In this document: one piece after another, positions 1-59,630 of the stretch | How positions within the stretch are numbered: the stretch's first letter is position 1 | Layout: the number at the start of each line of letters is the position of its first letter | Assembly: GCF_913063425.1 (NCBI RefSeq) | Contig: NZ_CAJXYK010000039.1 | Span: 1 to 59,630, forward strand | Reading direction: 5' to 3' | Length of the DNA stretch: 59,630 nt | Source: an uncultured Thiohalocapsa sp. | GTDB lineage: Bacteria; Pseudomonadota; Gammaproteobacteria; Chromatiales; Chromatiaceae | Translations under genes and position numbers: made by a program | Notes under the pieces: model-generated | Told to the model about the DNA's origin: nothing | Seen by the model: the letters and a program-made list of their open reading frames with translations, nothing else | Databases searched by the model: none

Positions 1-795
1 GAGCCATTGGCGATGGCGGGCGCCGCGCGGGTCGTAGAGGCCGGCGTCGCCGAGGATGATCAGCGGCGTGCCGTCGGCGATGGCGAGCGGCCTGCGGCTG
101 CCGGCGTCGGCGCCGAGGCGCTCCAGGTCCGAGGGGCTGCCGCTGCGGGTGGCGAGGCGCACCAGCCGGCCGCCGAGGGCGGCGTCGAGCCGCTCCGCCC
201 AGGCCCAAAGGTCGTGCTGAAAGGGGCGCAGTGCGGGCGAGAGGTCCAGCACCAGGTGCACCCGGCCGGGCCAGCGCGGCCGGCGGCGGCGCGGCAGGCG
301 CTCCGGGAGCCGGCCCTTGGCCAGGGCGTCGCAGAGGCGCTCCAGGTCGAGCGCCCGGCCCGGGCGCGGCCGGGCCAGGGTCTGGCGCAGGAACCTGGCC
401 TGGCGCGGGGGCGGTGCCAGGGCCGGCGGCCGGGGTGGTGGCTGGCGGCGGTCCGCCTGCGGCAGCTGATCCCAGGGGTCGGCCTCGGCGAGCCAGCGGG
501 GCACGCGGCGGCCGTCCGCATCCGGCGGCTGTCGCTCGACGGCGGCGATGCGCCAGAACGGCAGGTCCGGCAGGTCCGTGGGCTGGTAGGGGGCGCGGCC
601 GGCGTCGGTGTCTGCGCTTGCAGGCTCGGGCGGTTCACCGGTGCGGGCTGCCGGCTGTGCGTCGGGCCTGGCGCGCGGCGGCTCCGGCGGCGGCTCCGGC
701 AGTGCAGGCTCGTAGCCGAGCGCTGCCGCTGCCGCCTCCCATTCGCGGCGGTCCAGCCGGGCGATGACCTGCGCCAGCGCGGCGCGCCCGGCCAT
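1..795 (-). CDS. vWA-like component of VMAP conflict operon (partial, runs off left edge)
   Basis: This frame is open from the left window edge to an ATG at 795; an in-frame GTG at 834, 20 bases after the upstream stop, is an alternative start. Translation gives an Ala/Pro-rich N-terminus (starting MAGRAALAQVIARLD, then REWEAAAAALGYEP), a proline-rich linker, and a domain with VHLVLDLSPAL and later PLIILGDAGLYDPRG, resembling a Rossmann-like vWA fold. The metal-site sequence reads DLSPA rather than DxSxS, so the metal site may be degenerate. The antisense frames over this stretch are Arg/Ser-rich and look spurious. It follows a MoxR-like ATPase in the same direction, the usual partner of a vWA protein, which supports the call. 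The C-terminus is missing, so domain assignment is inference. Confidence 0.6.
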   Translation of the reverse strand, partial: MAGRAALAQVIARLDRREWEAAAAALGYEPALPEPPPEPPRARPDAQPAARTGEPPEPASADTDAGRAPYQPTDLPDLPFWRIAAVERQPPDADGRRVPRWLAEADPWDQLPQADRRQPPPRPPALAPPPRQARFLRQTLARPRPGRALDLERLCDALAKGRLPERLPRRRRPRWPGRVHLVLDLSPALRPFQHDLWAWAERLDAALGGRLVRLATRSGSPSDLERLGADAGSRRPLAIADGTPLIILGDAGLYDPRGARHRQWL

Positions 796-854
796 CGAGG
801 CGCGTCCATGGGCGGTCTTGATCAAGGATTCCACCGCGGTAGTCGGCCTCGGCC

Positions 855-1817
855 TCAGCCGTCGTCGTCGGACTTGCGCAGCGTGAATCCTGCGAGCTTG
901 CGCAGCAGGTCCTGCTGCCCGGGCTCGCTCTGCTCCAGGCGGGCGACGGCGATGACGAGGTCCAGGTACTCGGCCAGCCCCGGCGCGTAGCGTTGGTTTT
1001 GCTCGGCTTTGCGGCGATCGCCGAGCAGCAGGTCGGCGGCGGCGGCGAGCACGGCGTCGAAGCAGCGCTCTGCCAGCCCGAGCCGCTCCAGGTGCAGCCG
1101 GCCCATCCCGACGAGCCATGGCGCCAGCGGCTCCGGCAGCCGCAGCGTGCGCACCAGGCAGCGGCGCAGGAAGGCATTTGGCAGCTCGCGCTCCTCGTTG
1201 GTGGTGATGACCACCAGCGGCGGCCTGGCGCCGCGGATGACCCGGCGGCCCAGCAGCGGCACGGTGAAGCCGCGGTTGCCGAGGAGCTCCAGGAAGGCGT
1301 TGGGCAGGTCCGGATCGGCCTTGTCGATCTCGTCGATGAGCAGCACGGTGCCCGTCTCCCGGCGCCAGCCATCGGGGGCCTCCGGTCGCTCGCCCTGACT
1401 GCGCACCTGCCATTGGTCATCGGCGCTGGACCAGTCGTAGGCCCACCAGAGCGGGCCCGGGCTCAGATAATCGCCGGCGGGCCCCGCACCCTTGCCGGAC
1501 GTGGCGTCGGCGAGGCGGGCGACGGCGTCGTGCTGCCAGAGCAGGTCCGCCGCCTCGGTGCGCCCGTCGATGGTGACGGACACGAACAGCCGCCCCGCCG
1601 CCGCGGCGGCGGCCCGCGCCGTCTGGCTCTTGCCGGTGCCGGGGTCGCCGCGGATCAGGAGCGGGCGCTCGGCGGCCTCCGCGGCGCGCAGCGCGGCGGC
1701 GGTGTCGGCATCGAAGCGGTGCACGGACTTGGGCCAGGTGCCCTGCTCCGGCAGCGGGATGGGGGGGCCGACGGGGTAGGCGGGGATGGGGTGCATGGGG
1801 CTCGGGGCGCTGGGCAT
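855..1817 (-). CDS. MoxR-like AAA+ ATPase of VMAP conflict operon
   Basis: A 320-residue single-domain AAA+ ATPase. Walker A GDPGTGKS lies at residues 57-64, Walker B VLLIDE at 158-163, sensor 1 TTN at about 205-207, and paired arginines at 218-219 could act as the finger. The proline-rich N-terminus (MPSAPSPMHPIPAYP) precedes the ATPase domain. MoxR-type ATPases remodel vWA-containing partners, and this one sits between a trypsin-like VMAP gene and a vWA-like gene, all on the minus strand. Known family role: NTP-dependent switch in ternary vWA-MoxR-VMAP systems, proposed to be immune or suicide systems. Inference: here it couples sensing to the protease encoded upstream. Confidence 0.85.
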   Translation of the reverse strand: MPSAPSPMHPIPAYPVGPPIPLPEQGTWPKSVHRFDADTAAALRAAEAAERPLLIRGDPGTGKSQTARAAAAAAGRLFVSVTIDGRTEAADLLWQHDAVARLADATSGKGAGPAGDYLSPGPLWWAYDWSSADDQWQVRSQGERPEAPDGWRRETGTVLLIDEIDKADPDLPNAFLELLGNRGFTVPLLGRRVIRGARPPLVVITTNEERELPNAFLRRCLVRTLRLPEPLAPWLVGMGRLHLERLGLAERCFDAVLAAAADLLLGDRRKAEQNQRYAPGLAEYLDLVIAVARLEQSEPGQQDLLRKLAGFTLRKSDDDG

Positions 1818-1925
1818 CGGCTCGCTCGGGGGCGGGACTGGCGCCGCGCAGCAGACAGGTGCTGGGAGGGTGGGTGCTCGGCTGCCGCCGGGGCGCGTCT
1901 GGGTCAGATTCAGTTCAGATCCGGG

Positions 1926-3356
1926 TCAGAGCTTCTCCAACAACCGCAGGTAGTCGTACAACAGGGCAAACAGCTCCTTCTCCTGCGCGAGCAGATACCG
2001 ACACTGACCGGGCTCGTGCTCCAGGATGCCGGGCTTGACCCGGCCTGTCCATTTCCGGTCCAGCAGCGCCGGGAAGGCCTGTTCCTCGGCGGGCATCACG
2101 ATCAGGTAGCGCCGGCGATCACGCCGGGATTGGTTCCAGATCAGGCCCATCAGCAGATCCTCCTGCTTGTCGCTGAGCCGGCCGGGATCGGGCTCGCCCA
2201 TCACCCGCATCCAGAGCTTGCGCAGCAGCTCCTGATATTGATCCTCCCCCTGCCCGCCGGCGATATCGGTGACGAAACACAGGCTCTGCGCGCTGGCGAT
2301 GTCGTCGCTGTCCGGCTGCAAGCGCAACTGTTGCAGCAGATCGCCAAGGGCGAAATAGGCGATCTCGCCGCTGACGGCATAGCGTGATGCGATCTTGAGC
2401 CGCGCCGGCGGACTGCCGGCAAGGGCGTCGACGTCGTAGTCGAGCCCTGGGTCCACGGCGAGCTTGACCAGCTCGGTGATCAGCGTCTGGCACAACCCCT
2501 TGCGGTCGGTGCGGGCATCGGCCACGGGCTCGATGGGTCGCGCCTGCCACAGGGGGATGGTCTGCTCCGTGGCGACGTGCAGCGCGTCGATCTGGGCGAT
2601 GACCTGGTCAGTCGGCTGCGTCGGGTCGAAGCGGGCAATGGGGTCGTCCGACCAGTTGCGCCGCAGCGGCTCGGCCTCCGGCCGCTGCAGCAGATCGCGG
2701 ACGTTCTTGCGGACCCGCTCCACCAGCTGGTGGTAGGCAGCGGAGACCACCGCCGGCTCCGGCGAGCGCTCCTGCGCACGGGGCGCTCCCGCGGCCTGCT
2801 CGGTCAGCACGCCTTCGATCCAGGGCCAGAGGCGGTGCATGGCCACGGCACGGCAGAGCGGGTCGTCCTTCGCGCGGCGCGCGAGCAGGCCGACAATGCC
2901 CCCCTCGACCTCGACGATGCCGCCGCTGTGGCCCACGGCGTTGTCCGGGCTCAGGATGTACTCGCTGGTGCGCTCGTCGTACCGGCCGATGCTGTAATTG
3001 CGGAGCGGATGCGCACCGAATTCATCCGGGTCCACCACGTGCAGCACGACGGGCTTCCCGTTTGTCGCCTGGCCCGTGCGCTGCAATGCCGGCAGCGGCA
3101 CGCTGCCGTCGGGCACGTCCAGTGCCAGGATCGCCGCGTCCAGCTCGGCGTGCCGCTGCAGTACAGTGGCGCGCTTGCCCTGCTGGTCGTTGCGGATCAG
3201 CCGGACGATGATGGGCGCTTGATCCGGCCAGTTGTCGAAGGCGTGGCGTACGGTCAGGATGTGGCGCGGATCGAGCCGGAGTCCGGCGCAGCGATAGTCC
3301 GCCGGCTGCACCTCCCAGCCGCGCCACAGGCTGACGATCTGCGGTTCCGGGAGCAT
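1926..3356 (-). CDS. Trypsin-like serine protease with VMAP-type C-terminal region
   Basis: A 476-residue protein. The N-terminal ~190 residues form a trypsin-fold protease with a plausible triad: His38 in TVRHAF, Asp73 in ELDAAILAL, Ser144 in GHSGG (the usual GDSGG has Asp). The C-terminal ~270 residues are helical and charged, consistent with the VMAP C-terminal region that follows protease domains in vWA-MoxR associated proteins. There is no signal peptide, so a cytoplasmic protease is expected, typical of conflict-system effectors rather than of secreted trypsins. The ATG at 3356 lies 4 bases after the stop of the Trypco1-like gene, indicating translational coupling. Specific assignment of the C-terminal domain needs a profile search. 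Confidence 0.8.
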   Translation of the reverse strand: MLPEPQIVSLWRGWEVQPADYRCAGLRLDPRHILTVRHAFDNWPDQAPIIVRLIRNDQQGKRATVLQRHAELDAAILALDVPDGSVPLPALQRTGQATNGKPVVLHVVDPDEFGAHPLRNYSIGRYDERTSEYILSPDNAVGHSGGIVEVEGGIVGLLARRAKDDPLCRAVAMHRLWPWIEGVLTEQAAGAPRAQERSPEPAVVSAAYHQLVERVRKNVRDLLQRPEAEPLRRNWSDDPIARFDPTQPTDQVIAQIDALHVATEQTIPLWQARPIEPVADARTDRKGLCQTLITELVKLAVDPGLDYDVDALAGSPPARLKIASRYAVSGEIAYFALGDLLQQLRLQPDSDDIASAQSLCFVTDIAGGQGEDQYQELLRKLWMRVMGEPDPGRLSDKQEDLLMGLIWNQSRRDRRRYLIVMPAEEQAFPALLDRKWTGRVKPGILEHEPGQCRYLLAQEKELFALLYDYLRLLEKL

Positions 3357-3360
3357 GCGC

Positions 3361-3714
3361 TCAGCGGCGCTTCGCCCGCATCAGCCAGCCGCGCTCGCGG
3401 GGCGCCGGCCTGCTCCACTTGGCAATCACCTTGACCGCCGCGTTGGCCTCCCCCTTGGCGACGAAAGGAACGCCGGTCTCGCCCTTGAAGCCCAGGGTGA
3501 TCTCCATGGTCCATCCGGCGGCACCCGCGGTCTCCAACGAGCGGCGCACCGGGGCGGTGAGGACGCCCACCAGACCGCTGATGCGCTGCCCCATCTCCTG
3601 ATCTTCTTTGGAAGTGGGCTGCCAGCGGCCGGCCCCAGCACCGCCCTCCATTTCCAGATCCGTGACTTCCACAAGAATCGGTTGGCCGTCAATCTCGATT
3701 TCCTTCAGTGCCAT
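3361..3714 (-). CDS. Trypco1-like (trypsin-co-occurring domain) small protein
   Basis: A 117-residue protein beginning MALKEIEIDGQPILVEV. It continues with a central helical segment ending in MEITLGFKGETG, then GEANAAVKVIAKW near the C-terminus. This beta-helix-beta layout, with a final strand of type GEA-xxxKVxxxW, matches the small Trypco1 / CU044_2847 proteins encoded beside trypsin-like proteases in bacterial conflict loci. The start at 3714 is preferred to the longer frame from 3792 because it has GGGAG and GGAG upstream and gives the family's usual N-terminus. It is the first gene of the operon and probably regulates or binds the protease encoded 4 bases downstream; that role is inferred from co-occurrence. 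Confidence 0.75.
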   Translation of the reverse strand: MALKEIEIDGQPILVEVTDLEMEGGAGAGRWQPTSKEDQEMGQRISGLVGVLTAPVRRSLETAGAAGWTMEITLGFKGETGVPFVAKGEANAAVKVIAKWSRPAPRERGWLMRAKRR

Positions 3715-3839
3715 GCTCCGCTCCCGTTGACGAAAAAGGGCTTCGACGGCAGCAGAGTATAGCGAAGCAGGCGCCGATGACGGCTTCGACACCTCTGCCC
3801 AACCCCCACCGCTGGATGGGCACGCAATGTCGCAGATGC

Positions 3840-4745
3840 TTATGGCTGCTCCCGCGACAGCTTTTCCTCGGCGAATAATCGCTCGGCATTGCCGTGCGCA
3901 AGCTTGTCTGCCACCGCCGGCGGCAGCTGCCCGAGCCAGCCGCGGATCTCGGCGGCCACTTCATCGAAGCGCTTCCAGCGGCGGGTCCAGAAGGTGTCGA
4001 CGCCCACCAGCAGGCGGTCCGCGTGCTCGACGAAGAACTGACGCCACTGCGGCCGAAGCTGCCCCTGCTCGTCCACGAAGCGCCCGTCGCGCACGGAGGT
4101 GTCCGCGTAGAGGTTGGGATGCCGCGCCAGCACAGGCGCGATGGCGTCCGGTCGGGGCTTGGTGCCCAGGTGCGCCCAAAGCACGGTGAGCCCCGGCTGG
4201 CGTGCGAAGACGGCATCGATGACTTCGGCATCGCCGTGGATCTGCAGCATCAGTTCACGCTCGGCGGCCAGGTCGGCGAGCGCCAGCAGCACCGGGCTTT
4301 GCGCGTCCGCCGCAAAGATGTGCAGCTCGCCGATGCCGCGGTAGACGCCGCCGGCGGCGTCCAGCAGGGCGGCCACCCGCGCCGGCAGCGTCGCGTCGTG
4401 CATCCAGTCGCGCTTGGCGCCCGGCGCGTTGTAGGCGTTCAGAAACGGGATGATCCGCTCAGGGGCTGTCGCGTGCAGGCGCTCCACGGCGCTGGTGGGC
4501 ATGCCGGAGATCACCGCGCGGGTGATGCCGCTGCGGTCCAGAATCGCGATGATCTCCTCGGGCGGCAGCGCAGCGGCATCGACGCCGGTGTAGTGCAGGT
4601 GGGCGTCGAACAACGGCGGCTCCGGCGGGGCGGCGGTTACGCCGGCGCTGCCCGCGAGCAGCGCAATGGCGAGGACGCAGGTGCGCGGGCGCCGGCGATG
4701 CGGCCGCGGGAGCTCGGGTCGGCAGGCGTGGTCGGTGTCGGGCAT
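3840..4745 (-). CDS. Exported amidohydrolase-family metal-dependent hydrolase
   Basis: About 301 residues. The N-terminus has basic residues followed by a hydrophobic stretch (CVLAIALLAGSAGVTAAP), indicating a signal peptide. The mature part starts FDAHLHYTG, the N-terminal metal-binding HxH of amidohydrolase 2 / TIM-barrel hydrolases. Further landmarks are LQIHGD, LWAHLGT and GVDTFW, which supply the remaining His and Asp ligands. The C-terminal NAERLFAEE resembles the conserved GNAxRLF end of this family. The ATG at 4745 has TTGGAG about 8 bases upstream; longer frames lack a ribosome site. It is divergent from the persulfide dioxygenase gene (100 bases between starts). Substrate unknown. 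Confidence 0.8.
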   Translation of the reverse strand: MPDTDHACRPELPRPHRRRPRTCVLAIALLAGSAGVTAAPPEPPLFDAHLHYTGVDAAALPPEEIIAILDRSGITRAVISGMPTSAVERLHATAPERIIPFLNAYNAPGAKRDWMHDATLPARVAALLDAAGGVYRGIGELHIFAADAQSPVLLALADLAAERELMLQIHGDAEVIDAVFARQPGLTVLWAHLGTKPRPDAIAPVLARHPNLYADTSVRDGRFVDEQGQLRPQWRQFFVEHADRLLVGVDTFWTRRWKRFDEVAAEIRGWLGQLPPAVADKLAHGNAERLFAEEKLSREQP

Positions 4746-4845
4746 TGTGCAGCTCCAAGGACGGTGTGGCCGCGGTTGTGCCACAGCGGGCATCCCCCGA
4801 CAATCGTGCAGACGACATCGGACCCGACACACCGGAGCTGACACC

Positions 4846-5598
4846 ATGATCTTCAAACAGCTGCTGGAGGCGGATTCCTCCACCTACACCTATCTCATCG
4901 GCTGCGAGGACACCCGCCAGGCCATCCTCATCGACCCCGTGCTGGACACGGTCGAGCGTGACCTTCAGGTGCTGAAGGACCTGGGCCTGACACTGATGGC
5001 CACGCTGGAGACCCATGTCCACGCCGACCATCTCACCAGCGCCAAGCGCCTGAAGGGCCGGACCGGCTGCAGGACGGCGTATCCGAAGATGCTCGGCCTT
5101 CCCTGCCAGGACATCGGCGTGCAGGAGGGCGAGCCCTTCGAGGTCGGCAGCGTGAGCCTGCATCCGCTGTTCACGCCCGGTCACACGGACCATCACCACG
5201 CCTATCTCATCGACACGCCGATCCAGAAGTTCGTCTTCACCGGCGATGCGCTGCTCATCGAGGCCTGCGGCCGGACCGACTTCCAATCCGGCAGCGCCGG
5301 CGACCTCTACAACAGCATCCACAACAAGCTCTTCTCGCTGCCGGACGAGACCCTGGTCTACCCAGGGCACGACTACGAGCACCGCTTCGTCTCCAGCATC
5401 GCGCAGGAGAAGGCCCGCAACCCGCGCCTCGGCGGCGGGCGCAGCAAGGAGGACTTCGTGGCGCTGATGGACGGCCTCGACCTGCCCTACCCACGCAAGA
5501 TCGACTTCGCGGTGCCCGGCAACGAGGCCTGCGGCGAGTGCCCGGCGGATGTGCCGGAGCAGTTCCGCGGGCCCTGTGCAGCGAGCGATCAGGGCTGA
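4846..5598 (+). CDS. Persulfide (sulfur) dioxygenase, ETHE1-type MBL-fold protein
   Basis: 250 residues. It starts MIFKQLLEADSSTYTYLIG, carries the metallo-beta-lactamase motif THVHADH, a second histidine region TPGHTDHH, FTGDALLIEACGRTD, and YPGHDYEHR. The ACGRTD and PGHDY motifs with a single iron-type HxHxDH site are characteristic of persulfide dioxygenases, which oxidise glutathione persulfide to sulfite and GSH. The C-terminus has two cysteines (CGECP). The ATG at 4846 has GGAG about 10 bases upstream. A related MBL-rhodanese fusion lies at 48061-49479, so the cell has at least two such enzymes, as expected of a sulfur-oxidising organism. Confidence 0.9.
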   Translation: MIFKQLLEADSSTYTYLIGCEDTRQAILIDPVLDTVERDLQVLKDLGLTLMATLETHVHADHLTSAKRLKGRTGCRTAYPKMLGLPCQDIGVQEGEPFEVGSVSLHPLFTPGHTDHHHAYLIDTPIQKFVFTGDALLIEACGRTDFQSGSAGDLYNSIHNKLFSLPDETLVYPGHDYEHRFVSSIAQEKARNPRLGGGRSKEDFVALMDGLDLPYPRKIDFAVPGNEACGECPADVPEQFRGPCAASDQG

Positions 5599-5638
5599 CG
5601 GGGGTTAGGCGGCGTCAGCAGGGTCCGTGCTTGGCGTC

Positions 5639-5664
5639 GCCGAGTGAAACTCGGCGCCCCCGGG
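5639..5664. repeat. Half copy of dispersed palindromic intergenic element
   Basis: The sequence GCCGAGTGAAACTCGGC followed by GCCCCCGGG matches the second hairpin of the dispersed element seen at 13312, 31475 and 47498. The arms are inverted (GCCGAGT / ACTCGGC), so it folds into a short hairpin downstream of the persulfide dioxygenase gene. Confidence 0.55.
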
Positions 5665-5727
5665 CCGCGCTGCCGTCGGCGGATGCCGTGGTGCGGTCGG
5701 ATTCCGGCAACAGCGACAACAAGGAAG

Positions 5728-5766
5728 GACAACGACAAACACAACGACAACGACAACGACAACGAG
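5728..5766 (+). repeat. GACAAC hexanucleotide microsatellite
   Basis: Six-base units of type CGACAA are repeated about five times, with imperfect copies from 5711. This purine-rich tract lies about 70 bases upstream of the Uma2 gene start and may vary in length. Confidence 0.7.
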
Positions 5767-5835
5767 CGGGACGGTATCGAAATCTGGCGGGTTGGACTAG
5801 GCTCCTGTCAGTCGGCCCATCGGGAGCACAAGGCA

Positions 5836-6792
5836 ATGTCGAGCAACACCGCCATCGCAGATCCCCCTGCCGGGTCTCCGGAGCCCGCTGCGTCCCTGAC
5901 GCCAGGCTCGGAAGAGGGACGCTTGGTCTCCGAGGACACCTACTGGCGCGATTACTACTTCGAGTCCGACATCCACTACGAATGGAACGATGGCCGCCTG
6001 GAGCAGAAGCCGGTGTCCGACTACGCGACCTATCTCGTCTGCCAGTGGTTCCTGCTGCTGCTGAGCCACTTCCTGAAGACGCGGCCCATCGCCAGGCATG
6101 TCGGGCTGGAGATGGGCTTTCGGATGCGCCTGCGCGACCGCGTGGTCATCCGCAAGCCGGACCTCGGCATCGTGCACAACGACAACCCGCAGCCCCTGCT
6201 CTTCCACGACAGGAGCTACCACGGCATTTTCGACATCTGCCTGGAGGGACTTTCGGATCAGGACCGGCGCAGCATCGAGCGCGACACCCTCACCAAGAAG
6301 GCGGAATACGCGGCGGCCGGCGTGCCCGAGTACTTCATCCTGCACAGGGAGCCCAGGTATCAGCGCTTCTACCGCGTGAACGACGCGGGCATCTACGCGC
6401 CCATCGAGCCGCGGGACGGCGTCATCGCCTCACAGGTGCTGCCCGGTTTTCAGTTCCGGCTGTCGGATCTCATCGAGCAGCCCGAGGATGAAGCGCTGCG
6501 CGATGACCCGGTGTACGCGGAATTCGTACTGCCCAAGTGGCGCGAGGACCGCGAGCGGGCCGAGGCGGAGGCGCAGCGCGCCGAGACCGAGGCGCAGCGC
6601 GCTCAGCTGGAGGCGCAGCGCGCCGAGACCGAGGCACAGCGCGCCGAGGCCGAGGCACAGCGCGCCGAAGCAGAGGCACAGCGCGCCGAAGCCGAAGCCG
6701 AGGCCCGCTCCGAGGCCGAGCGGCGTGCCCGGGAGGCCGAGGCCGAGCTGGCCCGGCTGCGCGCACAGGCCGGCCTGCAAGACGATCAGTGA
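5836..6792 (+). CDS. Uma2-family (DUF820) PD-(D/E)XK nuclease-like protein with C-terminal coiled coil
   Basis: 318 residues. The first ~220 residues match the Uma2 / DUF820 fold: YEWNDGRLEQKP near the start, RKPDLGIVHND with the catalytic-type Asp, and KKAEYAAAGVPEYFILH near the end of the domain. From about residue 235 the protein becomes a coiled coil made of AEAEAQR / AETEAQR heptads, encoded by 21-base repeats between about 6559 and 6710, which probably vary in copy number. Uma2 proteins are abundant in cyanobacteria and purple sulfur bacteria, often multi-copy and linked to mobile DNA; their true function is uncertain. The ATG at 5836 follows AAGGCA. The fumarase gene begins 11 bases after its stop. 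Confidence 0.85.
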   Translation: MSSNTAIADPPAGSPEPAASLTPGSEEGRLVSEDTYWRDYYFESDIHYEWNDGRLEQKPVSDYATYLVCQWFLLLLSHFLKTRPIARHVGLEMGFRMRLRDRVVIRKPDLGIVHNDNPQPLLFHDRSYHGIFDICLEGLSDQDRRSIERDTLTKKAEYAAAGVPEYFILHREPRYQRFYRVNDAGIYAPIEPRDGVIASQVLPGFQFRLSDLIEQPEDEALRDDPVYAEFVLPKWREDRERAEAEAQRAETEAQRAQLEAQRAETEAQRAEAEAQRAEAEAQRAEAEAEARSEAERRAREAEAELARLRAQAGLQDDQ

Positions 6793-6802
6793 CACCAATG
6801 CC

Positions 6803-8338
6803 ATGACTACCATCCGCCAAACCGACCTGATCCAGAGCGTCGCCGACGCCCTGCAATACATCAGCTACTACCACCCGCCGGACTACATCCGCGCCCTCGC
6901 CCATGCCTACGAGGCCGAGGCGTCCCCGGCGGCCAAGGACGCCATGGCGCAGATCCTGGTGAACTCGCGCATGTGCGCCGAGGGCCACCGGCCCATCTGC
7001 CAGGACACGGGGCTGGTGGTGGCCTACGCCAAGGTGGGCATGGACCTGCGCTGGGACGCGGACTGGGACCCCACGGCGGGGCTTCAGCAGCTCGTGGACG
7101 AGGGCGTACGCCGCGCCTACACCCACCCGGACAACGTGCTGCGGGCGTCCATGGTGAGCCCGCCCTTCGGCGCCCGCAAGAACACCGGCGACAACACACC
7201 GGCGATGGTGCATGCGGAGCTGGTGCCGGGCAGCAGCCTCGACCTGCGCCTTGCGGCCAAGGGCGGCGGCTCCGAGAACAAGTCCAAGTTCGCCATCCTG
7301 AACCCGAGCGACAGTCTGGTGGACTGGGTGCTCAAGACGGTGCCGACCATGGGCGCCGGCTGGTGCCCACCCGGTATGCTCGGCATCGGCATCGGCGGCT
7401 CCGCGGAGAAGGCCATGCTGCTGGCCAAGGAAGCGCTGCTGGAAGATATCGACATTCACGAGCTGAAGGCCCGGGGCGCTCAGAACGCCGTGGATGAGCT
7501 GCGCCTGGAGCTGTTCGAGAAGGTCAATGCGCTGGGCATCGGCGCCCAGGGCCTGGGCGGGCTGACCACAGTGCTGGACGTGAAGATCAACACCTTCCCG
7601 ACCCATGCCGCGTCCCTGCCCGTGGCCATGATCCCCAACTGCGCGGCCACCCGGCACATCCACTTCAAGCTGGACGGCACCGGCCCCGCCGTGCTGACCC
7701 CGCCCAAGCTCGAAGACTGGCCGGCGCTCGACTACGACCCCACCGCCGGCGCCCGCCGCGTGGACCTGGACAGCATCGCCCGCGAGGACATCGCCGCCTG
7801 GCAGCCCGGCGAGCGGTTGCTCCTATCCGGCAAGCTCCTGACCGGCCGGGACGCCGCGCACAAGCGCCTGAAGGACCTGCTCGACCGTGGCGAGCCGCTG
7901 CCCGAGGGTGTCGACCTCACCGACCGCTTCATCTACTACGTCGGCCCCGTGGACCCGGTGGGGGACGAGGTGGTCGGCCCCGCCGGCCCCACGACGGCCA
8001 CGCGCATGGACAAGTTCACGGATCAGATCCTGGCGCAGACCGGGCTCATCGGCATGATCGGCAAGGCCGAGCGCGGCCCGACCGCCGTCGAGGCCATCAA
8101 GCGCCACGGCGCCGTGTACCTCATGGCCATCGGCGGCGCGGCCTATCTGGTGGCCAAGGCCATCAAGTCGTCGCGGCTGGTCGCGTTCGAGGACCTCGGC
8201 ATGGAGGCCATCCGCGAATTCGAGATCCAGGACATGCCGGTCACCGTCGCCGTCGACAGCCGCGGGCAGTCGGTGCATCAGACCGGGCCTGCCGAGTGGC
8301 GCTCGCGCATCGGCAAGATCCCGGTGGCTGTCGAGTAG
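6803..8338 (+). CDS. fumA: Class I fumarate hydratase (iron-sulfur)
   Basis: 511 residues, full length for the one-subunit FumA/FumB type. It interconverts fumarate and malate in the TCA cycle. Three cysteines suited to a 4Fe-4S cluster are in CQDTG, CPPG (after PTMGAGW) and PNCAATRH. The N-terminal alpha-type half contains ENKSKF; the C-terminal beta-type half contains DLTDRFIYYVGPVDP, GPTTATRMD and KAERGP. The ATG at 6803 has only a weak ribosome site; the preceding Uma2 stop is at 6790-6792. Oxygen-labile fumarases fit anaerobic or microaerobic metabolism. Confidence 0.95.
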   Translation: MTTIRQTDLIQSVADALQYISYYHPPDYIRALAHAYEAEASPAAKDAMAQILVNSRMCAEGHRPICQDTGLVVAYAKVGMDLRWDADWDPTAGLQQLVDEGVRRAYTHPDNVLRASMVSPPFGARKNTGDNTPAMVHAELVPGSSLDLRLAAKGGGSENKSKFAILNPSDSLVDWVLKTVPTMGAGWCPPGMLGIGIGGSAEKAMLLAKEALLEDIDIHELKARGAQNAVDELRLELFEKVNALGIGAQGLGGLTTVLDVKINTFPTHAASLPVAMIPNCAATRHIHFKLDGTGPAVLTPPKLEDWPALDYDPTAGARRVDLDSIAREDIAAWQPGERLLLSGKLLTGRDAAHKRLKDLLDRGEPLPEGVDLTDRFIYYVGPVDPVGDEVVGPAGPTTATRMDKFTDQILAQTGLIGMIGKAERGPTAVEAIKRHGAVYLMAIGGAAYLVAKAIKSSRLVAFEDLGMEAIREFEIQDMPVTVAVDSRGQSVHQTGPAEWRSRIGKIPVAVE

Positions 8339-8383
8339 CGCCGACGCCTGCCAAGGCGCTCACCGCAGAGCGGCGGAAGATGC

Positions 8384-8457
8384 GTGTCACCGCTGGTGCG
8401 GTGTCACGGGTCAGCTGCGGTGTCACGAGTCCGCTGCGGTGGCACGCGTGTCCTTGC
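8384..8457 (+). repeat. Imperfect ~19-bp tandem repeat
   Basis: Between the fumarase and reductase genes the units GTGTCACCGCTGGTGCG, GTGTCACGGGTCAGCTGCG, GTGTCACGAGTCCGCTGCG and GTGGCACGCGTGTCCTTGCG follow one another. GTGTCAC followed by GCTGCG recurs every 17-20 bases. It could be an operator array or simple slippage. Confidence 0.6.
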
Positions 8458-8538
8458 GGACATCCCGGCCCCCGATCCGGCATACTGCGGCCCCGCCGCC
8501 AGCCATCGCCGGCCCTGCCGACCACCAGGGGGGAGCCC

Positions 8539-9546
8539 ATGCCGACCCAACGCGCTTTCCGCATCCATCACGACGACGCCGGCTATCGCGCCGGCATCGA
8601 GACCATCGACGTGCCCGAGCCCGCCGCGGGAGAGGTACTGGTACGCGTCGCCTACGCCAGCGTCAACTACAAGGATGCCCTCGGCGGCACAGGCAAGGGC
8701 AAGGTCATCCGGCGCTTTCCCATCACCGGCGGCATCGACGCGAGCGGTGTCGTGGAACGCACCGCGCACGACGATTTTGCGCCCGGCGATGCCGTCGTCG
8801 CCACCGGCCACGGCATGGCCTTCGACCACGACGGCGGTTATGCCGAGTACCTGTGCGTGCCGGGCGACTGGCTGGTGAAGCTGCCGGACGGGCTCGACAC
8901 CCGCAGCGCCATGCTGCTCGGCACCGCCGGCTTCACGGCGGCGCTGGCGGTGCATCGGCTGCTGGTGAATGGGCAGCGCCCGGAGCTTGGGCCGATCCTG
9001 GTGACGGGCGCGAGCGGCGGCGTCGGGGCCATCTCCATCGCCATCCTCGCCAAGCTCGGCTTCGAGGTGGCCGCCGTATCCGGCAAGCCGGACCTGCATG
9101 CTTGGCTCAGGGATCTGGGCGCAGCACAGATCCTGGGTCGCGATGAGCTGCCCGGCGGGGACCGCCCGCTGGAGAAGGGCGTCTGGGGCGGTGCCGTGGA
9201 CAATGTGGGTGGCGACATGCTGGCGCGCATCACCCGCACCCTGGTGCCATACGGCAACATCGCGAGCATCGGCAACGCCGGCGGCATCGCCCTCGAGACC
9301 ACAGTCATGCCATTCATCCTGCGCGGCGTGGCGCTCCTCGGCTGCGACTCGGTGCACATCCCCCAGCCGCTGCGGGGCGAGCTGTGGCAGCACCTGGCGA
9401 CGGACTGGCGCGTGGCCGAGCCCGAGCGGCTGCTGGGCGGCGAGGTCGCACCGGACGCGCTGCCGGAGGTGTTCGAGCGCATGCTCGCCGGGCGCACGCA
9501 CGGGCGCGTCCTGGTGAGCCCCAGCCCAAGCGCCGACGCGGCATGA
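8539..9546 (+). CDS. acuI: YhdH/AcuI-family NADPH-dependent acrylyl-CoA reductase (quinone oxidoreductase family)
   Basis: 335 residues, medium-chain dehydrogenase/reductase fold without the zinc-binding residues. Landmarks are SVNYKDALGGTGKGKV near residue 45, FPITGGIDASGVV, the nucleotide-binding VTGASGGVGAISIAIL, and AAVSGK. These define the YhdH/YhfP/AcuI branch, which reduces acryloyl-CoA to propionyl-CoA, for example during DMSP or propanoate-linked metabolism. The ATG at 8539 has a strong GGGGGGAG ribosome site. The stop overlaps the YhbY start (ATGA), so the two genes are coupled. Actual substrate is inferred from family. Confidence 0.88.
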   Translation: MPTQRAFRIHHDDAGYRAGIETIDVPEPAAGEVLVRVAYASVNYKDALGGTGKGKVIRRFPITGGIDASGVVERTAHDDFAPGDAVVATGHGMAFDHDGGYAEYLCVPGDWLVKLPDGLDTRSAMLLGTAGFTAALAVHRLLVNGQRPELGPILVTGASGGVGAISIAILAKLGFEVAAVSGKPDLHAWLRDLGAAQILGRDELPGGDRPLEKGVWGGAVDNVGGDMLARITRTLVPYGNIASIGNAGGIALETTVMPFILRGVALLGCDSVHIPQPLRGELWQHLATDWRVAEPERLLGGEVAPDALPEVFERMLAGRTHGRVLVSPSPSADAA

Positions 9547-9860
9547 CCAACAGCAAGCCCCAGCAGCTCGGCAACCGCGCGCAGCGGGCGCTGAAGCAGC
9601 GCGCCCATCACCTGAAGCCCGTGGTGCTGCTCGGCGCCGCCGGCCTCACCGAGCCCGTGCTCGCCGAGATCGAGCTGGCACTGGACCATCACGAGCTGAT
9701 CAAGGTGCGCGTGAACGGCGGCGACCGGGGCGCGCGGGATGCCCAGGTGCGCACCATCGCGGAGGAGACGGGCGCCGCACTGGTGCAGCGCATCGGCAAC
9801 ATCGCCGTGCTCTACCGCGCGAATCCGGAGCTGAAGGACCCGATCCGGCTGCCCGCTTGA
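9543..9860 (+). CDS. yhbY: YhbY-family CRM-domain RNA-binding protein
   Basis: 105 residues with one CRM domain: RALKQRAHHLKPVVLLG at the start, GLTEPVLAEIELALDHHELIKVRV in the middle, and the GxxG-type loop replaced by GDRGARD. The C-terminus IGNIAVLYRANPE is typical. YhbY proteins associate with pre-50S ribosomal subunits. The start overlaps the reductase stop by four bases. Confidence 0.92.
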   Translation: MTNSKPQQLGNRAQRALKQRAHHLKPVVLLGAAGLTEPVLAEIELALDHHELIKVRVNGGDRGARDAQVRTIAEETGAALVQRIGNIAVLYRANPELKDPIRLPA

Positions 9861-10157
9861 CCCCGCGCACGCGCCACCTGCTGCACCTGACCGACGGCAA
9901 GGCCGGGAAGCCGGCTCGCCGCGCGCGGGGCGGCGGCCTGCTGTGGCATGGGCCTGCTGTGGCACGGCAGGCCGGCACGGCTGCGTTGGACGCATCTCCC
10001 GCTCGGCGCGCGGAGCGCCCGGCGAAGCACGACACCGCAGGAGCGGTGTTGCGAGAGAACCCACGGCTGCCCGGCCCCCTTTGGACGCTCCGGTTGATCA
10101 GCGCCGCAGGCGGCGTGTACCCTGCGTGGCCTGTGCCGACCGCCGGGGATTCCATCA
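9861..10157. other. Intergenic gap, nothing recognised
   Basis: GC-rich sequence with a short direct repeat of GGCCTGCTGTGGCA near 9940-9965. No convincing coding frame, promoter or terminator was seen. Confidence 0.4.
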
Positions 10158-10415
10158 ATGGAACTGTTTGCGCTCGTTATCGTCGCGGCGCTGTTGGCGA
10201 CGCTCCCGCTCATGGCCTGGTTGCGCGAGTCACGCTGCAAGCGCTGTGGCGGACGCTTTGCGTGGCGTAAGACGGGGGCGCAGCGGGAGCGCTCCGGCTT
10301 CTGGGTCGGCTGGAACGTCGAGGTCGAGTATCGCTGCCGCCACTGCGGCGCGGTGCGCTGGGAGAAAAAGCCGAAGGGTCCGACCCCTTGGCTCAGCGGC
10401 AGCGGCTTCGGCTGA
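10158..10415 (+). CDS. Small membrane-anchored zinc-ribbon protein
   Basis: 85 residues. One N-terminal transmembrane helix (FALVIVAALLATLPLMAWL) is followed by a cytoplasmic zinc ribbon with CKRCGG at about residues 27-30 and CRHCGA at about 60-63. Between the two CxxC knuckles lie basic and aromatic residues. No family name was recognised; the function may be protein or nucleic acid binding at the membrane. It lies alone on the plus strand and converges with the vWA gene at 10532-11947. Confidence 0.65.
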   Translation: MELFALVIVAALLATLPLMAWLRESRCKRCGGRFAWRKTGAQRERSGFWVGWNVEVEYRCRHCGAVRWEKKPKGPTPWLSGSGFG

Positions 10416-10531
10416 GTAACCGATCAGGCTTGCGCTGCATGCGCGCCACTTGTCCACCTACCTGCGTCAGCCGATTGCGCTCGCGCGCCGAGGCGCACCG
10501 CCGGTGCGGAAAGGTCAGTCCGGACGTGGAG

Positions 10532-11947
10532 CTACTCCAGCACCAGCTTGCGCCCGAACGGTGCCTGCATGTGCTCGGCGCTCGCCGGCACGGCCCAAAG
10601 CACCGGGAAGGGCGGGCAGTAGTCCACGCGGCCGTCTAAGTCCGTCAGGAACACAGCCATGTCCGGGCCGTGGCGCTGGGCCTCCGCCAGCAGCGGCGTA
10701 AAGTCGGTGCCACCGCCGCCCTGAAGCTCCAAATCATGCAGGTTGGAGCGCCCGGGCTCGAAGAACCGTACCTCGCGCACCTTCTCGTCGCCGATCACCA
10801 CCAGCACCCGCGCCTCCAGCCGGCGGCTGATGGCCGCAAGCTCAGCCGCAAAGCGGTGCATGAGCGGATTGTCGACGGAGCCTGAGATGTCCACCAGCAC
10901 CGCGAGCCGGGCCACGGCCCGCGACGACGCCCGGCCCGGCTCCCAGGGCATGCGCATGCCGCCGCCCCGCCCCGCCGGCCCACCCACCCTGCCCCGATTG
11001 GCGATGTAGGAGCGCGACGGCCGCGACCAGGACAGCTCCGGCTGCATGGAGAGCCCGCGGGCGAGCTGGGTACGCAGCAGCTGCTCCCAGGGCGTGCGGA
11101 CCTTGGGGATGTCCGCCAGCAGCGCCCGCAGCATGGAATGCACGCCGTCGCCGGCATGGGCGCGGGTGATGCGCTCGCGCCATTCGCGCGCCTGCTCCGC
11201 CTCGCCCTCCGGGTGCTCGCTGTCCGCCGCCGGCAGCAGGTCGCGCAGGATGGCGCCGGCGAAGTGCCGGGCCCGGGAGGCACGGGGGCCGTCCTGCTTG
11301 GGCCCGGTGCTGCCCGCTTCGGCGTCGTGGCTGCCACGGCTCGCGCCGGCGTCGTCGGGGCGCCGGCCGCGACCACCGCGGCGGCTGCCTTTGCCGCCGC
11401 CGCTCGCCTGGCGGTCATCGACGGCGCGGTAGAGCCGCTCCACGTCCCACTCCAGCAGGGCCTTGTCCGGGGACTCGTTGCGCAGCAGCGACGCCGTCAG
11501 CAGGTCCTGAAGCAGCACCGAGCCCGCCGGCAGCTCCAGCCAGTTCAGGTGCGACAGGGTGCTGTTGACGATGGCATCGGCGCAGATGTTGAACAGCTCG
11601 CGATCGACATCGCCGGTGAGGCGCTGAAGCTCCGCGAGCCGCTGCGGATGGCGCAGGGCCACATGCAGCACCTGGTGGGCGACGAGGCCCGTCTGCACCG
11701 CGAGCGACAGGTGGTCGAAGTCGGGGCCGTAGTAGATGGACACGCCGTCGTTGGCGGCGACGAGCCCCCCACGCCCGCCGCGGGTGTCCTCGGGCCCGGT
11801 GTCGATGTGCCGGATCCAGAGTGCGAGACCGCCAGTGGACGGCGCGTACTCGACCATGCGCTGCACGGCGCGGGTACCGCGGTGCTCGTAGACGGCGGAC
11901 CGGCGCCCGCTGGATCTGGCGTTGTCTGTCACAACCCCGCAATTCAT
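10532..11947 (-). CDS. DUF2201-type vWA protein with N-terminal metallopeptidase-like domain (HExxH altered to HQVLH)
   Basis: 471 residues. The N-terminal domain corresponds to the putative metallopeptidase region of DUF2201 proteins, but the zinc motif reads HQVLH (residues 91-95) instead of HExLH, so the catalytic Glu is replaced by Gln; a downstream NICADAIVN segment is retained. A Gly/Arg/Asp-rich linker (about 180-225) follows. The C-terminal vWA domain has DISGS (353-357), GGGGTDF and LTDLDG, an intact MIDAS. The ATG at 11947 gives MNCGVV; an internal Met at residue 31 is a possible alternative. It is the last gene of a minus-strand operon after a MoxR-like ATPase, the usual partner. 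Cellular role unknown. Confidence 0.82.
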   Translation of the reverse strand: MNCGVVTDNARSSGRRSAVYEHRGTRAVQRMVEYAPSTGGLALWIRHIDTGPEDTRGGRGGLVAANDGVSIYYGPDFDHLSLAVQTGLVAHQVLHVALRHPQRLAELQRLTGDVDRELFNICADAIVNSTLSHLNWLELPAGSVLLQDLLTASLLRNESPDKALLEWDVERLYRAVDDRQASGGGKGSRRGGRGRRPDDAGASRGSHDAEAGSTGPKQDGPRASRARHFAGAILRDLLPAADSEHPEGEAEQAREWRERITRAHAGDGVHSMLRALLADIPKVRTPWEQLLRTQLARGLSMQPELSWSRPSRSYIANRGRVGGPAGRGGGMRMPWEPGRASSRAVARLAVLVDISGSVDNPLMHRFAAELAAISRRLEARVLVVIGDEKVREVRFFEPGRSNLHDLELQGGGGTDFTPLLAEAQRHGPDMAVFLTDLDGRVDYCPPFPVLWAVPASAEHMQAPFGRKLVLE

Positions 11948-12062
11948 CTGTATCGCTGTCGTTATCGGGAGCAAGACCCGGATTCCGCTTGGCTGCATGC
12001 GGGCTGCGACATCCGCGCAGGCGACCGGCAGCCGAGACCGGCCTGAGCGCGCTCTCTGAGGC

Positions 12063-13157
12063 TCAGGCCGCCTGCTGCGCGGCCTCGCGCGCTTCGGTGT
12101 AGCGGCGGTAGGCCTGGCTTGAGAGCACGGCGCCTTCGAGACCCCGCTCCAGCGCCGTCTGGAACAGCAGCTCCATGCCGAGCGTCTGCACCTCGCGAAT
12201 GGGCAGCGGCTCGTCGCTTTGCAGGTCCGGCAGCTGGTCGATGATGGCGAGCGCGCGGGCCATGCGCGGCTCATCGGTGGCCGCCGCCAGCAGCGCATAG
12301 ACCATGCCGTAGAGACCGTCGAGCGTGTCGGGCAGCAAGGCCGCCGTGGCCTCGCCGGGCTCCGCCTCCAGCAGCGCCAGCACGTCGGTGCCCGCCTGGA
12401 TCTCCTTGAGCACACCGAAGAATTCCGCGGCGTTGGCCGCCCCGATGCGCCCCTGCACGAAGGTGCGCTTGCCGGTCTCGGAGAGGTCGGACTTGAGCAC
12501 GCTGGAGATGTCCTCCCAGCCGCGGGGGCTCGCGCCCACCAGGTGGTCGTTGGCGAGCTGGCTCGCGGTGTCGTCCAGCTTGTCCGGGCGAACCTTGAGG
12601 TAGGCCATCACCTCCGGTGCAAAGTCATGGGCCAGCGCATAGGCCAGGAAGGCGTCGATGACCGACTGCACATTGAAGTGGAACATCCGGTCCGCCAGCG
12701 CCGTGCCCATGTCGTGGCTCACGGCGCCGTGGAAGGCGGCGTTGCCGGCGGCGATCACCTGCCAGCCGTCCGGCAGCCGGTAGTTGCCCACGCGGCGGTC
12801 CAGGATCAGCGAATAGGCCGAGATCTGCAGGCGCTGGTCCGCCGCCGTCAGCTCATCCAGGAACAGGATGCCGTTCGGATGCTCGCTGCCGGGCAGGAAC
12901 TCCGGCGGAAACCAGACCGTCTTCGACTGGCGCTCGTCGGCGTAGATGGCGCCGCGGATGTCCACGGGCTCGATGGTGGTGAGCCTAAGATCCACCAGCG
13001 GCACGTCGAAGTGCTCCGCCACCTGGCGCACCACGGAGGACTTGCCGACGCCGCGGGTGCCCCAGAGCATGGAGGCGCGCCGGCGCAGCACCGGGTCCGA
13101 AAACTGCTCGATGAGTGCGTCCTTCACCGCCGCGATGGACACGGGCGGGATGTTCAT
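12063..13157 (-). CDS. MoxR-like AAA+ ATPase paired with DUF2201 vWA protein
   Basis: 364 residues from the ATG at 13157, which has AAGG 7 bases upstream; a TTG 15 bases earlier is possible. Walker A GTRGVGKS is at 33-40, Walker B GILFLDEL at 96-103, and sensor region AAGNAAF near 137. The C-terminal ~130 residues are helical. MoxR-type ATPases with DUF2201 vWA partners form two-gene chaperone-like modules. The vWA gene starts 115 bases downstream on the same strand, and an unrecognised membrane protein gene lies 240 bases upstream. Confidence 0.88.
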   Translation of the reverse strand: MNIPPVSIAAVKDALIEQFSDPVLRRRASMLWGTRGVGKSSVVRQVAEHFDVPLVDLRLTTIEPVDIRGAIYADERQSKTVWFPPEFLPGSEHPNGILFLDELTAADQRLQISAYSLILDRRVGNYRLPDGWQVIAAGNAAFHGAVSHDMGTALADRMFHFNVQSVIDAFLAYALAHDFAPEVMAYLKVRPDKLDDTASQLANDHLVGASPRGWEDISSVLKSDLSETGKRTFVQGRIGAANAAEFFGVLKEIQAGTDVLALLEAEPGEATAALLPDTLDGLYGMVYALLAAATDEPRMARALAIIDQLPDLQSDEPLPIREVQTLGMELLFQTALERGLEGAVLSSQAYRRYTEAREAAQQAA

Positions 13158-13311
13158 CGGGTTGCCTTGCAAGCCTCTGTCTCCTCAGTCGCGGCGCTCG
13201 TGGCGCCGGTGCATGAAGCCGATATGCGCGGTGGCGCCGCACGACGCCCTGCGGAGGGAAGCCATCCAAAGCACTGGCGCCGAAGCACCTGGGGCCGGGC
13301 CATCTTCCCAT

Positions 13312-13368
13312 GCGGCGGCCTGAAGTCCGCCGGCCCCAGGTGGCCGACTGAAGTCGGCGTCCCCGGGG
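13312..13368. repeat. Full copy of dispersed double-hairpin intergenic element
   Basis: Hairpin 1 spans 13314-13331 (one mismatch in GGCGGACTGAAGTCCGCC), spacer GGCCCCAGGTG, hairpin 2 at 13343-13358 (GCCGACTGAAGTCGGC), then GTCCCCGGGG. The same arrangement recurs at 31475 and 47498, with half copies at 5639 and 19415. It lies between the MoxR gene and the upstream membrane protein gene. Confidence 0.75.
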
Positions 13369-13397
13369 CACGGCGCGGCAAGCGCCGCGGTGCTCTG

Positions 13398-14744
13398 TCA
13401 GCCCTCGGCCTCCGCGGCAGCGGGCCGGTGAAAGTCGCCAGCGAAGCGGTCCGCGTTCGCCGCCGTCGGTGCTGCCGGCTCGGCTGCGGACGCCTGCTCG
13501 GACGCGGGCGACTGCTTGTCCGTCACCCGCACCACCCAGTCGCGCTGCACCAGCCGGCGGGGCAGCGGCGGGATCTCGAAGCGGGGCATCTCGCGCATCA
13601 GAAAGAAGCCCACCAGCATGAACGGCGGCGCGTGGAAGATCAGCATGCGCAGCACGGAGTTGTCCGCCATGTCGAGCCACTGGATGCCGGGGGTGGCGGC
13701 CATGATGCCGAGCAGGAAGAGCATGGGCACCGCGCGCTGATAGGTGACCCGCCAGCGCGCGCCCTGGTGGCGCTGGTGGAACTCCCCGGGCGGCGCCGCC
13801 AGCGTGGCCGACAGGTGGCGGACCACCTCGCCCAGCTTGGCCTCGATGTCCGCCGTGCGCTGGGGCTCGTGGGTGGCGACGCGGATGGAGCCGCGCCAAT
13901 AGCTCACGATCTGCCGCAGGGGCCGGTAGTGCCAGCCGATGACGGCCAGCAGGTCCTCCGGCACCTTGAGCCGCACGCCCGCATCGGTGGTGAGCTTGAG
14001 CTCCACCGGCATGCCGTTGAAGCGGTCGGCCTTCAGGTTCAGGTGCACCGGGCCCACGCGCACGTTGGCCTCGGTGATGACAGCCCGCAACGGGCCGTCG
14101 GCATCGTCGATGAGCTGCTCGTCGGTGGTGTCGGCTGCCGCCTGCGGCGCCGGCGCCGCGGGCCGCCGCCGCAGGAACGCGAGGCGGTCCCCCAGCAGCC
14201 GCTCTGCCCCCACCCGCACGGCCTGCCAGAGCCTGCCGCCGAGCGTCTGTGCCGCCCAGCGGGCGCCGGCGCCGGCGCGCTGCGACAGGGCCTGGGAGGC
14301 GGGCTCCAGCAGATAGCTGCGGGCCACGGGCACGCCGTCGTAAACCGCGAAGTGGCGGCGCACCGGCACCTGCTCCAGCTGCTCCAGCAGTGTGTCCAGG
14401 TCGGCGCCGTCGGCGGTGAGCGTTGCCGTCAGTCCGCCCGCGTCCCAGACCTGCCGCACCAGGCGATGCTTGCCCACCTGCGCCGCCTCCAGCCGCAGCT
14501 GGGCACGCAAGTCCACCGGGCAGTCCGCATCCGCCGGAATCGCCTCGGCCTTGAACGCGAGCACCCGGTCTTCCCGCCGGCTCGCCGCCATGTCCGCGTG
14601 CAGACCGCGGCGGGTGAAGGGCGCCATAAGCGCGAGGATGTCGTGATGCGTGAGCGGGCGCAGGGGCTGGGTCGGGCGCAGGGGCCGCGGCTTCGGTTGC
14701 GGCAGGATGCGCGGGCCCTTGCTGACGATGCGGACTTGTTGCAT
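13398..14744 (-). CDS. Unrecognised protein with C-terminal membrane segments in sirtuin-MoxR operon
   Basis: 448 residues; no family recognised. The first ~330 residues are soluble-looking, with a short Pro/Ala-rich break near 195-205 (RRRPAAPAPQAAADTTDEQ). Two likely transmembrane helices follow, around residues 340-362 (AVPMLFLLGIMAATPG) and 372-392 (MLIFHAPPFMLVGFFLM). The acidic/Ala C-terminal tail is probably disordered. The ATG at 14744 begins MQQVRIVSKGPRILPQPKP. It sits between a sirtuin and a MoxR/vWA pair, all on the minus strand. Inference: a membrane platform for that pair. Confidence 0.6.
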   Translation of the reverse strand: MQQVRIVSKGPRILPQPKPRPLRPTQPLRPLTHHDILALMAPFTRRGLHADMAASRREDRVLAFKAEAIPADADCPVDLRAQLRLEAAQVGKHRLVRQVWDAGGLTATLTADGADLDTLLEQLEQVPVRRHFAVYDGVPVARSYLLEPASQALSQRAGAGARWAAQTLGGRLWQAVRVGAERLLGDRLAFLRRRPAAPAPQAAADTTDEQLIDDADGPLRAVITEANVRVGPVHLNLKADRFNGMPVELKLTTDAGVRLKVPEDLLAVIGWHYRPLRQIVSYWRGSIRVATHEPQRTADIEAKLGEVVRHLSATLAAPPGEFHQRHQGARWRVTYQRAVPMLFLLGIMAATPGIQWLDMADNSVLRMLIFHAPPFMLVGFFLMREMPRFEIPPLPRRLVQRDWVVRVTDKQSPASEQASAAEPAAPTAANADRFAGDFHRPAAAEAEG

Positions 14745-14844
14745 GGCGATGTCCCCCGTTTGTCTCGCCGTGGATTGTTCCTGAGTCGGCGGCGGGCGTC
14801 GAGTGCTCGGGCCTCGGGATGGACTGCAGGGTGAGCGCGGCGGC

Positions 14845-15771
14845 TCAGACCGACGGGCGCGGTGGTGCCTGCTCCAGCAGCGCCAGTGCAGCGGTGAGGG
14901 TCGGCCCGCAGGCGGCGTTCAGCTTGAGCCCGGCAAGGTCGTCGGCGCGGGTGTGGCCAAGGTTCAGGATGGCGATGGGCTGGCCCGCCTGCGCCGCCTG
15001 CCGGCAGAAGCGATACCCCGAGAACACGGTGAGCGAGGAGCCCACCACCAGCACGCCGCCGGCACGGGCGAGCTGGTCCATGGCATGCGCCACCCGCGGT
15101 CGCGGCACGTTCTCGCCGAAGAAGACCACGGCGGGCTTCAGCATACCGCCGCAGCGCGGGCAGTCCGGCACCCGGAAACCCGCTTGTACGGCGTCCCCGA
15201 GCAGCACGTCGCCATCCGGCGCCGAGACCTCCGGCGCCACCGGGACACAATCCGGGTTGTGCTGCGCGAGCAGGGCCTGCATGCGCTCGCGCGGGAGCCT
15301 GAGCCCACAGTCCAGGCAGTCCACCACGTCCAGCCGGCCGTGCAGGTCAAGCACCCGGCGGGCGCCGCTGCGCTGATGCAGGCCGTCCACGTTCTGCGTG
15401 ACGATCTGCGTCACCAGCCCGCGCGCCTCCAGCGCGGCGAGGGTACGGTGGGTGATGTTCGGACGCGCGGCGGCCACGCGGGGCCAGCCGACGAAGCTGC
15501 GGGCCCAGTAGCGGCGCCGCGCGGCGGGCTCACGCACGAAGCGCTGGTAGCGGATGGGCTCGGCGCGCTTCCAGTGGCCCGCCTCGTCGCGGTAGTCCGG
15601 AATGCCGGAATCCGTGCTGCAGCCGGCGCCCGTGAGCACAAAGAGCGGCGCGTGGGTGCGGATGAAGGCGGCGAGTGCCCGGGCGCCGGTGGCCGCCGCC
15701 GTGCTAGGCTCGCCGGTCGTGCCGTCGGCGGCCTGACGCGCCGCCGGAAGACCTGCCGCCAGGGTGCTCAT
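14845..15771 (-). CDS. Sirtuin (Sir2-family NAD-dependent protein deacylase)
   Basis: 308 residues. Landmarks are GAGCSTDSGIPDYRD (NAD-binding), TQNVDGLHQRSG, the catalytic His in LHGRLDVV, a four-cysteine zinc site (CLDCG and CPRCGG), KPAVVFFGE and VVGSSLTV. It removes acyl groups from lysines using NAD. The ATG at 15771 has GGGAGG about 8 bases upstream. It is the first gene of the minus-strand group that continues into the membrane protein and the MoxR/vWA pair. The 153-base gap to 15925 is a divergent promoter region. Its N-terminal ~30 residues are Ala-rich. Confidence 0.9.
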   Translation of the reverse strand: MSTLAAGLPAARQAADGTTGEPSTAAATGARALAAFIRTHAPLFVLTGAGCSTDSGIPDYRDEAGHWKRAEPIRYQRFVREPAARRRYWARSFVGWPRVAAARPNITHRTLAALEARGLVTQIVTQNVDGLHQRSGARRVLDLHGRLDVVDCLDCGLRLPRERMQALLAQHNPDCVPVAPEVSAPDGDVLLGDAVQAGFRVPDCPRCGGMLKPAVVFFGENVPRPRVAHAMDQLARAGGVLVVGSSLTVFSGYRFCRQAAQAGQPIAILNLGHTRADDLAGLKLNAACGPTLTAALALLEQAPPRPSV

Positions 15772-15924
15772 GCGGCGCCTCCCATGCGGCCGATAACGCG
15801 GTGCACCAGAGGGCCTGACGCGGGCTCCGGCGGGCAGACTCCCGGTGAGCAGGCGTTGATACCGGCGGAGACTGTCCAGATCTTCCCGCAACCCATCCGG
15901 ACAAATTCTAAACAAGCCTTGCGC

Positions 15925-17262
15925 ATGACTGAGCGTATCTGCGTCGTCGGCAGCGGCATCGCCGGCCTGGCGTCCGCCTGGTTGCTGTCACAGCGCCATC
16001 AGGTGACGCTGGTGGAGAAAAACGCCTATTTCGGCGGCCATACCCACACCATCGAGGTGGACGAAGACGGCACCACCGTGCCGGTGGACACGGGCTTCAT
16101 CGTCTACAACACCCGCAACTATCCGATGCTCGTGCGGCTGTTCGAGCGCCTGGGCGTCCCCACCCGGGAGTCCGACATGTCCTTCGCTGCGTCCATCGAC
16201 GCCGGTCGTCTCGAGTATGCGGGCGATAATCTCAGCACGATCTTTGCACAGCGCTGGAATGCCTTAAGCCCGCGATTTCTGCGGATGCTGCTCGACATCT
16301 TCCGCTTCGGCGCCCGCTGCCGGCACTGCCTGACACATTCGGCCTTCGACGGCCGCAGCCTGCGTGAGTTCCTGGCGGACGAGGGTCTGGGGGACGCCTT
16401 CCGCGATCACTACCTGCTGCCCATGGCCGCCGCCATCTGGTCCTGCCCCGCCGCCGCCATGCTGGACTTCCCGGCGGAGAGCCTCGCGCGCTTCTTCGAC
16501 AACCACCGGTTGCTGAACCCGCTGGAGCGGCCCCTGTGGCGCAGCGTCGTCGGCGGCAGTCACACCTATGTGCAGCGCATGGCGGAGGATCTCGGCCCTG
16601 AGCGCATGCTTGCCGACGCCGCCGTGGCCGTGGAGCGGCATGCGGCCCGCGTGCGCGTGCGGCTCGCCTCCGGCGCCGCGCTGGAAGCGGACCGGGTGGT
16701 GCTCGCCACCCATGCGGACCAGGCGTTGGCCCTGCTGGCGCAGCCCACGGTCGAGGAGCAGAAGGTCCTCGGCTGCTTCCGCTACCAGCCGAACCGCACC
16801 TTCCTGCACACCGACACCCGCCTGATGCCCCACCGCCGCCGGGTCTGGTCCGCCTGGAACTATCTGGCGGGCGAGGCCAGCGACGGCGCCGCCGCCGTGT
16901 CCGTCACCTACTGGATGAACAAGCTCCAGGGGCTTGAGACCCACCGCAACTACCTGCTCTCCCTGAACCCCCTCGCCGACCCGGACCCGCAGCAGGTCAT
17001 CGCCGAGATGACCTACGACCACCCCGTGTTCGACCAGGCGGCGATGGATGCGCAGCGGGCGCTGCCTCGCCTTCAGGGCACGGACCGGGTCTACTTCTGC
17101 GGCAGCTACCACGGCTTCGGCTTCCACGAAGACGCCCTGCGCGCGGCGGTGGATGTCGCAGGTCGGCTCGGCGTGGACACGGACTGGATCACCGGCCGCG
17201 CGCCGGCGCCCGCCGCTGACTCCCCGGTGCCGGTGCCGACCCCGGCGGAGGTGCCCGCCTGA
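15925..17262 (+). CDS. FAD-dependent amine-oxidase-like oxidoreductase (lipid-modification operon)
   Basis: 445 residues. The N-terminal dinucleotide motif is VVGSGIAGLASAWLLSQ, followed by VEKNAYFGGHTHTI and VDTGFIVYN, typical of the FAD/NAD(P)-binding oxidoreductases next to cyclopropane synthase genes. The C-terminal VYFCGSYHGFGFHEDALR is the second FAD-contacting segment. The tail is Pro/Ala-rich. It starts a three-gene plus-strand operon with one-base TGATG overlaps. In the known operons of this type, which include ChrR/sigma-E regulated ones in Rhodobacter, products modify membrane unsaturated fatty acids. The specific reaction here is inference. Confidence 0.85.
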   Translation: MTERICVVGSGIAGLASAWLLSQRHQVTLVEKNAYFGGHTHTIEVDEDGTTVPVDTGFIVYNTRNYPMLVRLFERLGVPTRESDMSFAASIDAGRLEYAGDNLSTIFAQRWNALSPRFLRMLLDIFRFGARCRHCLTHSAFDGRSLREFLADEGLGDAFRDHYLLPMAAAIWSCPAAAMLDFPAESLARFFDNHRLLNPLERPLWRSVVGGSHTYVQRMAEDLGPERMLADAAVAVERHAARVRVRLASGAALEADRVVLATHADQALALLAQPTVEEQKVLGCFRYQPNRTFLHTDTRLMPHRRRVWSAWNYLAGEASDGAAAVSVTYWMNKLQGLETHRNYLLSLNPLADPDPQQVIAEMTYDHPVFDQAAMDAQRALPRLQGTDRVYFCGSYHGFGFHEDALRAAVDVAGRLGVDTDWITGRAPAPAADSPVPVPTPAEVPA

Positions 17263-18098
17263 TGCCCGAGCCGTCCCGGGTGCCGATGGGCGGCGGCGAC
17301 CTGCGCCCGGCGCTGTCGCCGCACCGCATCTACTTCACCCGCGTCATGCACCGGCGGCTGTTCCCGGTGCAGTATCGCTTCGAGTACCGGGTGTTCAGCC
17401 TGCTGCTGGACCTGGACCGGCTGGACGCGGTGCCGCGCCGGCTCGCCGTCGGCCCCGGCCGGGGCGTCCTGCGCGGGCTGCTGCGCCCGCGACTCTTCCG
17501 CTTCGACCCCGCCGACCACGGGCCCCGGGACGGCTCGGCGCTCAGGCCCTGGGCGGAGCAGGTGCTGGCCGCCCGCGGCATCGGCCTCGCGGGTGGGCGC
17601 ATCCGGCTGCTCTGCTTTCCGCGCGTGCTGGGCTACGGCTTCAATCCGCTGAGCCTCTGGTACTGCGAGCATGCCGACGGGCGCCTGCGGGCCGTCATCG
17701 CCGAGGTGCGCAACACCTTCGGCCAGCACCACAGCTATCTGCTGCACGACGACGGCCGGCCCATCGCCTGGCCGCTGCGGGCCGAGAAGCTCAAGTGCTT
17801 CTACGTCTCGCCCCTGATGGACATGCAGGGAGGCTATCGCTTCCGGCTGTCGGCGCCGGATGACAAGCTGGCGGTGCTGATCCGCCAGTTCGATGAGAAG
17901 GGCCGGCTCAAGCTGGTGGCGAGCCAGAGCGGCACCGGCGAGCCGCTCACCGATGCTGCCCTGTGGCGGGCCTTTCGCGCCATGCCGGTAATGACGTACA
18001 AGGTCATGGTCGCCATCCACTGGCAGGCTCTCAAGATCTGGCTCGCCGGCGCCCGCTTCTTCCCGAAACCCGAGCCACCCCAGCAGGAGGTCACCTGA
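17262..18098 (+). CDS. DUF1365 family protein
   Basis: 278 residues. Landmarks include HRIYFTRVMHRRLFPVQYRF at the start, LLCFPRVLGYGFNPLSLWYC in the middle, VRNTFGQHHSYLL, and LKCFYVSPLMDMQG. These define DUF1365, a family nearly always found between an FAD oxidoreductase and a cyclopropane fatty acid synthase-like methyltransferase. Biochemical role is not established. The start overlaps the preceding stop as TGATG, and its own stop overlaps the next ATG in the same manner. Confidence 0.9.
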   Translation: MPEPSRVPMGGGDLRPALSPHRIYFTRVMHRRLFPVQYRFEYRVFSLLLDLDRLDAVPRRLAVGPGRGVLRGLLRPRLFRFDPADHGPRDGSALRPWAEQVLAARGIGLAGGRIRLLCFPRVLGYGFNPLSLWYCEHADGRLRAVIAEVRNTFGQHHSYLLHDDGRPIAWPLRAEKLKCFYVSPLMDMQGGYRFRLSAPDDKLAVLIRQFDEKGRLKLVASQSGTGEPLTDAALWRAFRAMPVMTYKVMVAIHWQALKIWLAGARFFPKPEPPQQEVT

Positions 18099-19321
18099 TG
18101 TCCGAGCACAACCGCGCGGAAGCCGCGTTACCCGCCGTCGGGCGCATCGCCACGCGGGCGGCATTGAAGCCCTTCCGCGCCCTCTTCGACCGCATCCTGC
18201 GCGGCCATCTGCGCATCCGCGTCGGCGAGCACTGCCACGAGATGCACGGCACCGAGGCAGGCCCGAGCGGCGAGATCCGCCTGGTGCGGCCACTGACCTT
18301 CGCGCGGCGCATCGCCACCCGCGGCCACGTCGGCCTGGGCGAGGCCTACATGGCCGGAGACTGGGACAGCCCGGATGTCACCGCCCTGCTGCACTGCTTC
18401 GCCGCCAACCAGCACGCGCTGGTGGAGGTCTTCGAGGGCAGCTGGCTGAACCGCCTGGCCTCCCTGCTGCGCCACCGCCGCCGGGCCAACACCAGGGCCG
18501 GCAGCAGGCGCAACATCGAGGCCCACTACGACCTCGGCAACGACTTCTACCGGCTCTGGCTCGACCCGAGCATGACCTACTCCTCCGCGGTGTTCGAGCC
18601 CGACACGGACGACCTGGCCCGTGCCCAGGCCAACAAATACCGGCGCCTGCTCGGGCTGCTGGACGCGGCTCCCGGCGAGCGGGTGCTGGAGGTGGGCTGC
18701 GGCTGGGGCGGCTTTGCGCGCACGGCCGCCGCGGCCGGGCTCGACGTCACCGGCATCACCCTGTCCCGGGAGCAGCTCGCCTGGGCCGAGGCGGGCGCCG
18801 CCGGCGCGTCGCTGCCCGGAGGCATGACCTTCCGCCTCCAGGACTACCGCGACGTCACCGAGCGCTTCGACCACATCGTCTCCATCGAAATGTTCGAGGC
18901 CGTGGGCGAGGCCTACTGGCCCGCGTACATGGCCATGCTGAAGCGCTGCCTGAAGCCCGGCGGGCGCGCGGCGCTTCAGGTCATCACCATCGCCGACTCG
19001 GAGTTCGACGGCTACAAGGCGAGCCCGGACTTCATCCAGCACTACATCTTCCCGGGTGGCATGCTGCCGACGGTGGGCCGCTTCGATGCGGCGGCGGCGG
19101 ATGCCGGCCTGCGGGTGGTGCAGCGCAGCTTCCACGGCCTGGACTACGCGCGCACGCTGGCCACCTGGCGCGAGCGCTTCGAGGCCGAGCTGCCGGCGGT
19201 GCGCGCACTCGGCTACGACGAGCGCTTCATCCGCATGTGGCGCTACTACCTCTGCTACTGCGAGGCGGGCTTCCGCGACGAGCGCATCGATGTGATGCAG
19301 GTGGCGCTGAGCACGGACTGA
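18098..19321 (+). CDS. cfa: Cyclopropane-fatty-acyl-phospholipid synthase-like SAM methyltransferase
   Basis: 407 residues. The SAM-binding motif is VLEVGCGWGGFARTAA, preceded by NIEAHYDLGNDFYRLWLDPSMTYS in two segments, and followed by the active-site-type SIEMFEAVG and the C-terminal YYLCYCEAGFRDERIDVMQV. These match CFA synthases, which methylate phospholipid acyl double bonds. AGGAGG lies 8 bases before the ATG at 18098. Because the partner genes are the FAD oxidoreductase and DUF1365, this may be the stress-induced paralog class that makes methylated or furan fatty acids rather than simple cyclopropanes; sequence alone does not separate them. Confidence 0.9.
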   Translation: MSEHNRAEAALPAVGRIATRAALKPFRALFDRILRGHLRIRVGEHCHEMHGTEAGPSGEIRLVRPLTFARRIATRGHVGLGEAYMAGDWDSPDVTALLHCFAANQHALVEVFEGSWLNRLASLLRHRRRANTRAGSRRNIEAHYDLGNDFYRLWLDPSMTYSSAVFEPDTDDLARAQANKYRRLLGLLDAAPGERVLEVGCGWGGFARTAAAAGLDVTGITLSREQLAWAEAGAAGASLPGGMTFRLQDYRDVTERFDHIVSIEMFEAVGEAYWPAYMAMLKRCLKPGGRAALQVITIADSEFDGYKASPDFIQHYIFPGGMLPTVGRFDAAAADAGLRVVQRSFHGLDYARTLATWRERFEAELPAVRALGYDERFIRMWRYYLCYCEAGFRDERIDVMQVALSTD

Positions 19322-19414
19322 CGTCGGGCGCTCAATGCCGGACGGGCCCGGGCGTCGGATCATCGACGCCCGGGAAGCTGTCGTCGAGGGTGGCGAGCGT
19401 CGCGAGCGGCGGCA

Positions 19415-19432
19415 GGCGGACTTCAGTCCGCC
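19415..19432. repeat. Half copy of dispersed palindromic element
   Basis: The perfect palindrome GGCGGACTTCAGTCCGCC lies in the convergent gap between the cfa-like gene and the amylase gene. It equals hairpin 1 of the elements at 13312 and 31475. It could end transcription from both sides by folding, although no T tract follows. Confidence 0.65.
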
Positions 19433-19524
19433 GGCCGTCAATGATGGGCCGACATCGGCCTTTCGGCAGGGCAGCACCGGACAAGATTCCTGTGTATCGG
19501 GGCGAGCGCATACCGCCGCCGCGC

Positions 19525-21156
19525 TCAGCGCCCCGTCGAATCATCCTCCGGCCGTAAGCCGACGTGAATCGCCACCGCCGCGCGCGGCGCCAGCTCGAAC
19601 GTGGCAGCGGTGTCTTTGCTCACCGTGACCGCCGCGGGCGCACCGGCGCCGGCTTCTGGGGTGTCGGCGCTGGATTCGGCATCGTCCGTCGGCTGCGCGT
19701 CCATGGCGCGGCAGCTGTTCCCCGCCGGCTGCGCAGCCACCGCATTGCAATAGCGCCCCGCCGGCAGCCCGGTGCGCAGCCATTGGCGCATGGGCTCGTC
19801 GGTGTTGTTGATGACCACGAAGCCGCGCTCGCCGCGGCCGAAGGCGATGCGCCCGCCGCCGTCGTCCCACCAGTTGGCGACCTCGGCATCCTCGGTGTGG
19901 TTGCGGAAAGCCACCATGCCGGCAATGGCGGGGCGGCGGTGCTCGCAGCGCCAGGCGCCGCCGCAGCCGAGCCCGTCCGGGCCGTGCACCCGCCGTGTGC
20001 TGCCCTGATCATCGCTCGGCGGGCCCGCGCCCGCGTCCGTGAATGCATAGCCGGACATCACCCGCGGCGTGCCGTAGGGCCAGGCGAGCATGAACACCTG
20101 GGCGAGGTCGTAGAGCGCACCCTCGGCCGGGCTCAGCGCGGCGGCGCCGGCGAGGGCCGAGCGCCGGGTCTCATGGCTGTCCACGAACACCACCGCGCCC
20201 CTGCTCGGCACCAGGTCGTCCGCGCCGAGGCCGGGCTTCAGGTTGCGCAGCACGGCAATGCCGCCGTCGCGGAAGGCGGCGGCGAGCCTGCGGGTGTAGT
20301 CGGGCTCGGTGACGGCGCCGTTGCCGAGGTACTCCTGCACCCGCACGGCCTCGCCCGGCACCTCGGCGAAGGCCTGATAGACGAAGGGCAGCCCCTGCAC
20401 CCGGGCCAGAATGCCCGCGATGTCGCCGGCGGCCATGTGCTTGGCGGCGTCGATGCGAAAGCCCGCGACGCCGAGCCGCACCAGGCCGTCCAGGTAGCCG
20501 CCGATGCGGTTCTGAACCCGGTCGGCGTCTGTGTTCAGATCCGCCCGCCCGCGCAGATTGCAGCGCTGCACGGCGGCGCGGTCGTCCCAGCGTCCGTTAA
20601 GCTCGCAGCGGGGACTGTGGAAATCCTGGGGCAGGAGACCCGGATAGGCGTAGTAGTCGTAGGCGCTGCCCGCGCTGCCGGTGCCCCAGCGCGGGTCGTC
20701 GTCGAAGGGCGGCCCGGTCATGTGGTTGATGACGGCGTCCGCGTAGATCTTCACACCCGCCGCGGCGCAGCGCCGCACCATGTCGGCGAAGGCCTCGGCG
20801 TCGCCGCTGCGGCTGTCGAGCGCCCAGCTCACGGGCTCGTAGCGCTGCCACCAGGGGTCACCCGCCACCCGGCGGTGCTCGTTGGGCGGTGACACCTGGA
20901 CGGCGCCGTAGCCCGCGGCCCCCAGAAACTGCTCGCACTCGGCGGCGATGTCGTCCCAGCGCCATTCGAACAGGTGCACGATGACGCTGCGGGGCGTGTC
21001 GCCGGCGGCCACCACGGGCGGTGGTGCGGCGTCCGGGCCGGAATCCGGCAGCGCCTGCTGCGGGTCCTGCTGGGTGGCCACCACCAGGATCAGCACCGCG
21101 AAGCCGATGATGGTGGCGTTCAGCAGGGCACTCAGAAGGTCGGCGAGAAACTGCAT
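19525..21156 (-). CDS. Membrane-anchored or exported animal-type alpha-amylase homologue (GH13) with altered catalytic residues
   Basis: 543 residues. The N-terminus has one hydrophobic segment (ATIIGFAVLILVVA), then a Pro/Ala linker, then a GH13 domain that aligns from memory with animal amylase: SVIVHLFEWRWDDIAAEC, YADAVINHM, GFRIDAAKHM, LGNGAVTE, YGTPRVMSGY. The nucleophile Asp236 is kept. The stretch equivalent to FIYQEVID reads FVYQAFAE (residues 258-265), so Ala262 sits at the acid/base Glu; VDNHD reads VDSHE (325-329), replacing the third carboxylate Asp by Glu and a chloride-ligand Asn by Ser. The start at 21156 was chosen for the hydrophobic N-terminus. It could be a weakly active or binding-only homologue. 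Confidence 0.82.
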   Translation of the reverse strand: MQFLADLLSALLNATIIGFAVLILVVATQQDPQQALPDSGPDAAPPPVVAAGDTPRSVIVHLFEWRWDDIAAECEQFLGAAGYGAVQVSPPNEHRRVAGDPWWQRYEPVSWALDSRSGDAEAFADMVRRCAAAGVKIYADAVINHMTGPPFDDDPRWGTGSAGSAYDYYAYPGLLPQDFHSPRCELNGRWDDRAAVQRCNLRGRADLNTDADRVQNRIGGYLDGLVRLGVAGFRIDAAKHMAAGDIAGILARVQGLPFVYQAFAEVPGEAVRVQEYLGNGAVTEPDYTRRLAAAFRDGGIAVLRNLKPGLGADDLVPSRGAVVFVDSHETRRSALAGAAALSPAEGALYDLAQVFMLAWPYGTPRVMSGYAFTDAGAGPPSDDQGSTRRVHGPDGLGCGGAWRCEHRRPAIAGMVAFRNHTEDAEVANWWDDGGGRIAFGRGERGFVVINNTDEPMRQWLRTGLPAGRYCNAVAAQPAGNSCRAMDAQPTDDAESSADTPEAGAGAPAAVTVSKDTAATFELAPRAAVAIHVGLRPEDDSTGR

Positions 21157-21329
21157 CGGCTGGCATTGCCTATGGCGACTGGGAAACCGATTTATATGGT
21201 CGCACGCGGGCACTGCCTGCGGTCAGCACGGCCGCCGGCGCGGCCCGGCGATGTCAGCCTCTGCCGGTCGTCGAGCCGTCACCGCTCCGCACGCCGGCCG
21301 GCCATGGCGCCACCCAGGAGAACAATTCC

Positions 21330-22550
21330 ATGCGAGACCAGGCCGATCATTCACCCGCGCCCACCGGCGCAGCACCCCACCGCTTTGCCACATCGGCCCT
21401 CGCCGCCGCGGGGGTCGCCGCGCTGCTGCTCGGCTGCTCGGCACCTGCGGGCTCCATCGAGCCCACGGGCACGGCGCTGCCGGAGGCCACCGGCTGGCGC
21501 CTGGAGACGGTGGTCCGCGGGCTTACGCACCCCTGGGCCGTCGCCTGGCTGCCCAACGGCGATGCGCTGATCACGGAGCGCCCCGGGCGGCTGCGCCTGC
21601 TGCGCGACGGCGCGCTGGACCCCGCGCCCATCACCGGCCTGCCGGACATCTGCGGCGACTGCGGCCAGGGCGGCCTGCTCGATGTCGCCCTGCATCCGGA
21701 CTTCGCGAGCAACCGGCTCGTGTACCTGACCTTCGCCCAGGGCGACCCGGACAAAAACCGCACCGCCCTGGCGCGCGGCCGGCTGGATGCAGCGGGCAAG
21801 CGCCTGCTGGACACCGAGGTCATTTTCCACAACGCCGACTGGAAATCCGGCGGCCAGCACTTCGGCTCCCGGCTGGTGTGGCTGGCGGACGGCACGCTGC
21901 TGATGAGCATCGGCGACGGCGGCAACCCGCCCGTCTCCTTCCGCGGAGAGAACATCCGCAACCAGGCGCAGAACCCGGGCACGCACTTCGGCGCCGTGCT
22001 GCGCCTGACGGACGATGGCACGGCACCGCCGGACAACCCACTCGCCGATGACCCCGCAGCCAAGCCCGAGATCTACAGCTGGGGGCATCGCAACATCCAG
22101 GGCATGACCGTCCACGCCGACTCCGGCGTCATCTACGCCAACGAGCACGGCTCCCGCGGCGGCGACGAGCTGAACCGCATCCAGCCCGGCAACAACTACG
22201 GCTGGCCCGAGGTCACCTACAGCAACGAATACTGGGGACCGCGCATCTCCGACAAGACCCAGGCGCCGGGCATCACGGACCCGCTGGTGGTCTGGACCCC
22301 GTCCAAGGCCCCGAGCGGCCTCACCGTCTACACCGGCGAGCGCTTCCCTGACTGGCAGGGGGACCTGCTCTCCGGGGCGCTCAAGTTCCGGGAGATCCAC
22401 CGGCTGGATATCGAAGACGGACGCGTCCGGGACGAGGAGAAGCTCGACATCGGCGCGCGCGTGCGTGACGTGCGCATGGGTCCCGACGGCGAGCTCTATG
22501 TGCTGACGGACGAGGACGACGGTGCGCTGCTGCGGATCGTGCCGGATTGA
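21330..22550 (+). CDS. PQQ-dependent aldose sugar dehydrogenase lipoprotein (GSDH family)
   Basis: 406 residues. The N-terminus ends in a lipobox (ALLLGC), predicting an outer-membrane or periplasmic lipoprotein. The six-bladed propeller of soluble aldose dehydrogenases is indicated by LTHPWAVAWLPNG, ERPGRLRLL, GGLLDVALHPDF, RNIQGM, EHGSRGGDELN, NYGWPEVTY and KAPSGLTVYTG. The His and Arg positions suited to catalysis and PQQ contact are visible in these motifs. It oxidises sugars to lactones and passes electrons to the respiratory chain. No PQQ biosynthesis genes are in the window. Confidence 0.9.
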   Translation: MRDQADHSPAPTGAAPHRFATSALAAAGVAALLLGCSAPAGSIEPTGTALPEATGWRLETVVRGLTHPWAVAWLPNGDALITERPGRLRLLRDGALDPAPITGLPDICGDCGQGGLLDVALHPDFASNRLVYLTFAQGDPDKNRTALARGRLDAAGKRLLDTEVIFHNADWKSGGQHFGSRLVWLADGTLLMSIGDGGNPPVSFRGENIRNQAQNPGTHFGAVLRLTDDGTAPPDNPLADDPAAKPEIYSWGHRNIQGMTVHADSGVIYANEHGSRGGDELNRIQPGNNYGWPEVTYSNEYWGPRISDKTQAPGITDPLVVWTPSKAPSGLTVYTGERFPDWQGDLLSGALKFREIHRLDIEDGRVRDEEKLDIGARVRDVRMGPDGELYVLTDEDDGALLRIVPD

Positions 22551-22645
22551 TGCGCGACGCACAGGGGCTTCATCCCGCTGGATCGGTAGCCCGCCGGGCG
22601 GTTCTGACCCGCCGTGTGCTGCCTGAGGAACTGCTGGCTCCGGGG

Positions 22646-23620
22646 TCAGCGCCCTGCCTCGAACCTGCGCATCGCCAGCTGCTGCACGCCAAGGCCAATG
22701 ACGTTCACCAGGAGCGTGATGGCCAGGAGCACCAGGGCCGCGAACATGAGCGCCTGCACCTCGATGGCATCGGCCTCCGGAAAGCTGGAGGCGAGCCGCG
22801 AGGCCAGCGTGTTGGCCGGGGCGAACAGGGACAGGTTGATCTGGTTGCTGTTGCCGATCAGCATCGCGAGCGCCATGGTCTCCCCCAGGGCGCGGCCGAA
22901 GCCCAGCACCAGCGCCGCGAGGATGCCGCTGGAGGCCGTCGGCAGCATGACCCGGAAGACGGCCTCCGCCCGGGTGGTGCCCATGCCGTAGGCGGCCTCG
23001 GTGATGGTGAAGGGCACGCGGCGCAGGGCATCGACGGAGATGGCCGCCACCGTGGGCAGGATCATCACCGCCAGCACCAGGGCCGCCGGCGCCAGCCCGG
23101 GGCCGTTCAGGGAGGTGGCGAAGATGGGCACCATACCCAGGTTCTCGTGCAGCCAGTCCGCCACCGGCCGCAGCGCCGGGATCAGCACATAGATGCCCCA
23201 GAGCCCGAACACCACGGACGGGATGGCCGCCAGCAGCTCCACGACGACGCGGAAGGTGGCCGCGATGCGCCGGTGCACGAAGCCCTGGGTCAGGAAGATG
23301 GCGATGCCGATGCCGAACACCCCGCCGAGCAGCAGCGCCAGCAGCGAGCTGTAGAGCGTGCCCCAGATCTCCGGCAGCACCGAGTAGACATCGTCCACCG
23401 TATCCCAGGTGGTGCCGGTGATGAAGCCGAGGCCGTAGGTCTCGATGGCGGGCAGCGCCGCGCCGCCGATCTCCAGCACCAGATAGCCCACCAGCACAAT
23501 CACCAGCAGGGCGCAGCTCCAGGCGATGCTGCGCAGCAGGGTATCGGCGCCCTGCTCCCCCCGCGTGGGCGCCTGCGCGATATGGCCTTCGGTGACGGCG
23601 GCGAAGGAATGCTCGGTCAT
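22646..23620 (-). CDS. pstC: Phosphate ABC transporter permease PstC (orphan)
   Basis: 324 residues with six predicted transmembrane helices and the binding-protein-dependent transport inner-membrane signature (GFGRALGETMALAMLIGN is the EAA-type loop). Also seen are LPEIWGTLYSS and EAAYGMGTTRAEAVFRVMLP. It would form the membrane channel with PstA. No pstA, pstB or pstS is adjacent: the downstream neighbour converges and the upstream gene is divergent, so the partners must be elsewhere. The ATG at 23620 has a poor ribosome site. A GGATGC microsatellite lies just upstream (23625-23650). Confidence 0.9.
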   Translation of the reverse strand: MTEHSFAAVTEGHIAQAPTRGEQGADTLLRSIAWSCALLVIVLVGYLVLEIGGAALPAIETYGLGFITGTTWDTVDDVYSVLPEIWGTLYSSLLALLLGGVFGIGIAIFLTQGFVHRRIAATFRVVVELLAAIPSVVFGLWGIYVLIPALRPVADWLHENLGMVPIFATSLNGPGLAPAALVLAVMILPTVAAISVDALRRVPFTITEAAYGMGTTRAEAVFRVMLPTASSGILAALVLGFGRALGETMALAMLIGNSNQINLSLFAPANTLASRLASSFPEADAIEVQALMFAALVLLAITLLVNVIGLGVQQLAMRRFEAGR

Positions 23621-23900
23621 GGGAGTGGATGCGGATGCGGATGCGGATTACAACGACAGCGCCGCAGCGCGCGTGGGCCAGCGGCCGGCAGGGCAGCGGC
23701 GGCCGCAGGGTCTCTGCCGCAACCCGGGCTTTGGGCGCCGATCACGGCGGGAGGGGCCGGCTGACCGGAGTATGCGCCGATGCGCAGTCAGGGGCTCGCA
23801 CAGCCGCCATGATTAGAGCAAAGCGCGGCGGCGCACACCAGCCCGCGGGTCAGGCCCCATGCTGCCGCAGCGTCCCCCCGAAGCCAGACGGAGCCCCGCC

Positions 23901-24272
23901 GTGCCGAGCCCCCGCCCGCTGCACCCCGCGCAACTCCCCGGCCGGCCCCGGCCAACGCCGCGACACGCTGGTGCCGGCCGCTATCGCCTGCTGCTGCGGG
24001 CACTGCTGACGCTGGCGCTGGCCGGCCTTGCAGCAAACGGCGCCGCCCAGCGTGCCGTCATCCACAAGTGCACCCAGCCGGACGGGCGCACCGAGTACTC
24101 CAATGTCCCGTGCGGCCCGGACGAGCGCATCGACTACATCACCGGCGACAGCTTCTCCGTCATCGACCGGGATCCGCGCGGCGGGGAGCGCGCGGTGGCA
24201 CCGCCGTTGTCCCCGCGGGCGCTGCGCCGCCAGCGTTTCATGGAGCAGGAGGCGCGGGAGCAGGGACGGTGA
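23901..24272 (+). CDS. Secreted DUF4124-like small protein
   Basis: About 123 residues from the GTG at 23901 (GGAG about 8 bases upstream); an ATG at 23859 in the same frame is an alternative. After a basic, Pro-rich start there is a hydrophobic signal segment (LLLRALLTLALAGLAANGAAQ), then a short domain with HKCTQPDGRTEYSNVPC. The CxxxxGxxxYSxxPC pattern is DUF4124, found in many small periplasmic proteins of proteobacteria. The C-terminus is charged (RRQRFMEQEAREQGR). Function unknown. The next gene begins about 225 bases later, after a Fur-like box. Confidence 0.7.
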   Translation: MPSPRPLHPAQLPGRPRPTPRHAGAGRYRLLLRALLTLALAGLAANGAAQRAVIHKCTQPDGRTEYSNVPCGPDERIDYITGDSFSVIDRDPRGGERAVAPPLSPRALRRQRFMEQEAREQGR

Positions 24273-24366
24273 ACCGCCGAGTCGTCGGCAAGCCGGCGAC
24301 CGCCTGCGCCAGGTCACGCTGCACGCGCCATGCCCGGCATCCAGTCAAAACAGGCGACTTTACGCG

Positions 24367-24385
24367 AATGCGAATCGTTTCTATT
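24367..24385 (+). promoter_or_regulatory. Fur-like operator upstream of DUF2325 gene
   Basis: AATGCGAATCGTTTCTATT shares TGCGAATCGTT with the boxes at 30963 and 37880 (reverse strand). It lies about 110 bases upstream of the DUF2325 start. The sequence resembles Fur boxes of Burkholderia/Pseudomonas type. Binding by Fur is inferred. Confidence 0.65.
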
Positions 24386-24497
24386 ATCTGACGGCAAGCG
24401 AACGGCGCTCCCACCCGGGCGCCGGCCTTCGCCGCCAGCCGCCGCCGCAGGGCAACCGGCCAGCCGCGTCCCATCGATCTGACCCGAGGACACCGGC

Positions 24498-25859
24498 ATG
24501 TGCCGACACCACAGCAGCCCGCCCCCAGCCGTTGCACCGGACCCGACCACCGCGCCCGCGGATACCGCAGCCGCGCCCCAGCAGCAGCCGGCGAGCTTCC
24601 AGGCCACCGCGGCGCCGCGCCGGGCGCCCGGCACCCGCCGCAAGCTCTGGCAGCTGCCCGCCAAATTCCACTGCCCCCTCATCGGCACCTGTCTGCACGT
24701 GGACGAGCTGCGCGCCGTGGCGCGGCGCACCGGCGCCGTCCCCGAGCGCGGCGTGGGCGACTATCAGATGCATGTGAGCTTCGTCGCCGCTGCGGACCAT
24801 CGCAATCCCCTCTCGGCGGCGACCCAGAAGGCGCTGGACCGCAAGTATGCCGCCGCCCTGCGCCGCTTCGCACGCGCGCGAAGCACGGCAGCACTGCGCA
24901 CGCTCTGGGAGCAGCACCTGGCGGAGGGCCGGGTGCCGGAGGCGTTCTGGGCCCTCATGACCCATCCGCAGGCGGACCCGCCGCTGCACGCCCTGGCCTA
25001 TGAGGAGATTCACATGCGCTCGCACCAGATCGGCGCCGGCTTGGCGGCGGACGTGCAGGCGCTCACCGAGACCCGTGCCGAGCTCAGGCGCCTGCGCCGG
25101 GAGCAGGCCGCCGCGGCGGCCCGCCACGCGCAGACCCTCGCCGAGCGCGATCGCCGCCTCGCGGCCCTGACAGCACAGACCCAGGCGCTGCGGCAGTCCG
25201 AGCAGGACCTGCATGCCGCCCGCGCCCGCATCCACGACCTGGAGGCCGGCAATGCCCTGCGCGAGCTCTGGGAGCGGCTGGGCAGCACAGAGGCCCAACG
25301 CGATGCCGAGGCCACCGCCCGTTGCAGCGCCGAAGCCGACAACGCCCGGCTGCGGGATGCACTCACCCGCGCCCGGGCGGAAGCACGCACCCTCGCCGGG
25401 CAGCTCGCCGAGCGCGAGGCGGTGTGCGCGGCGCTGGAGCAACTGCTCGGCACCGCCCCGGCCTGCACCGGGGATTGCGACGACTGCGCCCGGGCGCGCG
25501 AGCCCCTGGATCTCGGCGGGCGCCGCATCCTCTGCGTCGGCGGTCGCGGCTCCCTGGCGCGCCACTACCGGGAGCTGGTGCAGCGCTGCAACGGGGAGCT
25601 GGTGCGCCACGACGGCGGCCTGGAGGAGAGCCGCCAGCGCCTGGAGAGCCTGCTCGCGAGTGCCGATGCCGTGGTCTGCCCGGCGGACGCTGTGAGTCAC
25701 GACGCCTACCTGCGCGCCAAACGCTTCTGCAAGCGCACCGCCAAGCCCTATGTGCTGCTGGAGCGCTCGGGCATCGGCGCCTTCGCCCGCGCCCTCGCCG
25801 ACCTCGCCGCGGCAGCAAACCCGCCAGCGACTGCGGGCGCCGCCGCGGGACGCTGCTGA
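24498..25859 (+). CDS. DUF2325 domain protein with long coiled coil and Cys motif
   Basis: 453 residues. The N-terminus (1-45) is Pro/Ala-rich. Residues ~45-180 form a helical domain containing KFHCPLIGTCLHVDELR. Residues ~195-320 are a coiled coil rich in Arg, Glu, Ala. A cysteine cluster CTGDCDDC near residue 325 precedes the C-terminal DUF2325 domain (RRILCVGGRGSLARHYREL to KRFCKRTAKPYVLL, ~345-430), a small Rossmann-like fold. DUF2325 proteins are widespread but uncharacterised, often near metal-handling genes. The Fur-like box upstream and the metal ATPase cluster downstream suggest an iron-linked role; that is inference. Confidence 0.82.
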   Translation: MCRHHSSPPPAVAPDPTTAPADTAAAPQQQPASFQATAAPRRAPGTRRKLWQLPAKFHCPLIGTCLHVDELRAVARRTGAVPERGVGDYQMHVSFVAAADHRNPLSAATQKALDRKYAAALRRFARARSTAALRTLWEQHLAEGRVPEAFWALMTHPQADPPLHALAYEEIHMRSHQIGAGLAADVQALTETRAELRRLRREQAAAAARHAQTLAERDRRLAALTAQTQALRQSEQDLHAARARIHDLEAGNALRELWERLGSTEAQRDAEATARCSAEADNARLRDALTRARAEARTLAGQLAEREAVCAALEQLLGTAPACTGDCDDCARAREPLDLGGRRILCVGGRGSLARHYRELVQRCNGELVRHDGGLEESRQRLESLLASADAVVCPADAVSHDAYLRAKRFCKRTAKPYVLLERSGIGAFARALADLAAAANPPATAGAAAGRC

Positions 25860-26217
25860 CGGCTGCCCGCAGCCGCAACGGCGCCCGCCGGGCAGGCCAG
25901 CTCCGCGGCCGGCCCGCCGGCGGACCCCCCGCCCGAAACCGTCAATCCCCTGATCCGCAGTCCCGACCATCCACTGATCCCTTGCCCTGGATCAAGGGCG
26001 AAGACGCGTCTGGTTGTTATTCGCAACGGTATTCCATTATCATCTTCCGCCGATATCGACGGTGACCGACAACGGCCGCCGCCGTTATTGGCGGCATACC
26101 CGACGCAGCCTCGCGTGACACGGCAGACACTCACCCCAGCCAAAGCCACCGGCCCAACGCCGCCAGCACGGCTGCACGGGCACGACCCATCGCATCGCGC
26201 AACCAAGGAGACGACGC
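25860..26217. other. Intergenic regulatory gap before the P-type ATPase cluster
   Basis: No coding frame is convincing. The AT-rich stretch 26005-26060 stands out from the surrounding GC-rich sequence and includes the Fur-like box at 26023-26041. A ribosome site AAGGAG at 26205-26210 serves the next gene. Confidence 0.55.
26023..26041 (-). promoter_or_regulatory. Fur-like operator upstream of the ATPase cluster
   Basis: On the minus strand the site reads GATAATGGAATACCGTTGC, keeping GATAATG of the classical Fur consensus (about 11 of 19 matches). On the plus strand the neighbouring TTATTCGCAA contains the reverse of TGCGAATAA, the half site shared with the other boxes. It is about 180 bases upstream of the first cluster gene. 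Confidence 0.5.
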
Positions 26218-27180
26218 ATGACTGACCACGCCGAGCAGCATGGCCCGGCCACGGGCTGCGGCCAGGCACAGGGGAGCAGCGCGCCGGGCGCCCCGCCCCA
26301 AGCCGCTGGCTACGCCATGCCTGGCACCGGGCAGGCGCAGCCCGGCCCCGGGCCGGGGCATCCGCACCAGGCTGCACCGGCAGGGGCAGCGGGCGCAGGC
26401 GACACCGCCGGACAGCGCGCGCCCGGCATGGCGATGTTCGGCGGACCTGCACCGGCTGGCCCGGGACCTTACGGGCCTGCGCCGGTGGGCCCGCTCCCCC
26501 ACGGACCAGCGGCAGTTGCTGCGCACGGCATGCAGCCCGTGCACCAGGGCGTGCACCAGGGCGTGCCGCCGGGGATGGCGGGCGGCATGCCGGGCAGCGC
26601 ACCCGGGCCCATGCCGCCGGCAGCCCAGCATCCGCATCCCGCCGCCGCTGCCGGGGCCTATGGTCCGCATGCCCATGCCATGGGTTATGGACCAGCACAG
26701 ACCATGGCTTACGGCCACCCCGCAGCGGGTGGTGCAGCCCATCCGGCACAGTTCGCGGGCGTTGCTCATGCCGGGATGGCGCCCGGCATGGCACCCGGCA
26801 TGCCCCCCGGTATCCCACCCGGTATCCCCGCAAGCGGGGCAGCAGGCTTGCCACCCGCCGGCATGGCGGCGGCGCCCGGCCCGGTTGCCGCGCAGTCACC
26901 TGCCGCGGACGGCAGACCGCGGGCAGGTATGGCGGAGATGCTCGAGGAGCTCGCCGGCGGCGGCAATGGGCTTGCGAGCCTGGGCCGCATGCTGAGCCTC
27001 GATGACTCAGAGTTCTGGAAGGGGGCGCTGGTGGGCGCGGCGGCGGTGCTGCTGCTCACAAATGAATCCATGCAGGACATGCTCTTCAAGACCGGCGCCC
27101 GGGCCAAGGAAGCAGTGCAGTCCGGGGCCGGCAAGCTCAAGGAAACCGCCGCCGCCGCAAAGACCGAGGCCGGGTCCTGA
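26218..27180 (+). CDS. His/Met/Pro/Gly-rich low-complexity protein with C-terminal membrane-anchor domain (LLTNE domain)
   Basis: 320 residues. Residues 1-235 are disordered and rich in Gly, Pro, Ala, His and Met, with local repeats such as APGMAPGMPPGIPPGIP and HQGVHQGV; many His and Met could bind metal. Residues ~258-320 form a conserved-looking module: FWKGALVGAAAVLLLTNESM, then an amphipathic helix with AKEAVQSGAGKLKE. The same module, FVRGLLIGAAAAYLLTNEDV, ends the protein at 27953-28402. The transmembrane helix plus helical tail recalls YtxH-like proteins. The ATG at 26218 has AAGGAG. Possibly a membrane-bound scaffold for iron compartment formation; that role is inference. Confidence 0.7.
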   Translation: MTDHAEQHGPATGCGQAQGSSAPGAPPQAAGYAMPGTGQAQPGPGPGHPHQAAPAGAAGAGDTAGQRAPGMAMFGGPAPAGPGPYGPAPVGPLPHGPAAVAAHGMQPVHQGVHQGVPPGMAGGMPGSAPGPMPPAAQHPHPAAAAGAYGPHAHAMGYGPAQTMAYGHPAAGGAAHPAQFAGVAHAGMAPGMAPGMPPGIPPGIPASGAAGLPPAGMAAAPGPVAAQSPAADGRPRAGMAEMLEELAGGGNGLASLGRMLSLDDSEFWKGALVGAAAVLLLTNESMQDMLFKTGARAKEAVQSGAGKLKETAAAAKTEAGS

Positions 27181-27351
27181 GCCCAGGGCACCCTCTGCCC
27201 AAGCATTCAGACGGCCGGGCGCGTGCATACCCGAACCCGCCGCCGCATGCGATCTCGCCCGCATGCGGCGCCAGGCCGCCGCGCCGCCTCGGCAGACCCA
27301 AGCAACCGACCACCGCCCGCGCCCCGGGGCGCAACCCAGCGAGATTCGACC

Positions 27352-27810
27352 ATGAGCGACCATCGTTACGACTCCCTGTTCCTAGACGCCGCCGCTGCGC
27401 GCTCAGGCGGGTGGCTGGCACCCGCAGCCCAGTACCCAAACCAGGATACGGCTTATCCAGCGCCCTGCGCCGGCTACGGCGGCACCAGCCCCTTTGGCAA
27501 TGTCGTCGAGATGGGCAAGCTCGGCGCTGTGGTGGGCCTCTGCGGCGCAGGCGCCGCCAATCTGCATCGACTCCAGGCGGGCGACACCGATACCCGCGGC
27601 GCGGTGCTCGACACGCTGCGCGGCGGCGCCGTCGCCGGTGTCACCACCGCGGCGGCCACGCTGGTGGCCTCGCGCTTCAGCTCCGGCACCCTCGCCTTCG
27701 CGGCGACCCTGGTCACGGGCACGGCCGTGGCCTATGCCCTCACCGCGGAATCGCCCCCTGACAGCGCCGTCATCGCCGCGGATGCCGCCGGCGAGGCCGG
27801 GTCGACATGA
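27352..27810 (+). CDS. Small Gly/Ala-rich membrane protein in ATPase cluster
   Basis: 152 residues. After a polar Tyr/Pro-containing N-terminus (MSDHRYDSLFLDAAAARSGG) come hydrophobic glycine-zipper-like segments: GNVVEMGKLGAVVGLCGAGAA (residues ~45-65), GGAVAGVTTAAATLVA, and FAATLVTGTAVAYAL. This suggests two or three membrane helices of the closely packed GxxxG type. No family recognised. It lies 171 bases after the LLTNE-domain gene and 142 bases before its paralog, on the same strand. The reading frame uses much less Arg than the alternative frames, supporting it as coding. Confidence 0.6.
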   Translation: MSDHRYDSLFLDAAAARSGGWLAPAAQYPNQDTAYPAPCAGYGGTSPFGNVVEMGKLGAVVGLCGAGAANLHRLQAGDTDTRGAVLDTLRGGAVAGVTTAAATLVASRFSSGTLAFAATLVTGTAVAYALTAESPPDSAVIAADAAGEAGST

Positions 27811-27952
27811 CCCGCACGTCGCGCCCGCACCGCTCCCGAACACCCTGCCGCAGCAGCCATTCGACGGATCAGCAGCACCGCCGGCGGCGCGCAGCGCGCC
27901 CAAGGCATGACCATCCCCCGGCCGCCGAGCCCAAGCACGAGGACTGCAGCCC

Positions 27953-28402
27953 ATGAGCGCCCCAGGCCATCCTTACACCCACGGCCATGCTGCCATGACG
28001 CCGACCGGGCTCCCCAGCCCGCAGCCCGCCGCGATGCCGCCGCAGGCCGGCGTGGCGCCCATCTTGGGTCAGCCGGCACCGAGCTACCCGGCGCCCTACC
28101 CCGTGGCCTATCCGGGCACCTATGCGCCGATGGCAGGCATGCAGCCCATGCCGACGGCGGTCCAGCCGGCGCCGCGACAGCCGCAGCCGGTGATGACCAG
28201 CGGCAGCGAGCGCTTCGTGCGCGGCCTGCTCATCGGCGCCGCCGCGGCCTACCTGCTCACCAACGAGGACGTGCAGCGCACCGTCATCAAGGGCGCCGTC
28301 AAGGTCTGGTCCACGCTGCAGGGCGGCATCGAAGAGGCCAAGGAGCGCTTCCGCGACGCCGAGGCCGAGATCCAGGCGGCGGCTGCCGATAAGCACGCCT
28401 GA
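27953..28402 (+). CDS. Pro/Met-rich protein with C-terminal LLTNE membrane-anchor domain (paralog of 26218-27180)
   Basis: 149 residues. The first ~80 residues are Pro, Ala, Tyr, Met and His rich (for example PSYPAPYPVAYPGTYAPMAG). From residue ~82 it shows SERFVRGLLIGAAAAYLLTN followed by EDVQRTVIKGAVKVWSTLQG and an acidic amphipathic helix. The module aligns without gaps to the C-terminus of the 26218 protein over the ~30 residues around LLTNE. The P-type ATPase gene starts 9 bases after its stop, so the two are very likely cotranscribed. Function unknown; inferred partner of the ATPase. Confidence 0.72.
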   Translation: MSAPGHPYTHGHAAMTPTGLPSPQPAAMPPQAGVAPILGQPAPSYPAPYPVAYPGTYAPMAGMQPMPTAVQPAPRQPQPVMTSGSERFVRGLLIGAAAAYLLTNEDVQRTVIKGAVKVWSTLQGGIEEAKERFRDAEAEIQAAAADKHA

Positions 28403-28410
28403 GGCCGCGC

Positions 28411-30588
28411 ATGGCCGCCGTCGTCGCGCACATCCGCCCCGTCAGCCGACCACCCGCGGCGCCGGCTGCACCGGCGCCCGCCCCGACGCCGGGCATCGAC
28501 TATCGCATCGTGCACGAGGTGCCCGGGCGCATCCGCCTGCGCATCCCGGCCCTGGGCCGCTCCGGCTGTGAGGCGGCCTGGATGGAGGCCTGGATGGACG
28601 CGGCCGCCGCCGTCACCGAGGCGCGCGCCAACCCTGTCGCCGGGTCACTGGTGCTGCGCTACACGGGCGGTGCGGCGGCGCGCGAGGCCCTGCTGCACCG
28701 GCTTCAGGCCTTCACCCCGGAGCGGATCGACGGGCTCGCGGATGACTGCGGCCGCGAGGCCGCGGCCGCCCCCATGGTCACCACCCTGCTGACGCTCGCG
28801 GCGCTGCCCTTCCTGACGCCGCCGATGCAGATGCTGCTGACCCTGGTGAATCTCGGCTCCACCCTGGCGAAGGGCGCTGAGACCCTGCTGCGCAAGGGCG
28901 TGAAGGTGGAGGTGCTGGATGCGGTGGCCGTCGGCCTCGCCGCCGCCAGCGGCAAGCCCTACACCGCCAACATCACGGATCTGCTGCTGGACCTGGGCGA
29001 GTACCTGGAGCAGCGTACCGCCCGCCAGTCCGACCGGCTGCTGCGCCGGCTGCTGCGCCCGGACCCGGCCATGGCCTGGGTGGAGCGCGACGGAGAGCTG
29101 ACGCAGATCGCAGGCGACCAGGTCCGCGCCGGCGAGCTGGTGGTCATCGGCCCCGGCGAGACGGTGCCCGTGGACGGCCATGTCCACGCCGGCACGGCGC
29201 TGGTGAATCAGTCCACGGTCACCGGCGAGGACCTGCCGGTGCGCAAGGAGCCGCCTGCGCGTGTCATCGCCGGCTCCGTGCTGGTGGAGGGCCGCCTGCG
29301 CGTCACGGCCACCCGGGTCGGCGCCGACACCACCACGGCGCGGGTGGCGCGCTTCATTCAGGAGTCCCTGGACCGCGGCGCCGACACCCAGCGGCTCGCC
29401 GACGAGCTGGCGGACAAGCGCGTCTACCTGACCCTCGGCACCGGGGCTGCGGTGTATGCGCTCACGCGGGACCTGACCCGGCTGCAGTCGGTGTTCCTGG
29501 TGGACTATGCCTGTGCCCTGAAGCTCGGCACGCCGGTGGCCTTCAAGTCCGGCATGGTGCGTGCTGCGGACCACGGCGTGCTGATGAAGGGCGGCGACGC
29601 CATCGAGCGTCTCGCCGGCGTGGACACCCTGGTGTTCGACAAGACCGGCACCCTGACCCACAGCGACCTCATGGTCACGGATGTGCACGTCTTCCCCAAC
29701 GACCTGGGCTGCACGGAGCAGCAGCTGCTCGCACTGGTGGCCTCAGTGGAGGAGCACGCGAGCCATCCGGTGGCGGCAGCCGTGGTGGAGGCGGCGCGTG
29801 AGCGTGACCTGGCCCACATCTCCCACGGCGAGGTGGACTACCTGGTGGCCCATGGCCTGAGTGCCGATGTGGACGCCGGCGGGCGCATCGTCGTCGGCAG
29901 CCGGCACTATCTGGAAGAGCACATGGACATCGGCTTCGCCGCCCACCAGACCCTGGTGGAGGGCTTGCAGGAGGCGGGCAAGATCCTGCTCTACGTCGGC
30001 AGCCACCGCGGCCCGCTCGGGGTCATCGCGCTGCGCGACACCCTGCGTGCGGACGCCGCCGCCACCGTGGCGCGGCTGCGCGCCCTGGGCATCCGGCAAG
30101 TCCTGATGATCACCGGCGACCGTCAGGAGAAGGCCGCAGCCCTGGCCGCGGAGCTCGGCCTGGACGCCTTCCATGCACAGGTGGAGCCGGAGGAGAAGGC
30201 ACAGATCGTCGAGGCCCTGCGGGCCGACGGCCACCGGGTGGGCTTCGTCGGCGACGGCGTCAACGATGGTCCGGCCCTCAGCGTGGCCGATGTCGGCATC
30301 GCCATGCCGCGCGGGGCGGACATCGCCCGTGCCACCGCGGACGTGGTGCTGCTCGACGACCAGCTCACCGGCATCGCCGATGCCCGGGAGATCGCCGGCA
30401 AGACCATGCGCCTGATCCGCGGCAACTTCACCGCCGCCAGCACCATCAACACGGGCATCCTGGGCGGCGCCGTGCTCGGCTGGCTGTCACCCGTGGCCAG
30501 CGCCCTGCTGCACAACGGCGCCACCATCGCTGTGCTGCTCAATGCCCTGAAGGGCGTCTCTATCGAAGGGCGCGCTGCTGAGCCGTGA
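28411..30588 (+). CDS. P1B-type heavy-metal ATPase with N-terminal HMA-like domain, FezB/CtpC-like
   Basis: 725 residues. The N-terminal HMA-like domain has VPGRIRLR (residues ~37-44) and no CxxC metal site. Core motifs are TGE (271-273), DKTGT with phosphorylated Asp410, HP in EEHASHP, and GDGVNDGPALS. The TM4 metal-site sequence is DYACALKLGTP with a lone Cys368, not CPC, SPC or TPC. Few membrane helices precede the actuator domain. These traits fit the P1B-6 class, which includes FezB of ferrosome clusters; CtpC-like Mn/Fe exporters are the alternative. The gene follows two LLTNE-module genes 9 to ~2200 bases upstream and precedes an HMA-like small gene with its own Fur-like box. Confidence 0.82.
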   Translation: MAAVVAHIRPVSRPPAAPAAPAPAPTPGIDYRIVHEVPGRIRLRIPALGRSGCEAAWMEAWMDAAAAVTEARANPVAGSLVLRYTGGAAAREALLHRLQAFTPERIDGLADDCGREAAAAPMVTTLLTLAALPFLTPPMQMLLTLVNLGSTLAKGAETLLRKGVKVEVLDAVAVGLAAASGKPYTANITDLLLDLGEYLEQRTARQSDRLLRRLLRPDPAMAWVERDGELTQIAGDQVRAGELVVIGPGETVPVDGHVHAGTALVNQSTVTGEDLPVRKEPPARVIAGSVLVEGRLRVTATRVGADTTTARVARFIQESLDRGADTQRLADELADKRVYLTLGTGAAVYALTRDLTRLQSVFLVDYACALKLGTPVAFKSGMVRAADHGVLMKGGDAIERLAGVDTLVFDKTGTLTHSDLMVTDVHVFPNDLGCTEQQLLALVASVEEHASHPVAAAVVEAARERDLAHISHGEVDYLVAHGLSADVDAGGRIVVGSRHYLEEHMDIGFAAHQTLVEGLQEAGKILLYVGSHRGPLGVIALRDTLRADAAATVARLRALGIRQVLMITGDRQEKAAALAAELGLDAFHAQVEPEEKAQIVEALRADGHRVGFVGDGVNDGPALSVADVGIAMPRGADIARATADVVLLDDQLTGIADAREIAGKTMRLIRGNFTAASTINTGILGGAVLGWLSPVASALLHNGATIAVLLNALKGVSIEGRAAEP

Positions 30589-30713
30589 ACAGGGCATCAC
30601 GACGGCCCGGCGGCGGTCTTGAGTTGGGGGGGACCGCCGAGATAACTGGGGCGCCAAATCGCAGTTCGTCATACCGTCCTCACAACTGGGTGGCGGACCC
30701 GAGTTAGGGTTAC

Positions 30714-30790
30714 CGTCCCCAGAGCTGTCCCCAGAGCTCGTCCCCAGAGCTCGTCCCCAGAGCTCGTCCCCAGAGCTCGTCCCCAGAGCC
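30714..30790. repeat. 13-bp tandem repeat, about six copies
   Basis: The unit CGTCCCCAGAGCT is repeated head to tail, with the first copy one base shorter and the last diverging into CCAGAGCCCTCGG. It lies between the ATPase and the HMA-like gene. Confidence 0.85.
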
Positions 30791-30962
30791 CTCGGTCCCG
30801 GCAATTTTTCGTTAGAGTTACTGTCACCGTTATTTTGCACAGGCAAGTCACGGCTGGGCATGGGCGACAGTCCCGGTGACGCGCCGGTGCGCGCCGCTGG
30901 TCAGGGAGAATCGGCGCTGGGGCACGCAGGTGCGAAGCCCGGGCTGCGCGGGAGTTGACTCG

Positions 30963-30981
30963 AATGCGAATCGTTCGTATT
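30963..30981 (+). promoter_or_regulatory. Fur-like operator upstream of HMA-like gene
   Basis: AATGCGAATCGTTCGTATT is a near palindrome (7 of 9 positions pair across the centre). It is 38 bases upstream of the ATG at 31019 and shares TGCGAATCGTTCG with the reverse complement of the 37880 site. Confidence 0.75.
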
Positions 30982-31018
30982 CTTTGTTCCGTTCTTATCC
31001 TTGGTTGAGACTCCTGAC

Positions 31019-31372
31019 ATGGGCCAGTACATCCACCACGTTCCCGGTCGCATCCGTATCCGTTCCAACGCCTTCCACTGCGAGGGCGAGCGCGCTGCCG
31101 CCGCGCAGGCGGAGCTGCTCGCCATGGACGGTATCCGCAGTGTGCAGGTCAGACCGCGGTCGTCGAGCCTGATCGTGCAATACGACCCGCAGCGGATCTC
31201 CCATGCCACCCTGTTCGCGGCACTGGAAGACCTCGGCTGCATGGCGCCGGTGCGCCGCGACACCACGCATGTGCGCCAGATCGGCGAAACCTTCGGCAAG
31301 GCCCTGGTGGGCGCCGTGATGCAGAAGGCGGTGGAGCAATCCGCCCGCAGCCTGGTGACGGGGATCGTCTGA
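31019..31372 (+). CDS. Small HMA-like protein (VPGRIRIR motif), possible FezC-like ferrosome protein
   Basis: 117 residues. Residues 1-75 look like a ferredoxin-like HMA fold: YIHHVPGRIRIRS at the start, RSVQVRPRSSSLIVQYDP in the middle, ATLFAALEDLGC at the end, with no CxxC. Residues ~85-117 form an amphipathic or membrane helix (GETFGKALVGAVMQKAVEQS). The VPGRIR motif matches the N-terminus of the P-type ATPase encoded upstream. The ATG at 31019 was chosen over the TTG at 31001. It has its own Fur-like box 38 bases upstream. Small HMA-like proteins with this R-rich motif accompany P1B-6 ATPases in ferrosome clusters; function here is inference. Confidence 0.75.
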   Translation: MGQYIHHVPGRIRIRSNAFHCEGERAAAAQAELLAMDGIRSVQVRPRSSSLIVQYDPQRISHATLFAALEDLGCMAPVRRDTTHVRQIGETFGKALVGAVMQKAVEQSARSLVTGIV

Positions 31373-31474
31373 CGCCGCCGCAGCCGCCCGGCGTACGGGA
31401 GGAGCGGGGGCGGCGCGACACACTCGCCGGCGCCGTGCTGTGGAGAGCTCGATGCCATATGATCACTTGCCCCC

Positions 31475-31519
31475 GGCGGACTGAAGTCCGCCTGCCCCAG
31501 GGTGCCGACTTCAGTCGGC
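31475..31519. repeat. Full copy of dispersed double-hairpin intergenic element
   Basis: Hairpin 1, GGCGGACTGAAGTCCGCC (31475-31492, perfect), spacer TGCCCCAGGGT, hairpin 2, GCCGACTTCAGTCGGC (31504-31519, perfect), followed by GTACCCGGGG. It lies in the convergent gap between the HMA-like gene and the parvulin gene, where it could act as a bidirectional terminator. Confidence 0.8.
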
Positions 31520-31660
31520 GTACCCGGGGCGGCCTCGCCACGTCGGCGCTGATGCACCAGCCTTGCGCCGGGGCCGCCCCATCGCCCGGTGGCGGCGGCG
31601 CCGGTCAGCGCGCAAGGCAAGCGGCGCCAACCGTGGCAGACGCTGCGACGCAGCAGCCTT

Positions 31661-33940
31661 TCAGTAGTCCAGCAGGTACTCGTACACCTGGATCTGCTCG
31701 GCGCGGCGCCGCTCGTCCACGGCGTCATCGAGCCGCTCGCTGAGGACGTTGCGCTTCAGCATATCCATCGGCATGGTCGGCTGTTCTGCGAGCGCTGCGT
31801 CGATGTCAGCGGCGTTGGCGCCGAAGGCCGCCAGCATGCTGCGGCCATTGCGCTGCCACCAGGCCCGCGCATCGCCGTCGCTGACATTATCCAGCTTGCG
31901 CAGAAAGTCACGCTCGAAGGCGACTGCGAGCGCCCGGTCACGCGCCTGCTCGAGGGCGATCTCGCGGTCGCGCTCGGCACGCAGGGCCTCCAGCGCCAGG
32001 GCTTCCTCCGCCGCATCAGCGAGACGCGCACCGATCTCCTCTGCGACATCCCCGAAGCGCGCATAGGCCGGGTCCTGCACCTCCCGCAGCCGCACCACGA
32101 AGTGGCCGAGGTCCGTCGTCAGGACGTCGCTCACCTGACCCGGTGCGAGCGTTGCCGCAGACGCCGCCACCGCCGCCGGCAGGTCCGTGCCACGGACGGA
32201 CTCGACCCCGCGCTCCGCCAGGATGGCGTCGAAGATTGCCTCGCGCTCGGCCGGCGTGGCGGCTGCGGCCACCTCACGCAGACGTGCCAGTCCGTCGTCA
32301 GCACCGCCGGAGACCAGCACGTCCAGGACGCGCACGGGGGCGTCGAGCTGGAAGGTCTCGCGCTGCGCGTCATAGTACGCCTGCTTCTCGTCGTCGGGGA
32401 TCTTGGCAGCGCGCAGGCGACGGACGATCTCGTCCTCCACCTCCGCCAACGGCCGATAGACCTGGCGCCTGCGAGCATCCACGCGCACCAGGAAGGTCCC
32501 CAGATCCGTTGTCACGGGGCCGCCGAAGACGCCCTGCTTCAGGCTCCGCGCGAGGTGGAGCAAAGGCTTCGGCAGGTCCGCCTCGGTGACGGTGCGCCCG
32601 GCAATGCCGGCCGGGGTCGCTCCGTCGGCCAGGGCCTTCAGCACAGCCTCCCCCTCCGCCTTCGACGCGACGCCGATGACCGTCGCCCGCTCGATGGGCG
32701 CATCCGACCACCTGGCCACCAGCTTGACCACCATGACACCCAGGGCGGCGGGGATGGGCTCACTCACCTGTCCGACGTCGAGCAGTCGCACCGCAGGCCG
32801 GACCGACTCAGGCAGGCCGGCCATGGGCACCAGGCCCGGCGTCTGGTCGGGTGTCGCAGGGTCCGATTCCGAAGGCTCGGCCGCCGGCGCGGCGAAGAGC
32901 GGCTTGGCCTCCTCGGCCAGCGCCGTCTCGGCAGCGGTCACGGATGGGAAAGTGCGCACCTGAACCAAGGCCTGGTCGAAGGGATTGCGCGCCACCAGCC
33001 GCGCCACATACCAGCCTGCGGGCGTTGCGATGACGTCGGTCATGTCCCCGGGCTCAGCGTGGAACAGGGCGTCGCGAACCGCCTGCGGCAGCCGCTCGCC
33101 GCGGATGGGCTCCGCCCCCAGCCAATGGCGTGGATCATCCGGCGCCTTGGCGATGGCATCACGCAGGGCGGTGGCCGCCGCCTCGGTGCCGCGCACAGCG
33201 AGGAGCACCTCGGTGCCGATGTCCGGGGTGCGGAATGCCTCCAGATGCTCGCGGTAGTACTGCGCCACCGCAGCGTCCGGGATCTGGTACTTGTCCACAT
33301 TCACCAGCGCGGCACCCGGATGGGCCGTCTCTTCCAGTGCGAGTGCAACGCGCTGCTCCACCCGCGGGTCTTCAGCAAGGCCCGCGTCCTCGGCCATGAG
33401 CGCCAGGAGCCGCTTGCGGATCATCCCGTCCAGGGCGTTCCTGCGCGCCTGGTACAGGTCCTCGCCGCGCGCACGCCCCACGCGCTGATTGAAATCCTGG
33501 ACCGTCAGGAAGGTCTCGCCGTGGCGGGTCACCAGCTCGGTCTCCGGGGACAGGTCCAGGCGGAGCTCCGCGGCATTGAAGATGCCTTTCATCAGCGCGG
33601 CGTCGTCGTGCTGTATACGCGTGCGCTCGTCGGCCTTCTCCAGCCCACGGATGGCCTCTTTGGAGGGCTTGTCCCTGGGCTCGCGTGTCGGCCTGGCCCC
33701 CGCCTCATGGGCCTGCTCCAATGCCCGGATGGCGTCCGCCGGCGCGGTCGCCGCGGGTCGCCGCGGGGACTCCAGCCGGCGCCGGGTCTGTTCTGATGAC
33801 TGCTCCAGGGCGTCCAGGACCTCCGGCGCCAGCTGCACCCCAGTATCAGCGGGCCCGGCGGCAGACGCCGGGCCGCTGAGGAAGGCCATGCAGGCACCGA
33901 CATGGATACCGAAACGAAGGAAGCGCAGCTGCAACGTCAT
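31661..33940 (-). CDS. Exported multi-module parvulin-type (PpiC/SurA-like) peptidyl-prolyl isomerase
   Basis: 759 residues from the ATG at 33940. A signal peptide (HVGACMAFLSGPASAAG) precedes a helical, Glu/Arg-rich N-terminal region. The SurA-like N-terminal chaperone part contains NALDGMIRKRLLALMAEDAG. Three parvulin-like modules then follow, around residues 265-330, 390-500 and 540-645, each ending in a pattern such as GWYVARLVAR, GTFLVRVDARR or GHFVVRLREV. Active-site residues look degenerate, as in chaperone-type parvulins. The C-terminal ~110 residues are helical. The genes upstream on the same strand encode two duplicated secreted Cys-containing proteins, possible clients. SurA normally has two modules; three is unusual. 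Confidence 0.75.
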   Translation of the reverse strand: MTLQLRFLRFGIHVGACMAFLSGPASAAGPADTGVQLAPEVLDALEQSSEQTRRRLESPRRPAATAPADAIRALEQAHEAGARPTREPRDKPSKEAIRGLEKADERTRIQHDDAALMKGIFNAAELRLDLSPETELVTRHGETFLTVQDFNQRVGRARGEDLYQARRNALDGMIRKRLLALMAEDAGLAEDPRVEQRVALALEETAHPGAALVNVDKYQIPDAAVAQYYREHLEAFRTPDIGTEVLLAVRGTEAAATALRDAIAKAPDDPRHWLGAEPIRGERLPQAVRDALFHAEPGDMTDVIATPAGWYVARLVARNPFDQALVQVRTFPSVTAAETALAEEAKPLFAAPAAEPSESDPATPDQTPGLVPMAGLPESVRPAVRLLDVGQVSEPIPAALGVMVVKLVARWSDAPIERATVIGVASKAEGEAVLKALADGATPAGIAGRTVTEADLPKPLLHLARSLKQGVFGGPVTTDLGTFLVRVDARRRQVYRPLAEVEDEIVRRLRAAKIPDDEKQAYYDAQRETFQLDAPVRVLDVLVSGGADDGLARLREVAAAATPAEREAIFDAILAERGVESVRGTDLPAAVAASAATLAPGQVSDVLTTDLGHFVVRLREVQDPAYARFGDVAEEIGARLADAAEEALALEALRAERDREIALEQARDRALAVAFERDFLRKLDNVSDGDARAWWQRNGRSMLAAFGANAADIDAALAEQPTMPMDMLKRNVLSERLDDAVDERRRAEQIQVYEYLLDY

Positions 33941-34196
33941 AAGATGCTCTGTGAACCGTCTGACGAAAAGGACCCCGCCCGGGGCGATTTCGGCACCGCA
34001 CAGTAACCTTTCTGGGCTGTGCCGGATCCGCAGCGCAACCGCAGGGCTCCGAATCAGGCATGCATCAGACCAGGCTCGACGGACGCCCCTGGGCTCGGCA
34101 GTACCCCGACGCGCCTGCAACCACAGCAGTGCTGTACGCGTCACGTACAGCAGCCTCAACGCCGGGAACCACCAAGGCGATCCGCGCAAAGGCCAG

Positions 34197-34559
34197 TCAC
34201 TCGGCCGCGATGCCGCAGGCAGCGGCGTCCGGACCGATGTCGTTCAGTCTGAACCTCGTCGGCACGATCGGATCGAAGGTCATGGCGCCGTAGATCGGCG
34301 CGTACTCCGTCAGGTATTTGGCCTCAAGCGCGGTGCAGAGCAGGTTGCCCACTGCGTCCAGCTCAATCACATAGGGCCCCGACTGGCTCTGAATGAGGGT
34401 CACACCGACGATGACGTCGCACTTGTCTTCGCCCGCGACGATCTCGACCTGGTCGAGGATGTGGAAACAGATGTCACGGGTGATGTCGGCCGCGGCCGGC
34501 TGCGCGCTCATTAAGCCGATGATGGTGAGACAAGGAGCCGCGAGTGCGCGCTCGCGCAT
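34197..34559 (-). CDS. Secreted small protein, tandem paralog 1
   Basis: 120 residues with a signal peptide ending at AQPAAA-DI. The mature part is ~95 residues with four cysteines (ICFHIL, DKCDVIV, NLLCTALE, AACG) and shared blocks QSGPYVIEL and YAPIYGAMTFDPI. The ATG at 34559 has AAGGAG. It aligns along its whole length with the next upstream gene (34760-35134), including the leader TAAGGAG-N-CGATCATGCG, so the pair arose by tandem duplication. The family was not recognised. The cysteines may form two disulfides. Confidence 0.72.
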   Translation of the reverse strand: MRERALAAPCLTIIGLMSAQPAAADITRDICFHILDQVEIVAGEDKCDVIVGVTLIQSQSGPYVIELDAVGNLLCTALEAKYLTEYAPIYGAMTFDPIVPTRFRLNDIGPDAAACGIAAE

Positions 34560-34759
34560 GATCGTCTCCTTACGATGGGGTTGTTTGAGTGACGACCTGC
34601 CCTGCCCGGCCGATTCCGCGTCAATTGGGGCAGGCGCAGCACCTGTGCCGGAGCCCAGACCACGCCTCGGGCAGACTCAGCAACACACCGAGCCCGGACA
34701 CAGCGGTCCGGACTCGGCCAGGCTCGCAACTAGGCTACGAGCCCTTCCCAGGTCTCGGC

Positions 34760-35134
34760 TTACTCGGTGCCGCAGGCAACCGCGTCAGGGCCGATGTGGT
34801 TGAGCGTGAAGGCCTGCATACACATTGCATCGGCCTGGCAGATCGGATCGAAGGTGATGGTGCCGTAGATCGGCGCATAGCCGTTCACGTACTTGACTTC
34901 GAGCGCCGTGCAGAGCAGGTTGCCGTCGGCACCCAGCTCGATCATGTACGGGCCCTGGTTGCTCTCGACCAGGAACGCCTCGACGGCGACGTCGCAGCTG
35001 TCCTCATTGGCCAGGATCTTCAGCTGGTCGAGGACGGTGAAGCAGACGTCGAGGGTGATGTCGGCGGCGGCGGGCTGAGCGCTCATCAGACCAACGGTGG
35101 CCAGGCTGGCAGCGGCGATAGCGAATTTACGCAT
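34760..35134 (-). CDS. Secreted small protein, tandem paralog 2
   Basis: 124 residues from the ATG at 35134 (AAGGAG upstream). A signal peptide MRKFAIAAASLATVGLMSAQ is followed by PAAADITLDVCFTVLDQ, then NLLCTALEVKYV and YAPIYGTITFDPI. About 60% identical by eye to paralog 1, but with two extra cysteines in CQADAMCMQ, giving six. The C-terminus NHIGPDAVACG matches NDIGPDAAACG in the paralog. An imperfect inverted repeat at 34720-34742 (GGCTCG ... CGAGCC) lies just after its stop and may act as a processing or termination hairpin. Function unknown. Confidence 0.75.
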   Translation of the reverse strand: MRKFAIAAASLATVGLMSAQPAAADITLDVCFTVLDQLKILANEDSCDVAVEAFLVESNQGPYMIELGADGNLLCTALEVKYVNGYAPIYGTITFDPICQADAMCMQAFTLNHIGPDAVACGTE

Positions 35135-35835
35135 GATCGACTCCTTACGATTGAGTGGGTTGAGTGACAACGTGTCGCGTCTGGCGGCACCGATTGCGTT
35201 CTCTTCGGTGCCTGGAGCCTGATTCCCGAACGCTCCCCAGACGCGATACAAGATAGTTGAGACCCCAAGACTCAGCTATCGGGCATTCCCCTCTTGCAGC
35301 ACCCGCTATGCCCCGGAATGTGGACGTACCTGCATGCGCCTGTGCGCCCGGATATGACTATTGAGTGACGCAGTTTGATTGACCAAATCAGTTGGCATTG
35401 CCGCCGTTTTCCGCCGTTGCGGAGACGATCCGGAGAAACCAATGACCTCCATCCGTGTAAGCCAACTGGCGGCGAGGCTTTCGGGGATTTCCATGATCGA
35501 TACCCCGGGCAAATAGGGTGCCGGAATCGGAAACACCGGGAGCTGACCGCAAAGGCATGAGCGCATTGCACGTACCTGCGCTGTCCAGATTCCAGCACAG
35601 GCACCGGCCGGCGACACGAAGCGGCTCGACAGTTCCTGGCAACGGGGCCCATGGTCACTGGACGCATGGCGCTTGGATGCGCAAAAAAAAAGCGGAGCAT
35701 CCTGCCCCGCCGTAGGAACGCCGACAAATCGGCGCTTTCCCTCGGGTACGCGCCCCCAAAACAACTGTGCGGTGGTCCCCGGCCTGGGCGCAGAAGGCGC
35801 AGGCAGCACGGGGCATGGGGGGCGCCGAGAGACGG
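35135..35835. other. Gene-poor gap with one terminator
   Basis: A minus-strand frame at 35272-35727 is open but is Arg/Cys-rich, has no signal or domain, and lacks a ribosome site, so it is not called. The GC content drops here compared with flanking genes, which fits acquired or decayed DNA. The only clear element is the terminator at 35683-35708. Confidence 0.5.
35683..35708 (-). terminator. Rho-independent terminator on minus strand
   Basis: Read on the minus strand: GGGGCA-GGA-TGCTCC forms a six-pair stem (one G-U) followed by GC and nine T. It lies 128 bases after the stop of the 35836-36186 gene, which reads toward it. Confidence 0.75.
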
Positions 35836-36186
35836 TCAGCTGTGGCGGCGACTGCGTCCGCGCAGCGGCGTCAGCACGATCCCGCCGAGCCCGATCAGGG
35901 CCAAGGGCGCGAGCGCCCGCACCTGCGGCTCGAAGGAAGCGGTGTCGAACTTGTGCTTGCCGAGCACCGGCGTGGCCATGGGAGGCGTGGCCACGGGAAT
36001 GGCCGGATCGATGCGGTCGTTTGGACGCAGGCTGTGGTCGGCGCTGCTGCCGCGGAGAAACCCGCTTGAATCCTTGCCCTGGAAAAGGTTGCCGCCTGCG
36101 CCGATGAGGGTCGCCTGCGCCGACCCCACCGTGGTGGTAAGCACGCGCGCGCCCGCGGTCATGGCCCGAAGGGCTGTCAGTGTCAT
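35836..36186 (-). CDS. Small exported protein with C-terminal sorting-like tail
   Basis: 116 residues from the ATG at 36186, with AGGGGA 8 to 10 bases upstream. The N-terminus could be a weak signal peptide (ALRAMTAGARVLTTTVGSAQA). The C-terminus is EPQVRALAPLALIGLGGIVLTP followed by a basic cluster RGRSRRHS, recalling PEP-CTERM-type sorting signals (short polar motif, one hydrophobic helix, basic end), though the motif is not canonical. The middle is Pro-rich (IPVATPPMATPVLG). A rho-independent terminator follows. Unrecognised family; expression is plausible because of the terminator. Confidence 0.55.
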   Translation of the reverse strand: MTLTALRAMTAGARVLTTTVGSAQATLIGAGGNLFQGKDSSGFLRGSSADHSLRPNDRIDPAIPVATPPMATPVLGKHKFDTASFEPQVRALAPLALIGLGGIVLTPLRGRSRRHS

Positions 36187-36588
36187 GCGCCGATCCCCTG
36201 ACTGTGTAAACGAGGTTAAACTGATACGCGCGGCGCCCGCGGCATCGTGTCCGTGGCGTTGGGACGCCCACCAAGTGTTGACGATTGCGGTGCAAACGAT
36301 CTGCGATTCACAGGCGATGCGACATCAGTGAATTGACTGTCTATGACATCAGTTGTTCACTGTCTTGTGATTGGAGGATTCCTCACCTCAGATTTCGAGA
36401 CGCAGCGGGGTACGCCAGTTGTCACAGTGCTCGATGCTGCGAGCGGGCGCGCTGCCGACTCCAGCGATGCGGGGCTGGCACCCTTGGGGGATCGCCTTAA
36501 ACTCAGGACAATGACCCGCAGCGGGGCGTTCCGACGGCCACCCTCCCCACCACGCCGATTCACACCCAGCAGTTCTCCCACGCCCGCC
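36187..36588. other. Divergent intergenic region with a direct repeat
   Basis: Lower GC between 36270 and 36400. The nine-base sequence GACATCAGT occurs at 36321 and again at 36345, 24 bases apart, each followed by a related stretch ending in GACTG or CACTG. The spacing of about two helical turns suits a regulator binding site. It lies between the divergent sorting-tail gene and the CDF transporter gene. Confidence 0.5.
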
Positions 36589-37677
36589 ATGCACGAGCAC
36601 GACATCGCCGCCTGGCAGCACGGCCACGACTTCAGCACCCCGGCCGAGCAGGCCGCCGAGCAGCGCACCCGCTGGGTGGTCTACCTCACTGTGACGGCCA
36701 TGGCGGTGGAGCTCCTCGCCGGCTGGGTCACGGGGTCCATGGCGCTGCTGGCGGACGGCTGGCACATGGGCAGTCATGCAGCGGCCCTGGGCCTGAGCGT
36801 GCTCGCCTACCGCTTCGCGCGCCGGCATGCCGACGACGACCGGTTCAGCTTCGGCACCGGTAAAGTGTCACCGCTCGCCGGCTACACCAGTGCCCTGCTG
36901 CTCGGCGTCGGTGCGCTGTGGCTGTTGCTGGAGTCCGGACAGCGGCTGCTGCATCCCGTGTCGATCCACTACGGCGAGGCCATCGTGGTCGCCGTACTCG
37001 GCCTGGCGGTGAACCTGGCGAGCGCCTGGCTGCTGGGAGGCGTTCACGACCATGCCCACGCCGGACATCATCACGGCCACCACCACGCGCCTGCCCGGCG
37101 GGGCCAGCGCGACGAGGGCGCCTCCGGCCCGAGCCGTGCCGGCCGACACCACAGGCTCAACGCCGCCGCCACTGCCCCAGACGGTCACCGGCACACGGAT
37201 CACAACCTGCGCGCCGCCTATCTGCACGTCATCGCGGACGCGCTGACCTCCGTGCTCGCCATCGCAGCGCTCACCGCCGGCCTGATCCTCGGCTGGGGCT
37301 TTCTGGACCCGCTCATCGGCATCGCGGGCGGCCTGCTGATCGCCCGCTGGGCCTGGGGGCTGGCCCGCGACAGCGCCCTGATGCTGCTGGACGCCGAAGC
37401 GCGCGGCGACCTCGCCGCCGACATCCGCCACGCGCTGGCGGCCGAGGACGACCTCGCGGTGAGCGATCTGCATCTCTGGCGCATCGGCACCGCGAGCCAC
37501 GCCTGCATCCTCTCCGTGGTCACCCACGACCCAAAGCCCGTGGAGCACTACAAGGCGCTCATGGCACACATCCCGGGCCTGGACCATCTGACGGTGGAGG
37601 TGCAGCAATGCAGCGCGGCGCGCTGTGCCGAGCCCACGGGTCAGTCCGCCCCGCGGGCAGCCGCCGACAGCGCTTGA
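36589..37677 (+). CDS. Cation diffusion facilitator, DmeF-like metal(II)/H+ antiporter
   Basis: 362 residues with six membrane helices. The first metal-site half is LLADGWHMGSHA and the second is LHVIADALTSVLAI, giving the HxxxD-type and Dx(W)xxD-type ligands of CDF proteins. A His-rich cytoplasmic loop (HDHAHAGHHHGHHH) of about 45 residues separates helices IV and V. The N-terminal HEHDIAAWQHGHDF and the GWHM wording match the DmeF branch, which exports Co, Ni or Fe. The start at 36589 is preferred over a longer frame. It lies between the P-type ATPase cluster and the ferric-iron binding protein gene, so iron efflux is a reasonable inference. Confidence 0.88.
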   Translation: MHEHDIAAWQHGHDFSTPAEQAAEQRTRWVVYLTVTAMAVELLAGWVTGSMALLADGWHMGSHAAALGLSVLAYRFARRHADDDRFSFGTGKVSPLAGYTSALLLGVGALWLLLESGQRLLHPVSIHYGEAIVVAVLGLAVNLASAWLLGGVHDHAHAGHHHGHHHAPARRGQRDEGASGPSRAGRHHRLNAAATAPDGHRHTDHNLRAAYLHVIADALTSVLAIAALTAGLILGWGFLDPLIGIAGGLLIARWAWGLARDSALMLLDAEARGDLAADIRHALAAEDDLAVSDLHLWRIGTASHACILSVVTHDPKPVEHYKALMAHIPGLDHLTVEVQQCSAARCAEPTGQSAPRAAADSA

Positions 37678-37879
37678 GGACAGGTTGCACGCTCGGTCCG
37701 CGCGCCGGCGTCCAACGGCGCCGGGGCCGCGGCGCGCGCAGCCGGCACCAAGCCCTCGGCAGGCAGGGTACCCATGCGGGTCTTAGGCCTCGATACCGAC
37801 GCACGCGTGACCGCGCAACGCAGACCGTGCAGCGTCCCACCGCCGAGCCCCGGCAAACCAGAACGCGCCCGCAAAAAGT

Positions 37880-37898
37880 AATGCGAACGATTCGCGAT
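37880..37898 (-). promoter_or_regulatory. Fur-like operator upstream of ferric-iron binding protein gene
   Basis: The reverse complement reads ATCGCGAATCGTTCGCATT, sharing CGAATCGTTCG-N-ATT with the 30963 site. It contains a nearly perfect palindrome GCGAA...TTCGC and sits 50 bases upstream of the ATG at 37949, a typical position for repression. Confidence 0.78.
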
Positions 37899-37948
37899 AC
37901 TGTTAAGGTCGCAAGCTTCAGCTCTGCAATATCAACTGAGGAGACAAG

Positions 37949-38971
37949 ATGCGCAACAACACCGCCATCGGCGCCGCCATGCTGTTCTGCCTGGTCGCCA
38001 CAGCCGCCCAGGCCGAGGGCGAGCTGAACCTCTACTCGTCCCGGCACTACGACACGGATGAACGCCTTTACTCGGAGTTCGAGGAGCAGACCGGCATCGA
38101 GATCAACCGCATCGAGGGCAAGGGCGACGAGCTCATCGAGCGCATGAAGGCCGAGGGCCGCAACAGCCCCGCCGACATCCTGATCACGGTGGACGCCGGC
38201 CGCCTGTGGCGTGCCGACGAGGCCGGGCTCTTCCAGCCGGTGGAGTCGGAGCTGCTGGAGTCGCGCATCCCCGCCTGGCTGCACCACCCGGACGGCCATT
38301 GGTGGGGCTTCTCGAAGCGGGCGCGTATCATTTTCTACGACAAGGAGCGCGTGGACCCACAGGATATCCAGACCTACCAGGACCTGGCGGACCCCAAACT
38401 CAAGGGCATGGTCTGCACCCGCAGCGCAAGCAACATCTACATGCTCTCGCTGATGGCCGCGCTGATGGAGCACCTCGGACCGGAAGCGGCCGAGCAATGG
38501 GCCGAAGGCGTTTGGAACAACCGCGCCCGTGACCCCGAGGGCGGTGATACCGACCAGCTCAAGGCCATCGCCTCGGGTGAGTGTGCCATCGTGCTCTCCA
38601 ACACCTATTACTTCGCGCGCGCCCTGCGCAAGGGCGACCCCACCCTGGACGCAGAGGCCCTGGAGGGCATCGGCTGGGTCTTCCCGAACCAGGAGAGCTT
38701 CGGCGCCCATGTGAACATCTCCGGCGCCGGCGTGGCCAGGCATGCCCCCAACCGCGAGAACGCCGTCAAGTTCCTGGAGTACCTGAGCAGCGAGCAGGCG
38801 CAGGAGTACTTCTCCGCCGGCAACGACGAGTACCCAGCGGTTCCGGGCACGCCGCTCGCCGACAGCGTGGCCGAGCTCGGCACCTTCAAGGAAGACACCA
38901 TCAACCTGAACGTCCTGGGCGAGAATCAGGCCGAGGCCCAGCGCATCTACGACCGGGTCGGCTACGAATGA
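37949..38971 (+). CDS. Ferric-iron ABC transporter substrate-binding protein (FutA/FbpA type)
   Basis: 340 residues with signal peptide (MRNNTAIGAAMLFCLVATAA, cleavage after AQA). The mature start ELNLYSSRHYDTDERLYSEF is typical of class 1 iron-binding proteins, where the His/Tyr of SSRHY take part in binding; NTYYFAR supplies the paired tyrosines that bind ferric iron. It captures iron(III) in the periplasm. No permease or ATPase gene of this transporter is adjacent. The Fur-like box 50 bases upstream predicts repression by iron. A stem-loop follows at 39038-39075. Confidence 0.93.
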   Translation: MRNNTAIGAAMLFCLVATAAQAEGELNLYSSRHYDTDERLYSEFEEQTGIEINRIEGKGDELIERMKAEGRNSPADILITVDAGRLWRADEAGLFQPVESELLESRIPAWLHHPDGHWWGFSKRARIIFYDKERVDPQDIQTYQDLADPKLKGMVCTRSASNIYMLSLMAALMEHLGPEAAEQWAEGVWNNRARDPEGGDTDQLKAIASGECAIVLSNTYYFARALRKGDPTLDAEALEGIGWVFPNQESFGAHVNISGAGVARHAPNRENAVKFLEYLSSEQAQEYFSAGNDEYPAVPGTPLADSVAELGTFKEDTINLNVLGENQAEAQRIYDRVGYE

Positions 38972-39497
38972 GCGCCCACTGATCGCTGCGGCTTCCCGCA
39001 TCGCCGGCACCCGCAGCAGCCGGCCGCGGGTCATCACGAAAGCCCTGGTTGCGCTTTTGCGCACCGGGGCTTTCTTGCGCTTGGCCTGAAGCAGCACGCT
39101 GAGGCAGCAAACGCTTTCTGTCCCAAATCGTGGTGACGGTATACTGGATTCGGCGCAGGCGGGTCCCGCAGCGATCAGCAGCAGTCCAGAGTGTGACTGT
39201 TCGCAGGGACTCGCCTATCCGATAATTCTGTATACCGTCCCCGTATTATGGTAAGTCTGTGTATAGAGTGTCCTTTGTTTTTTCCCCGTATTTTCCCCGT
39301 GTTGAACGCCGTGTCAGTCGGCCCGGCTGGGCAACTGCCCCCCACCCGATTCGCCTGCGGGCCGGCGCCCCGGCGGCTGCAGATCCCGGGTGATCCGCCA
39401 TGGTCCGGGGTGCGGTAAGCGTCTATCCTGACACCTCTTCGCGCACGGGCTGGCCAGCCCGGGGCGCACTGGCCTCCCCATTCCAAGAGGACCGTCC
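38972..39497. other. Intergenic gap upstream of iorAB
   Basis: Holds the stem-loop at 39038-39075, then an AT-rich segment at 39220-39300 with CCCCGTATT repeated. The AT-rich part is the likely promoter region of iorAB. No coding frame seen. Confidence 0.5.
39038..39075 (+). terminator. Stem-loop terminator after iron-binding protein gene
   Basis: GAAAGCCC ... GGGGCTTTC form the outer stem and GGTTGCGC / GCGCACC the inner stem around a TTTT loop; TTCTT follows. Located 67 bases after the stop. Confidence 0.7.
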
Positions 39498-39968
39498 ATG
39501 GCAACACTCAAGGTGAACGGCAAGCCGGTGGAGGTGGATGTGGACGCATCCACGCCCCTGCTCTGGGTGCTGCGGGAGCAGCTCGGGCTCACCGGTACCA
39601 AGTACAGCTGCGGCATCGGCATCTGCGGCTCCTGCACCGTGCACATCGACGGCGCGGCGGTGCGCGCGTGCACCCTGCCCGTCTCCGAGGTCAATCCCAA
39701 CCAGGAGATCGTCACCATCGAGGGCCTGTCCGCCAACAACGACCATCCCGTACAACGGGCCTGGGCGGAGCTCGACGTGCCCCAGTGCGGCTATTGCCAG
39801 CCCGGCATCATCATGACCGCCGCCGCCCTGCTGGCGGAGAATCCGCGCCCGTCTGACGCCGACATCGACGCGGGCGTCACCAACATCTGCCGCTGCGGTA
39901 CCTTCAACCGGGTGCGCCAGGGCATCCATCTGGCCGCCGAGCTCAAGCAGAACGGGGGTGCGTCATGA
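39498..39968 (+). CDS. iorA: Isoquinoline 1-oxidoreductase-type 2Fe-2S subunit
   Basis: 156 residues. The plant-type 2Fe-2S cluster is bound by Cys38, 43, 46 and 58 (CGIGICGSC and RAC). The second cluster, in the C-terminal helical domain, is bound by Cys97, 100, 131 and 133 (CGYCQPG and CRCG). This is the small subunit of xanthine-oxidase-family enzymes that transfers electrons away from the molybdenum site. Its stop overlaps the large-subunit start (ATGA). The ATG has AGAGGA upstream. Acceptor is probably a periplasmic cytochrome, by analogy. Confidence 0.92.
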
Positions 39969-42163
39969 GTGCTGACCCGATCACCGTTTCCCGCCGCGAG
40001 TTCCTTATCCGCAGCACCGCCGCCGGCGCCGGTTTCGCGCTGGGCCTGACGCTGCCCGCGCTCGGCTGTAACGCCGTCGCCGCAGAGGACGCTGCGGGCG
40101 GTGCTGACGAGGTACCTGAGGTGAACGCCTGGGTCGTCATCCACCCGGACGACACCGTGGTCATCCGCATCGCCCGTTCGGAGATGGGCCAGGGCACCCT
40201 CACCGGGCTCGCGCAGCTGGTGGCCGAGGAGCTCATGTGCGACTGGTCCAAGGTGACCACCGAGTATCCGACGCCGGGCGAGAACCTGCGCCGGGACCGC
40301 GTCTGGGGCAGCTTCTCCACCGGCGGCAGCCGCGGCATCCGCGAGAGCGAGGCCTATGTGCGCAAGGGCGGCGCCGTCGCCCGGCAGATGCTGATCCAGG
40401 CCGCCGCGGAGGCCTGGGACGTGCCGATGGACGCGTGCACCGCCGCCGACAGCGTCATCACCCACACCCCCAGCGGTCGCACCACCACTTACGGCAAGGT
40501 GGCCAAGGCCGCCGCCGAGCTGTGGCCGCCGGAGCATGTGGCGCTCAAGGACCCGGCGGACTGGCAGCTCATCGGCAAGCCCGTGAAGCGCCTGGACACC
40601 GTCGACAAGCTGCACGGCAAGCAGGTCTACGGCACGGACCTGGTGCTGCCCGGCATGCTGAACGCCGCCATCAAGGCCTGCCCGGTGTTCACCGGCAAGG
40701 TCGAGTCCTTCGACGCGGACAAGGTCAGGAGCATGCCGGGCGTGCGCGCGGTGGTGGCCGTGGGCGACAACGCCGTGGCCGTGGTCGCCGACACCTGGTG
40801 GCAGGCCAAGACGGCGCTGGACGCACTGCCCATCAGCTGGGACAAGGGCCCGCACGCGGATCTGAGCAGCGCGGACATCGACAAGATGCTCGATGAGGGC
40901 CTGACCTCGGACGAGCAGGTCTTCGTCGGCAACGCCGGCGGCGATGCCAGGCAGGGGCTCGCAGACGCGGCGCAGACCATCGAGGCCGTCTACGCCTACC
41001 CCTACCAGAACCACGCCACCATGGAGCCCATGAACGCGACGGCGGTGTGGACGGAGGACCGCTGCGAGGTCTGGTGCCCCACGCAGGACGGCATGGCCGC
41101 GCTGGAAGCCGCGGCGGACGCCGCCGGCCTGCCCATCGAGCAGTGCGACGTGCACAAGCTGCACCTGGGCGGCGGCTTCGGCCGGCGCGGCGCCTTCCAC
41201 GACTTCGTCACCCAGGCCGTCAGCATCGCCAAGCAGCTGCCGGGCACACCGGTGAAGCTGCTCTGGACCCGCGAAGAGGACATGGCCCACGGCCACTACC
41301 ACCCCATCACCAAGTGCAGGCTTGTGGGCGGCCTCGACGAGAACGGCGACCTCGCGGCCCTGCATGTTCGCATCTCGGGCCAGTCCATCCTGGCGGCGGT
41401 GCGACCCGGCTGGATGGCCGAGGACGGCGCGGACCCCGTCACCTTCCAGGGCTTCCATGCCGACGGCGACCACGCCATCAGCTACAGCGTGCCGAACCTG
41501 CTCGTCGAGCACGCCATGCGCAACCCACCGGTGCCTCCCGGCTTCTGGCGCGGCGTCAACATCAACCAGAACGCCATTTATCTGGAGTGCTTCATCGACG
41601 AGCTGGCCCAGGCCGCGGGCAAGGACCCGCTGGACTTCCGGCGCAAGCTGATGGCCGATCACCCCAAGAGCCTGGCCGTGCTCGAGGCCGTGGCCGACAA
41701 GGCCGGCTGGGGCCAGGCCGCCGCAGACGGCGTCCACCGCGGACTCGCCGTGGTCAAGACCTTCGGCAGCTATGTGGCGGCCTGCGCGGAGGTATCTGTG
41801 GACGGCGGCGAGGTCAAGGTCCACCGCATCATCGCCGCGACGGACCCGGGCTATGCCGTCAACCCACAGCAGATCGAAGCCCAGGTGGAAGGCTCCTTCG
41901 TCTACGGCCTCTCCGCCCTCTTCCACGGCGAATGCACGCTGGAGGACGGCGCCGTGGTCCAAAGCAACTTCCACGACTACCCGTCCATGCAGCTGAAGGA
42001 CATGCCCAAGGTCGAGGTCATCGTCATGCCCTCGGGCGGCTTCTGGGGCGGCATCGGCGAGCCGACCATTGCGGTGGCCGCGCCGGCGGTGCTGAACGCC
42101 ATCTTTGCGGCAACGGGTAAGCGGGTGCGACGGGTGCCGTTGAAGCACCAGGATCTGAGTTGA
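39965..42163 (+). CDS. iorB: Isoquinoline 1-oxidoreductase-type molybdopterin subunit, Tat-exported
   Basis: 732 residues. The N-terminus [19 protein letters not shown] is a twin-arginine signal, so the folded cofactor-loaded complex is exported to the periplasm. Landmarks of the molybdopterin domain include [58 protein letters not shown] and [23 protein letters not shown] near the end, where the catalytic Glu of GEP-type motif lies. It hydroxylates N-heterocycles or oxidises aldehydes. No cofactor insertion genes (for example XdhC type) are adjacent. The substrate is not predictable from sequence. Confidence 0.9.
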
Positions 42164-42266
42164 CGTGCATAACGCTGATGCTGCCCACAGGGTGTTTGAA
42201 TCGGGCCGTCCCGCCGTGGGACGGTGTTGGCAGCGACGGTGTCCTTCTGGCTTCTCTGCTGTTTCG

Positions 42267-43268
42267 TCAGCTCACCACGTTGCGTGGTTGGCCGGCGGCG
42301 CAGGCGCGCAGGTTTTCCACCGTTGTCTGCAGGATGCGGCCAACGGCTTCCCGGGTGTTGAAGGCGCTGTGCGGTGTGATGACGACGTTGCGCAGGTGCG
42401 CGAGGACCTCGTTGGCAAGCAGGTTGTCGAGCTGGTGGTGCTGCTCGTAGACGGAGCGCAGCAGCTCGGCCTCTTCGCGGATCACCGGCTCCTCGGGCAG
42501 AACGTCCAGCCCTGCGGCGGCGATCTTCTTCTCCGCCAGGGCGCGCGCCAGGGCGCGGGTGTTGACGAGTCCGCCGCGGGCGGTGTTGATGAGCACGGCG
42601 CCGTCTTTCATCTGGTCGAATTGCGGCCGGTCGATCATGTGGTGCGTCTTCGGGCTTTCGGGTACGTGCAGGCTGATGACGTCCGCGCGCGCCAGCAGCT
42701 CGTCCAGGGGCACATAGTCGAACCCGAGACGCCGCGCGGCCTCTTCGTTTGGCGCCACATCGAAGGCCAGCACCGGCATGCCGAAGCCGCGGGCGATGCC
42801 GATGGTCTCGCGGCCGATGTCGCCGGTGCCGACGACGCCCATGAGCTTGCCCTTGAGGTCGAAGCCCTGCAGGCCATGGCTGTCGAAGCGGCCGCTGCGG
42901 GTGCGCTGCACGGCCTCTTCCAGGCGGTGGCTGATCATCAGCAGCAGCCCGAACACGTGCTCGGCGACGGTATGGCTGCCGTAGGTGGGGACGTTGGACA
43001 CGGTGATGCCGCGCTCGCGACAGCGCGGGAGATCGATGTGATCGACACCCGTCGAGCGCGACGCCACCGCGCGCAGGGCCGGCAGCGCGTCCAGCACTTC
43101 GGCGCTCAGGGAAGAGTAGATGAAGGTCGACACCGCCTCTGCGTCGGCATGCGATGCGGCGTTGTCGGCGCTCAGGGCCTCGGCGGTGAAGGTCAGCTCG
43201 TGGTCGTCTGCAAGCGGCGCGAAGGGCTCACGCTCCCAGCCTTCGGTCTCGAACACATGGATTTTCAT
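42267..43268 (-). CDS. D-2-hydroxyacid dehydrogenase (D-lactate dehydrogenase type)
   Basis: 333 residues. NAD-binding VVGTGDIGRETIGIARGFGM (residues ~145-165), catalytic Arg in NTARGGLVNT (~235), Glu in the DVLPEEP region, and His in ITPHSAFNT (~300). The N-terminal catalytic domain starts MKIHVFETEGWE, similar to LdhA-type enzymes that reduce pyruvate to D-lactate. The ATG at 43268 has GGAG about 10 bases upstream. It stands alone, converging on iorB. Confidence 0.9.
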   Translation of the reverse strand: MKIHVFETEGWEREPFAPLADDHELTFTAEALSADNAASHADAEAVSTFIYSSLSAEVLDALPALRAVASRSTGVDHIDLPRCRERGITVSNVPTYGSHTVAEHVFGLLLMISHRLEEAVQRTRSGRFDSHGLQGFDLKGKLMGVVGTGDIGRETIGIARGFGMPVLAFDVAPNEEAARRLGFDYVPLDELLARADVISLHVPESPKTHHMIDRPQFDQMKDGAVLINTARGGLVNTRALARALAEKKIAAAGLDVLPEEPVIREEAELLRSVYEQHHQLDNLLANEVLAHLRNVVITPHSAFNTREAVGRILQTTVENLRACAAGQPRNVVS

Positions 43269-43616
43269 GCAGCGGGTCTCCGTCTGCCGTGTGCTGCGCT
43301 GCCGGGCTTCGGCAGCAGGCGCAGCCGGGTGAATCAATGGACCGGCTTCAGCAGCGACCGTGCCAGGCTCCGCAACAGCCGCCACGCCCGCGCTGCATGC
43401 CGGTCGGAGGTCGGCGCCGGCCGCGCTCGGCTGCCGCGGTGAGCCCCCCGCGGCGGGCCGTGCGGCGCGGTGCTTATGCACCGCGGGTTGTGCATCTGCA
43501 CCGCACCCGGCAGGCATGGGTACCGCAGCCGCGGCGCGCGGGGCAGGTCCGCTGCGGGCTGCCGCGCTGAGGGCGCGGCGCCACGGCTGCACGCGGGCGG
43601 CGGTGCGCGCAGGTGT
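43269..43616. other. Intergenic gap, nothing recognised
   Basis: High-GC sequence with open frames in several phases but Arg/Ala-rich, without ribosome sites or known domains. The gap holds the promoter of the hydroxyacid dehydrogenase on the minus strand. Confidence 0.4.
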
Positions 43617-45011
43617 TCAGCCCGCCGTGCCGCCCCCTGCGGGCGGGATGTTCTGGTTGTGCCGGAAGAGGTTGTCCGGATCGTAGGTGGCTTTCACCGC
43701 CGCGAGCCGGTCGTAGTTGTCGCGGAAGGCGGCACGCACCCGGTCCTGTCCCTCCGCCTCCATGAAGTTCAGGTAGGCGCCGCCCGCAGAGTAAGGGTGC
43801 AGCGCCGCCCAGTAGCCGCGCGCCCAGTCGCGGATGGCGGCGTCATCCTCCGGGCGCTCCGCGACGCCGGCGATCATCGATGACCACAGGCAATCCCGGT
43901 AGCCGAAGGCCGTGGCGTCGGGGGCGACCCGGTGCACGGCGCCGTCGACGGGATACAGGTGCATGGTGGACAGCGGGGTGGGCATCCGCCGCGCGTGCTC
44001 GGTGTGCAGCGCGATGGCCTCGTCCGGCAGCTCGCGGACGAAGTCGCCTTTCCAGTGCCAGCGCAGACCCGGTGGGTAGAAGCCGTCGAACAGGCTCTGC
44101 AGGGTCGGATAGGGCATGGGGCCGATGTGCTCGAAGGCCGGCGGCACGGCATCGCGCAGCGGCGCCAGCTCCGCATCCAGGTCGTCCGGGTCGCCGAGCC
44201 AGCACCACATGATGGAGCAGACCTGCTGCCCATGCAGCGCCGCGGGGAAGGGCTTCGCCGGCGGCACGGTCATGAAGGCGAAGAAGCCGTACAACGCTTC
44301 GGGCGCCGCGGGCAGGAAGGCCCGATAGCGACGCAGCACGGCCTCGGCATCCTGCATGTGCCAGAAGCTGGGGCCGGCCTGCACCTCGCCGACCTTGTGC
44401 AGCTGGAACAGGAAGGAGGTCACCACGCCGAAGTTGCCGCCGCCACCGCGCAGGGCCCAGAACAGGTCCGGATGCGCATCGGGGCTGGCGGTCAGGGTGC
44501 GCCCGTCGGCCAGCACCACCTCGGCCTCCAGCAGATTGTCCACGGTGAGGCCGAACCTGCGGCTCAGGTAGCCGTGACCGCCGCCGAGGGTGAGCCCCGG
44601 CACGCCGGTGGTGGAGATGACCCCGCTGACGGTGGCGAGGCGATGCTCACCGCAGGCCCGGTCCACGTCGCCCCAGGTGCAGCCGGGACCGACGCGCACG
44701 CTGTGCTCCGCCGGATGCACGGCGAGGTCGTCCATGGATGACAGGTCCGCCACCAGCCCATCGTCCACCACCGCGAGGCCGGCGCCGTTGTGGCCGCCGC
44801 CGCGGATGCCGAGCGGCAGTCCCTGGTCACGCGCGAGCTGCACGCAGGCGGCCACATCCGCCTGGTCGGCACAGCGGGCGATGAGCGCGGGATGCCGGTC
44901 GATCATGCCGTTGTAGACCCTGCGGGCGGCCTCGAAGCCGGCATCGCCGGGGCGCAGCAGATCGCCGTGGAGGCGTTGGTCGAAGTCGTTGATGGCAGCG
45001 GCGTCAGGCAT
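43617..45011 (-). CDS. FAD-binding oxidase with berberine-bridge C-terminus
   Basis: 464 residues. PCMH-type FAD domain: GIRGGGHNGAGLAVVDDGLV (residues ~65-85), GPGCTWGDVDRA, and GVPGLTLGGGHGYLSRRFGL (~130-150). The His in RGGGHN is the usual site of covalent FAD attachment; the Cys used in bicovalent enzymes is replaced (STTGVPGLT), suggesting a single covalent bond. The C-terminal berberine-bridge segment YLNFMEAEG ... YDRLAAVKATYDPDNLFRHN is intact. The ATG at 45011 has AGGAGCG. Oxidises carbohydrates, alcohols or alkaloid-like substrates; the specific substrate is unknown. Confidence 0.9.
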   Translation of the reverse strand: MPDAAAINDFDQRLHGDLLRPGDAGFEAARRVYNGMIDRHPALIARCADQADVAACVQLARDQGLPLGIRGGGHNGAGLAVVDDGLVADLSSMDDLAVHPAEHSVRVGPGCTWGDVDRACGEHRLATVSGVISTTGVPGLTLGGGHGYLSRRFGLTVDNLLEAEVVLADGRTLTASPDAHPDLFWALRGGGGNFGVVTSFLFQLHKVGEVQAGPSFWHMQDAEAVLRRYRAFLPAAPEALYGFFAFMTVPPAKPFPAALHGQQVCSIMWCWLGDPDDLDAELAPLRDAVPPAFEHIGPMPYPTLQSLFDGFYPPGLRWHWKGDFVRELPDEAIALHTEHARRMPTPLSTMHLYPVDGAVHRVAPDATAFGYRDCLWSSMIAGVAERPEDDAAIRDWARGYWAALHPYSAGGAYLNFMEAEGQDRVRAAFRDNYDRLAAVKATYDPDNLFRHNQNIPPAGGGTAG

Positions 45012-45332
45012 GGGAGCGCTCCTGGTGCAGTGGGATGGATTGCTTGGCTCTGACCCCTGCCGATGCAAGCCACGCGCCCGGAAAGCCGGGCCGCGCAGCC
45101 GCAGGCGGACCCTGCGTGCTCCCCCACGGGCGCCCCCCGGCCCGAGTGCGCCAGGCCCCCTGCACGCGATGCGGCCTCATTCCTGCATACCGTTGCAGCC
45201 CGATGTCTGGACATCGGGATTCGCTCAGCATCCGGGGCGAGAAGCCGTCGCCACGGCGGAGCGCTCCGGCCGGGCACAGCCCCCAGGCAGGCAAATGCCC
45301 GCCGCCATCGACCCCACCCAGGAGGCAGCACC
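45012..45332. other. Divergent promoter gap between FAD oxidase and ftsH
   Basis: No coding frame with support. It must contain both promoters; none was distinct enough to place. AGGAGG at 45319-45324 is the ftsH ribosome site. Confidence 0.4.
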
Positions 45333-47450
<2,118 letters not shown>

Positions 47451-47497
47451 TGTTGCGCTGCGCAAGGGCTGCGGCTGGGGGGGGAGCATCTGCCGGC

Positions 47498-47541
47498 GGC
47501 GGACTGCAATCTGCCGGCCCCAGGGGCCGACTGAAGTCGGC
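47498..47541. repeat. Copy of dispersed double-hairpin intergenic element (hairpin 1 degraded)
   Basis: Hairpin 1 is GGCGGACTGCAATCTGCC (47498-47515, mismatched), then GGCCCCAGGG, then perfect hairpin 2 GCCGACTGAAGTCGGC (47526-47541) and GTACCCGGGG. It lies in the convergent gap after ftsH. Confidence 0.75.
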
Positions 47542-47621
47542 GTACCCGGGGTGGGCTCGATCCTTTCCGCTGCCGACGGAAGTCTGCGTAGTTGCGATCG
47601 GCGCCGGTGCTGCGCAGTCGC

Positions 47622-47997
47622 TCAGCGGGCGGGCTCCAGGACGCGCACACGGACTGCCTCGCCGCCGGCCACGGGCAGCGGCTGTGTGGGCGCATCGCGG
47701 AGCTCCTGCATCCACACGGTCAGGTGCAGCTTGCCGGCGTCGGTGTTCAGCCAGTCGATGCCGCGCGGGGGCAGCAGGCAGCGCAGCGGTTTCGCCTCTG
47801 CGCCGCCGCGGGCATCGCGATCGGCCGGCAGCAGCAGGTCCAGGTAGCTCAGGGACCAGTCGCTGTCGTCGATGAGCAGGTCCTGGACCACCAAAGCGGT
47901 GCCGTCGGCGGTCTCGACCTGCACGCCGCGCAGGGTGTCCAGCCGCACCAAGTCCGCCGCGCTCAGCTGCTCCGGCGGAGAGAAAGCTTTGGCTCAT
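47622..47997 (-). pseudogene. PRC-barrel domain protein with apparent +1 frameshift near its start
   Basis: The frame 47622-47951 encodes a PRC-barrel-like sequence (VRLDTLRGVQVETADGTALV, then VQDLLIDDSDWSLSYLDLLL) but has only TTG or GTG starts and no ribosome site. In another phase, an ATG at 47997 has a strong AGGAG and reads MSQSFLS. Removing one T from the AAAGCTTTCTC stretch (47981-47990) joins them as MSQSFSPPEQLSAADLV..., a normal start for the family. So either the gene is frameshifted or the assembly has a one-base error. PRC-barrel proteins bind RNA or the photosynthetic reaction centre, or act in stress roles. Confidence 0.65.
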
Positions 47998-48060
47998 ACG
48001 GGGTCTCCTGATGCGGGCATCGGTTGCGGCGGCAAGACAGGGGGCACGGCGGCCCGGGCG

Positions 48061-49479
48061 TCAGGCGGAGCCGGCGCCGTTCGTCGTCTCGAAGCCTTCC
48101 GCCTCCCAGCCGGTCATACCGCCCAGCACATGCGCCACCTGCCGGTGTCCGCGGGCCTTGAGCACACTCGCGGCCACGGACGAGCGGAAGCCGCTGCCGC
48201 AGATGACGGCGACGGGCCGCTGCGGGGAAATGCCGGCGAGCAGATCGTCCACCCGTGCGGTGAGCTCGGCGCCGGTGAGGTGCAGGGCGCCCTGGATGTG
48301 GCCTGCGCTCCATTCCGCCGGCTGACGCACGTCCAGGATCAACAGGTCGGACTGCTCACGCTGTGCCTGCCGCAGGTCGCGCACCGTCCATTGCGGCAGC
48401 ACGTCGATGGGCTTGCCGGCGGTGCGCCAGGCGAGCATGCCGCCGGCGAGCCAGCCCTTGGGCAGCGGATAGCCGATGCGCAGGAGCTGCCAGCACACCT
48501 CCCAGAGGTCCTCCGCGCGATCCAGCACCAGCACGATGTCCTGATCCGGCGGCAGCACGCTGCCGGCCCAGGTGGCGAAGCTGGAGCCGACACCGACATT
48601 GATGGCGCCGGGGATGTGCGCCGCGAAGGCCTCCGGCGCGCGGCAGTCCAGCACGACGGCGCCCTCGCTGCGGGCGCGCTCGAAGGCGTCCAGGTCCAAC
48701 GGCGGCGGGTCCGCCAGCACCCCCAGCAGCGGCGGACCCTGGGTGTTCAGCCGGCGCATGCGCGGCCAGTAGGGCGGCACCGCCGGCAGGTCCGTCAGGT
48801 CCATGCAGTGCTCGACGAAGTCATCCCGTGACGACAGGCTCGCCAGCATGCGGTTCAGGCGCCGCTCGTAGCCGATGGTGGTGGACAACCGGCTGCCGAT
48901 GTGTCCGCCGCAGAGCGAGCCCGCGACATGGGTTGGATAGACCTCCACGAAGTCGGGCAGGGGCAGGATCTTGTTCTGAAGCGTGTCGCAGAACGCCTTG
49001 GCCCCGCGGCGCGTCTCGGCGTCGCCGCCGAGCAGGTCCGGGCGGGCCAGATCGCCCACCAGCAGCGCCCCGCCGGAGAACAGAACAGCGGGCTCCTCGC
49101 CGCGTGAGCGGTCGGTCACCAGCAGGCTCACATGCTCCGGCGTGTGCCCCGGGGTGTGCATCAGCTCAAAGCGCACCTCGCCCATGTCCAGCAGCGCGCC
49201 GTCCTCCATGGCCCGCACCGGGTAGCCGAGCTCGGCGCGGGCGCCGGCGAGCAGCTGCACGTCGGCGCGCGCCGGCAGCTCGCAGATGCCCGACAGATAG
49301 TCGTTGTGCTGGTGGGTGTCACAGGCGTAGCGCAGACGCAGCCCCTGCTCCCGTGCCGCCGCGAAATAGGTCTCCACATCGCGACGCACGTCCAGCACCA
49401 GGGCCTCGCCGGTATCCTCGGACCCGACCAGGTAGGACGCGTGTCCCAGGCTTTCGAGATAAAACTGCTTGAAAATCAT
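48061..49479 (-). CDS. MBL-fold / double rhodanese fusion (persulfide dioxygenase-rhodanese type)
   Basis: 472 residues. Residues 1-245 are the metallo-beta-lactamase domain: MIFKQFYLESLGHASYLVGS, then DTHQHNDYLSG, TPGHTPEHVSLLV, GDLARPDLLG and YPTHVAGSLCG. Residues ~265-355 are a rhodanese-like domain whose active loop (VLVLDRAEDLWEV) lacks Cys, so inactive. Residues ~370-465 are a second rhodanese with the active Cys in VAVICGSGFRSS. These fusions oxidise or transfer persulfide sulfur in H2S metabolism. The ATG at 49479 has GGAGGAG. Together with the enzyme at 4846 it indicates active sulfide oxidation. Confidence 0.9.
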   Translation of the reverse strand: MIFKQFYLESLGHASYLVGSEDTGEALVLDVRRDVETYFAAAREQGLRLRYACDTHQHNDYLSGICELPARADVQLLAGARAELGYPVRAMEDGALLDMGEVRFELMHTPGHTPEHVSLLVTDRSRGEEPAVLFSGGALLVGDLARPDLLGGDAETRRGAKAFCDTLQNKILPLPDFVEVYPTHVAGSLCGGHIGSRLSTTIGYERRLNRMLASLSSRDDFVEHCMDLTDLPAVPPYWPRMRRLNTQGPPLLGVLADPPPLDLDAFERARSEGAVVLDCRAPEAFAAHIPGAINVGVGSSFATWAGSVLPPDQDIVLVLDRAEDLWEVCWQLLRIGYPLPKGWLAGGMLAWRTAGKPIDVLPQWTVRDLRQAQREQSDLLILDVRQPAEWSAGHIQGALHLTGAELTARVDDLLAGISPQRPVAVICGSGFRSSVAASVLKARGHRQVAHVLGGMTGWEAEGFETTNGAGSA

Positions 49480-49760
49480 CACTCCTCCGGGCATGGCCAG
49501 GCCGGTCCACACAGCCACCGGCCGGAAACTCCAGACAGTGATATGCAGCAAAGGCCGGACCAGACCCGCCTGGGGTCAAAGCGGCGCCTGCTCGCTGCGC
49601 GATCGGCTGCGCGGGCGCGCCGCCCATTGGGCTGAGGTGTGACGGTGAGGCTCAGGCCGGCCGGTGCGGGCGGCTGCGCCCAGGGTGTCCCGGGCGCGGC
49701 AACGCCGGGGCACTTGCGCCACCGGCTGGGGCAAATCCACCGCCGACAGGGCGGCGGCGG

Positions 49761-50084
49761 CTGACCGACACGGCTTTCGGCCGCGGCACCTGCGAGCCGC
49801 CTTTCAAGTCCGCCGGCGGCCACCTGATGGCGCCCGACACGGCCCATGGCTATCTGAGCGAGGGCGGCCCGCACCTGGGCGACATGCCGAACATCCATGT
49901 GCCGGAGAGCGGCGCGCTGGAGGTGGAGGTCATGACCCGAGTCGCCGACATGCGTGCGCAGCTCTTCGACGACGACGGGGCCGCGGTGGTGATCCACAGC
50001 GGCGCAGACGACTACCGCTCCCAGCCCTCGGGTGCGGCCGGGCCGCGCATCGCCTGCGGGGTCATCGTGGAGCAGGTGGAGTAG
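49761..50084 (+). pseudogene. sodC: Cu-Zn superoxide dismutase C-terminal remnant
   Basis: The frame carries GTCEPPFKSAGGHLMAPDTAHG, then YLSEGGPHLGDMPNIHV and DDDGAAVVIHSGADDYRSQ, then GAAGPRIACGVI, which is the C-terminal ~100 residues of bacterial SodC. The N-terminal half with the copper-binding HxH and the first disulfide region is absent; upstream sequence in this frame is Pro/Arg-rich and unrelated. The usual GGHFNP reads GGHLMAP. An ATG exists only at 49827, within the conserved region, and there is no signal peptide. It is therefore most likely a decayed or truncated sodC. Translation of an 85-residue product cannot be excluded. Confidence 0.7.
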
Positions 50085-50460
50085 CCGCCGTTGGCCTGTG
50101 CCGCCTGCGTACCACACCTGGCCGGCGGCAGCTGGTGCAGCGGGGCGGGAGGGCCGGCCTGGGTCTTGCTTAGGCTAGCTTAGGCTTGCTTAGGCTAGCT
50201 TAGGCTTGCTTAGGCAGGCCTGGGTCTTGCTCGGTTGGGTCTTGCTCGGTGATGTGGGCGAGCCCTTTTGGGCGAGCCGGGACCGCTCATCGGCGACCGC
50301 CAGTCCTGAGCACATGCCTGAGTACATGCCGAGCCGGGACTGCCACAGTGCGTTCCCGGATCTGCACATGCCGCGCGCGGCGAGCGCTCTGCCGCATGCC
50401 GCCGCAGTGGCCCGCAACCCGGGGGCGCCGCACCCCGGCCTTCCAGATCGGGAGCTCCCC
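50085..50460. other. Intergenic gap with short tandem repeats
   Basis: Contains the 10-base repeat at 50166-50215 and a 15-base direct repeat GGGTCTTGCTCGGT twice at 50222-50251. No gene seen. Confidence 0.5.
50166..50215. repeat. 10-bp tandem repeat, five units
   Basis: TTGCTTAGGC and TAGCTTAGGC alternate head to tail. GCTTAGGC recurs exactly every 10 bases, close to one DNA turn. Confidence 0.85.
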
Positions 50461-50949
50461 ATGCCCATGAAGCTGACATCCCCCGCCTTTGCCACGGGCA
50501 CCAGCATCCCCGAGCGCTATACCAAATCCGGCGCCGACGACCAGCCGGAGCTCATCATCACCGGCGTGCCGGACGGCACCGCTGAGCTCGCGGTGATCTG
50601 CCACGACCCGGACGCGCCGATGCCGGCGGGCTTTACGCACTGGACGCTGTACGGCATCCCGGCGGAGACCCGGGCGATCCCCATGAACGGCGAGGACCGG
50701 TTCCGGCCCGGGCCGAATGACTTCGGCGACATCGGCTGGGGCGGCCCGCAACCGCCGGAGGCCCATGGTCCGCACCACTACTACTTCTGGCTGTACGCGC
50801 TGGACACGACCATCGACGGCACGCCCGACCGCGATACCTTCCTGCGCGACTACGCGGCGCACATCATCGGGCAGAGCCGCATCGTCGGCGTCTACGAGAA
50901 CGGCGTCTCCGAGAACGGCGTCTCCGATAACCCGGGGCCCGGCACATGA
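50461..50949 (+). CDS. YbhB/YbcL-type phosphatidylethanolamine-binding (Raf-kinase-inhibitor-like) protein
   Basis: 162 residues. Core motifs are MKLTSPAFATGTSIPERYTK, ELAVICHDPDAPMPAGFTHW with the conserved DPDAP and HW, and GPHHYYFWLYALD. The family binds anionic ligands; enzymatic role is unclear. The C-terminal tail contains a repeated ENGVS (a 15-base duplication). The ATG at 50461 has GGAGCTCCCC upstream; an ATG two codons later is possible. Its stop overlaps the GH65 start (ATGA), so the proteins are coupled. Confidence 0.88.
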   Translation: MPMKLTSPAFATGTSIPERYTKSGADDQPELIITGVPDGTAELAVICHDPDAPMPAGFTHWTLYGIPAETRAIPMNGEDRFRPGPNDFGDIGWGGPQPPEAHGPHHYYFWLYALDTTIDGTPDRDTFLRDYAAHIIGQSRIVGVYENGVSENGVSDNPGPGT

Positions 50950-53378
50950 GCGAATGGCACTGGCACTATCACGAGTATCAGCCCGAGCAGGAGCGCCTGC
51001 GCGAGGCGCTGTGCACCCTGGGTAACGGCTATTTCGCCACCCGCGGTGCGGCGCCGGAAGCGGACGCCGGTGCGCACCACTACCCCGGCACCTACCTCGC
51101 CGGCGGCTACAACCGCGCGGAGAGCGAGGTCCAGGGGCGCGTCGTCGAGAACGAGGACCTGGTGAACCTGCCCAACTGGCTGGTCCTCAGGCTGATCTTC
51201 GATGACGGCAGCCGCTTTTCGCTGGACGACATGGAGATCCTGACCTTCGCCCAGTCGCTCGACATGCGCTGCGGCGTGCTGACGCGCAAAGTGCGCTTTC
51301 GCGACGCGCAGGGCCGCACCACGGAGCTGCGCCAACGACGGCTGGTGCACATGCGCCTCCACCACCTGGCGGCCCTGGAGACGACGCTCACCGCCGTCGA
51401 TTGGTCCGGCCCCGTGCAGGTGGAAAGCGCGCTCGACGGCGGCGTCGAGAACGCCGGCGTCGAGCGCTACCAGGGGCTCACCGGCCGCCACCTCTCGCCC
51501 GTCCACACCGACGCCGTGGGCGAAGACGCGGTCCTGCTCAAGGCTCGCACCCGCCAGTCGCGGCTGGAGGTCGCCCTGGCCGCCCGCACCCGGGTCTATC
51601 GGGATGATCAGCAGCAGGCGGCCGAGCCGCAGCTGACCCGCCGCGATGACTGGATCGGCCAGACCTTCAGCCTGCACCTCGATGCCGGGCAGCCGGTGGC
51701 GATCGAGAAAACCGTCGCCCTCTACACCTCCCGGGACGCGGCCATCAGCGAGTGTGGCCTGGCGGCGCGGGAGGCCGTGGTGGATGCACCGCGGTTCGCG
51801 CAGCTCCTCGCCGGCAGCGCACTGATGTGGCAGCAGCTGTGGCGGCGCTTCGACCTGGAGCTGACCCTGGCCGAGGACGACGGCGGGCGCACCGCCGCCA
51901 TCCTGCACCTGCACCTGTTGCACCTGCTGGTGACGGCCGGCCCCCAGGTCATGGACCTGGATGTGGGCGTGCCCGCCCGGGGCCTGCACGGCGAGGCCTA
52001 TCGCGGCCACATCTTCTGGGACGAGCTGTTCATCTTCCCGACCCTGGACCTGCGCCTGCCGGAGATCACCCGCTCGCTGCTGCTGTACCGCTGGCGCCGC
52101 CTGGGCGCCGCCCGGGAGGCGGCCCGCGCCGCCGGTTACCGCGGCGCCATGTATCCCTGGCAGTCCGGCAGCGACGGCCGCGAAGAGAGCCAGCAGCTGC
52201 ATCTGAACCCGCGCTCGGGGCACTGGACCCCGGACGAGACGCATCTTCAGCGCCATGTGAGCTCCGCCATCGCCTACAACGTCTGGCAGTACTACCAGAG
52301 CAGCGGAGACCGGGAATTCCTGTCCTTCTTCGGCGCCGAGATGCTGCTGGAGATCGCCCGTTTCTGGGCCAGCAAGGCCGAGCTCAACCAGACCCTCGGC
52401 CGCTACGAGATCAGGGGCGTGGTCGGCCCGGACGAGTTCCACACCCGGTACCCGGACCGCGCCGAGCCCGGTCTGGACAATCACGCCTATACCACGGTGA
52501 TGGCGGCCTGGGTGCTGTCCCGGGCACTGGAGCTGCCGCAGCACCTGCCCCGGGAGCGCTGGGACGAGCTCGCGGAGCAGCTCGACATCGATGCCGCTGA
52601 GCTGGACCACTGGGACACCCTGACCCGCAAGCTGCGCATCTGCTTCCACGGCGACGGCATCATCACCCAGTTCGAGGGCTTCGAGCAGCTCGATGAGCTG
52701 GACTGGGACGCCTATCGCGAGAAGTACGGCGACATCCAGCGCCTGGACCGCATCCTGGAGGCCGAAGGCGACTCGCCGAACCACTACCAGGCGACCAAGC
52801 AGGCGGATGTGCTGATGCTGTTCTTTCTGCTTTCCGCAGAGGTCCTGGGGCGGCTCTTCGAGCGTCTCGGCTACGACTTCGACCCGGACATGATCCCGCG
52901 CAACGTCAGCTACTACGGGGCACGCACCAGCCACGGCTCCACCCTGAGCCGCGTCGTCGATGCCTGGGTGCTGGCGCGCTCGGACCGCCGTCGCTCCTGG
53001 CAGCTGTTCACCAAGGCCATCGAGAGCGATGTCGCCGACATCCAGGGCGGCACGACCTCCGAGGGCATCCACTTGGGCGCCATGGCCGGCACCGTGGATC
53101 TGATGCAGCGCTGCTGGACCGGCATCGAGGTGCGCGGCGGGTGCCTGTGGCTGAACCCGCAGCTGCCCGAAGAGCTCAAGCGCCTGCGCATCCGCCTGCG
53201 TTTCCGCGGCCAAACCCTTGCGCTCAGCATCGACCACGCGGCGCTGGAGATCCGTGCCGTATCGGCGCACCTGGGCTCGATCCGCATCCAGGCGGGCGAG
53301 CACACCCTGACGCTGGCGCCGGGTGACACCAAAAGGCTGTCGCAGGCGGACATGCCGGTGGCCGTGGAGGGCCCATGA
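50946..53378 (+). CDS. Glycoside hydrolase family 65 (alpha-disaccharide phosphorylase)
   Basis: 810 residues. N-terminal beta-sandwich begins YQPEQERLREALCTLGNGYF, a GH65 hallmark, followed by the (alpha/alpha)6 barrel: GHIFWDELFIFPTLDLRLPE, AAGYRGAMYPWQSGSDGREE, VVGPDEFH with the catalytic Glu497, and YYGARTSHGSTLS, IHLGAMAGT. Family members phosphorolyse maltose, trehalose, kojibiose or similar. No beta-phosphoglucomutase gene is next to it. The start overlaps the PEBP stop. Amylase and sugar dehydrogenase genes elsewhere in the window suggest alpha-glucan or compatible-solute turnover. Confidence 0.93.
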   Translation: MSEWHWHYHEYQPEQERLREALCTLGNGYFATRGAAPEADAGAHHYPGTYLAGGYNRAESEVQGRVVENEDLVNLPNWLVLRLIFDDGSRFSLDDMEILTFAQSLDMRCGVLTRKVRFRDAQGRTTELRQRRLVHMRLHHLAALETTLTAVDWSGPVQVESALDGGVENAGVERYQGLTGRHLSPVHTDAVGEDAVLLKARTRQSRLEVALAARTRVYRDDQQQAAEPQLTRRDDWIGQTFSLHLDAGQPVAIEKTVALYTSRDAAISECGLAAREAVVDAPRFAQLLAGSALMWQQLWRRFDLELTLAEDDGGRTAAILHLHLLHLLVTAGPQVMDLDVGVPARGLHGEAYRGHIFWDELFIFPTLDLRLPEITRSLLLYRWRRLGAAREAARAAGYRGAMYPWQSGSDGREESQQLHLNPRSGHWTPDETHLQRHVSSAIAYNVWQYYQSSGDREFLSFFGAEMLLEIARFWASKAELNQTLGRYEIRGVVGPDEFHTRYPDRAEPGLDNHAYTTVMAAWVLSRALELPQHLPRERWDELAEQLDIDAAELDHWDTLTRKLRICFHGDGIITQFEGFEQLDELDWDAYREKYGDIQRLDRILEAEGDSPNHYQATKQADVLMLFFLLSAEVLGRLFERLGYDFDPDMIPRNVSYYGARTSHGSTLSRVVDAWVLARSDRRRSWQLFTKAIESDVADIQGGTTSEGIHLGAMAGTVDLMQRCWTGIEVRGGCLWLNPQLPEELKRLRIRLRFRGQTLALSIDHAALEIRAVSAHLGSIRIQAGEHTLTLAPGDTKRLSQADMPVAVEGP

Positions 53379-53485
53379 TCGCCCCGCCGCCATGCAGACG
53401 CAGGCCGCAGAGCCGCTGCGACCGGAGATACCGGACGCGGGAGCACCGCGAAGACCCGAGCCCGCGCAGGGGCGGGAGCGCCTAA

Positions 53486-55393
<1,908 letters not shown>

Positions 55394-55394
<1 letters not shown>

Positions 55395-55798
55395 TGGCAG
55401 CGCCAAACGACCATCCACGCCGCGATGCGCCGCAGGCGGGCCCGCCGGATGCGCGACCCGAGACGCCGGCGCAAGCCTCGGACCATCGGCAACGCCGGGC
55501 GCATCCGCACCGCCCGCCGGAGCAGCGCTTTCGCGACAGCGTCGGGCGCAAGGCGGCGCGCAAGCAGCGCGCCCGCGCCGACGAGGACCGCAGCATCTTC
55601 TTCTGGCTCGGCATGTTCGGCATGGTGGGCTGGGCGGTGGCCATCCCGACCCTGGCCGGCGTCGCCCTGGGGCTGTGGCTGGACAGCGCCTGGCCGGCGG
55701 CCGGGGCGTCCTGGACCCTGACCTTCCTGCTGTTGGGGGTGGCGCTCGGCGTGCTGAACGCCTGGTACTGGGTCAAGCGCGAGAGCGGAGACCAATGA
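55394..55798 (+). CDS. atpQ: AtpQ/AtpI-like small membrane subunit of N-ATPase operon
   Basis: 134 residues. The N-terminal ~70 residues are Arg/Pro-rich and polar. Two membrane helices follow: IFFWLGMFGMVGWAVAIPTL and a second from WTLTFLLLGVALGVLNAWYW, with a GVALGLWLD loop between. This is the AtpI-type two-helix protein of N-ATPase operons, thought to help c-ring assembly. Its stop overlaps the antiporter start (ATGATG). Confidence 0.85.
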
Positions 55799-56991
55799 TG
55801 GAGCACGCGGCCCAGAACGCGGCGCAGGTGGCACCCATGCTGATCACCATCGGCGCCATCTTCATCGCCGGGCTGCTGGCGGACCTGATCGGCCGCCGCA
55901 CGCCCCTGCCGCGGGTGACCCTGCTGCTGCTGGCGGGCGTGCTGGTGGGGCCTTCGGTGCTGGACCTGCTGCCGCCCTTCACCGAGCGCTGGTTCCCGGT
56001 GCTGACCAATATCGCCCTGGCCATGGTCGGCTTTCTCATCGGCGGGCAGCTGACGCCGAACGCGCTGCGCAAGCTCGGCCGGCGCGTGCTGGTGCTGTCC
56101 GCCAGCAAGGTACTGCTGGCGAGCCTGTTCGTCGGCGTCGGGCTGCTGCTCGCCGGTGCCGGGCTGCAGGCGGCGCTGCTGCTGGCCGGCATTGCCCCGG
56201 CCACGGCCCCGGCGGCCACCTTCGATGTGGTGCACGAGTCCGGCGCCGATGGCGAATTCACCCAGACCCTGCTCGGCTTGGTGGCCATCGACGACGCCTG
56301 GGGCATCATGATCTTCACGGTGCTGCTGAGCATCGCGCAGGCGCTGGCCGGGGCAGGCGGCGAGTCCGGGGAGCTCCTCGGCGCGCTCTGGGAGCTGACC
56401 GGCGCCGTCGCCCTCGGCGCCCTGCTCGGCCTGCCCATGGCCTGGCTCACCGGCCGCGTGCGCGAAGGTGAGCCTACCCAGGCGGAGGCGCTCGGCTTCG
56501 TCATGCTCTGCTCCGGTCTGGCGCTCTGGCTGGAGGTGTCTTACCTGCTCGCCTGCGTCACGCTCGGCGCCGTGGTGGCGAGCCGCGCAAAGCACCACAG
56601 CCGGCCGTTTCACGCCATCGAGGGCATCGAGTGGCCGTACTTGATCCTGTTCTTCCTGCTCGCCGGCGCTGCGCTGGAGTTGGGATCGCTGCAGGCAGTG
56701 GGGCTCATCGGCGCCGTCTACATCCTGCTGCGCAGCGCCGGGCTCTACGCCGGCGCCCAGCTGGGCGGGCGCCTGGGCGGCGCACCGCCGCGGATCTACC
56801 ACTGGATCGGCTTCGCGGTGCTGCCCCAGGCGGGCGTCGCACTGGGCCTGGCGCTGGTGGCGGCGCAGAGCTTCCCGGCACTGGAGAGCCTGATCCTGCC
56901 GACGGTGTTCGGCTCCACGGTGCTGTTCGAGCTGCTGGGGCCGGTGGCCACCCGCTTTGCGCTGCGCCGCGCCGGGGAGGTGCCCGCATGA
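55795..56991 (+). CDS. CPA2-type cation:proton antiporter inserted in N-ATPase operon
   Basis: 398 residues, about 12 membrane helices. Landmarks: GLLADLIGRRTPLPRVTLLL at the first helix, GFLIGGQLT, LLAGIAPATAPAATFDVVHE and TLLGLVAIDDAWGIMIFTVL with the ion-binding-type DD pair, and the C-terminal FAVLPQAGVALGLALVAAQS. These place it in the Kef/NapA-like Na+(K+)/H+ antiporters. There is no RCK/TrkA domain. It lies between atpQ and atpR with overlapping starts on both sides, so it must be cotranslated with the ATPase. In the standard operon atpR directly follows atpQ. Confidence 0.88.
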   Translation: MMEHAAQNAAQVAPMLITIGAIFIAGLLADLIGRRTPLPRVTLLLLAGVLVGPSVLDLLPPFTERWFPVLTNIALAMVGFLIGGQLTPNALRKLGRRVLVLSASKVLLASLFVGVGLLLAGAGLQAALLLAGIAPATAPAATFDVVHESGADGEFTQTLLGLVAIDDAWGIMIFTVLLSIAQALAGAGGESGELLGALWELTGAVALGALLGLPMAWLTGRVREGEPTQAEALGFVMLCSGLALWLEVSYLLACVTLGAVVASRAKHHSRPFHAIEGIEWPYLILFFLLAGAALELGSLQAVGLIGAVYILLRSAGLYAGAQLGGRLGGAPPRIYHWIGFAVLPQAGVALGLALVAAQSFPALESLILPTVFGSTVLFELLGPVATRFALRRAGEVPA

Positions 56992-57374
56992 GCGGCGACA
57001 CCCTGATCACGGCGGCCCTGGTGGTCGCGGCCTTCGGCGCCGGCGCCGGGCTCGGCTGGCTGTTCTACGCCGGGCTCTATCGCACGGTGCAGGCGCTCGC
57101 CCGCACGCGCCAACCGGTCCTGCTGATCGGCGGCAGTCTGCTGCTGCGCATGCTTGTGCTGCTGGCCGGGCTCTGGGTGCTGATGCTGGCAGGCCAGCAT
57201 TGGACCGGGGACGGCTGGACGACCCTGGTGCCGGGCCTGCTCGGGGTCATCGCCGTGCGGGCGCTGCTGCTGCGCCGCTACGGGCGCCCTGGCGACAGGC
57301 CCCGAGAACAACCCGACAGCAACGGCGCTGGCGGTCTGCCGGACGACGATACGACAGAGAGGCAATCGCGATGA
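56988..57374 (+). CDS. atpR: AtpR membrane subunit of N-ATPase operon
   Basis: 128 residues with three predicted helices: AALVVAAFGAGAGLGWLFYA, LIGGSLLLRMLVLLAGLWVL, and LVPGLLGVIAVRALLLRRYG. AtpR proteins of N-ATPases have this three-helix form with an Arg in helix 2 (here LLLRML) and are thought to interact with the c-ring carboxylate. The C-terminus is polar. Overlaps the antiporter and atpB by four bases each. Confidence 0.85.
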   Translation: MSGDTLITAALVVAAFGAGAGLGWLFYAGLYRTVQALARTRQPVLLIGGSLLLRMLVLLAGLWVLMLAGQHWTGDGWTTLVPGLLGVIAVRALLLRRYGRPGDRPREQPDSNGAGGLPDDDTTERQSR

Positions 57375-58060
57375 CCATCAGCCCCGATCAGATCCTGCTG
57401 TGGCAATGGGGCCCGCTGCACATCAACGCGACCCTGGCCTATACCTGGCTCATCATGCTGCTGCTGACCGGGGGCTCCTGGCTCATCACCCGCAGGCTCA
57501 GCACCGGGCCGGACATCTCGCGCTGGCAGAACCTGCTGGAGGTGCTGGTGACCGGGCTCAAGGACCAGATCCACGACGTGAGCCGCCAGGATCCGGGGCA
57601 GTATCTGCCCTTCGTCGGCACGCTGTTCATCTTCATTGCGACGGCCAATCTCTTGTCCCTGGTGCCGGGTTACATGCCGCCGACGGGGTCGCTCTCCACC
57701 ACCACGGCGCTGGCGCTGTGCGTGCTCACCGCGGTGCCGCTCTACGGCGTGCTGCATCGCGGCCCCATCGGCTATCTGCGCCGCTATGTGCAGCCGACCC
57801 CGCTGATGCTGCCGTTCAATCTCATCGGCGAGCTCTCGCGCACCGTCGCGCTGGCCGTGCGCCTGTACGGCAACATCATGAGCGGCACCGTCATCGTCGG
57901 CATCCTGATCAGCCTGACGCCCTTTCTGTTCCCCATCGTCATGCAGCTCCTGGGGCTGCTGACCGGCATGATTCAGGCATACATCTTTGCGGTGTTGGCG
58001 ATGGTGTATATCGCGTCGGCGAGCTCGGCACAGAGACAGGAGCGAGGGGCTGGGGGCTAG
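57371..58060 (+). CDS. atpB: N-type F0 ATP synthase subunit a
   Basis: 229 residues. The stator Arg is in LAVRLYGNIMSGTVIVGIL; other motifs are FVGTLFIFIATANLLSLVPG and FNLIGELSRTVALAVR. Five or six membrane helices form the ion half-channels. The C-terminus IQAYIFAVLAMVYIASA is typical. GAGAGG precedes the ATG. The gene ends with TAG after a degenerate QRQERGAGG tail, and 113 bases separate it from atpE. Confidence 0.93.
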   Translation: MTISPDQILLWQWGPLHINATLAYTWLIMLLLTGGSWLITRRLSTGPDISRWQNLLEVLVTGLKDQIHDVSRQDPGQYLPFVGTLFIFIATANLLSLVPGYMPPTGSLSTTTALALCVLTAVPLYGVLHRGPIGYLRRYVQPTPLMLPFNLIGELSRTVALAVRLYGNIMSGTVIVGILISLTPFLFPIVMQLLGLLTGMIQAYIFAVLAMVYIASASSAQRQERGAGG

Positions 58061-58173
58061 GGCTGCCGGCCGCACGCATCGGACCTATGCAACTCCCACC
58101 ATCGCGATCCGCCGCTCGATCCCAGCACCCAGAACCTCGAACCCAGCACCCAGCACCCAGCACCTCAAGAACC

Positions 58174-58446
58174 ATGGACCCCCAATCCCTCATCGCCATC
58201 GCTTCCATTTTCACCGCCGGCATCACCATCGCCATCGGTGCCATCGGCCCGGCGCTCGGCGAGGGCCGGGCCGTCGCGCAGGCGCTGACGGCCATGGCCC
58301 AGCAGCCGGACGAGTCCGCGACCATCACCCGCACGCTGTTCGTCGGGCTGGCGATGATCGAGTCCACGGCCATCTACTGCTTCGTGGTGTCCATGATCCT
58401 GATCTTCGCCAACCCGTTCTGGAGCCAGGTCGCCGGCGGCGGCTGA
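58174..58446 (+). CDS. atpE: N-type F0 ATP synthase subunit c with Na+-binding signature
   Basis: 90 residues, two-helix hairpin. Helix 1 has GPALGEG with a Glu where Na+-ATPases have Gln or Glu; helix 2 has MIESTAIYCFVV, matching the E-S-T-x-x-Y Na+-coordinating pattern. The two carboxylates and the Tyr predict Na+ rather than H+ binding. A CCCAGCA heptanucleotide repeat (58123-58163) fills the space before the start. Confidence 0.93.
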   Translation: MDPQSLIAIASIFTAGITIAIGAIGPALGEGRAVAQALTAMAQQPDESATITRTLFVGLAMIESTAIYCFVVSMILIFANPFWSQVAGGG

Positions 58447-58456
58447 GGGCGCGGCC

Positions 58457-59296
58457 ATGCAGATCGACTGGCTCACCGTCGCCGCCCAGATCGTCAACTT
58501 TCTGGTCCTGGTCTGGCTGCTGAAGCATTTTCTCTACGGGCCGGTGACGGCGGCCATGGCCCGCCGCGAGGACCGCATCGCCGAGCGCGTGACGGCCGCC
58601 CAGGAGCGCGAGGACGCCGCCGAGCGCGAGCGCGAGCGCCTGCACGAGCGCATGGAGCGCCTGGAGGACCGCCGCGACGCCGTGCTGGAGCAGGCCCGCG
58701 AGGAGGCGGAGTCCGAGAAGCAGCGCCTGCTCGACGAGGCCCGCGCCGAGGTGGACGACAAGCGCGCGCACTGGCGCGAGCAGCTGCGCAATGAGCAGGA
58801 CGCCTTCGTCAGGCAGCTGCGCCGGCAGACCGCCGAGGGCTTTGCGGACCTGGCCCGCAAGGCGCTGTCGGATCTTGCCGACGTGGCCCTGGAGGACCGC
58901 ATGGTGGAGACCTTGGGGGCACGGCTGGCCGGGCTTGACGAGGACGAGCGCGAGCAATTCCGCGGCGCCGACGAGCTCGTCGTCAGCACCGGCTTCGCGC
59001 TCGACGACGACCGCCGCGGGCGGCTCATCGAGCTGGTGCAGGAACACCTCGGCGAGGACAGGCAGCCCGGCTTCGAGCAGGACCCGGAGCTGGTCTGCGG
59101 CATCGCGCTGACCGCCGGCGGCCGCCGGCTCGCCTGGAGCCAGGCGGATTACCTGGACGGCTTCGAGCGCAAGCTCACGGCGCACCTGGACCAACGCCGG
59201 CGCGAGAGCGCCGACACCGAATCCAAAGCCGAATCCGATGCCGACACCGATGCCGATGCCGATGCCGAGCAAGGAACGGCCGCTGCAACGAGCTGA
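58457..59296 (+). CDS. atpF: N-type F0F1 ATP synthase subunit b, long form with delta-like C-terminus
   Basis: 279 residues, longer than a standard b subunit (~156). One N-terminal membrane helix (IVNFLVLVWLLKHFLYGPVT), a long charged coiled coil (residues ~40-150), then a C-terminal domain (~170-260) replacing the missing delta subunit, as known for N-ATPases. The last ~35 residues are Asp/Ala/Ser-rich (DADTDADADAEQ). The alpha (atpA) and gamma (atpG) genes are expected after the repeats at the right edge. Confidence 0.9.
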   Translation: MQIDWLTVAAQIVNFLVLVWLLKHFLYGPVTAAMARREDRIAERVTAAQEREDAAERERERLHERMERLEDRRDAVLEQAREEAESEKQRLLDEARAEVDDKRAHWREQLRNEQDAFVRQLRRQTAEGFADLARKALSDLADVALEDRMVETLGARLAGLDEDEREQFRGADELVVSTGFALDDDRRGRLIELVQEHLGEDRQPGFEQDPELVCGIALTAGGRRLAWSQADYLDGFERKLTAHLDQRRRESADTESKAESDADTDADADAEQGTAAATS

Positions 59297-59305
59297 CCGC
59301 GATCC

Positions 59306-59630
59306 GTCGCGGCCGGAGGCCGCTCCCACAGCGGCCATTGCACGTGGGAGCGGCATCCTTGCCGCGACTCGCCGTGGCCAGCGCGCTGGAAGTCGTCGCG
59401 GCCAGAGGCCGCTCCCACAGCAGCGATTGCATGTGGGAGCGGCATCCTTGCCGCGACTCGCCGCCGCCGGCGCTCTGGAAGTCGTCGCGGCCGGAGGCCG
59501 CTCCCACAGCGGCCATTGCATGTTGGAGCGGCATCCTTGCCGCGACAGGCCGCCGCCGGCGCTCTGGAAGTCGTCGCGGCCGGAGGCCGCTCCCACAGCG
59601 GCCATTGCAGGTGGGAGCGGCATCCTTGCC
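59306..59630. repeat. Four tandem 89-bp REP-like units (last truncated by window end)
   Basis: Units start at 59306, 59395, 59484 and 59573, each 89 bases. Each begins GTCGCGGCCGGAGGCCGCTC-CCACAG and contains the inverted GTGGGAGCGGCATCCTTGCC-GCGAC, so each forms one or two hairpins. The sequence resembles the REP elements of pseudomonads. It separates atpF from the next gene. Confidence 0.9.

Follow-up and report, generated by a model that had tools for sequence, protein, structure and literature searches.

Ferrosomes are iron-storage bodies, granules of iron and phosphorus bounded by a membrane and induced when iron has been short, that are made by similar gene sets in other bacteria. Among heavy-metal pumps, the P1B-6 ATPases lack a CPC motif and have an SCA-type motif in TM4 instead. 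Chromatiaceae, with their photosystem and cytochromes, have a high need for iron, and no report of a ferrosome in a purple sulfur bacterium was found in those parts of the literature that were searched. Three sources bear on such systems: Fe(II) is listed as a P1B-6 substrate (PMC7558416), a cytochrome, FezC, is known for the Desulfovibrio-type fez system (PMC10979944), and Fur controls both fezA and fezB of C. difficile (PMC12574912).

The window, which is the whole stretch of 59,630 nucleotides that was analysed, holds what is, with a probability of roughly 0.82, the fez gene set of a purple sulfur bacterium of the Chromatiaceae type, probably derepressed through Fur under iron shortage and equipping the cell with vesicles into which FezB pumps Fe(II). 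This reading draws on homology, gene order and phylogeny, and on Fur-like boxes, some of which are kept in relatives; ferrosome production by the cluster is what these features together suggest. With regard to the host, the first-pass annotation had proposed a purple-sulfur-type bacterium, and the closest named relatives among the matches listed are Halochromatium and Thiospirillum, both Chromatiaceae.

Gene content and conservation of the cluster

The open reading frames lie where they had been annotated, and the candidate cluster is composed as follows.

24498-31372, candidate fez-type ferrosome gene set
24498-25859, + strand, DUF2325 coiled-coil protein, candidate iron-regulon accessory (PF10087; co-occurrence with fez)
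26218-27180, + strand, Pro/His/Met-rich protein with FWKG...LLTNE membrane module, fez FW-type (phmmer, iterated profile)
27349-27810, + strand, Gly-zipper membrane protein of fez, MamC-like (NCBIfam MamC, fez homologues)
27953-28402, + strand, fez LLTNE-module protein with short Pro-rich N-terminus (module just upstream of the ATPase)
28411-30588, + strand, FezB-type P1B ATPase with N-terminal HMA_2-like domain and DYACALK in TM4 (profiles, motif, trees)
31019-31372, + strand, small HMA_2 protein (PF19991)

The two Pro/His/Met-rich proteins do end in a common membrane module, which reads FWKGALVGAAAVLLLTNE in the first and FVRGLLIGAAAAYLLTNE in the second, and they recover each other in an iterated profile search. 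Matches to the longer one by phmmer occupy the same relative position in at least 10 family loci, and also in Shewanella (L038), Ferrimonas (L031) and Photobacterium (L037), while Pfam returns weak matches of LLTNE proteins to YtxH (7/33), DUF5132 (4/33) and SARAF (4/33). The small HMA-like protein matches HMA_2 at E 2.1e-10 (41.2 bits, cut-off 30) and has VPGRIR in common with the ATPase; the ATG at 31019 is a likelier start for it than the listed TTG at 31001.

How are these partners distributed elsewhere? A scan for homologues of the ATPase gave at least 80 loci. Among the loci listed, 37 of the 38 fez sources have the LLTNE module next to the ATPase, against 0 of 59 others (some of them short contigs); 34 of the 38 have the Gly-zipper protein next to it, and 31 have a small gene of HMA_2 type no more than 6.5 kb away. 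Two of the 38 sources (L026 and L114) come from one contig, and HMA-type genes also adjoin many P1B ATPases that are not of fez type. The small proteins are clearly linked to FezB-type neighbourhoods in other genomes, and the neighbours of the fez ATPase are conserved across classes. The first-pass description of new and unfamiliar scaffold proteins has consequently to be given up: the same partners are conserved companions of the ATPase in many bacteria, and because they recur beside it elsewhere the cluster is a fresh example of a known system. Its companion set (the HMA_2 protein, two LLTNE proteins and the MamC-like protein) is complete in the window, and within the family a fez set is found in 49 of 194 genomes.

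The order HMA_2, long LLTNE, MamC-like, short LLTNE, ATPase is found in Rhodopseudomonas palustris XCP, Shewanella TC10 and Solidesulfovibrio alcoholivorans. The R. palustris XCP locus (L049), which probably corresponds to the six-gene fez operon RPA2333-2338 of strain CGA009, resembles the window in its ATPase clade (49% identity among the matches listed), its LLTNE, MamC-like and HMA_2 proteins and its gene order. It differs in having FeoB/FeoC-like genes (labelled by eye) and a FezC-like cytochrome nearby, and in a short FW-type (long-LLTNE) counterpart that matches weakly, at E about 1e-3; in the window, DUF2325 is encoded upstream and HMA_2 downstream. Clusters in Shewanella, Photobacterium, Ferrimonas and others (L030-L034, L036-L038) share HMA_2, long LLTNE, MamC-like, short LLTNE and ATPase genes with the window, with ATPase identities of 43-47% among the matches listed, but have two HMA_2 genes upstream, one within the operon and one divergent, where the window has none. 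All five protein families are likewise present in S. alcoholivorans (L047), a relative of D. magneticus with a Desulfovibrio-type cluster, which differs from the window in a FezC-like protein of 77 residues, whose gene separates the short LLTNE gene from that of the ATPase, and in a MamC-like protein that is closer to true MamC. This FezC-like protein matches nothing in Pfam at 0.01. None of the 18 family genomes searched, among them the window's own (where 150 of 194 candidates were scored), yields a FezC-type cytochrome at E<=0.01, and no FezC-like match was found in the Halochromatium, Shewanella TC10 and P. jeanii genomes; its absence from Shewanella TC10 means that FezC is not universal among fez types.

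The P1B ATPase

The ATPase is of the heavy-metal P-type (TIGR01525, 490.9 bits, cut-off 346.25), preceded by an N-terminal HMA_2 match that, at 24.9 bits, lies below its cut-off of 30. It had been annotated as a P1B-type pump without CPC, and DYACALKLGTP indeed stands in the CPC position; in having no CPC and carrying DYACALK it agrees with the P1B-6 motif, and the rows of the fez clade conform to D[YFH][SA]C[ASTP][LVI]K at this point in TM4.

In a tree of the ATPases, 40 fez-clade rows, which include those of R. palustris, Shewanella and Solidesulfovibrio, stand apart from 15 other P1B ATPases with a support of 100/99, and a quick tree of all 62 rows gives the clade an SH-aLRT of 99. For the 62-row tree, 15 of 55 distant loci (L050-L104) were picked to cover their range, and L114, which lies on the contig of L026, was omitted together with the fragment L116; the 100/99 tree had 7 further rows removed (5 own paralogues, L052 and L047b). 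Placed among rows without CtpC, the window ATPase is separate from the CPC/CPG/SPC-type ATPases, and the CPC-type ATPase of its own genome (L002) falls outside the fez clade. Grouping with fez-bearing taxa, together with the shared gene order, upholds the earlier assignment to a ferrosome-like system. Among the matches listed, the ATPases of ferrosome-related genera are only 43-49% identical to that of the window, which, like the absence of FezC from the family genomes searched, counts against the fez reading. The R. palustris XCP genome has one close homologue (E 4.8e-195, the next 3.6e-72), and the window's own genome has no close second copy (next match E 4.8e-77). The genus also has a second paralogue of FezB type (L117-L120), which belongs to the clade but is not counted as a fez operon, because no membrane module lies nearby.

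Fur-like boxes and the DUF2325 protein

The sites that bear on regulation, and the iron gene downstream, are these.

24367-24385, + strand, Fur-like box preceding the DUF2325 gene: AATGCGAATCGTTTCTATT, 12 of 14 scored positions, equalled by 0/50 shuffles
30963-30981, + strand, Fur-like box preceding the HMA_2 gene: AATGCGAATCGTTCGTATT, 13/14, 0/50 shuffles
37880-37898, + strand, Fur-like box preceding the gene of the iron-binding protein, outside the fez core: AATGCGAACGATTCGCGAT, 2 mismatches
37949-38971, + strand, FutA/FbpA-type periplasmic ferric-iron-binding protein, outside the fez core (homology to 2pt1)

These three boxes stand out among the four that were originally annotated, whereas the fourth, at 26023, is no better than chance: scored against the classical Fur consensus it reaches 11/19, a value matched by 13-28 sites in each of 10 shuffled windows. 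Upstream of 26218 the best site scores 8/14, which 41 of 50 shuffles reach, so that the start of the main operon is without a convincing box, a further point against the fez reading. Over the window, the Fur pattern gives 6 strand-matches at 3 places, against a mean of 0.92 and a maximum of 5 in shuffles, none of 100 reaching 6, a test that is partly circular because the pattern was composed after those sites were known. Better support for Fur comes from boxes before the same genes in relatives. For instance, locus L105 has AATGCGAGCCGTTCTTATT before its DUF2325 gene at about equal distance, and a near-identical copy of the box before HMA_2. Boxes reached by at most 1/50 shuffles precede the gene in 11/25 HMA_2 rows, 8/27 long-LLTNE rows and 7/18 DUF2325 rows, counts that include the window and its near relatives, of which about 4% is expected by design of the test, and in which one of the 7 DUF2325 rows is a weak hit of another gene. 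FUR-family genes are found in the window's own genome. The downstream protein is of the ferric-iron-binding kind that had been proposed (E 7.1e-112 to 2pt1, 'Iron transport protein'); a homologue is likewise near the cluster in L105, and the gene is predicted to belong to the same Fur regulon as the cluster.

The DUF2325 protein (PF10087, E 3e-25, 88.7 bits, cut-off 33.6) consists of a helical N-terminal domain with conserved Cys/His, about 155 residues of long helices and a Rossmann-like DUF2325 domain. Its model (pLDDT 82.1, pTM 0.37) gave no fold match in the PDB at E<=0.001, the best being 0.13. The protein is present in 43 of 49 fez genomes of the family against 21 of 145 others, and it accompanies fez mostly from a distance: by a hand count, in which many assemblies are fragmented, just 11 of the 43 genomes with both have its gene on the contig of the first-copy ATPase and no more than 12 kb from it. 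This association looks new. As a core fez component the protein was rejected, PF10087 being present in only 6 of 16 fez-bearing genomes examined, the own genome included. R. palustris XCP and Shewanella TC10 have no PF10087 match, and in Ferrimonas and Solidesulfovibrio the DUF2325 neighbours are neither fez nor, judged by eye, iron genes.

A proposed mechanism and the transport alternatives

In the mechanism that is envisaged, the FezB ATPase (28411-30588) would take Fe(II) as its substrate and pump it into membrane vesicles, fed by its own HMA_2-like domain and by the separate HMA_2 protein. Both LLTNE proteins would sit in the vesicle membrane, with their Pro/His/Met-rich tails coating the vesicle or gathering iron. 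The MamC-like protein would share that membrane; by analogy with MamC and magnetite, it may make contact with the stored iron mineral or nucleate it. The formation of vesicles, the contact with mineral and the part assigned to each small protein are thus all putative.

Could the same proteins instead form a plasma-membrane platform for efflux, where the LLTNE proteins cluster an ATPase that exports Fe(II) or another metal and no organelle is made? In mycobacteria, PacL proteins cluster the CtpC, CtpG and CtpV ATPases, and a membrane module with a metal-binding tail beside a P1B ATPase may be comparable to PacL; moreover, the flank annotated as DmeF-like is a DmeF Co/Ni exporter (396.2 bits, cut-off 250) about 6 kb from the cluster. 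However, just 2 of the 44 other loci compared (L025 and L105) have DmeF close to the cluster, gene order and phylogeny agree with ferrosome-making taxa, and a MamC relative with Fur boxes suits storage under iron shortage better than efflux under excess, all of which makes such a platform unlikely. That the ATPase is an ordinary Cu, Zn/Cd or Mn exporter among unrelated neighbours is barely credible: Cu and Zn ATPases are its closest solved structures and general heavy-metal profiles match it, but the CPC/CPG/SPC motif is absent, the ATPases that carry it (L002 included, in a tree without CtpC) lie outside the clade and the neighbours are conserved across classes, and the Cu/Zn form of this reading (P1B-1, P1B-2) was rejected for want of a CPC and of any grouping with such ATPases.

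A relative of MamC

The Gly-zipper membrane protein is present as annotated, with the ATG at 27349 chosen from the MS.. N-terminus of the family; in the NCBIfam and Pfam scores, the counts over 39 homologues, the profile-profile comparison and the MamC trees it was taken from 27265, in frame and 28 residues ahead of that likely start. Against NCBIfam MamC (NF038051) it scores 31.9 bits (E 1.2e-7) where the cut-off is 100, and the profile matches 37 of 39 fez homologues. Pfam has no useful family for them, 1/39 matching an unrelated one. As in MamC (Mms13), the core is colinear over nearly the whole length with few gaps, and part of the fez family has the acidic pair of E followed four residues later by D or E (E in 16/39, D or E in 24/39). 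The window protein differs from MamC in that G replaces the E, the D being retained, as well as in its sub-cut-off score and its location in a fez cluster rather than among magnetosome genes, where a MamC equivalog would be expected; in the one of 13 true MamC loci that was inspected (L167), MamX and FeoB are adjacent. In two sets of genomes, 0/7 and 0/395 have a match over the curated cut-off of 100 bits, and because the fez proteins fall below it they are termed MamC-like and not MamC. The structural model of the window protein has helices only (pLDDT 64.8, pTM 0.29) and is too weak for a fold search.

The likeness might reflect convergence of Gly/Ala-rich membrane helices that share no ancestor. 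The proteins are short and rich in Ala and Gly, fez members score below the cut-off, those of R. palustris XCP and Rhodomicrobium match weakly (1.2e-4 and 2.4e-4), and at a lax E<=1 the MamC profile also finds matches in 8/14 control genomes (0/14 at 1e-4). Yet 0/10 composition shuffles match MamC, and in 398 genomes of the phylum the profile at E<=1e-4 finds 13 proteins above the MamC cut-off, 3 fez genes and nothing else. The reverse search with a fez model recovers 13 of 13 MamC (47.8-69.8 bits), and the fez and MamC profiles align with a probability of 99.1% (E 1.2e-18). The core is colinear and almost free of gaps, and convergence appears quite improbable. In a tree of 85 columns, from which L041 was omitted for its very long branch in an earlier tree, MamC is nested among desulfobacterial fez proteins.

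The relationship of the fez Gly-zipper protein to the magnetosome protein MamC may be new. A wider proposal is that the two form one family, with MamC derived from a desulfobacterial ferrosome protein (or exchanged with one) and the fez protein touching the iron mineral of ferrosomes as MamC touches magnetite, and that DUF2325 is an unrecognised, Fur-controlled ferrosome partner in purple sulfur bacteria; taken as a whole, we would put this at somewhat short of even odds. For the family, ferrosome genes are now placed in about a quarter of the genomes sampled (49/194). A small fez protein gains a relative in MamC, a link that hints at kinship between two bacterial iron compartments, and if the membrane proteins do have a common ancestry then the evolution of lipid-bounded iron organelles would become directly testable by gene swaps.

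A fez-type gene cluster and its ATPase

The cluster at 24498-31372 belongs to an already known kind of gene set, the fez genes of the ferrosome, an iron-storage organelle, as is demonstrated at the level of homology, gene order, phylogeny and Fur-like boxes. An ORF listing of the window bears out the gene positions proposed in the first-pass annotation, and in order the genes are:

24498-25859: DUF2325 coiled-coil protein, the first gene
26218-27180: long Pro/His/Met-rich protein, end module with FWKGALVGAAAVLLLTNE
27349-27810 (likely): Gly-zipper protein (MamC-like)
27953-28402: short protein with FVRGLLIGAAAAYLLTNE
28411-30588: P1B ATPase (FezB-type)
31019-31372 (likely): small HMA_2 protein

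The two flanking genes named with the cluster are also real, the DmeF exporter by profile match and the ferric-iron-binding protein by its resemblance (E 7.1e-112) to an iron transport protein of known structure. The minus strand between the cluster and DmeF encodes a protein of 842 residues (31661-34189) in which several stretches are of the PPIC rotamase type; phmmer gave no match for it among 44 compared loci. A minus-strand tandem pair (34197-34559 and 34760-35251) encodes similar small, secreted-looking proteins of no clear family, with GLMSAQPAAADIT common to both.

The ATPase is of the heavy-metal P-type by profile match, carries DYACALKLGTP at the place of the CPC of Cu and Zn pumps, and has an HMA_2-like N-terminus (24.9 bits, under the HMA_2 cut-off of 30 bits). 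Among the matches listed (named genomes, best 80 loci) it is 74% identical to the protein of Halochromatium, 58% to Thiospirillum, 49% to R. palustris, 45-46% to Photobacterium and Ferrimonas, 44% to Solidesulfovibrio and 43% to Shewanella. S. putrefaciens is a ferrosome maker. Passages in the literature describe R. palustris CGA009 as making ferrosomes from six fez genes (PMC12016538) and D. magneticus RS-1, related to Solidesulfovibrio, as a ferrosome former (PMC12748827). The genome of R. palustris XCP holds a single ATPase of the FezB kind (E 4.8e-195; next match 3.6e-72). In a tree that also holds 15 P1B ATPases of other kinds, the window is one of 40 rows set apart from them at a support of 100/99; this set takes in four second-copy paralogues from the window's genus (L117-L120), and a second, quick tree took in all 62 rows; the placing of the window ATPase with R. 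palustris, Shewanella and Solidesulfovibrio upholds the original fez reading. At E<=1e-100 a FezB-type ATPase is present in 49 of 194 Chromatiaceae genomes (20 of 61 genera), one of which, G003, has the second copy only.

The second FezB-clade ATPases of the four genomes (L117:8600-11044, L118:9721-11907, L119:8102-10558, L120:7614-9656) sit in the tree with desulfobacterial FezB, and LLTNE and MamC-like genes were not found near them; in L117 and L120 they are adjoined by HMA_2 and DUF2325 genes closely resembling those of the window. A separate branch of the clade, from Thauera, Azoarcus, Azotobacter and one uncultured proteobacterium (L041, L046, L048, L043), has LLTNE proteins with divergent or missing MamC-like proteins, and possibly represents a different use of the fez system.

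Partner proteins

The membrane-anchored partners had been thought unfamiliar, which they are not. Profiles from iterated searches, run over 38 fez sources (L025-L049, L105-L116 and the window), 55 distant P1B ATPase loci (L050-L104) and four second-copy loci, place the LLTNE module, the membrane segment shared by the long and short proteins, in 37/38 fez sources (the exception being L044, whose contig is 4 kb long) and the MamC-like protein in 34/38 (missing in L035, L043, L044 and L115), with neither in any of the distant loci, some of them short, or the second-copy loci. They are regular companions of FezB-type ATPases, and the suspected link of the small proteins to such neighbourhoods holds. 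In 31/38 sources a small gene of the HMA_2 type stands no more than 6.5 kb from the ATPase; since HMA-type genes also adjoin many distant ATPases, it is not diagnostic. The clusters of R. palustris XCP and Solidesulfovibrio have nearby homologues of FezC, which passages of PMC10979944 give as a cytochrome of the Desulfovibrio-type cluster, whereas none was matched in the window's genome; at E<=0.01 18/18 Chromatiaceae genomes, this one included (up to 150 candidates scored per genome), gave no FezC match, nor did Halochromatium, Shewanella TC10 or P. jeanii.

The DUF2325 protein accompanies the system more loosely. At E<=1e-20 it occurs in 43/49 fez genomes vs 21/145 others of the family, and in 19/20 fez genera vs 7/41 others, in counts that ignore kinship and with the overlap counted by hand; the exceptions are six fez genomes without it and five non-fez genomes with a strong match. 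Its gene adjoins fez in the window, L105, L106, L025 and L124. In seven of nine other family stretches (L122, L123, L125-L131, with L127 and L128 left out), neighbours by Pfam are hemP, Fur and a TonB receptor (L125), hemP, a ferritin-like gene and a Bfd gene (L123), hemP (L130) and a ferritin-like gene (L131); a TonB receptor was judged by eye in L122, and no neighbour of these kinds was recognised in L126 and L129. HC...G.C and further His/Cys residues are conserved in 17 homologues. Passages elsewhere describe a PerR-regulated DUF2325 gene adjoining katA in Campylobacter (PMC9426514) and, for anammox bacteria, a possible role of DUF2325 as cargo of encapsulins (PMC6934571). The most reasonable reading of the protein is as a putative iron or redox accessory.

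Relationship to the magnetosome protein MamC

The Gly-zipper protein of the window matches the NCBIfam MamC profile (NF038051) at E 1.2e-7 (31.9 bits), as do 37/39 of its fez homologues at E<=0.01 (best 5.6e-15); one other family was matched, by one of the 39, and 0/10 composition shuffles matched MamC. When whole genomes were searched, the fez gene ranked first for the MamC profile in 7/7 (E 3.4e-12 to 2.4e-4, coordinates paired by hand), the next match outside second fez copies lying at E of at least 0.08. At a lax E<=1 the profile matches in 8/14 control genomes, none over the cut-off of 100 bits, and at E<=1e-4 in 0/14. At the latter threshold it matches in 16/398 genomes of the window's phylum, 13 over the cut-off and three below, namely the window's own, G558 and G466, the last two with the gene inside a fez cluster. 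The phylum of Solidesulfovibrio gives matches in 13/395 genomes, none over the cut-off. One is S. alcoholivorans (L047); of the 12 further, 11 have clear LLTNE modules alongside, nine of these with an ATPase piece (short stretches), and in the twelfth (L171/L183; L183:1221-3150) the MamC-like gene adjoins a DUF2325 gene and an LLTN-module fragment, with no ATPase found on the 7.5 kb L183 contig.

The reverse search agrees, in that a fez model built without MamC recovered 13/13 true MamC proteins at 47.8-69.8 bits (small database), and profile-profile comparison gave a probability of 99.1% (E 1.2e-18, single target; 23% identity). Of the 13 true MamC loci, the single one checked (L167) has MamX (462.5 bits, cut-off 400) and FeoB as neighbours. 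In a 63-row tree of few columns (85), the 13 MamC and 10 desulfobacterial fez proteins group at 99/93, and all 27 MamC and desulfobacterial fez proteins at 94/90; in a prior 52-row tree long branches meet. With these limits, and being unrooted, the tree gives no direction of evolution. In each of six relatives (L025, L105, L106, L109, L110, L111) two MamC-like genes from different subfamilies stand in tandem; the window carries one only and may have lost the first copy.

Glu66 and Asp70 of MamC are said, in passages of PMC6584501 and PMC7604359, to match the iron spacing of magnetite, and probably correspond, by spacing only, to an EAxxD motif. At this site fez proteins have E in 16/39 and D or E in 24/39; the window protein has G and D. 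Passages from papers that mention both ferrosomes and MamC state no link between the two, and those of PMC12748827, PMC12713370, PMC13052382, PMC12805115 and PMC9160268 name none to magnetosomes through such a protein; this is a slender footing for regarding the relationship as unpublished.

Proposed iron control and mechanism

Of the four Fur-like boxes proposed, three stand out clearly, at 24367, 30963 and 37880 (together giving six strand-matches; shuffle mean 0.92, six or more in 0/100 shuffles), and the fourth, at 26023, is at chance level by shuffle comparison. Because the pattern was composed after sight of the window sites, a test in relatives is fairer. Over -350 to +60 inside the gene, with a positive defined as a site score reached by at most 1/50 shuffles, predicted sites pass for HMA_2 in 11/25 rows, long LLTNE in 8/27 and DUF2325 in 7/18, against about 4% expected from the set-up; the window itself is part of two of these counts, and the rows also include close relatives whose sites are identical (L135, L136, L141), a contig that is present twice (L026, L114) and a weak match of another gene (L025:8314).

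Under iron shortage Fur would be released, FezB would move Fe(II) into vesicles, and the HMA_2 parts might hand iron to FezB or adjust it. The LLTNE proteins would hold their tails fast to the vesicle, and the MamC-like protein may take up a membrane position facing the mineral.
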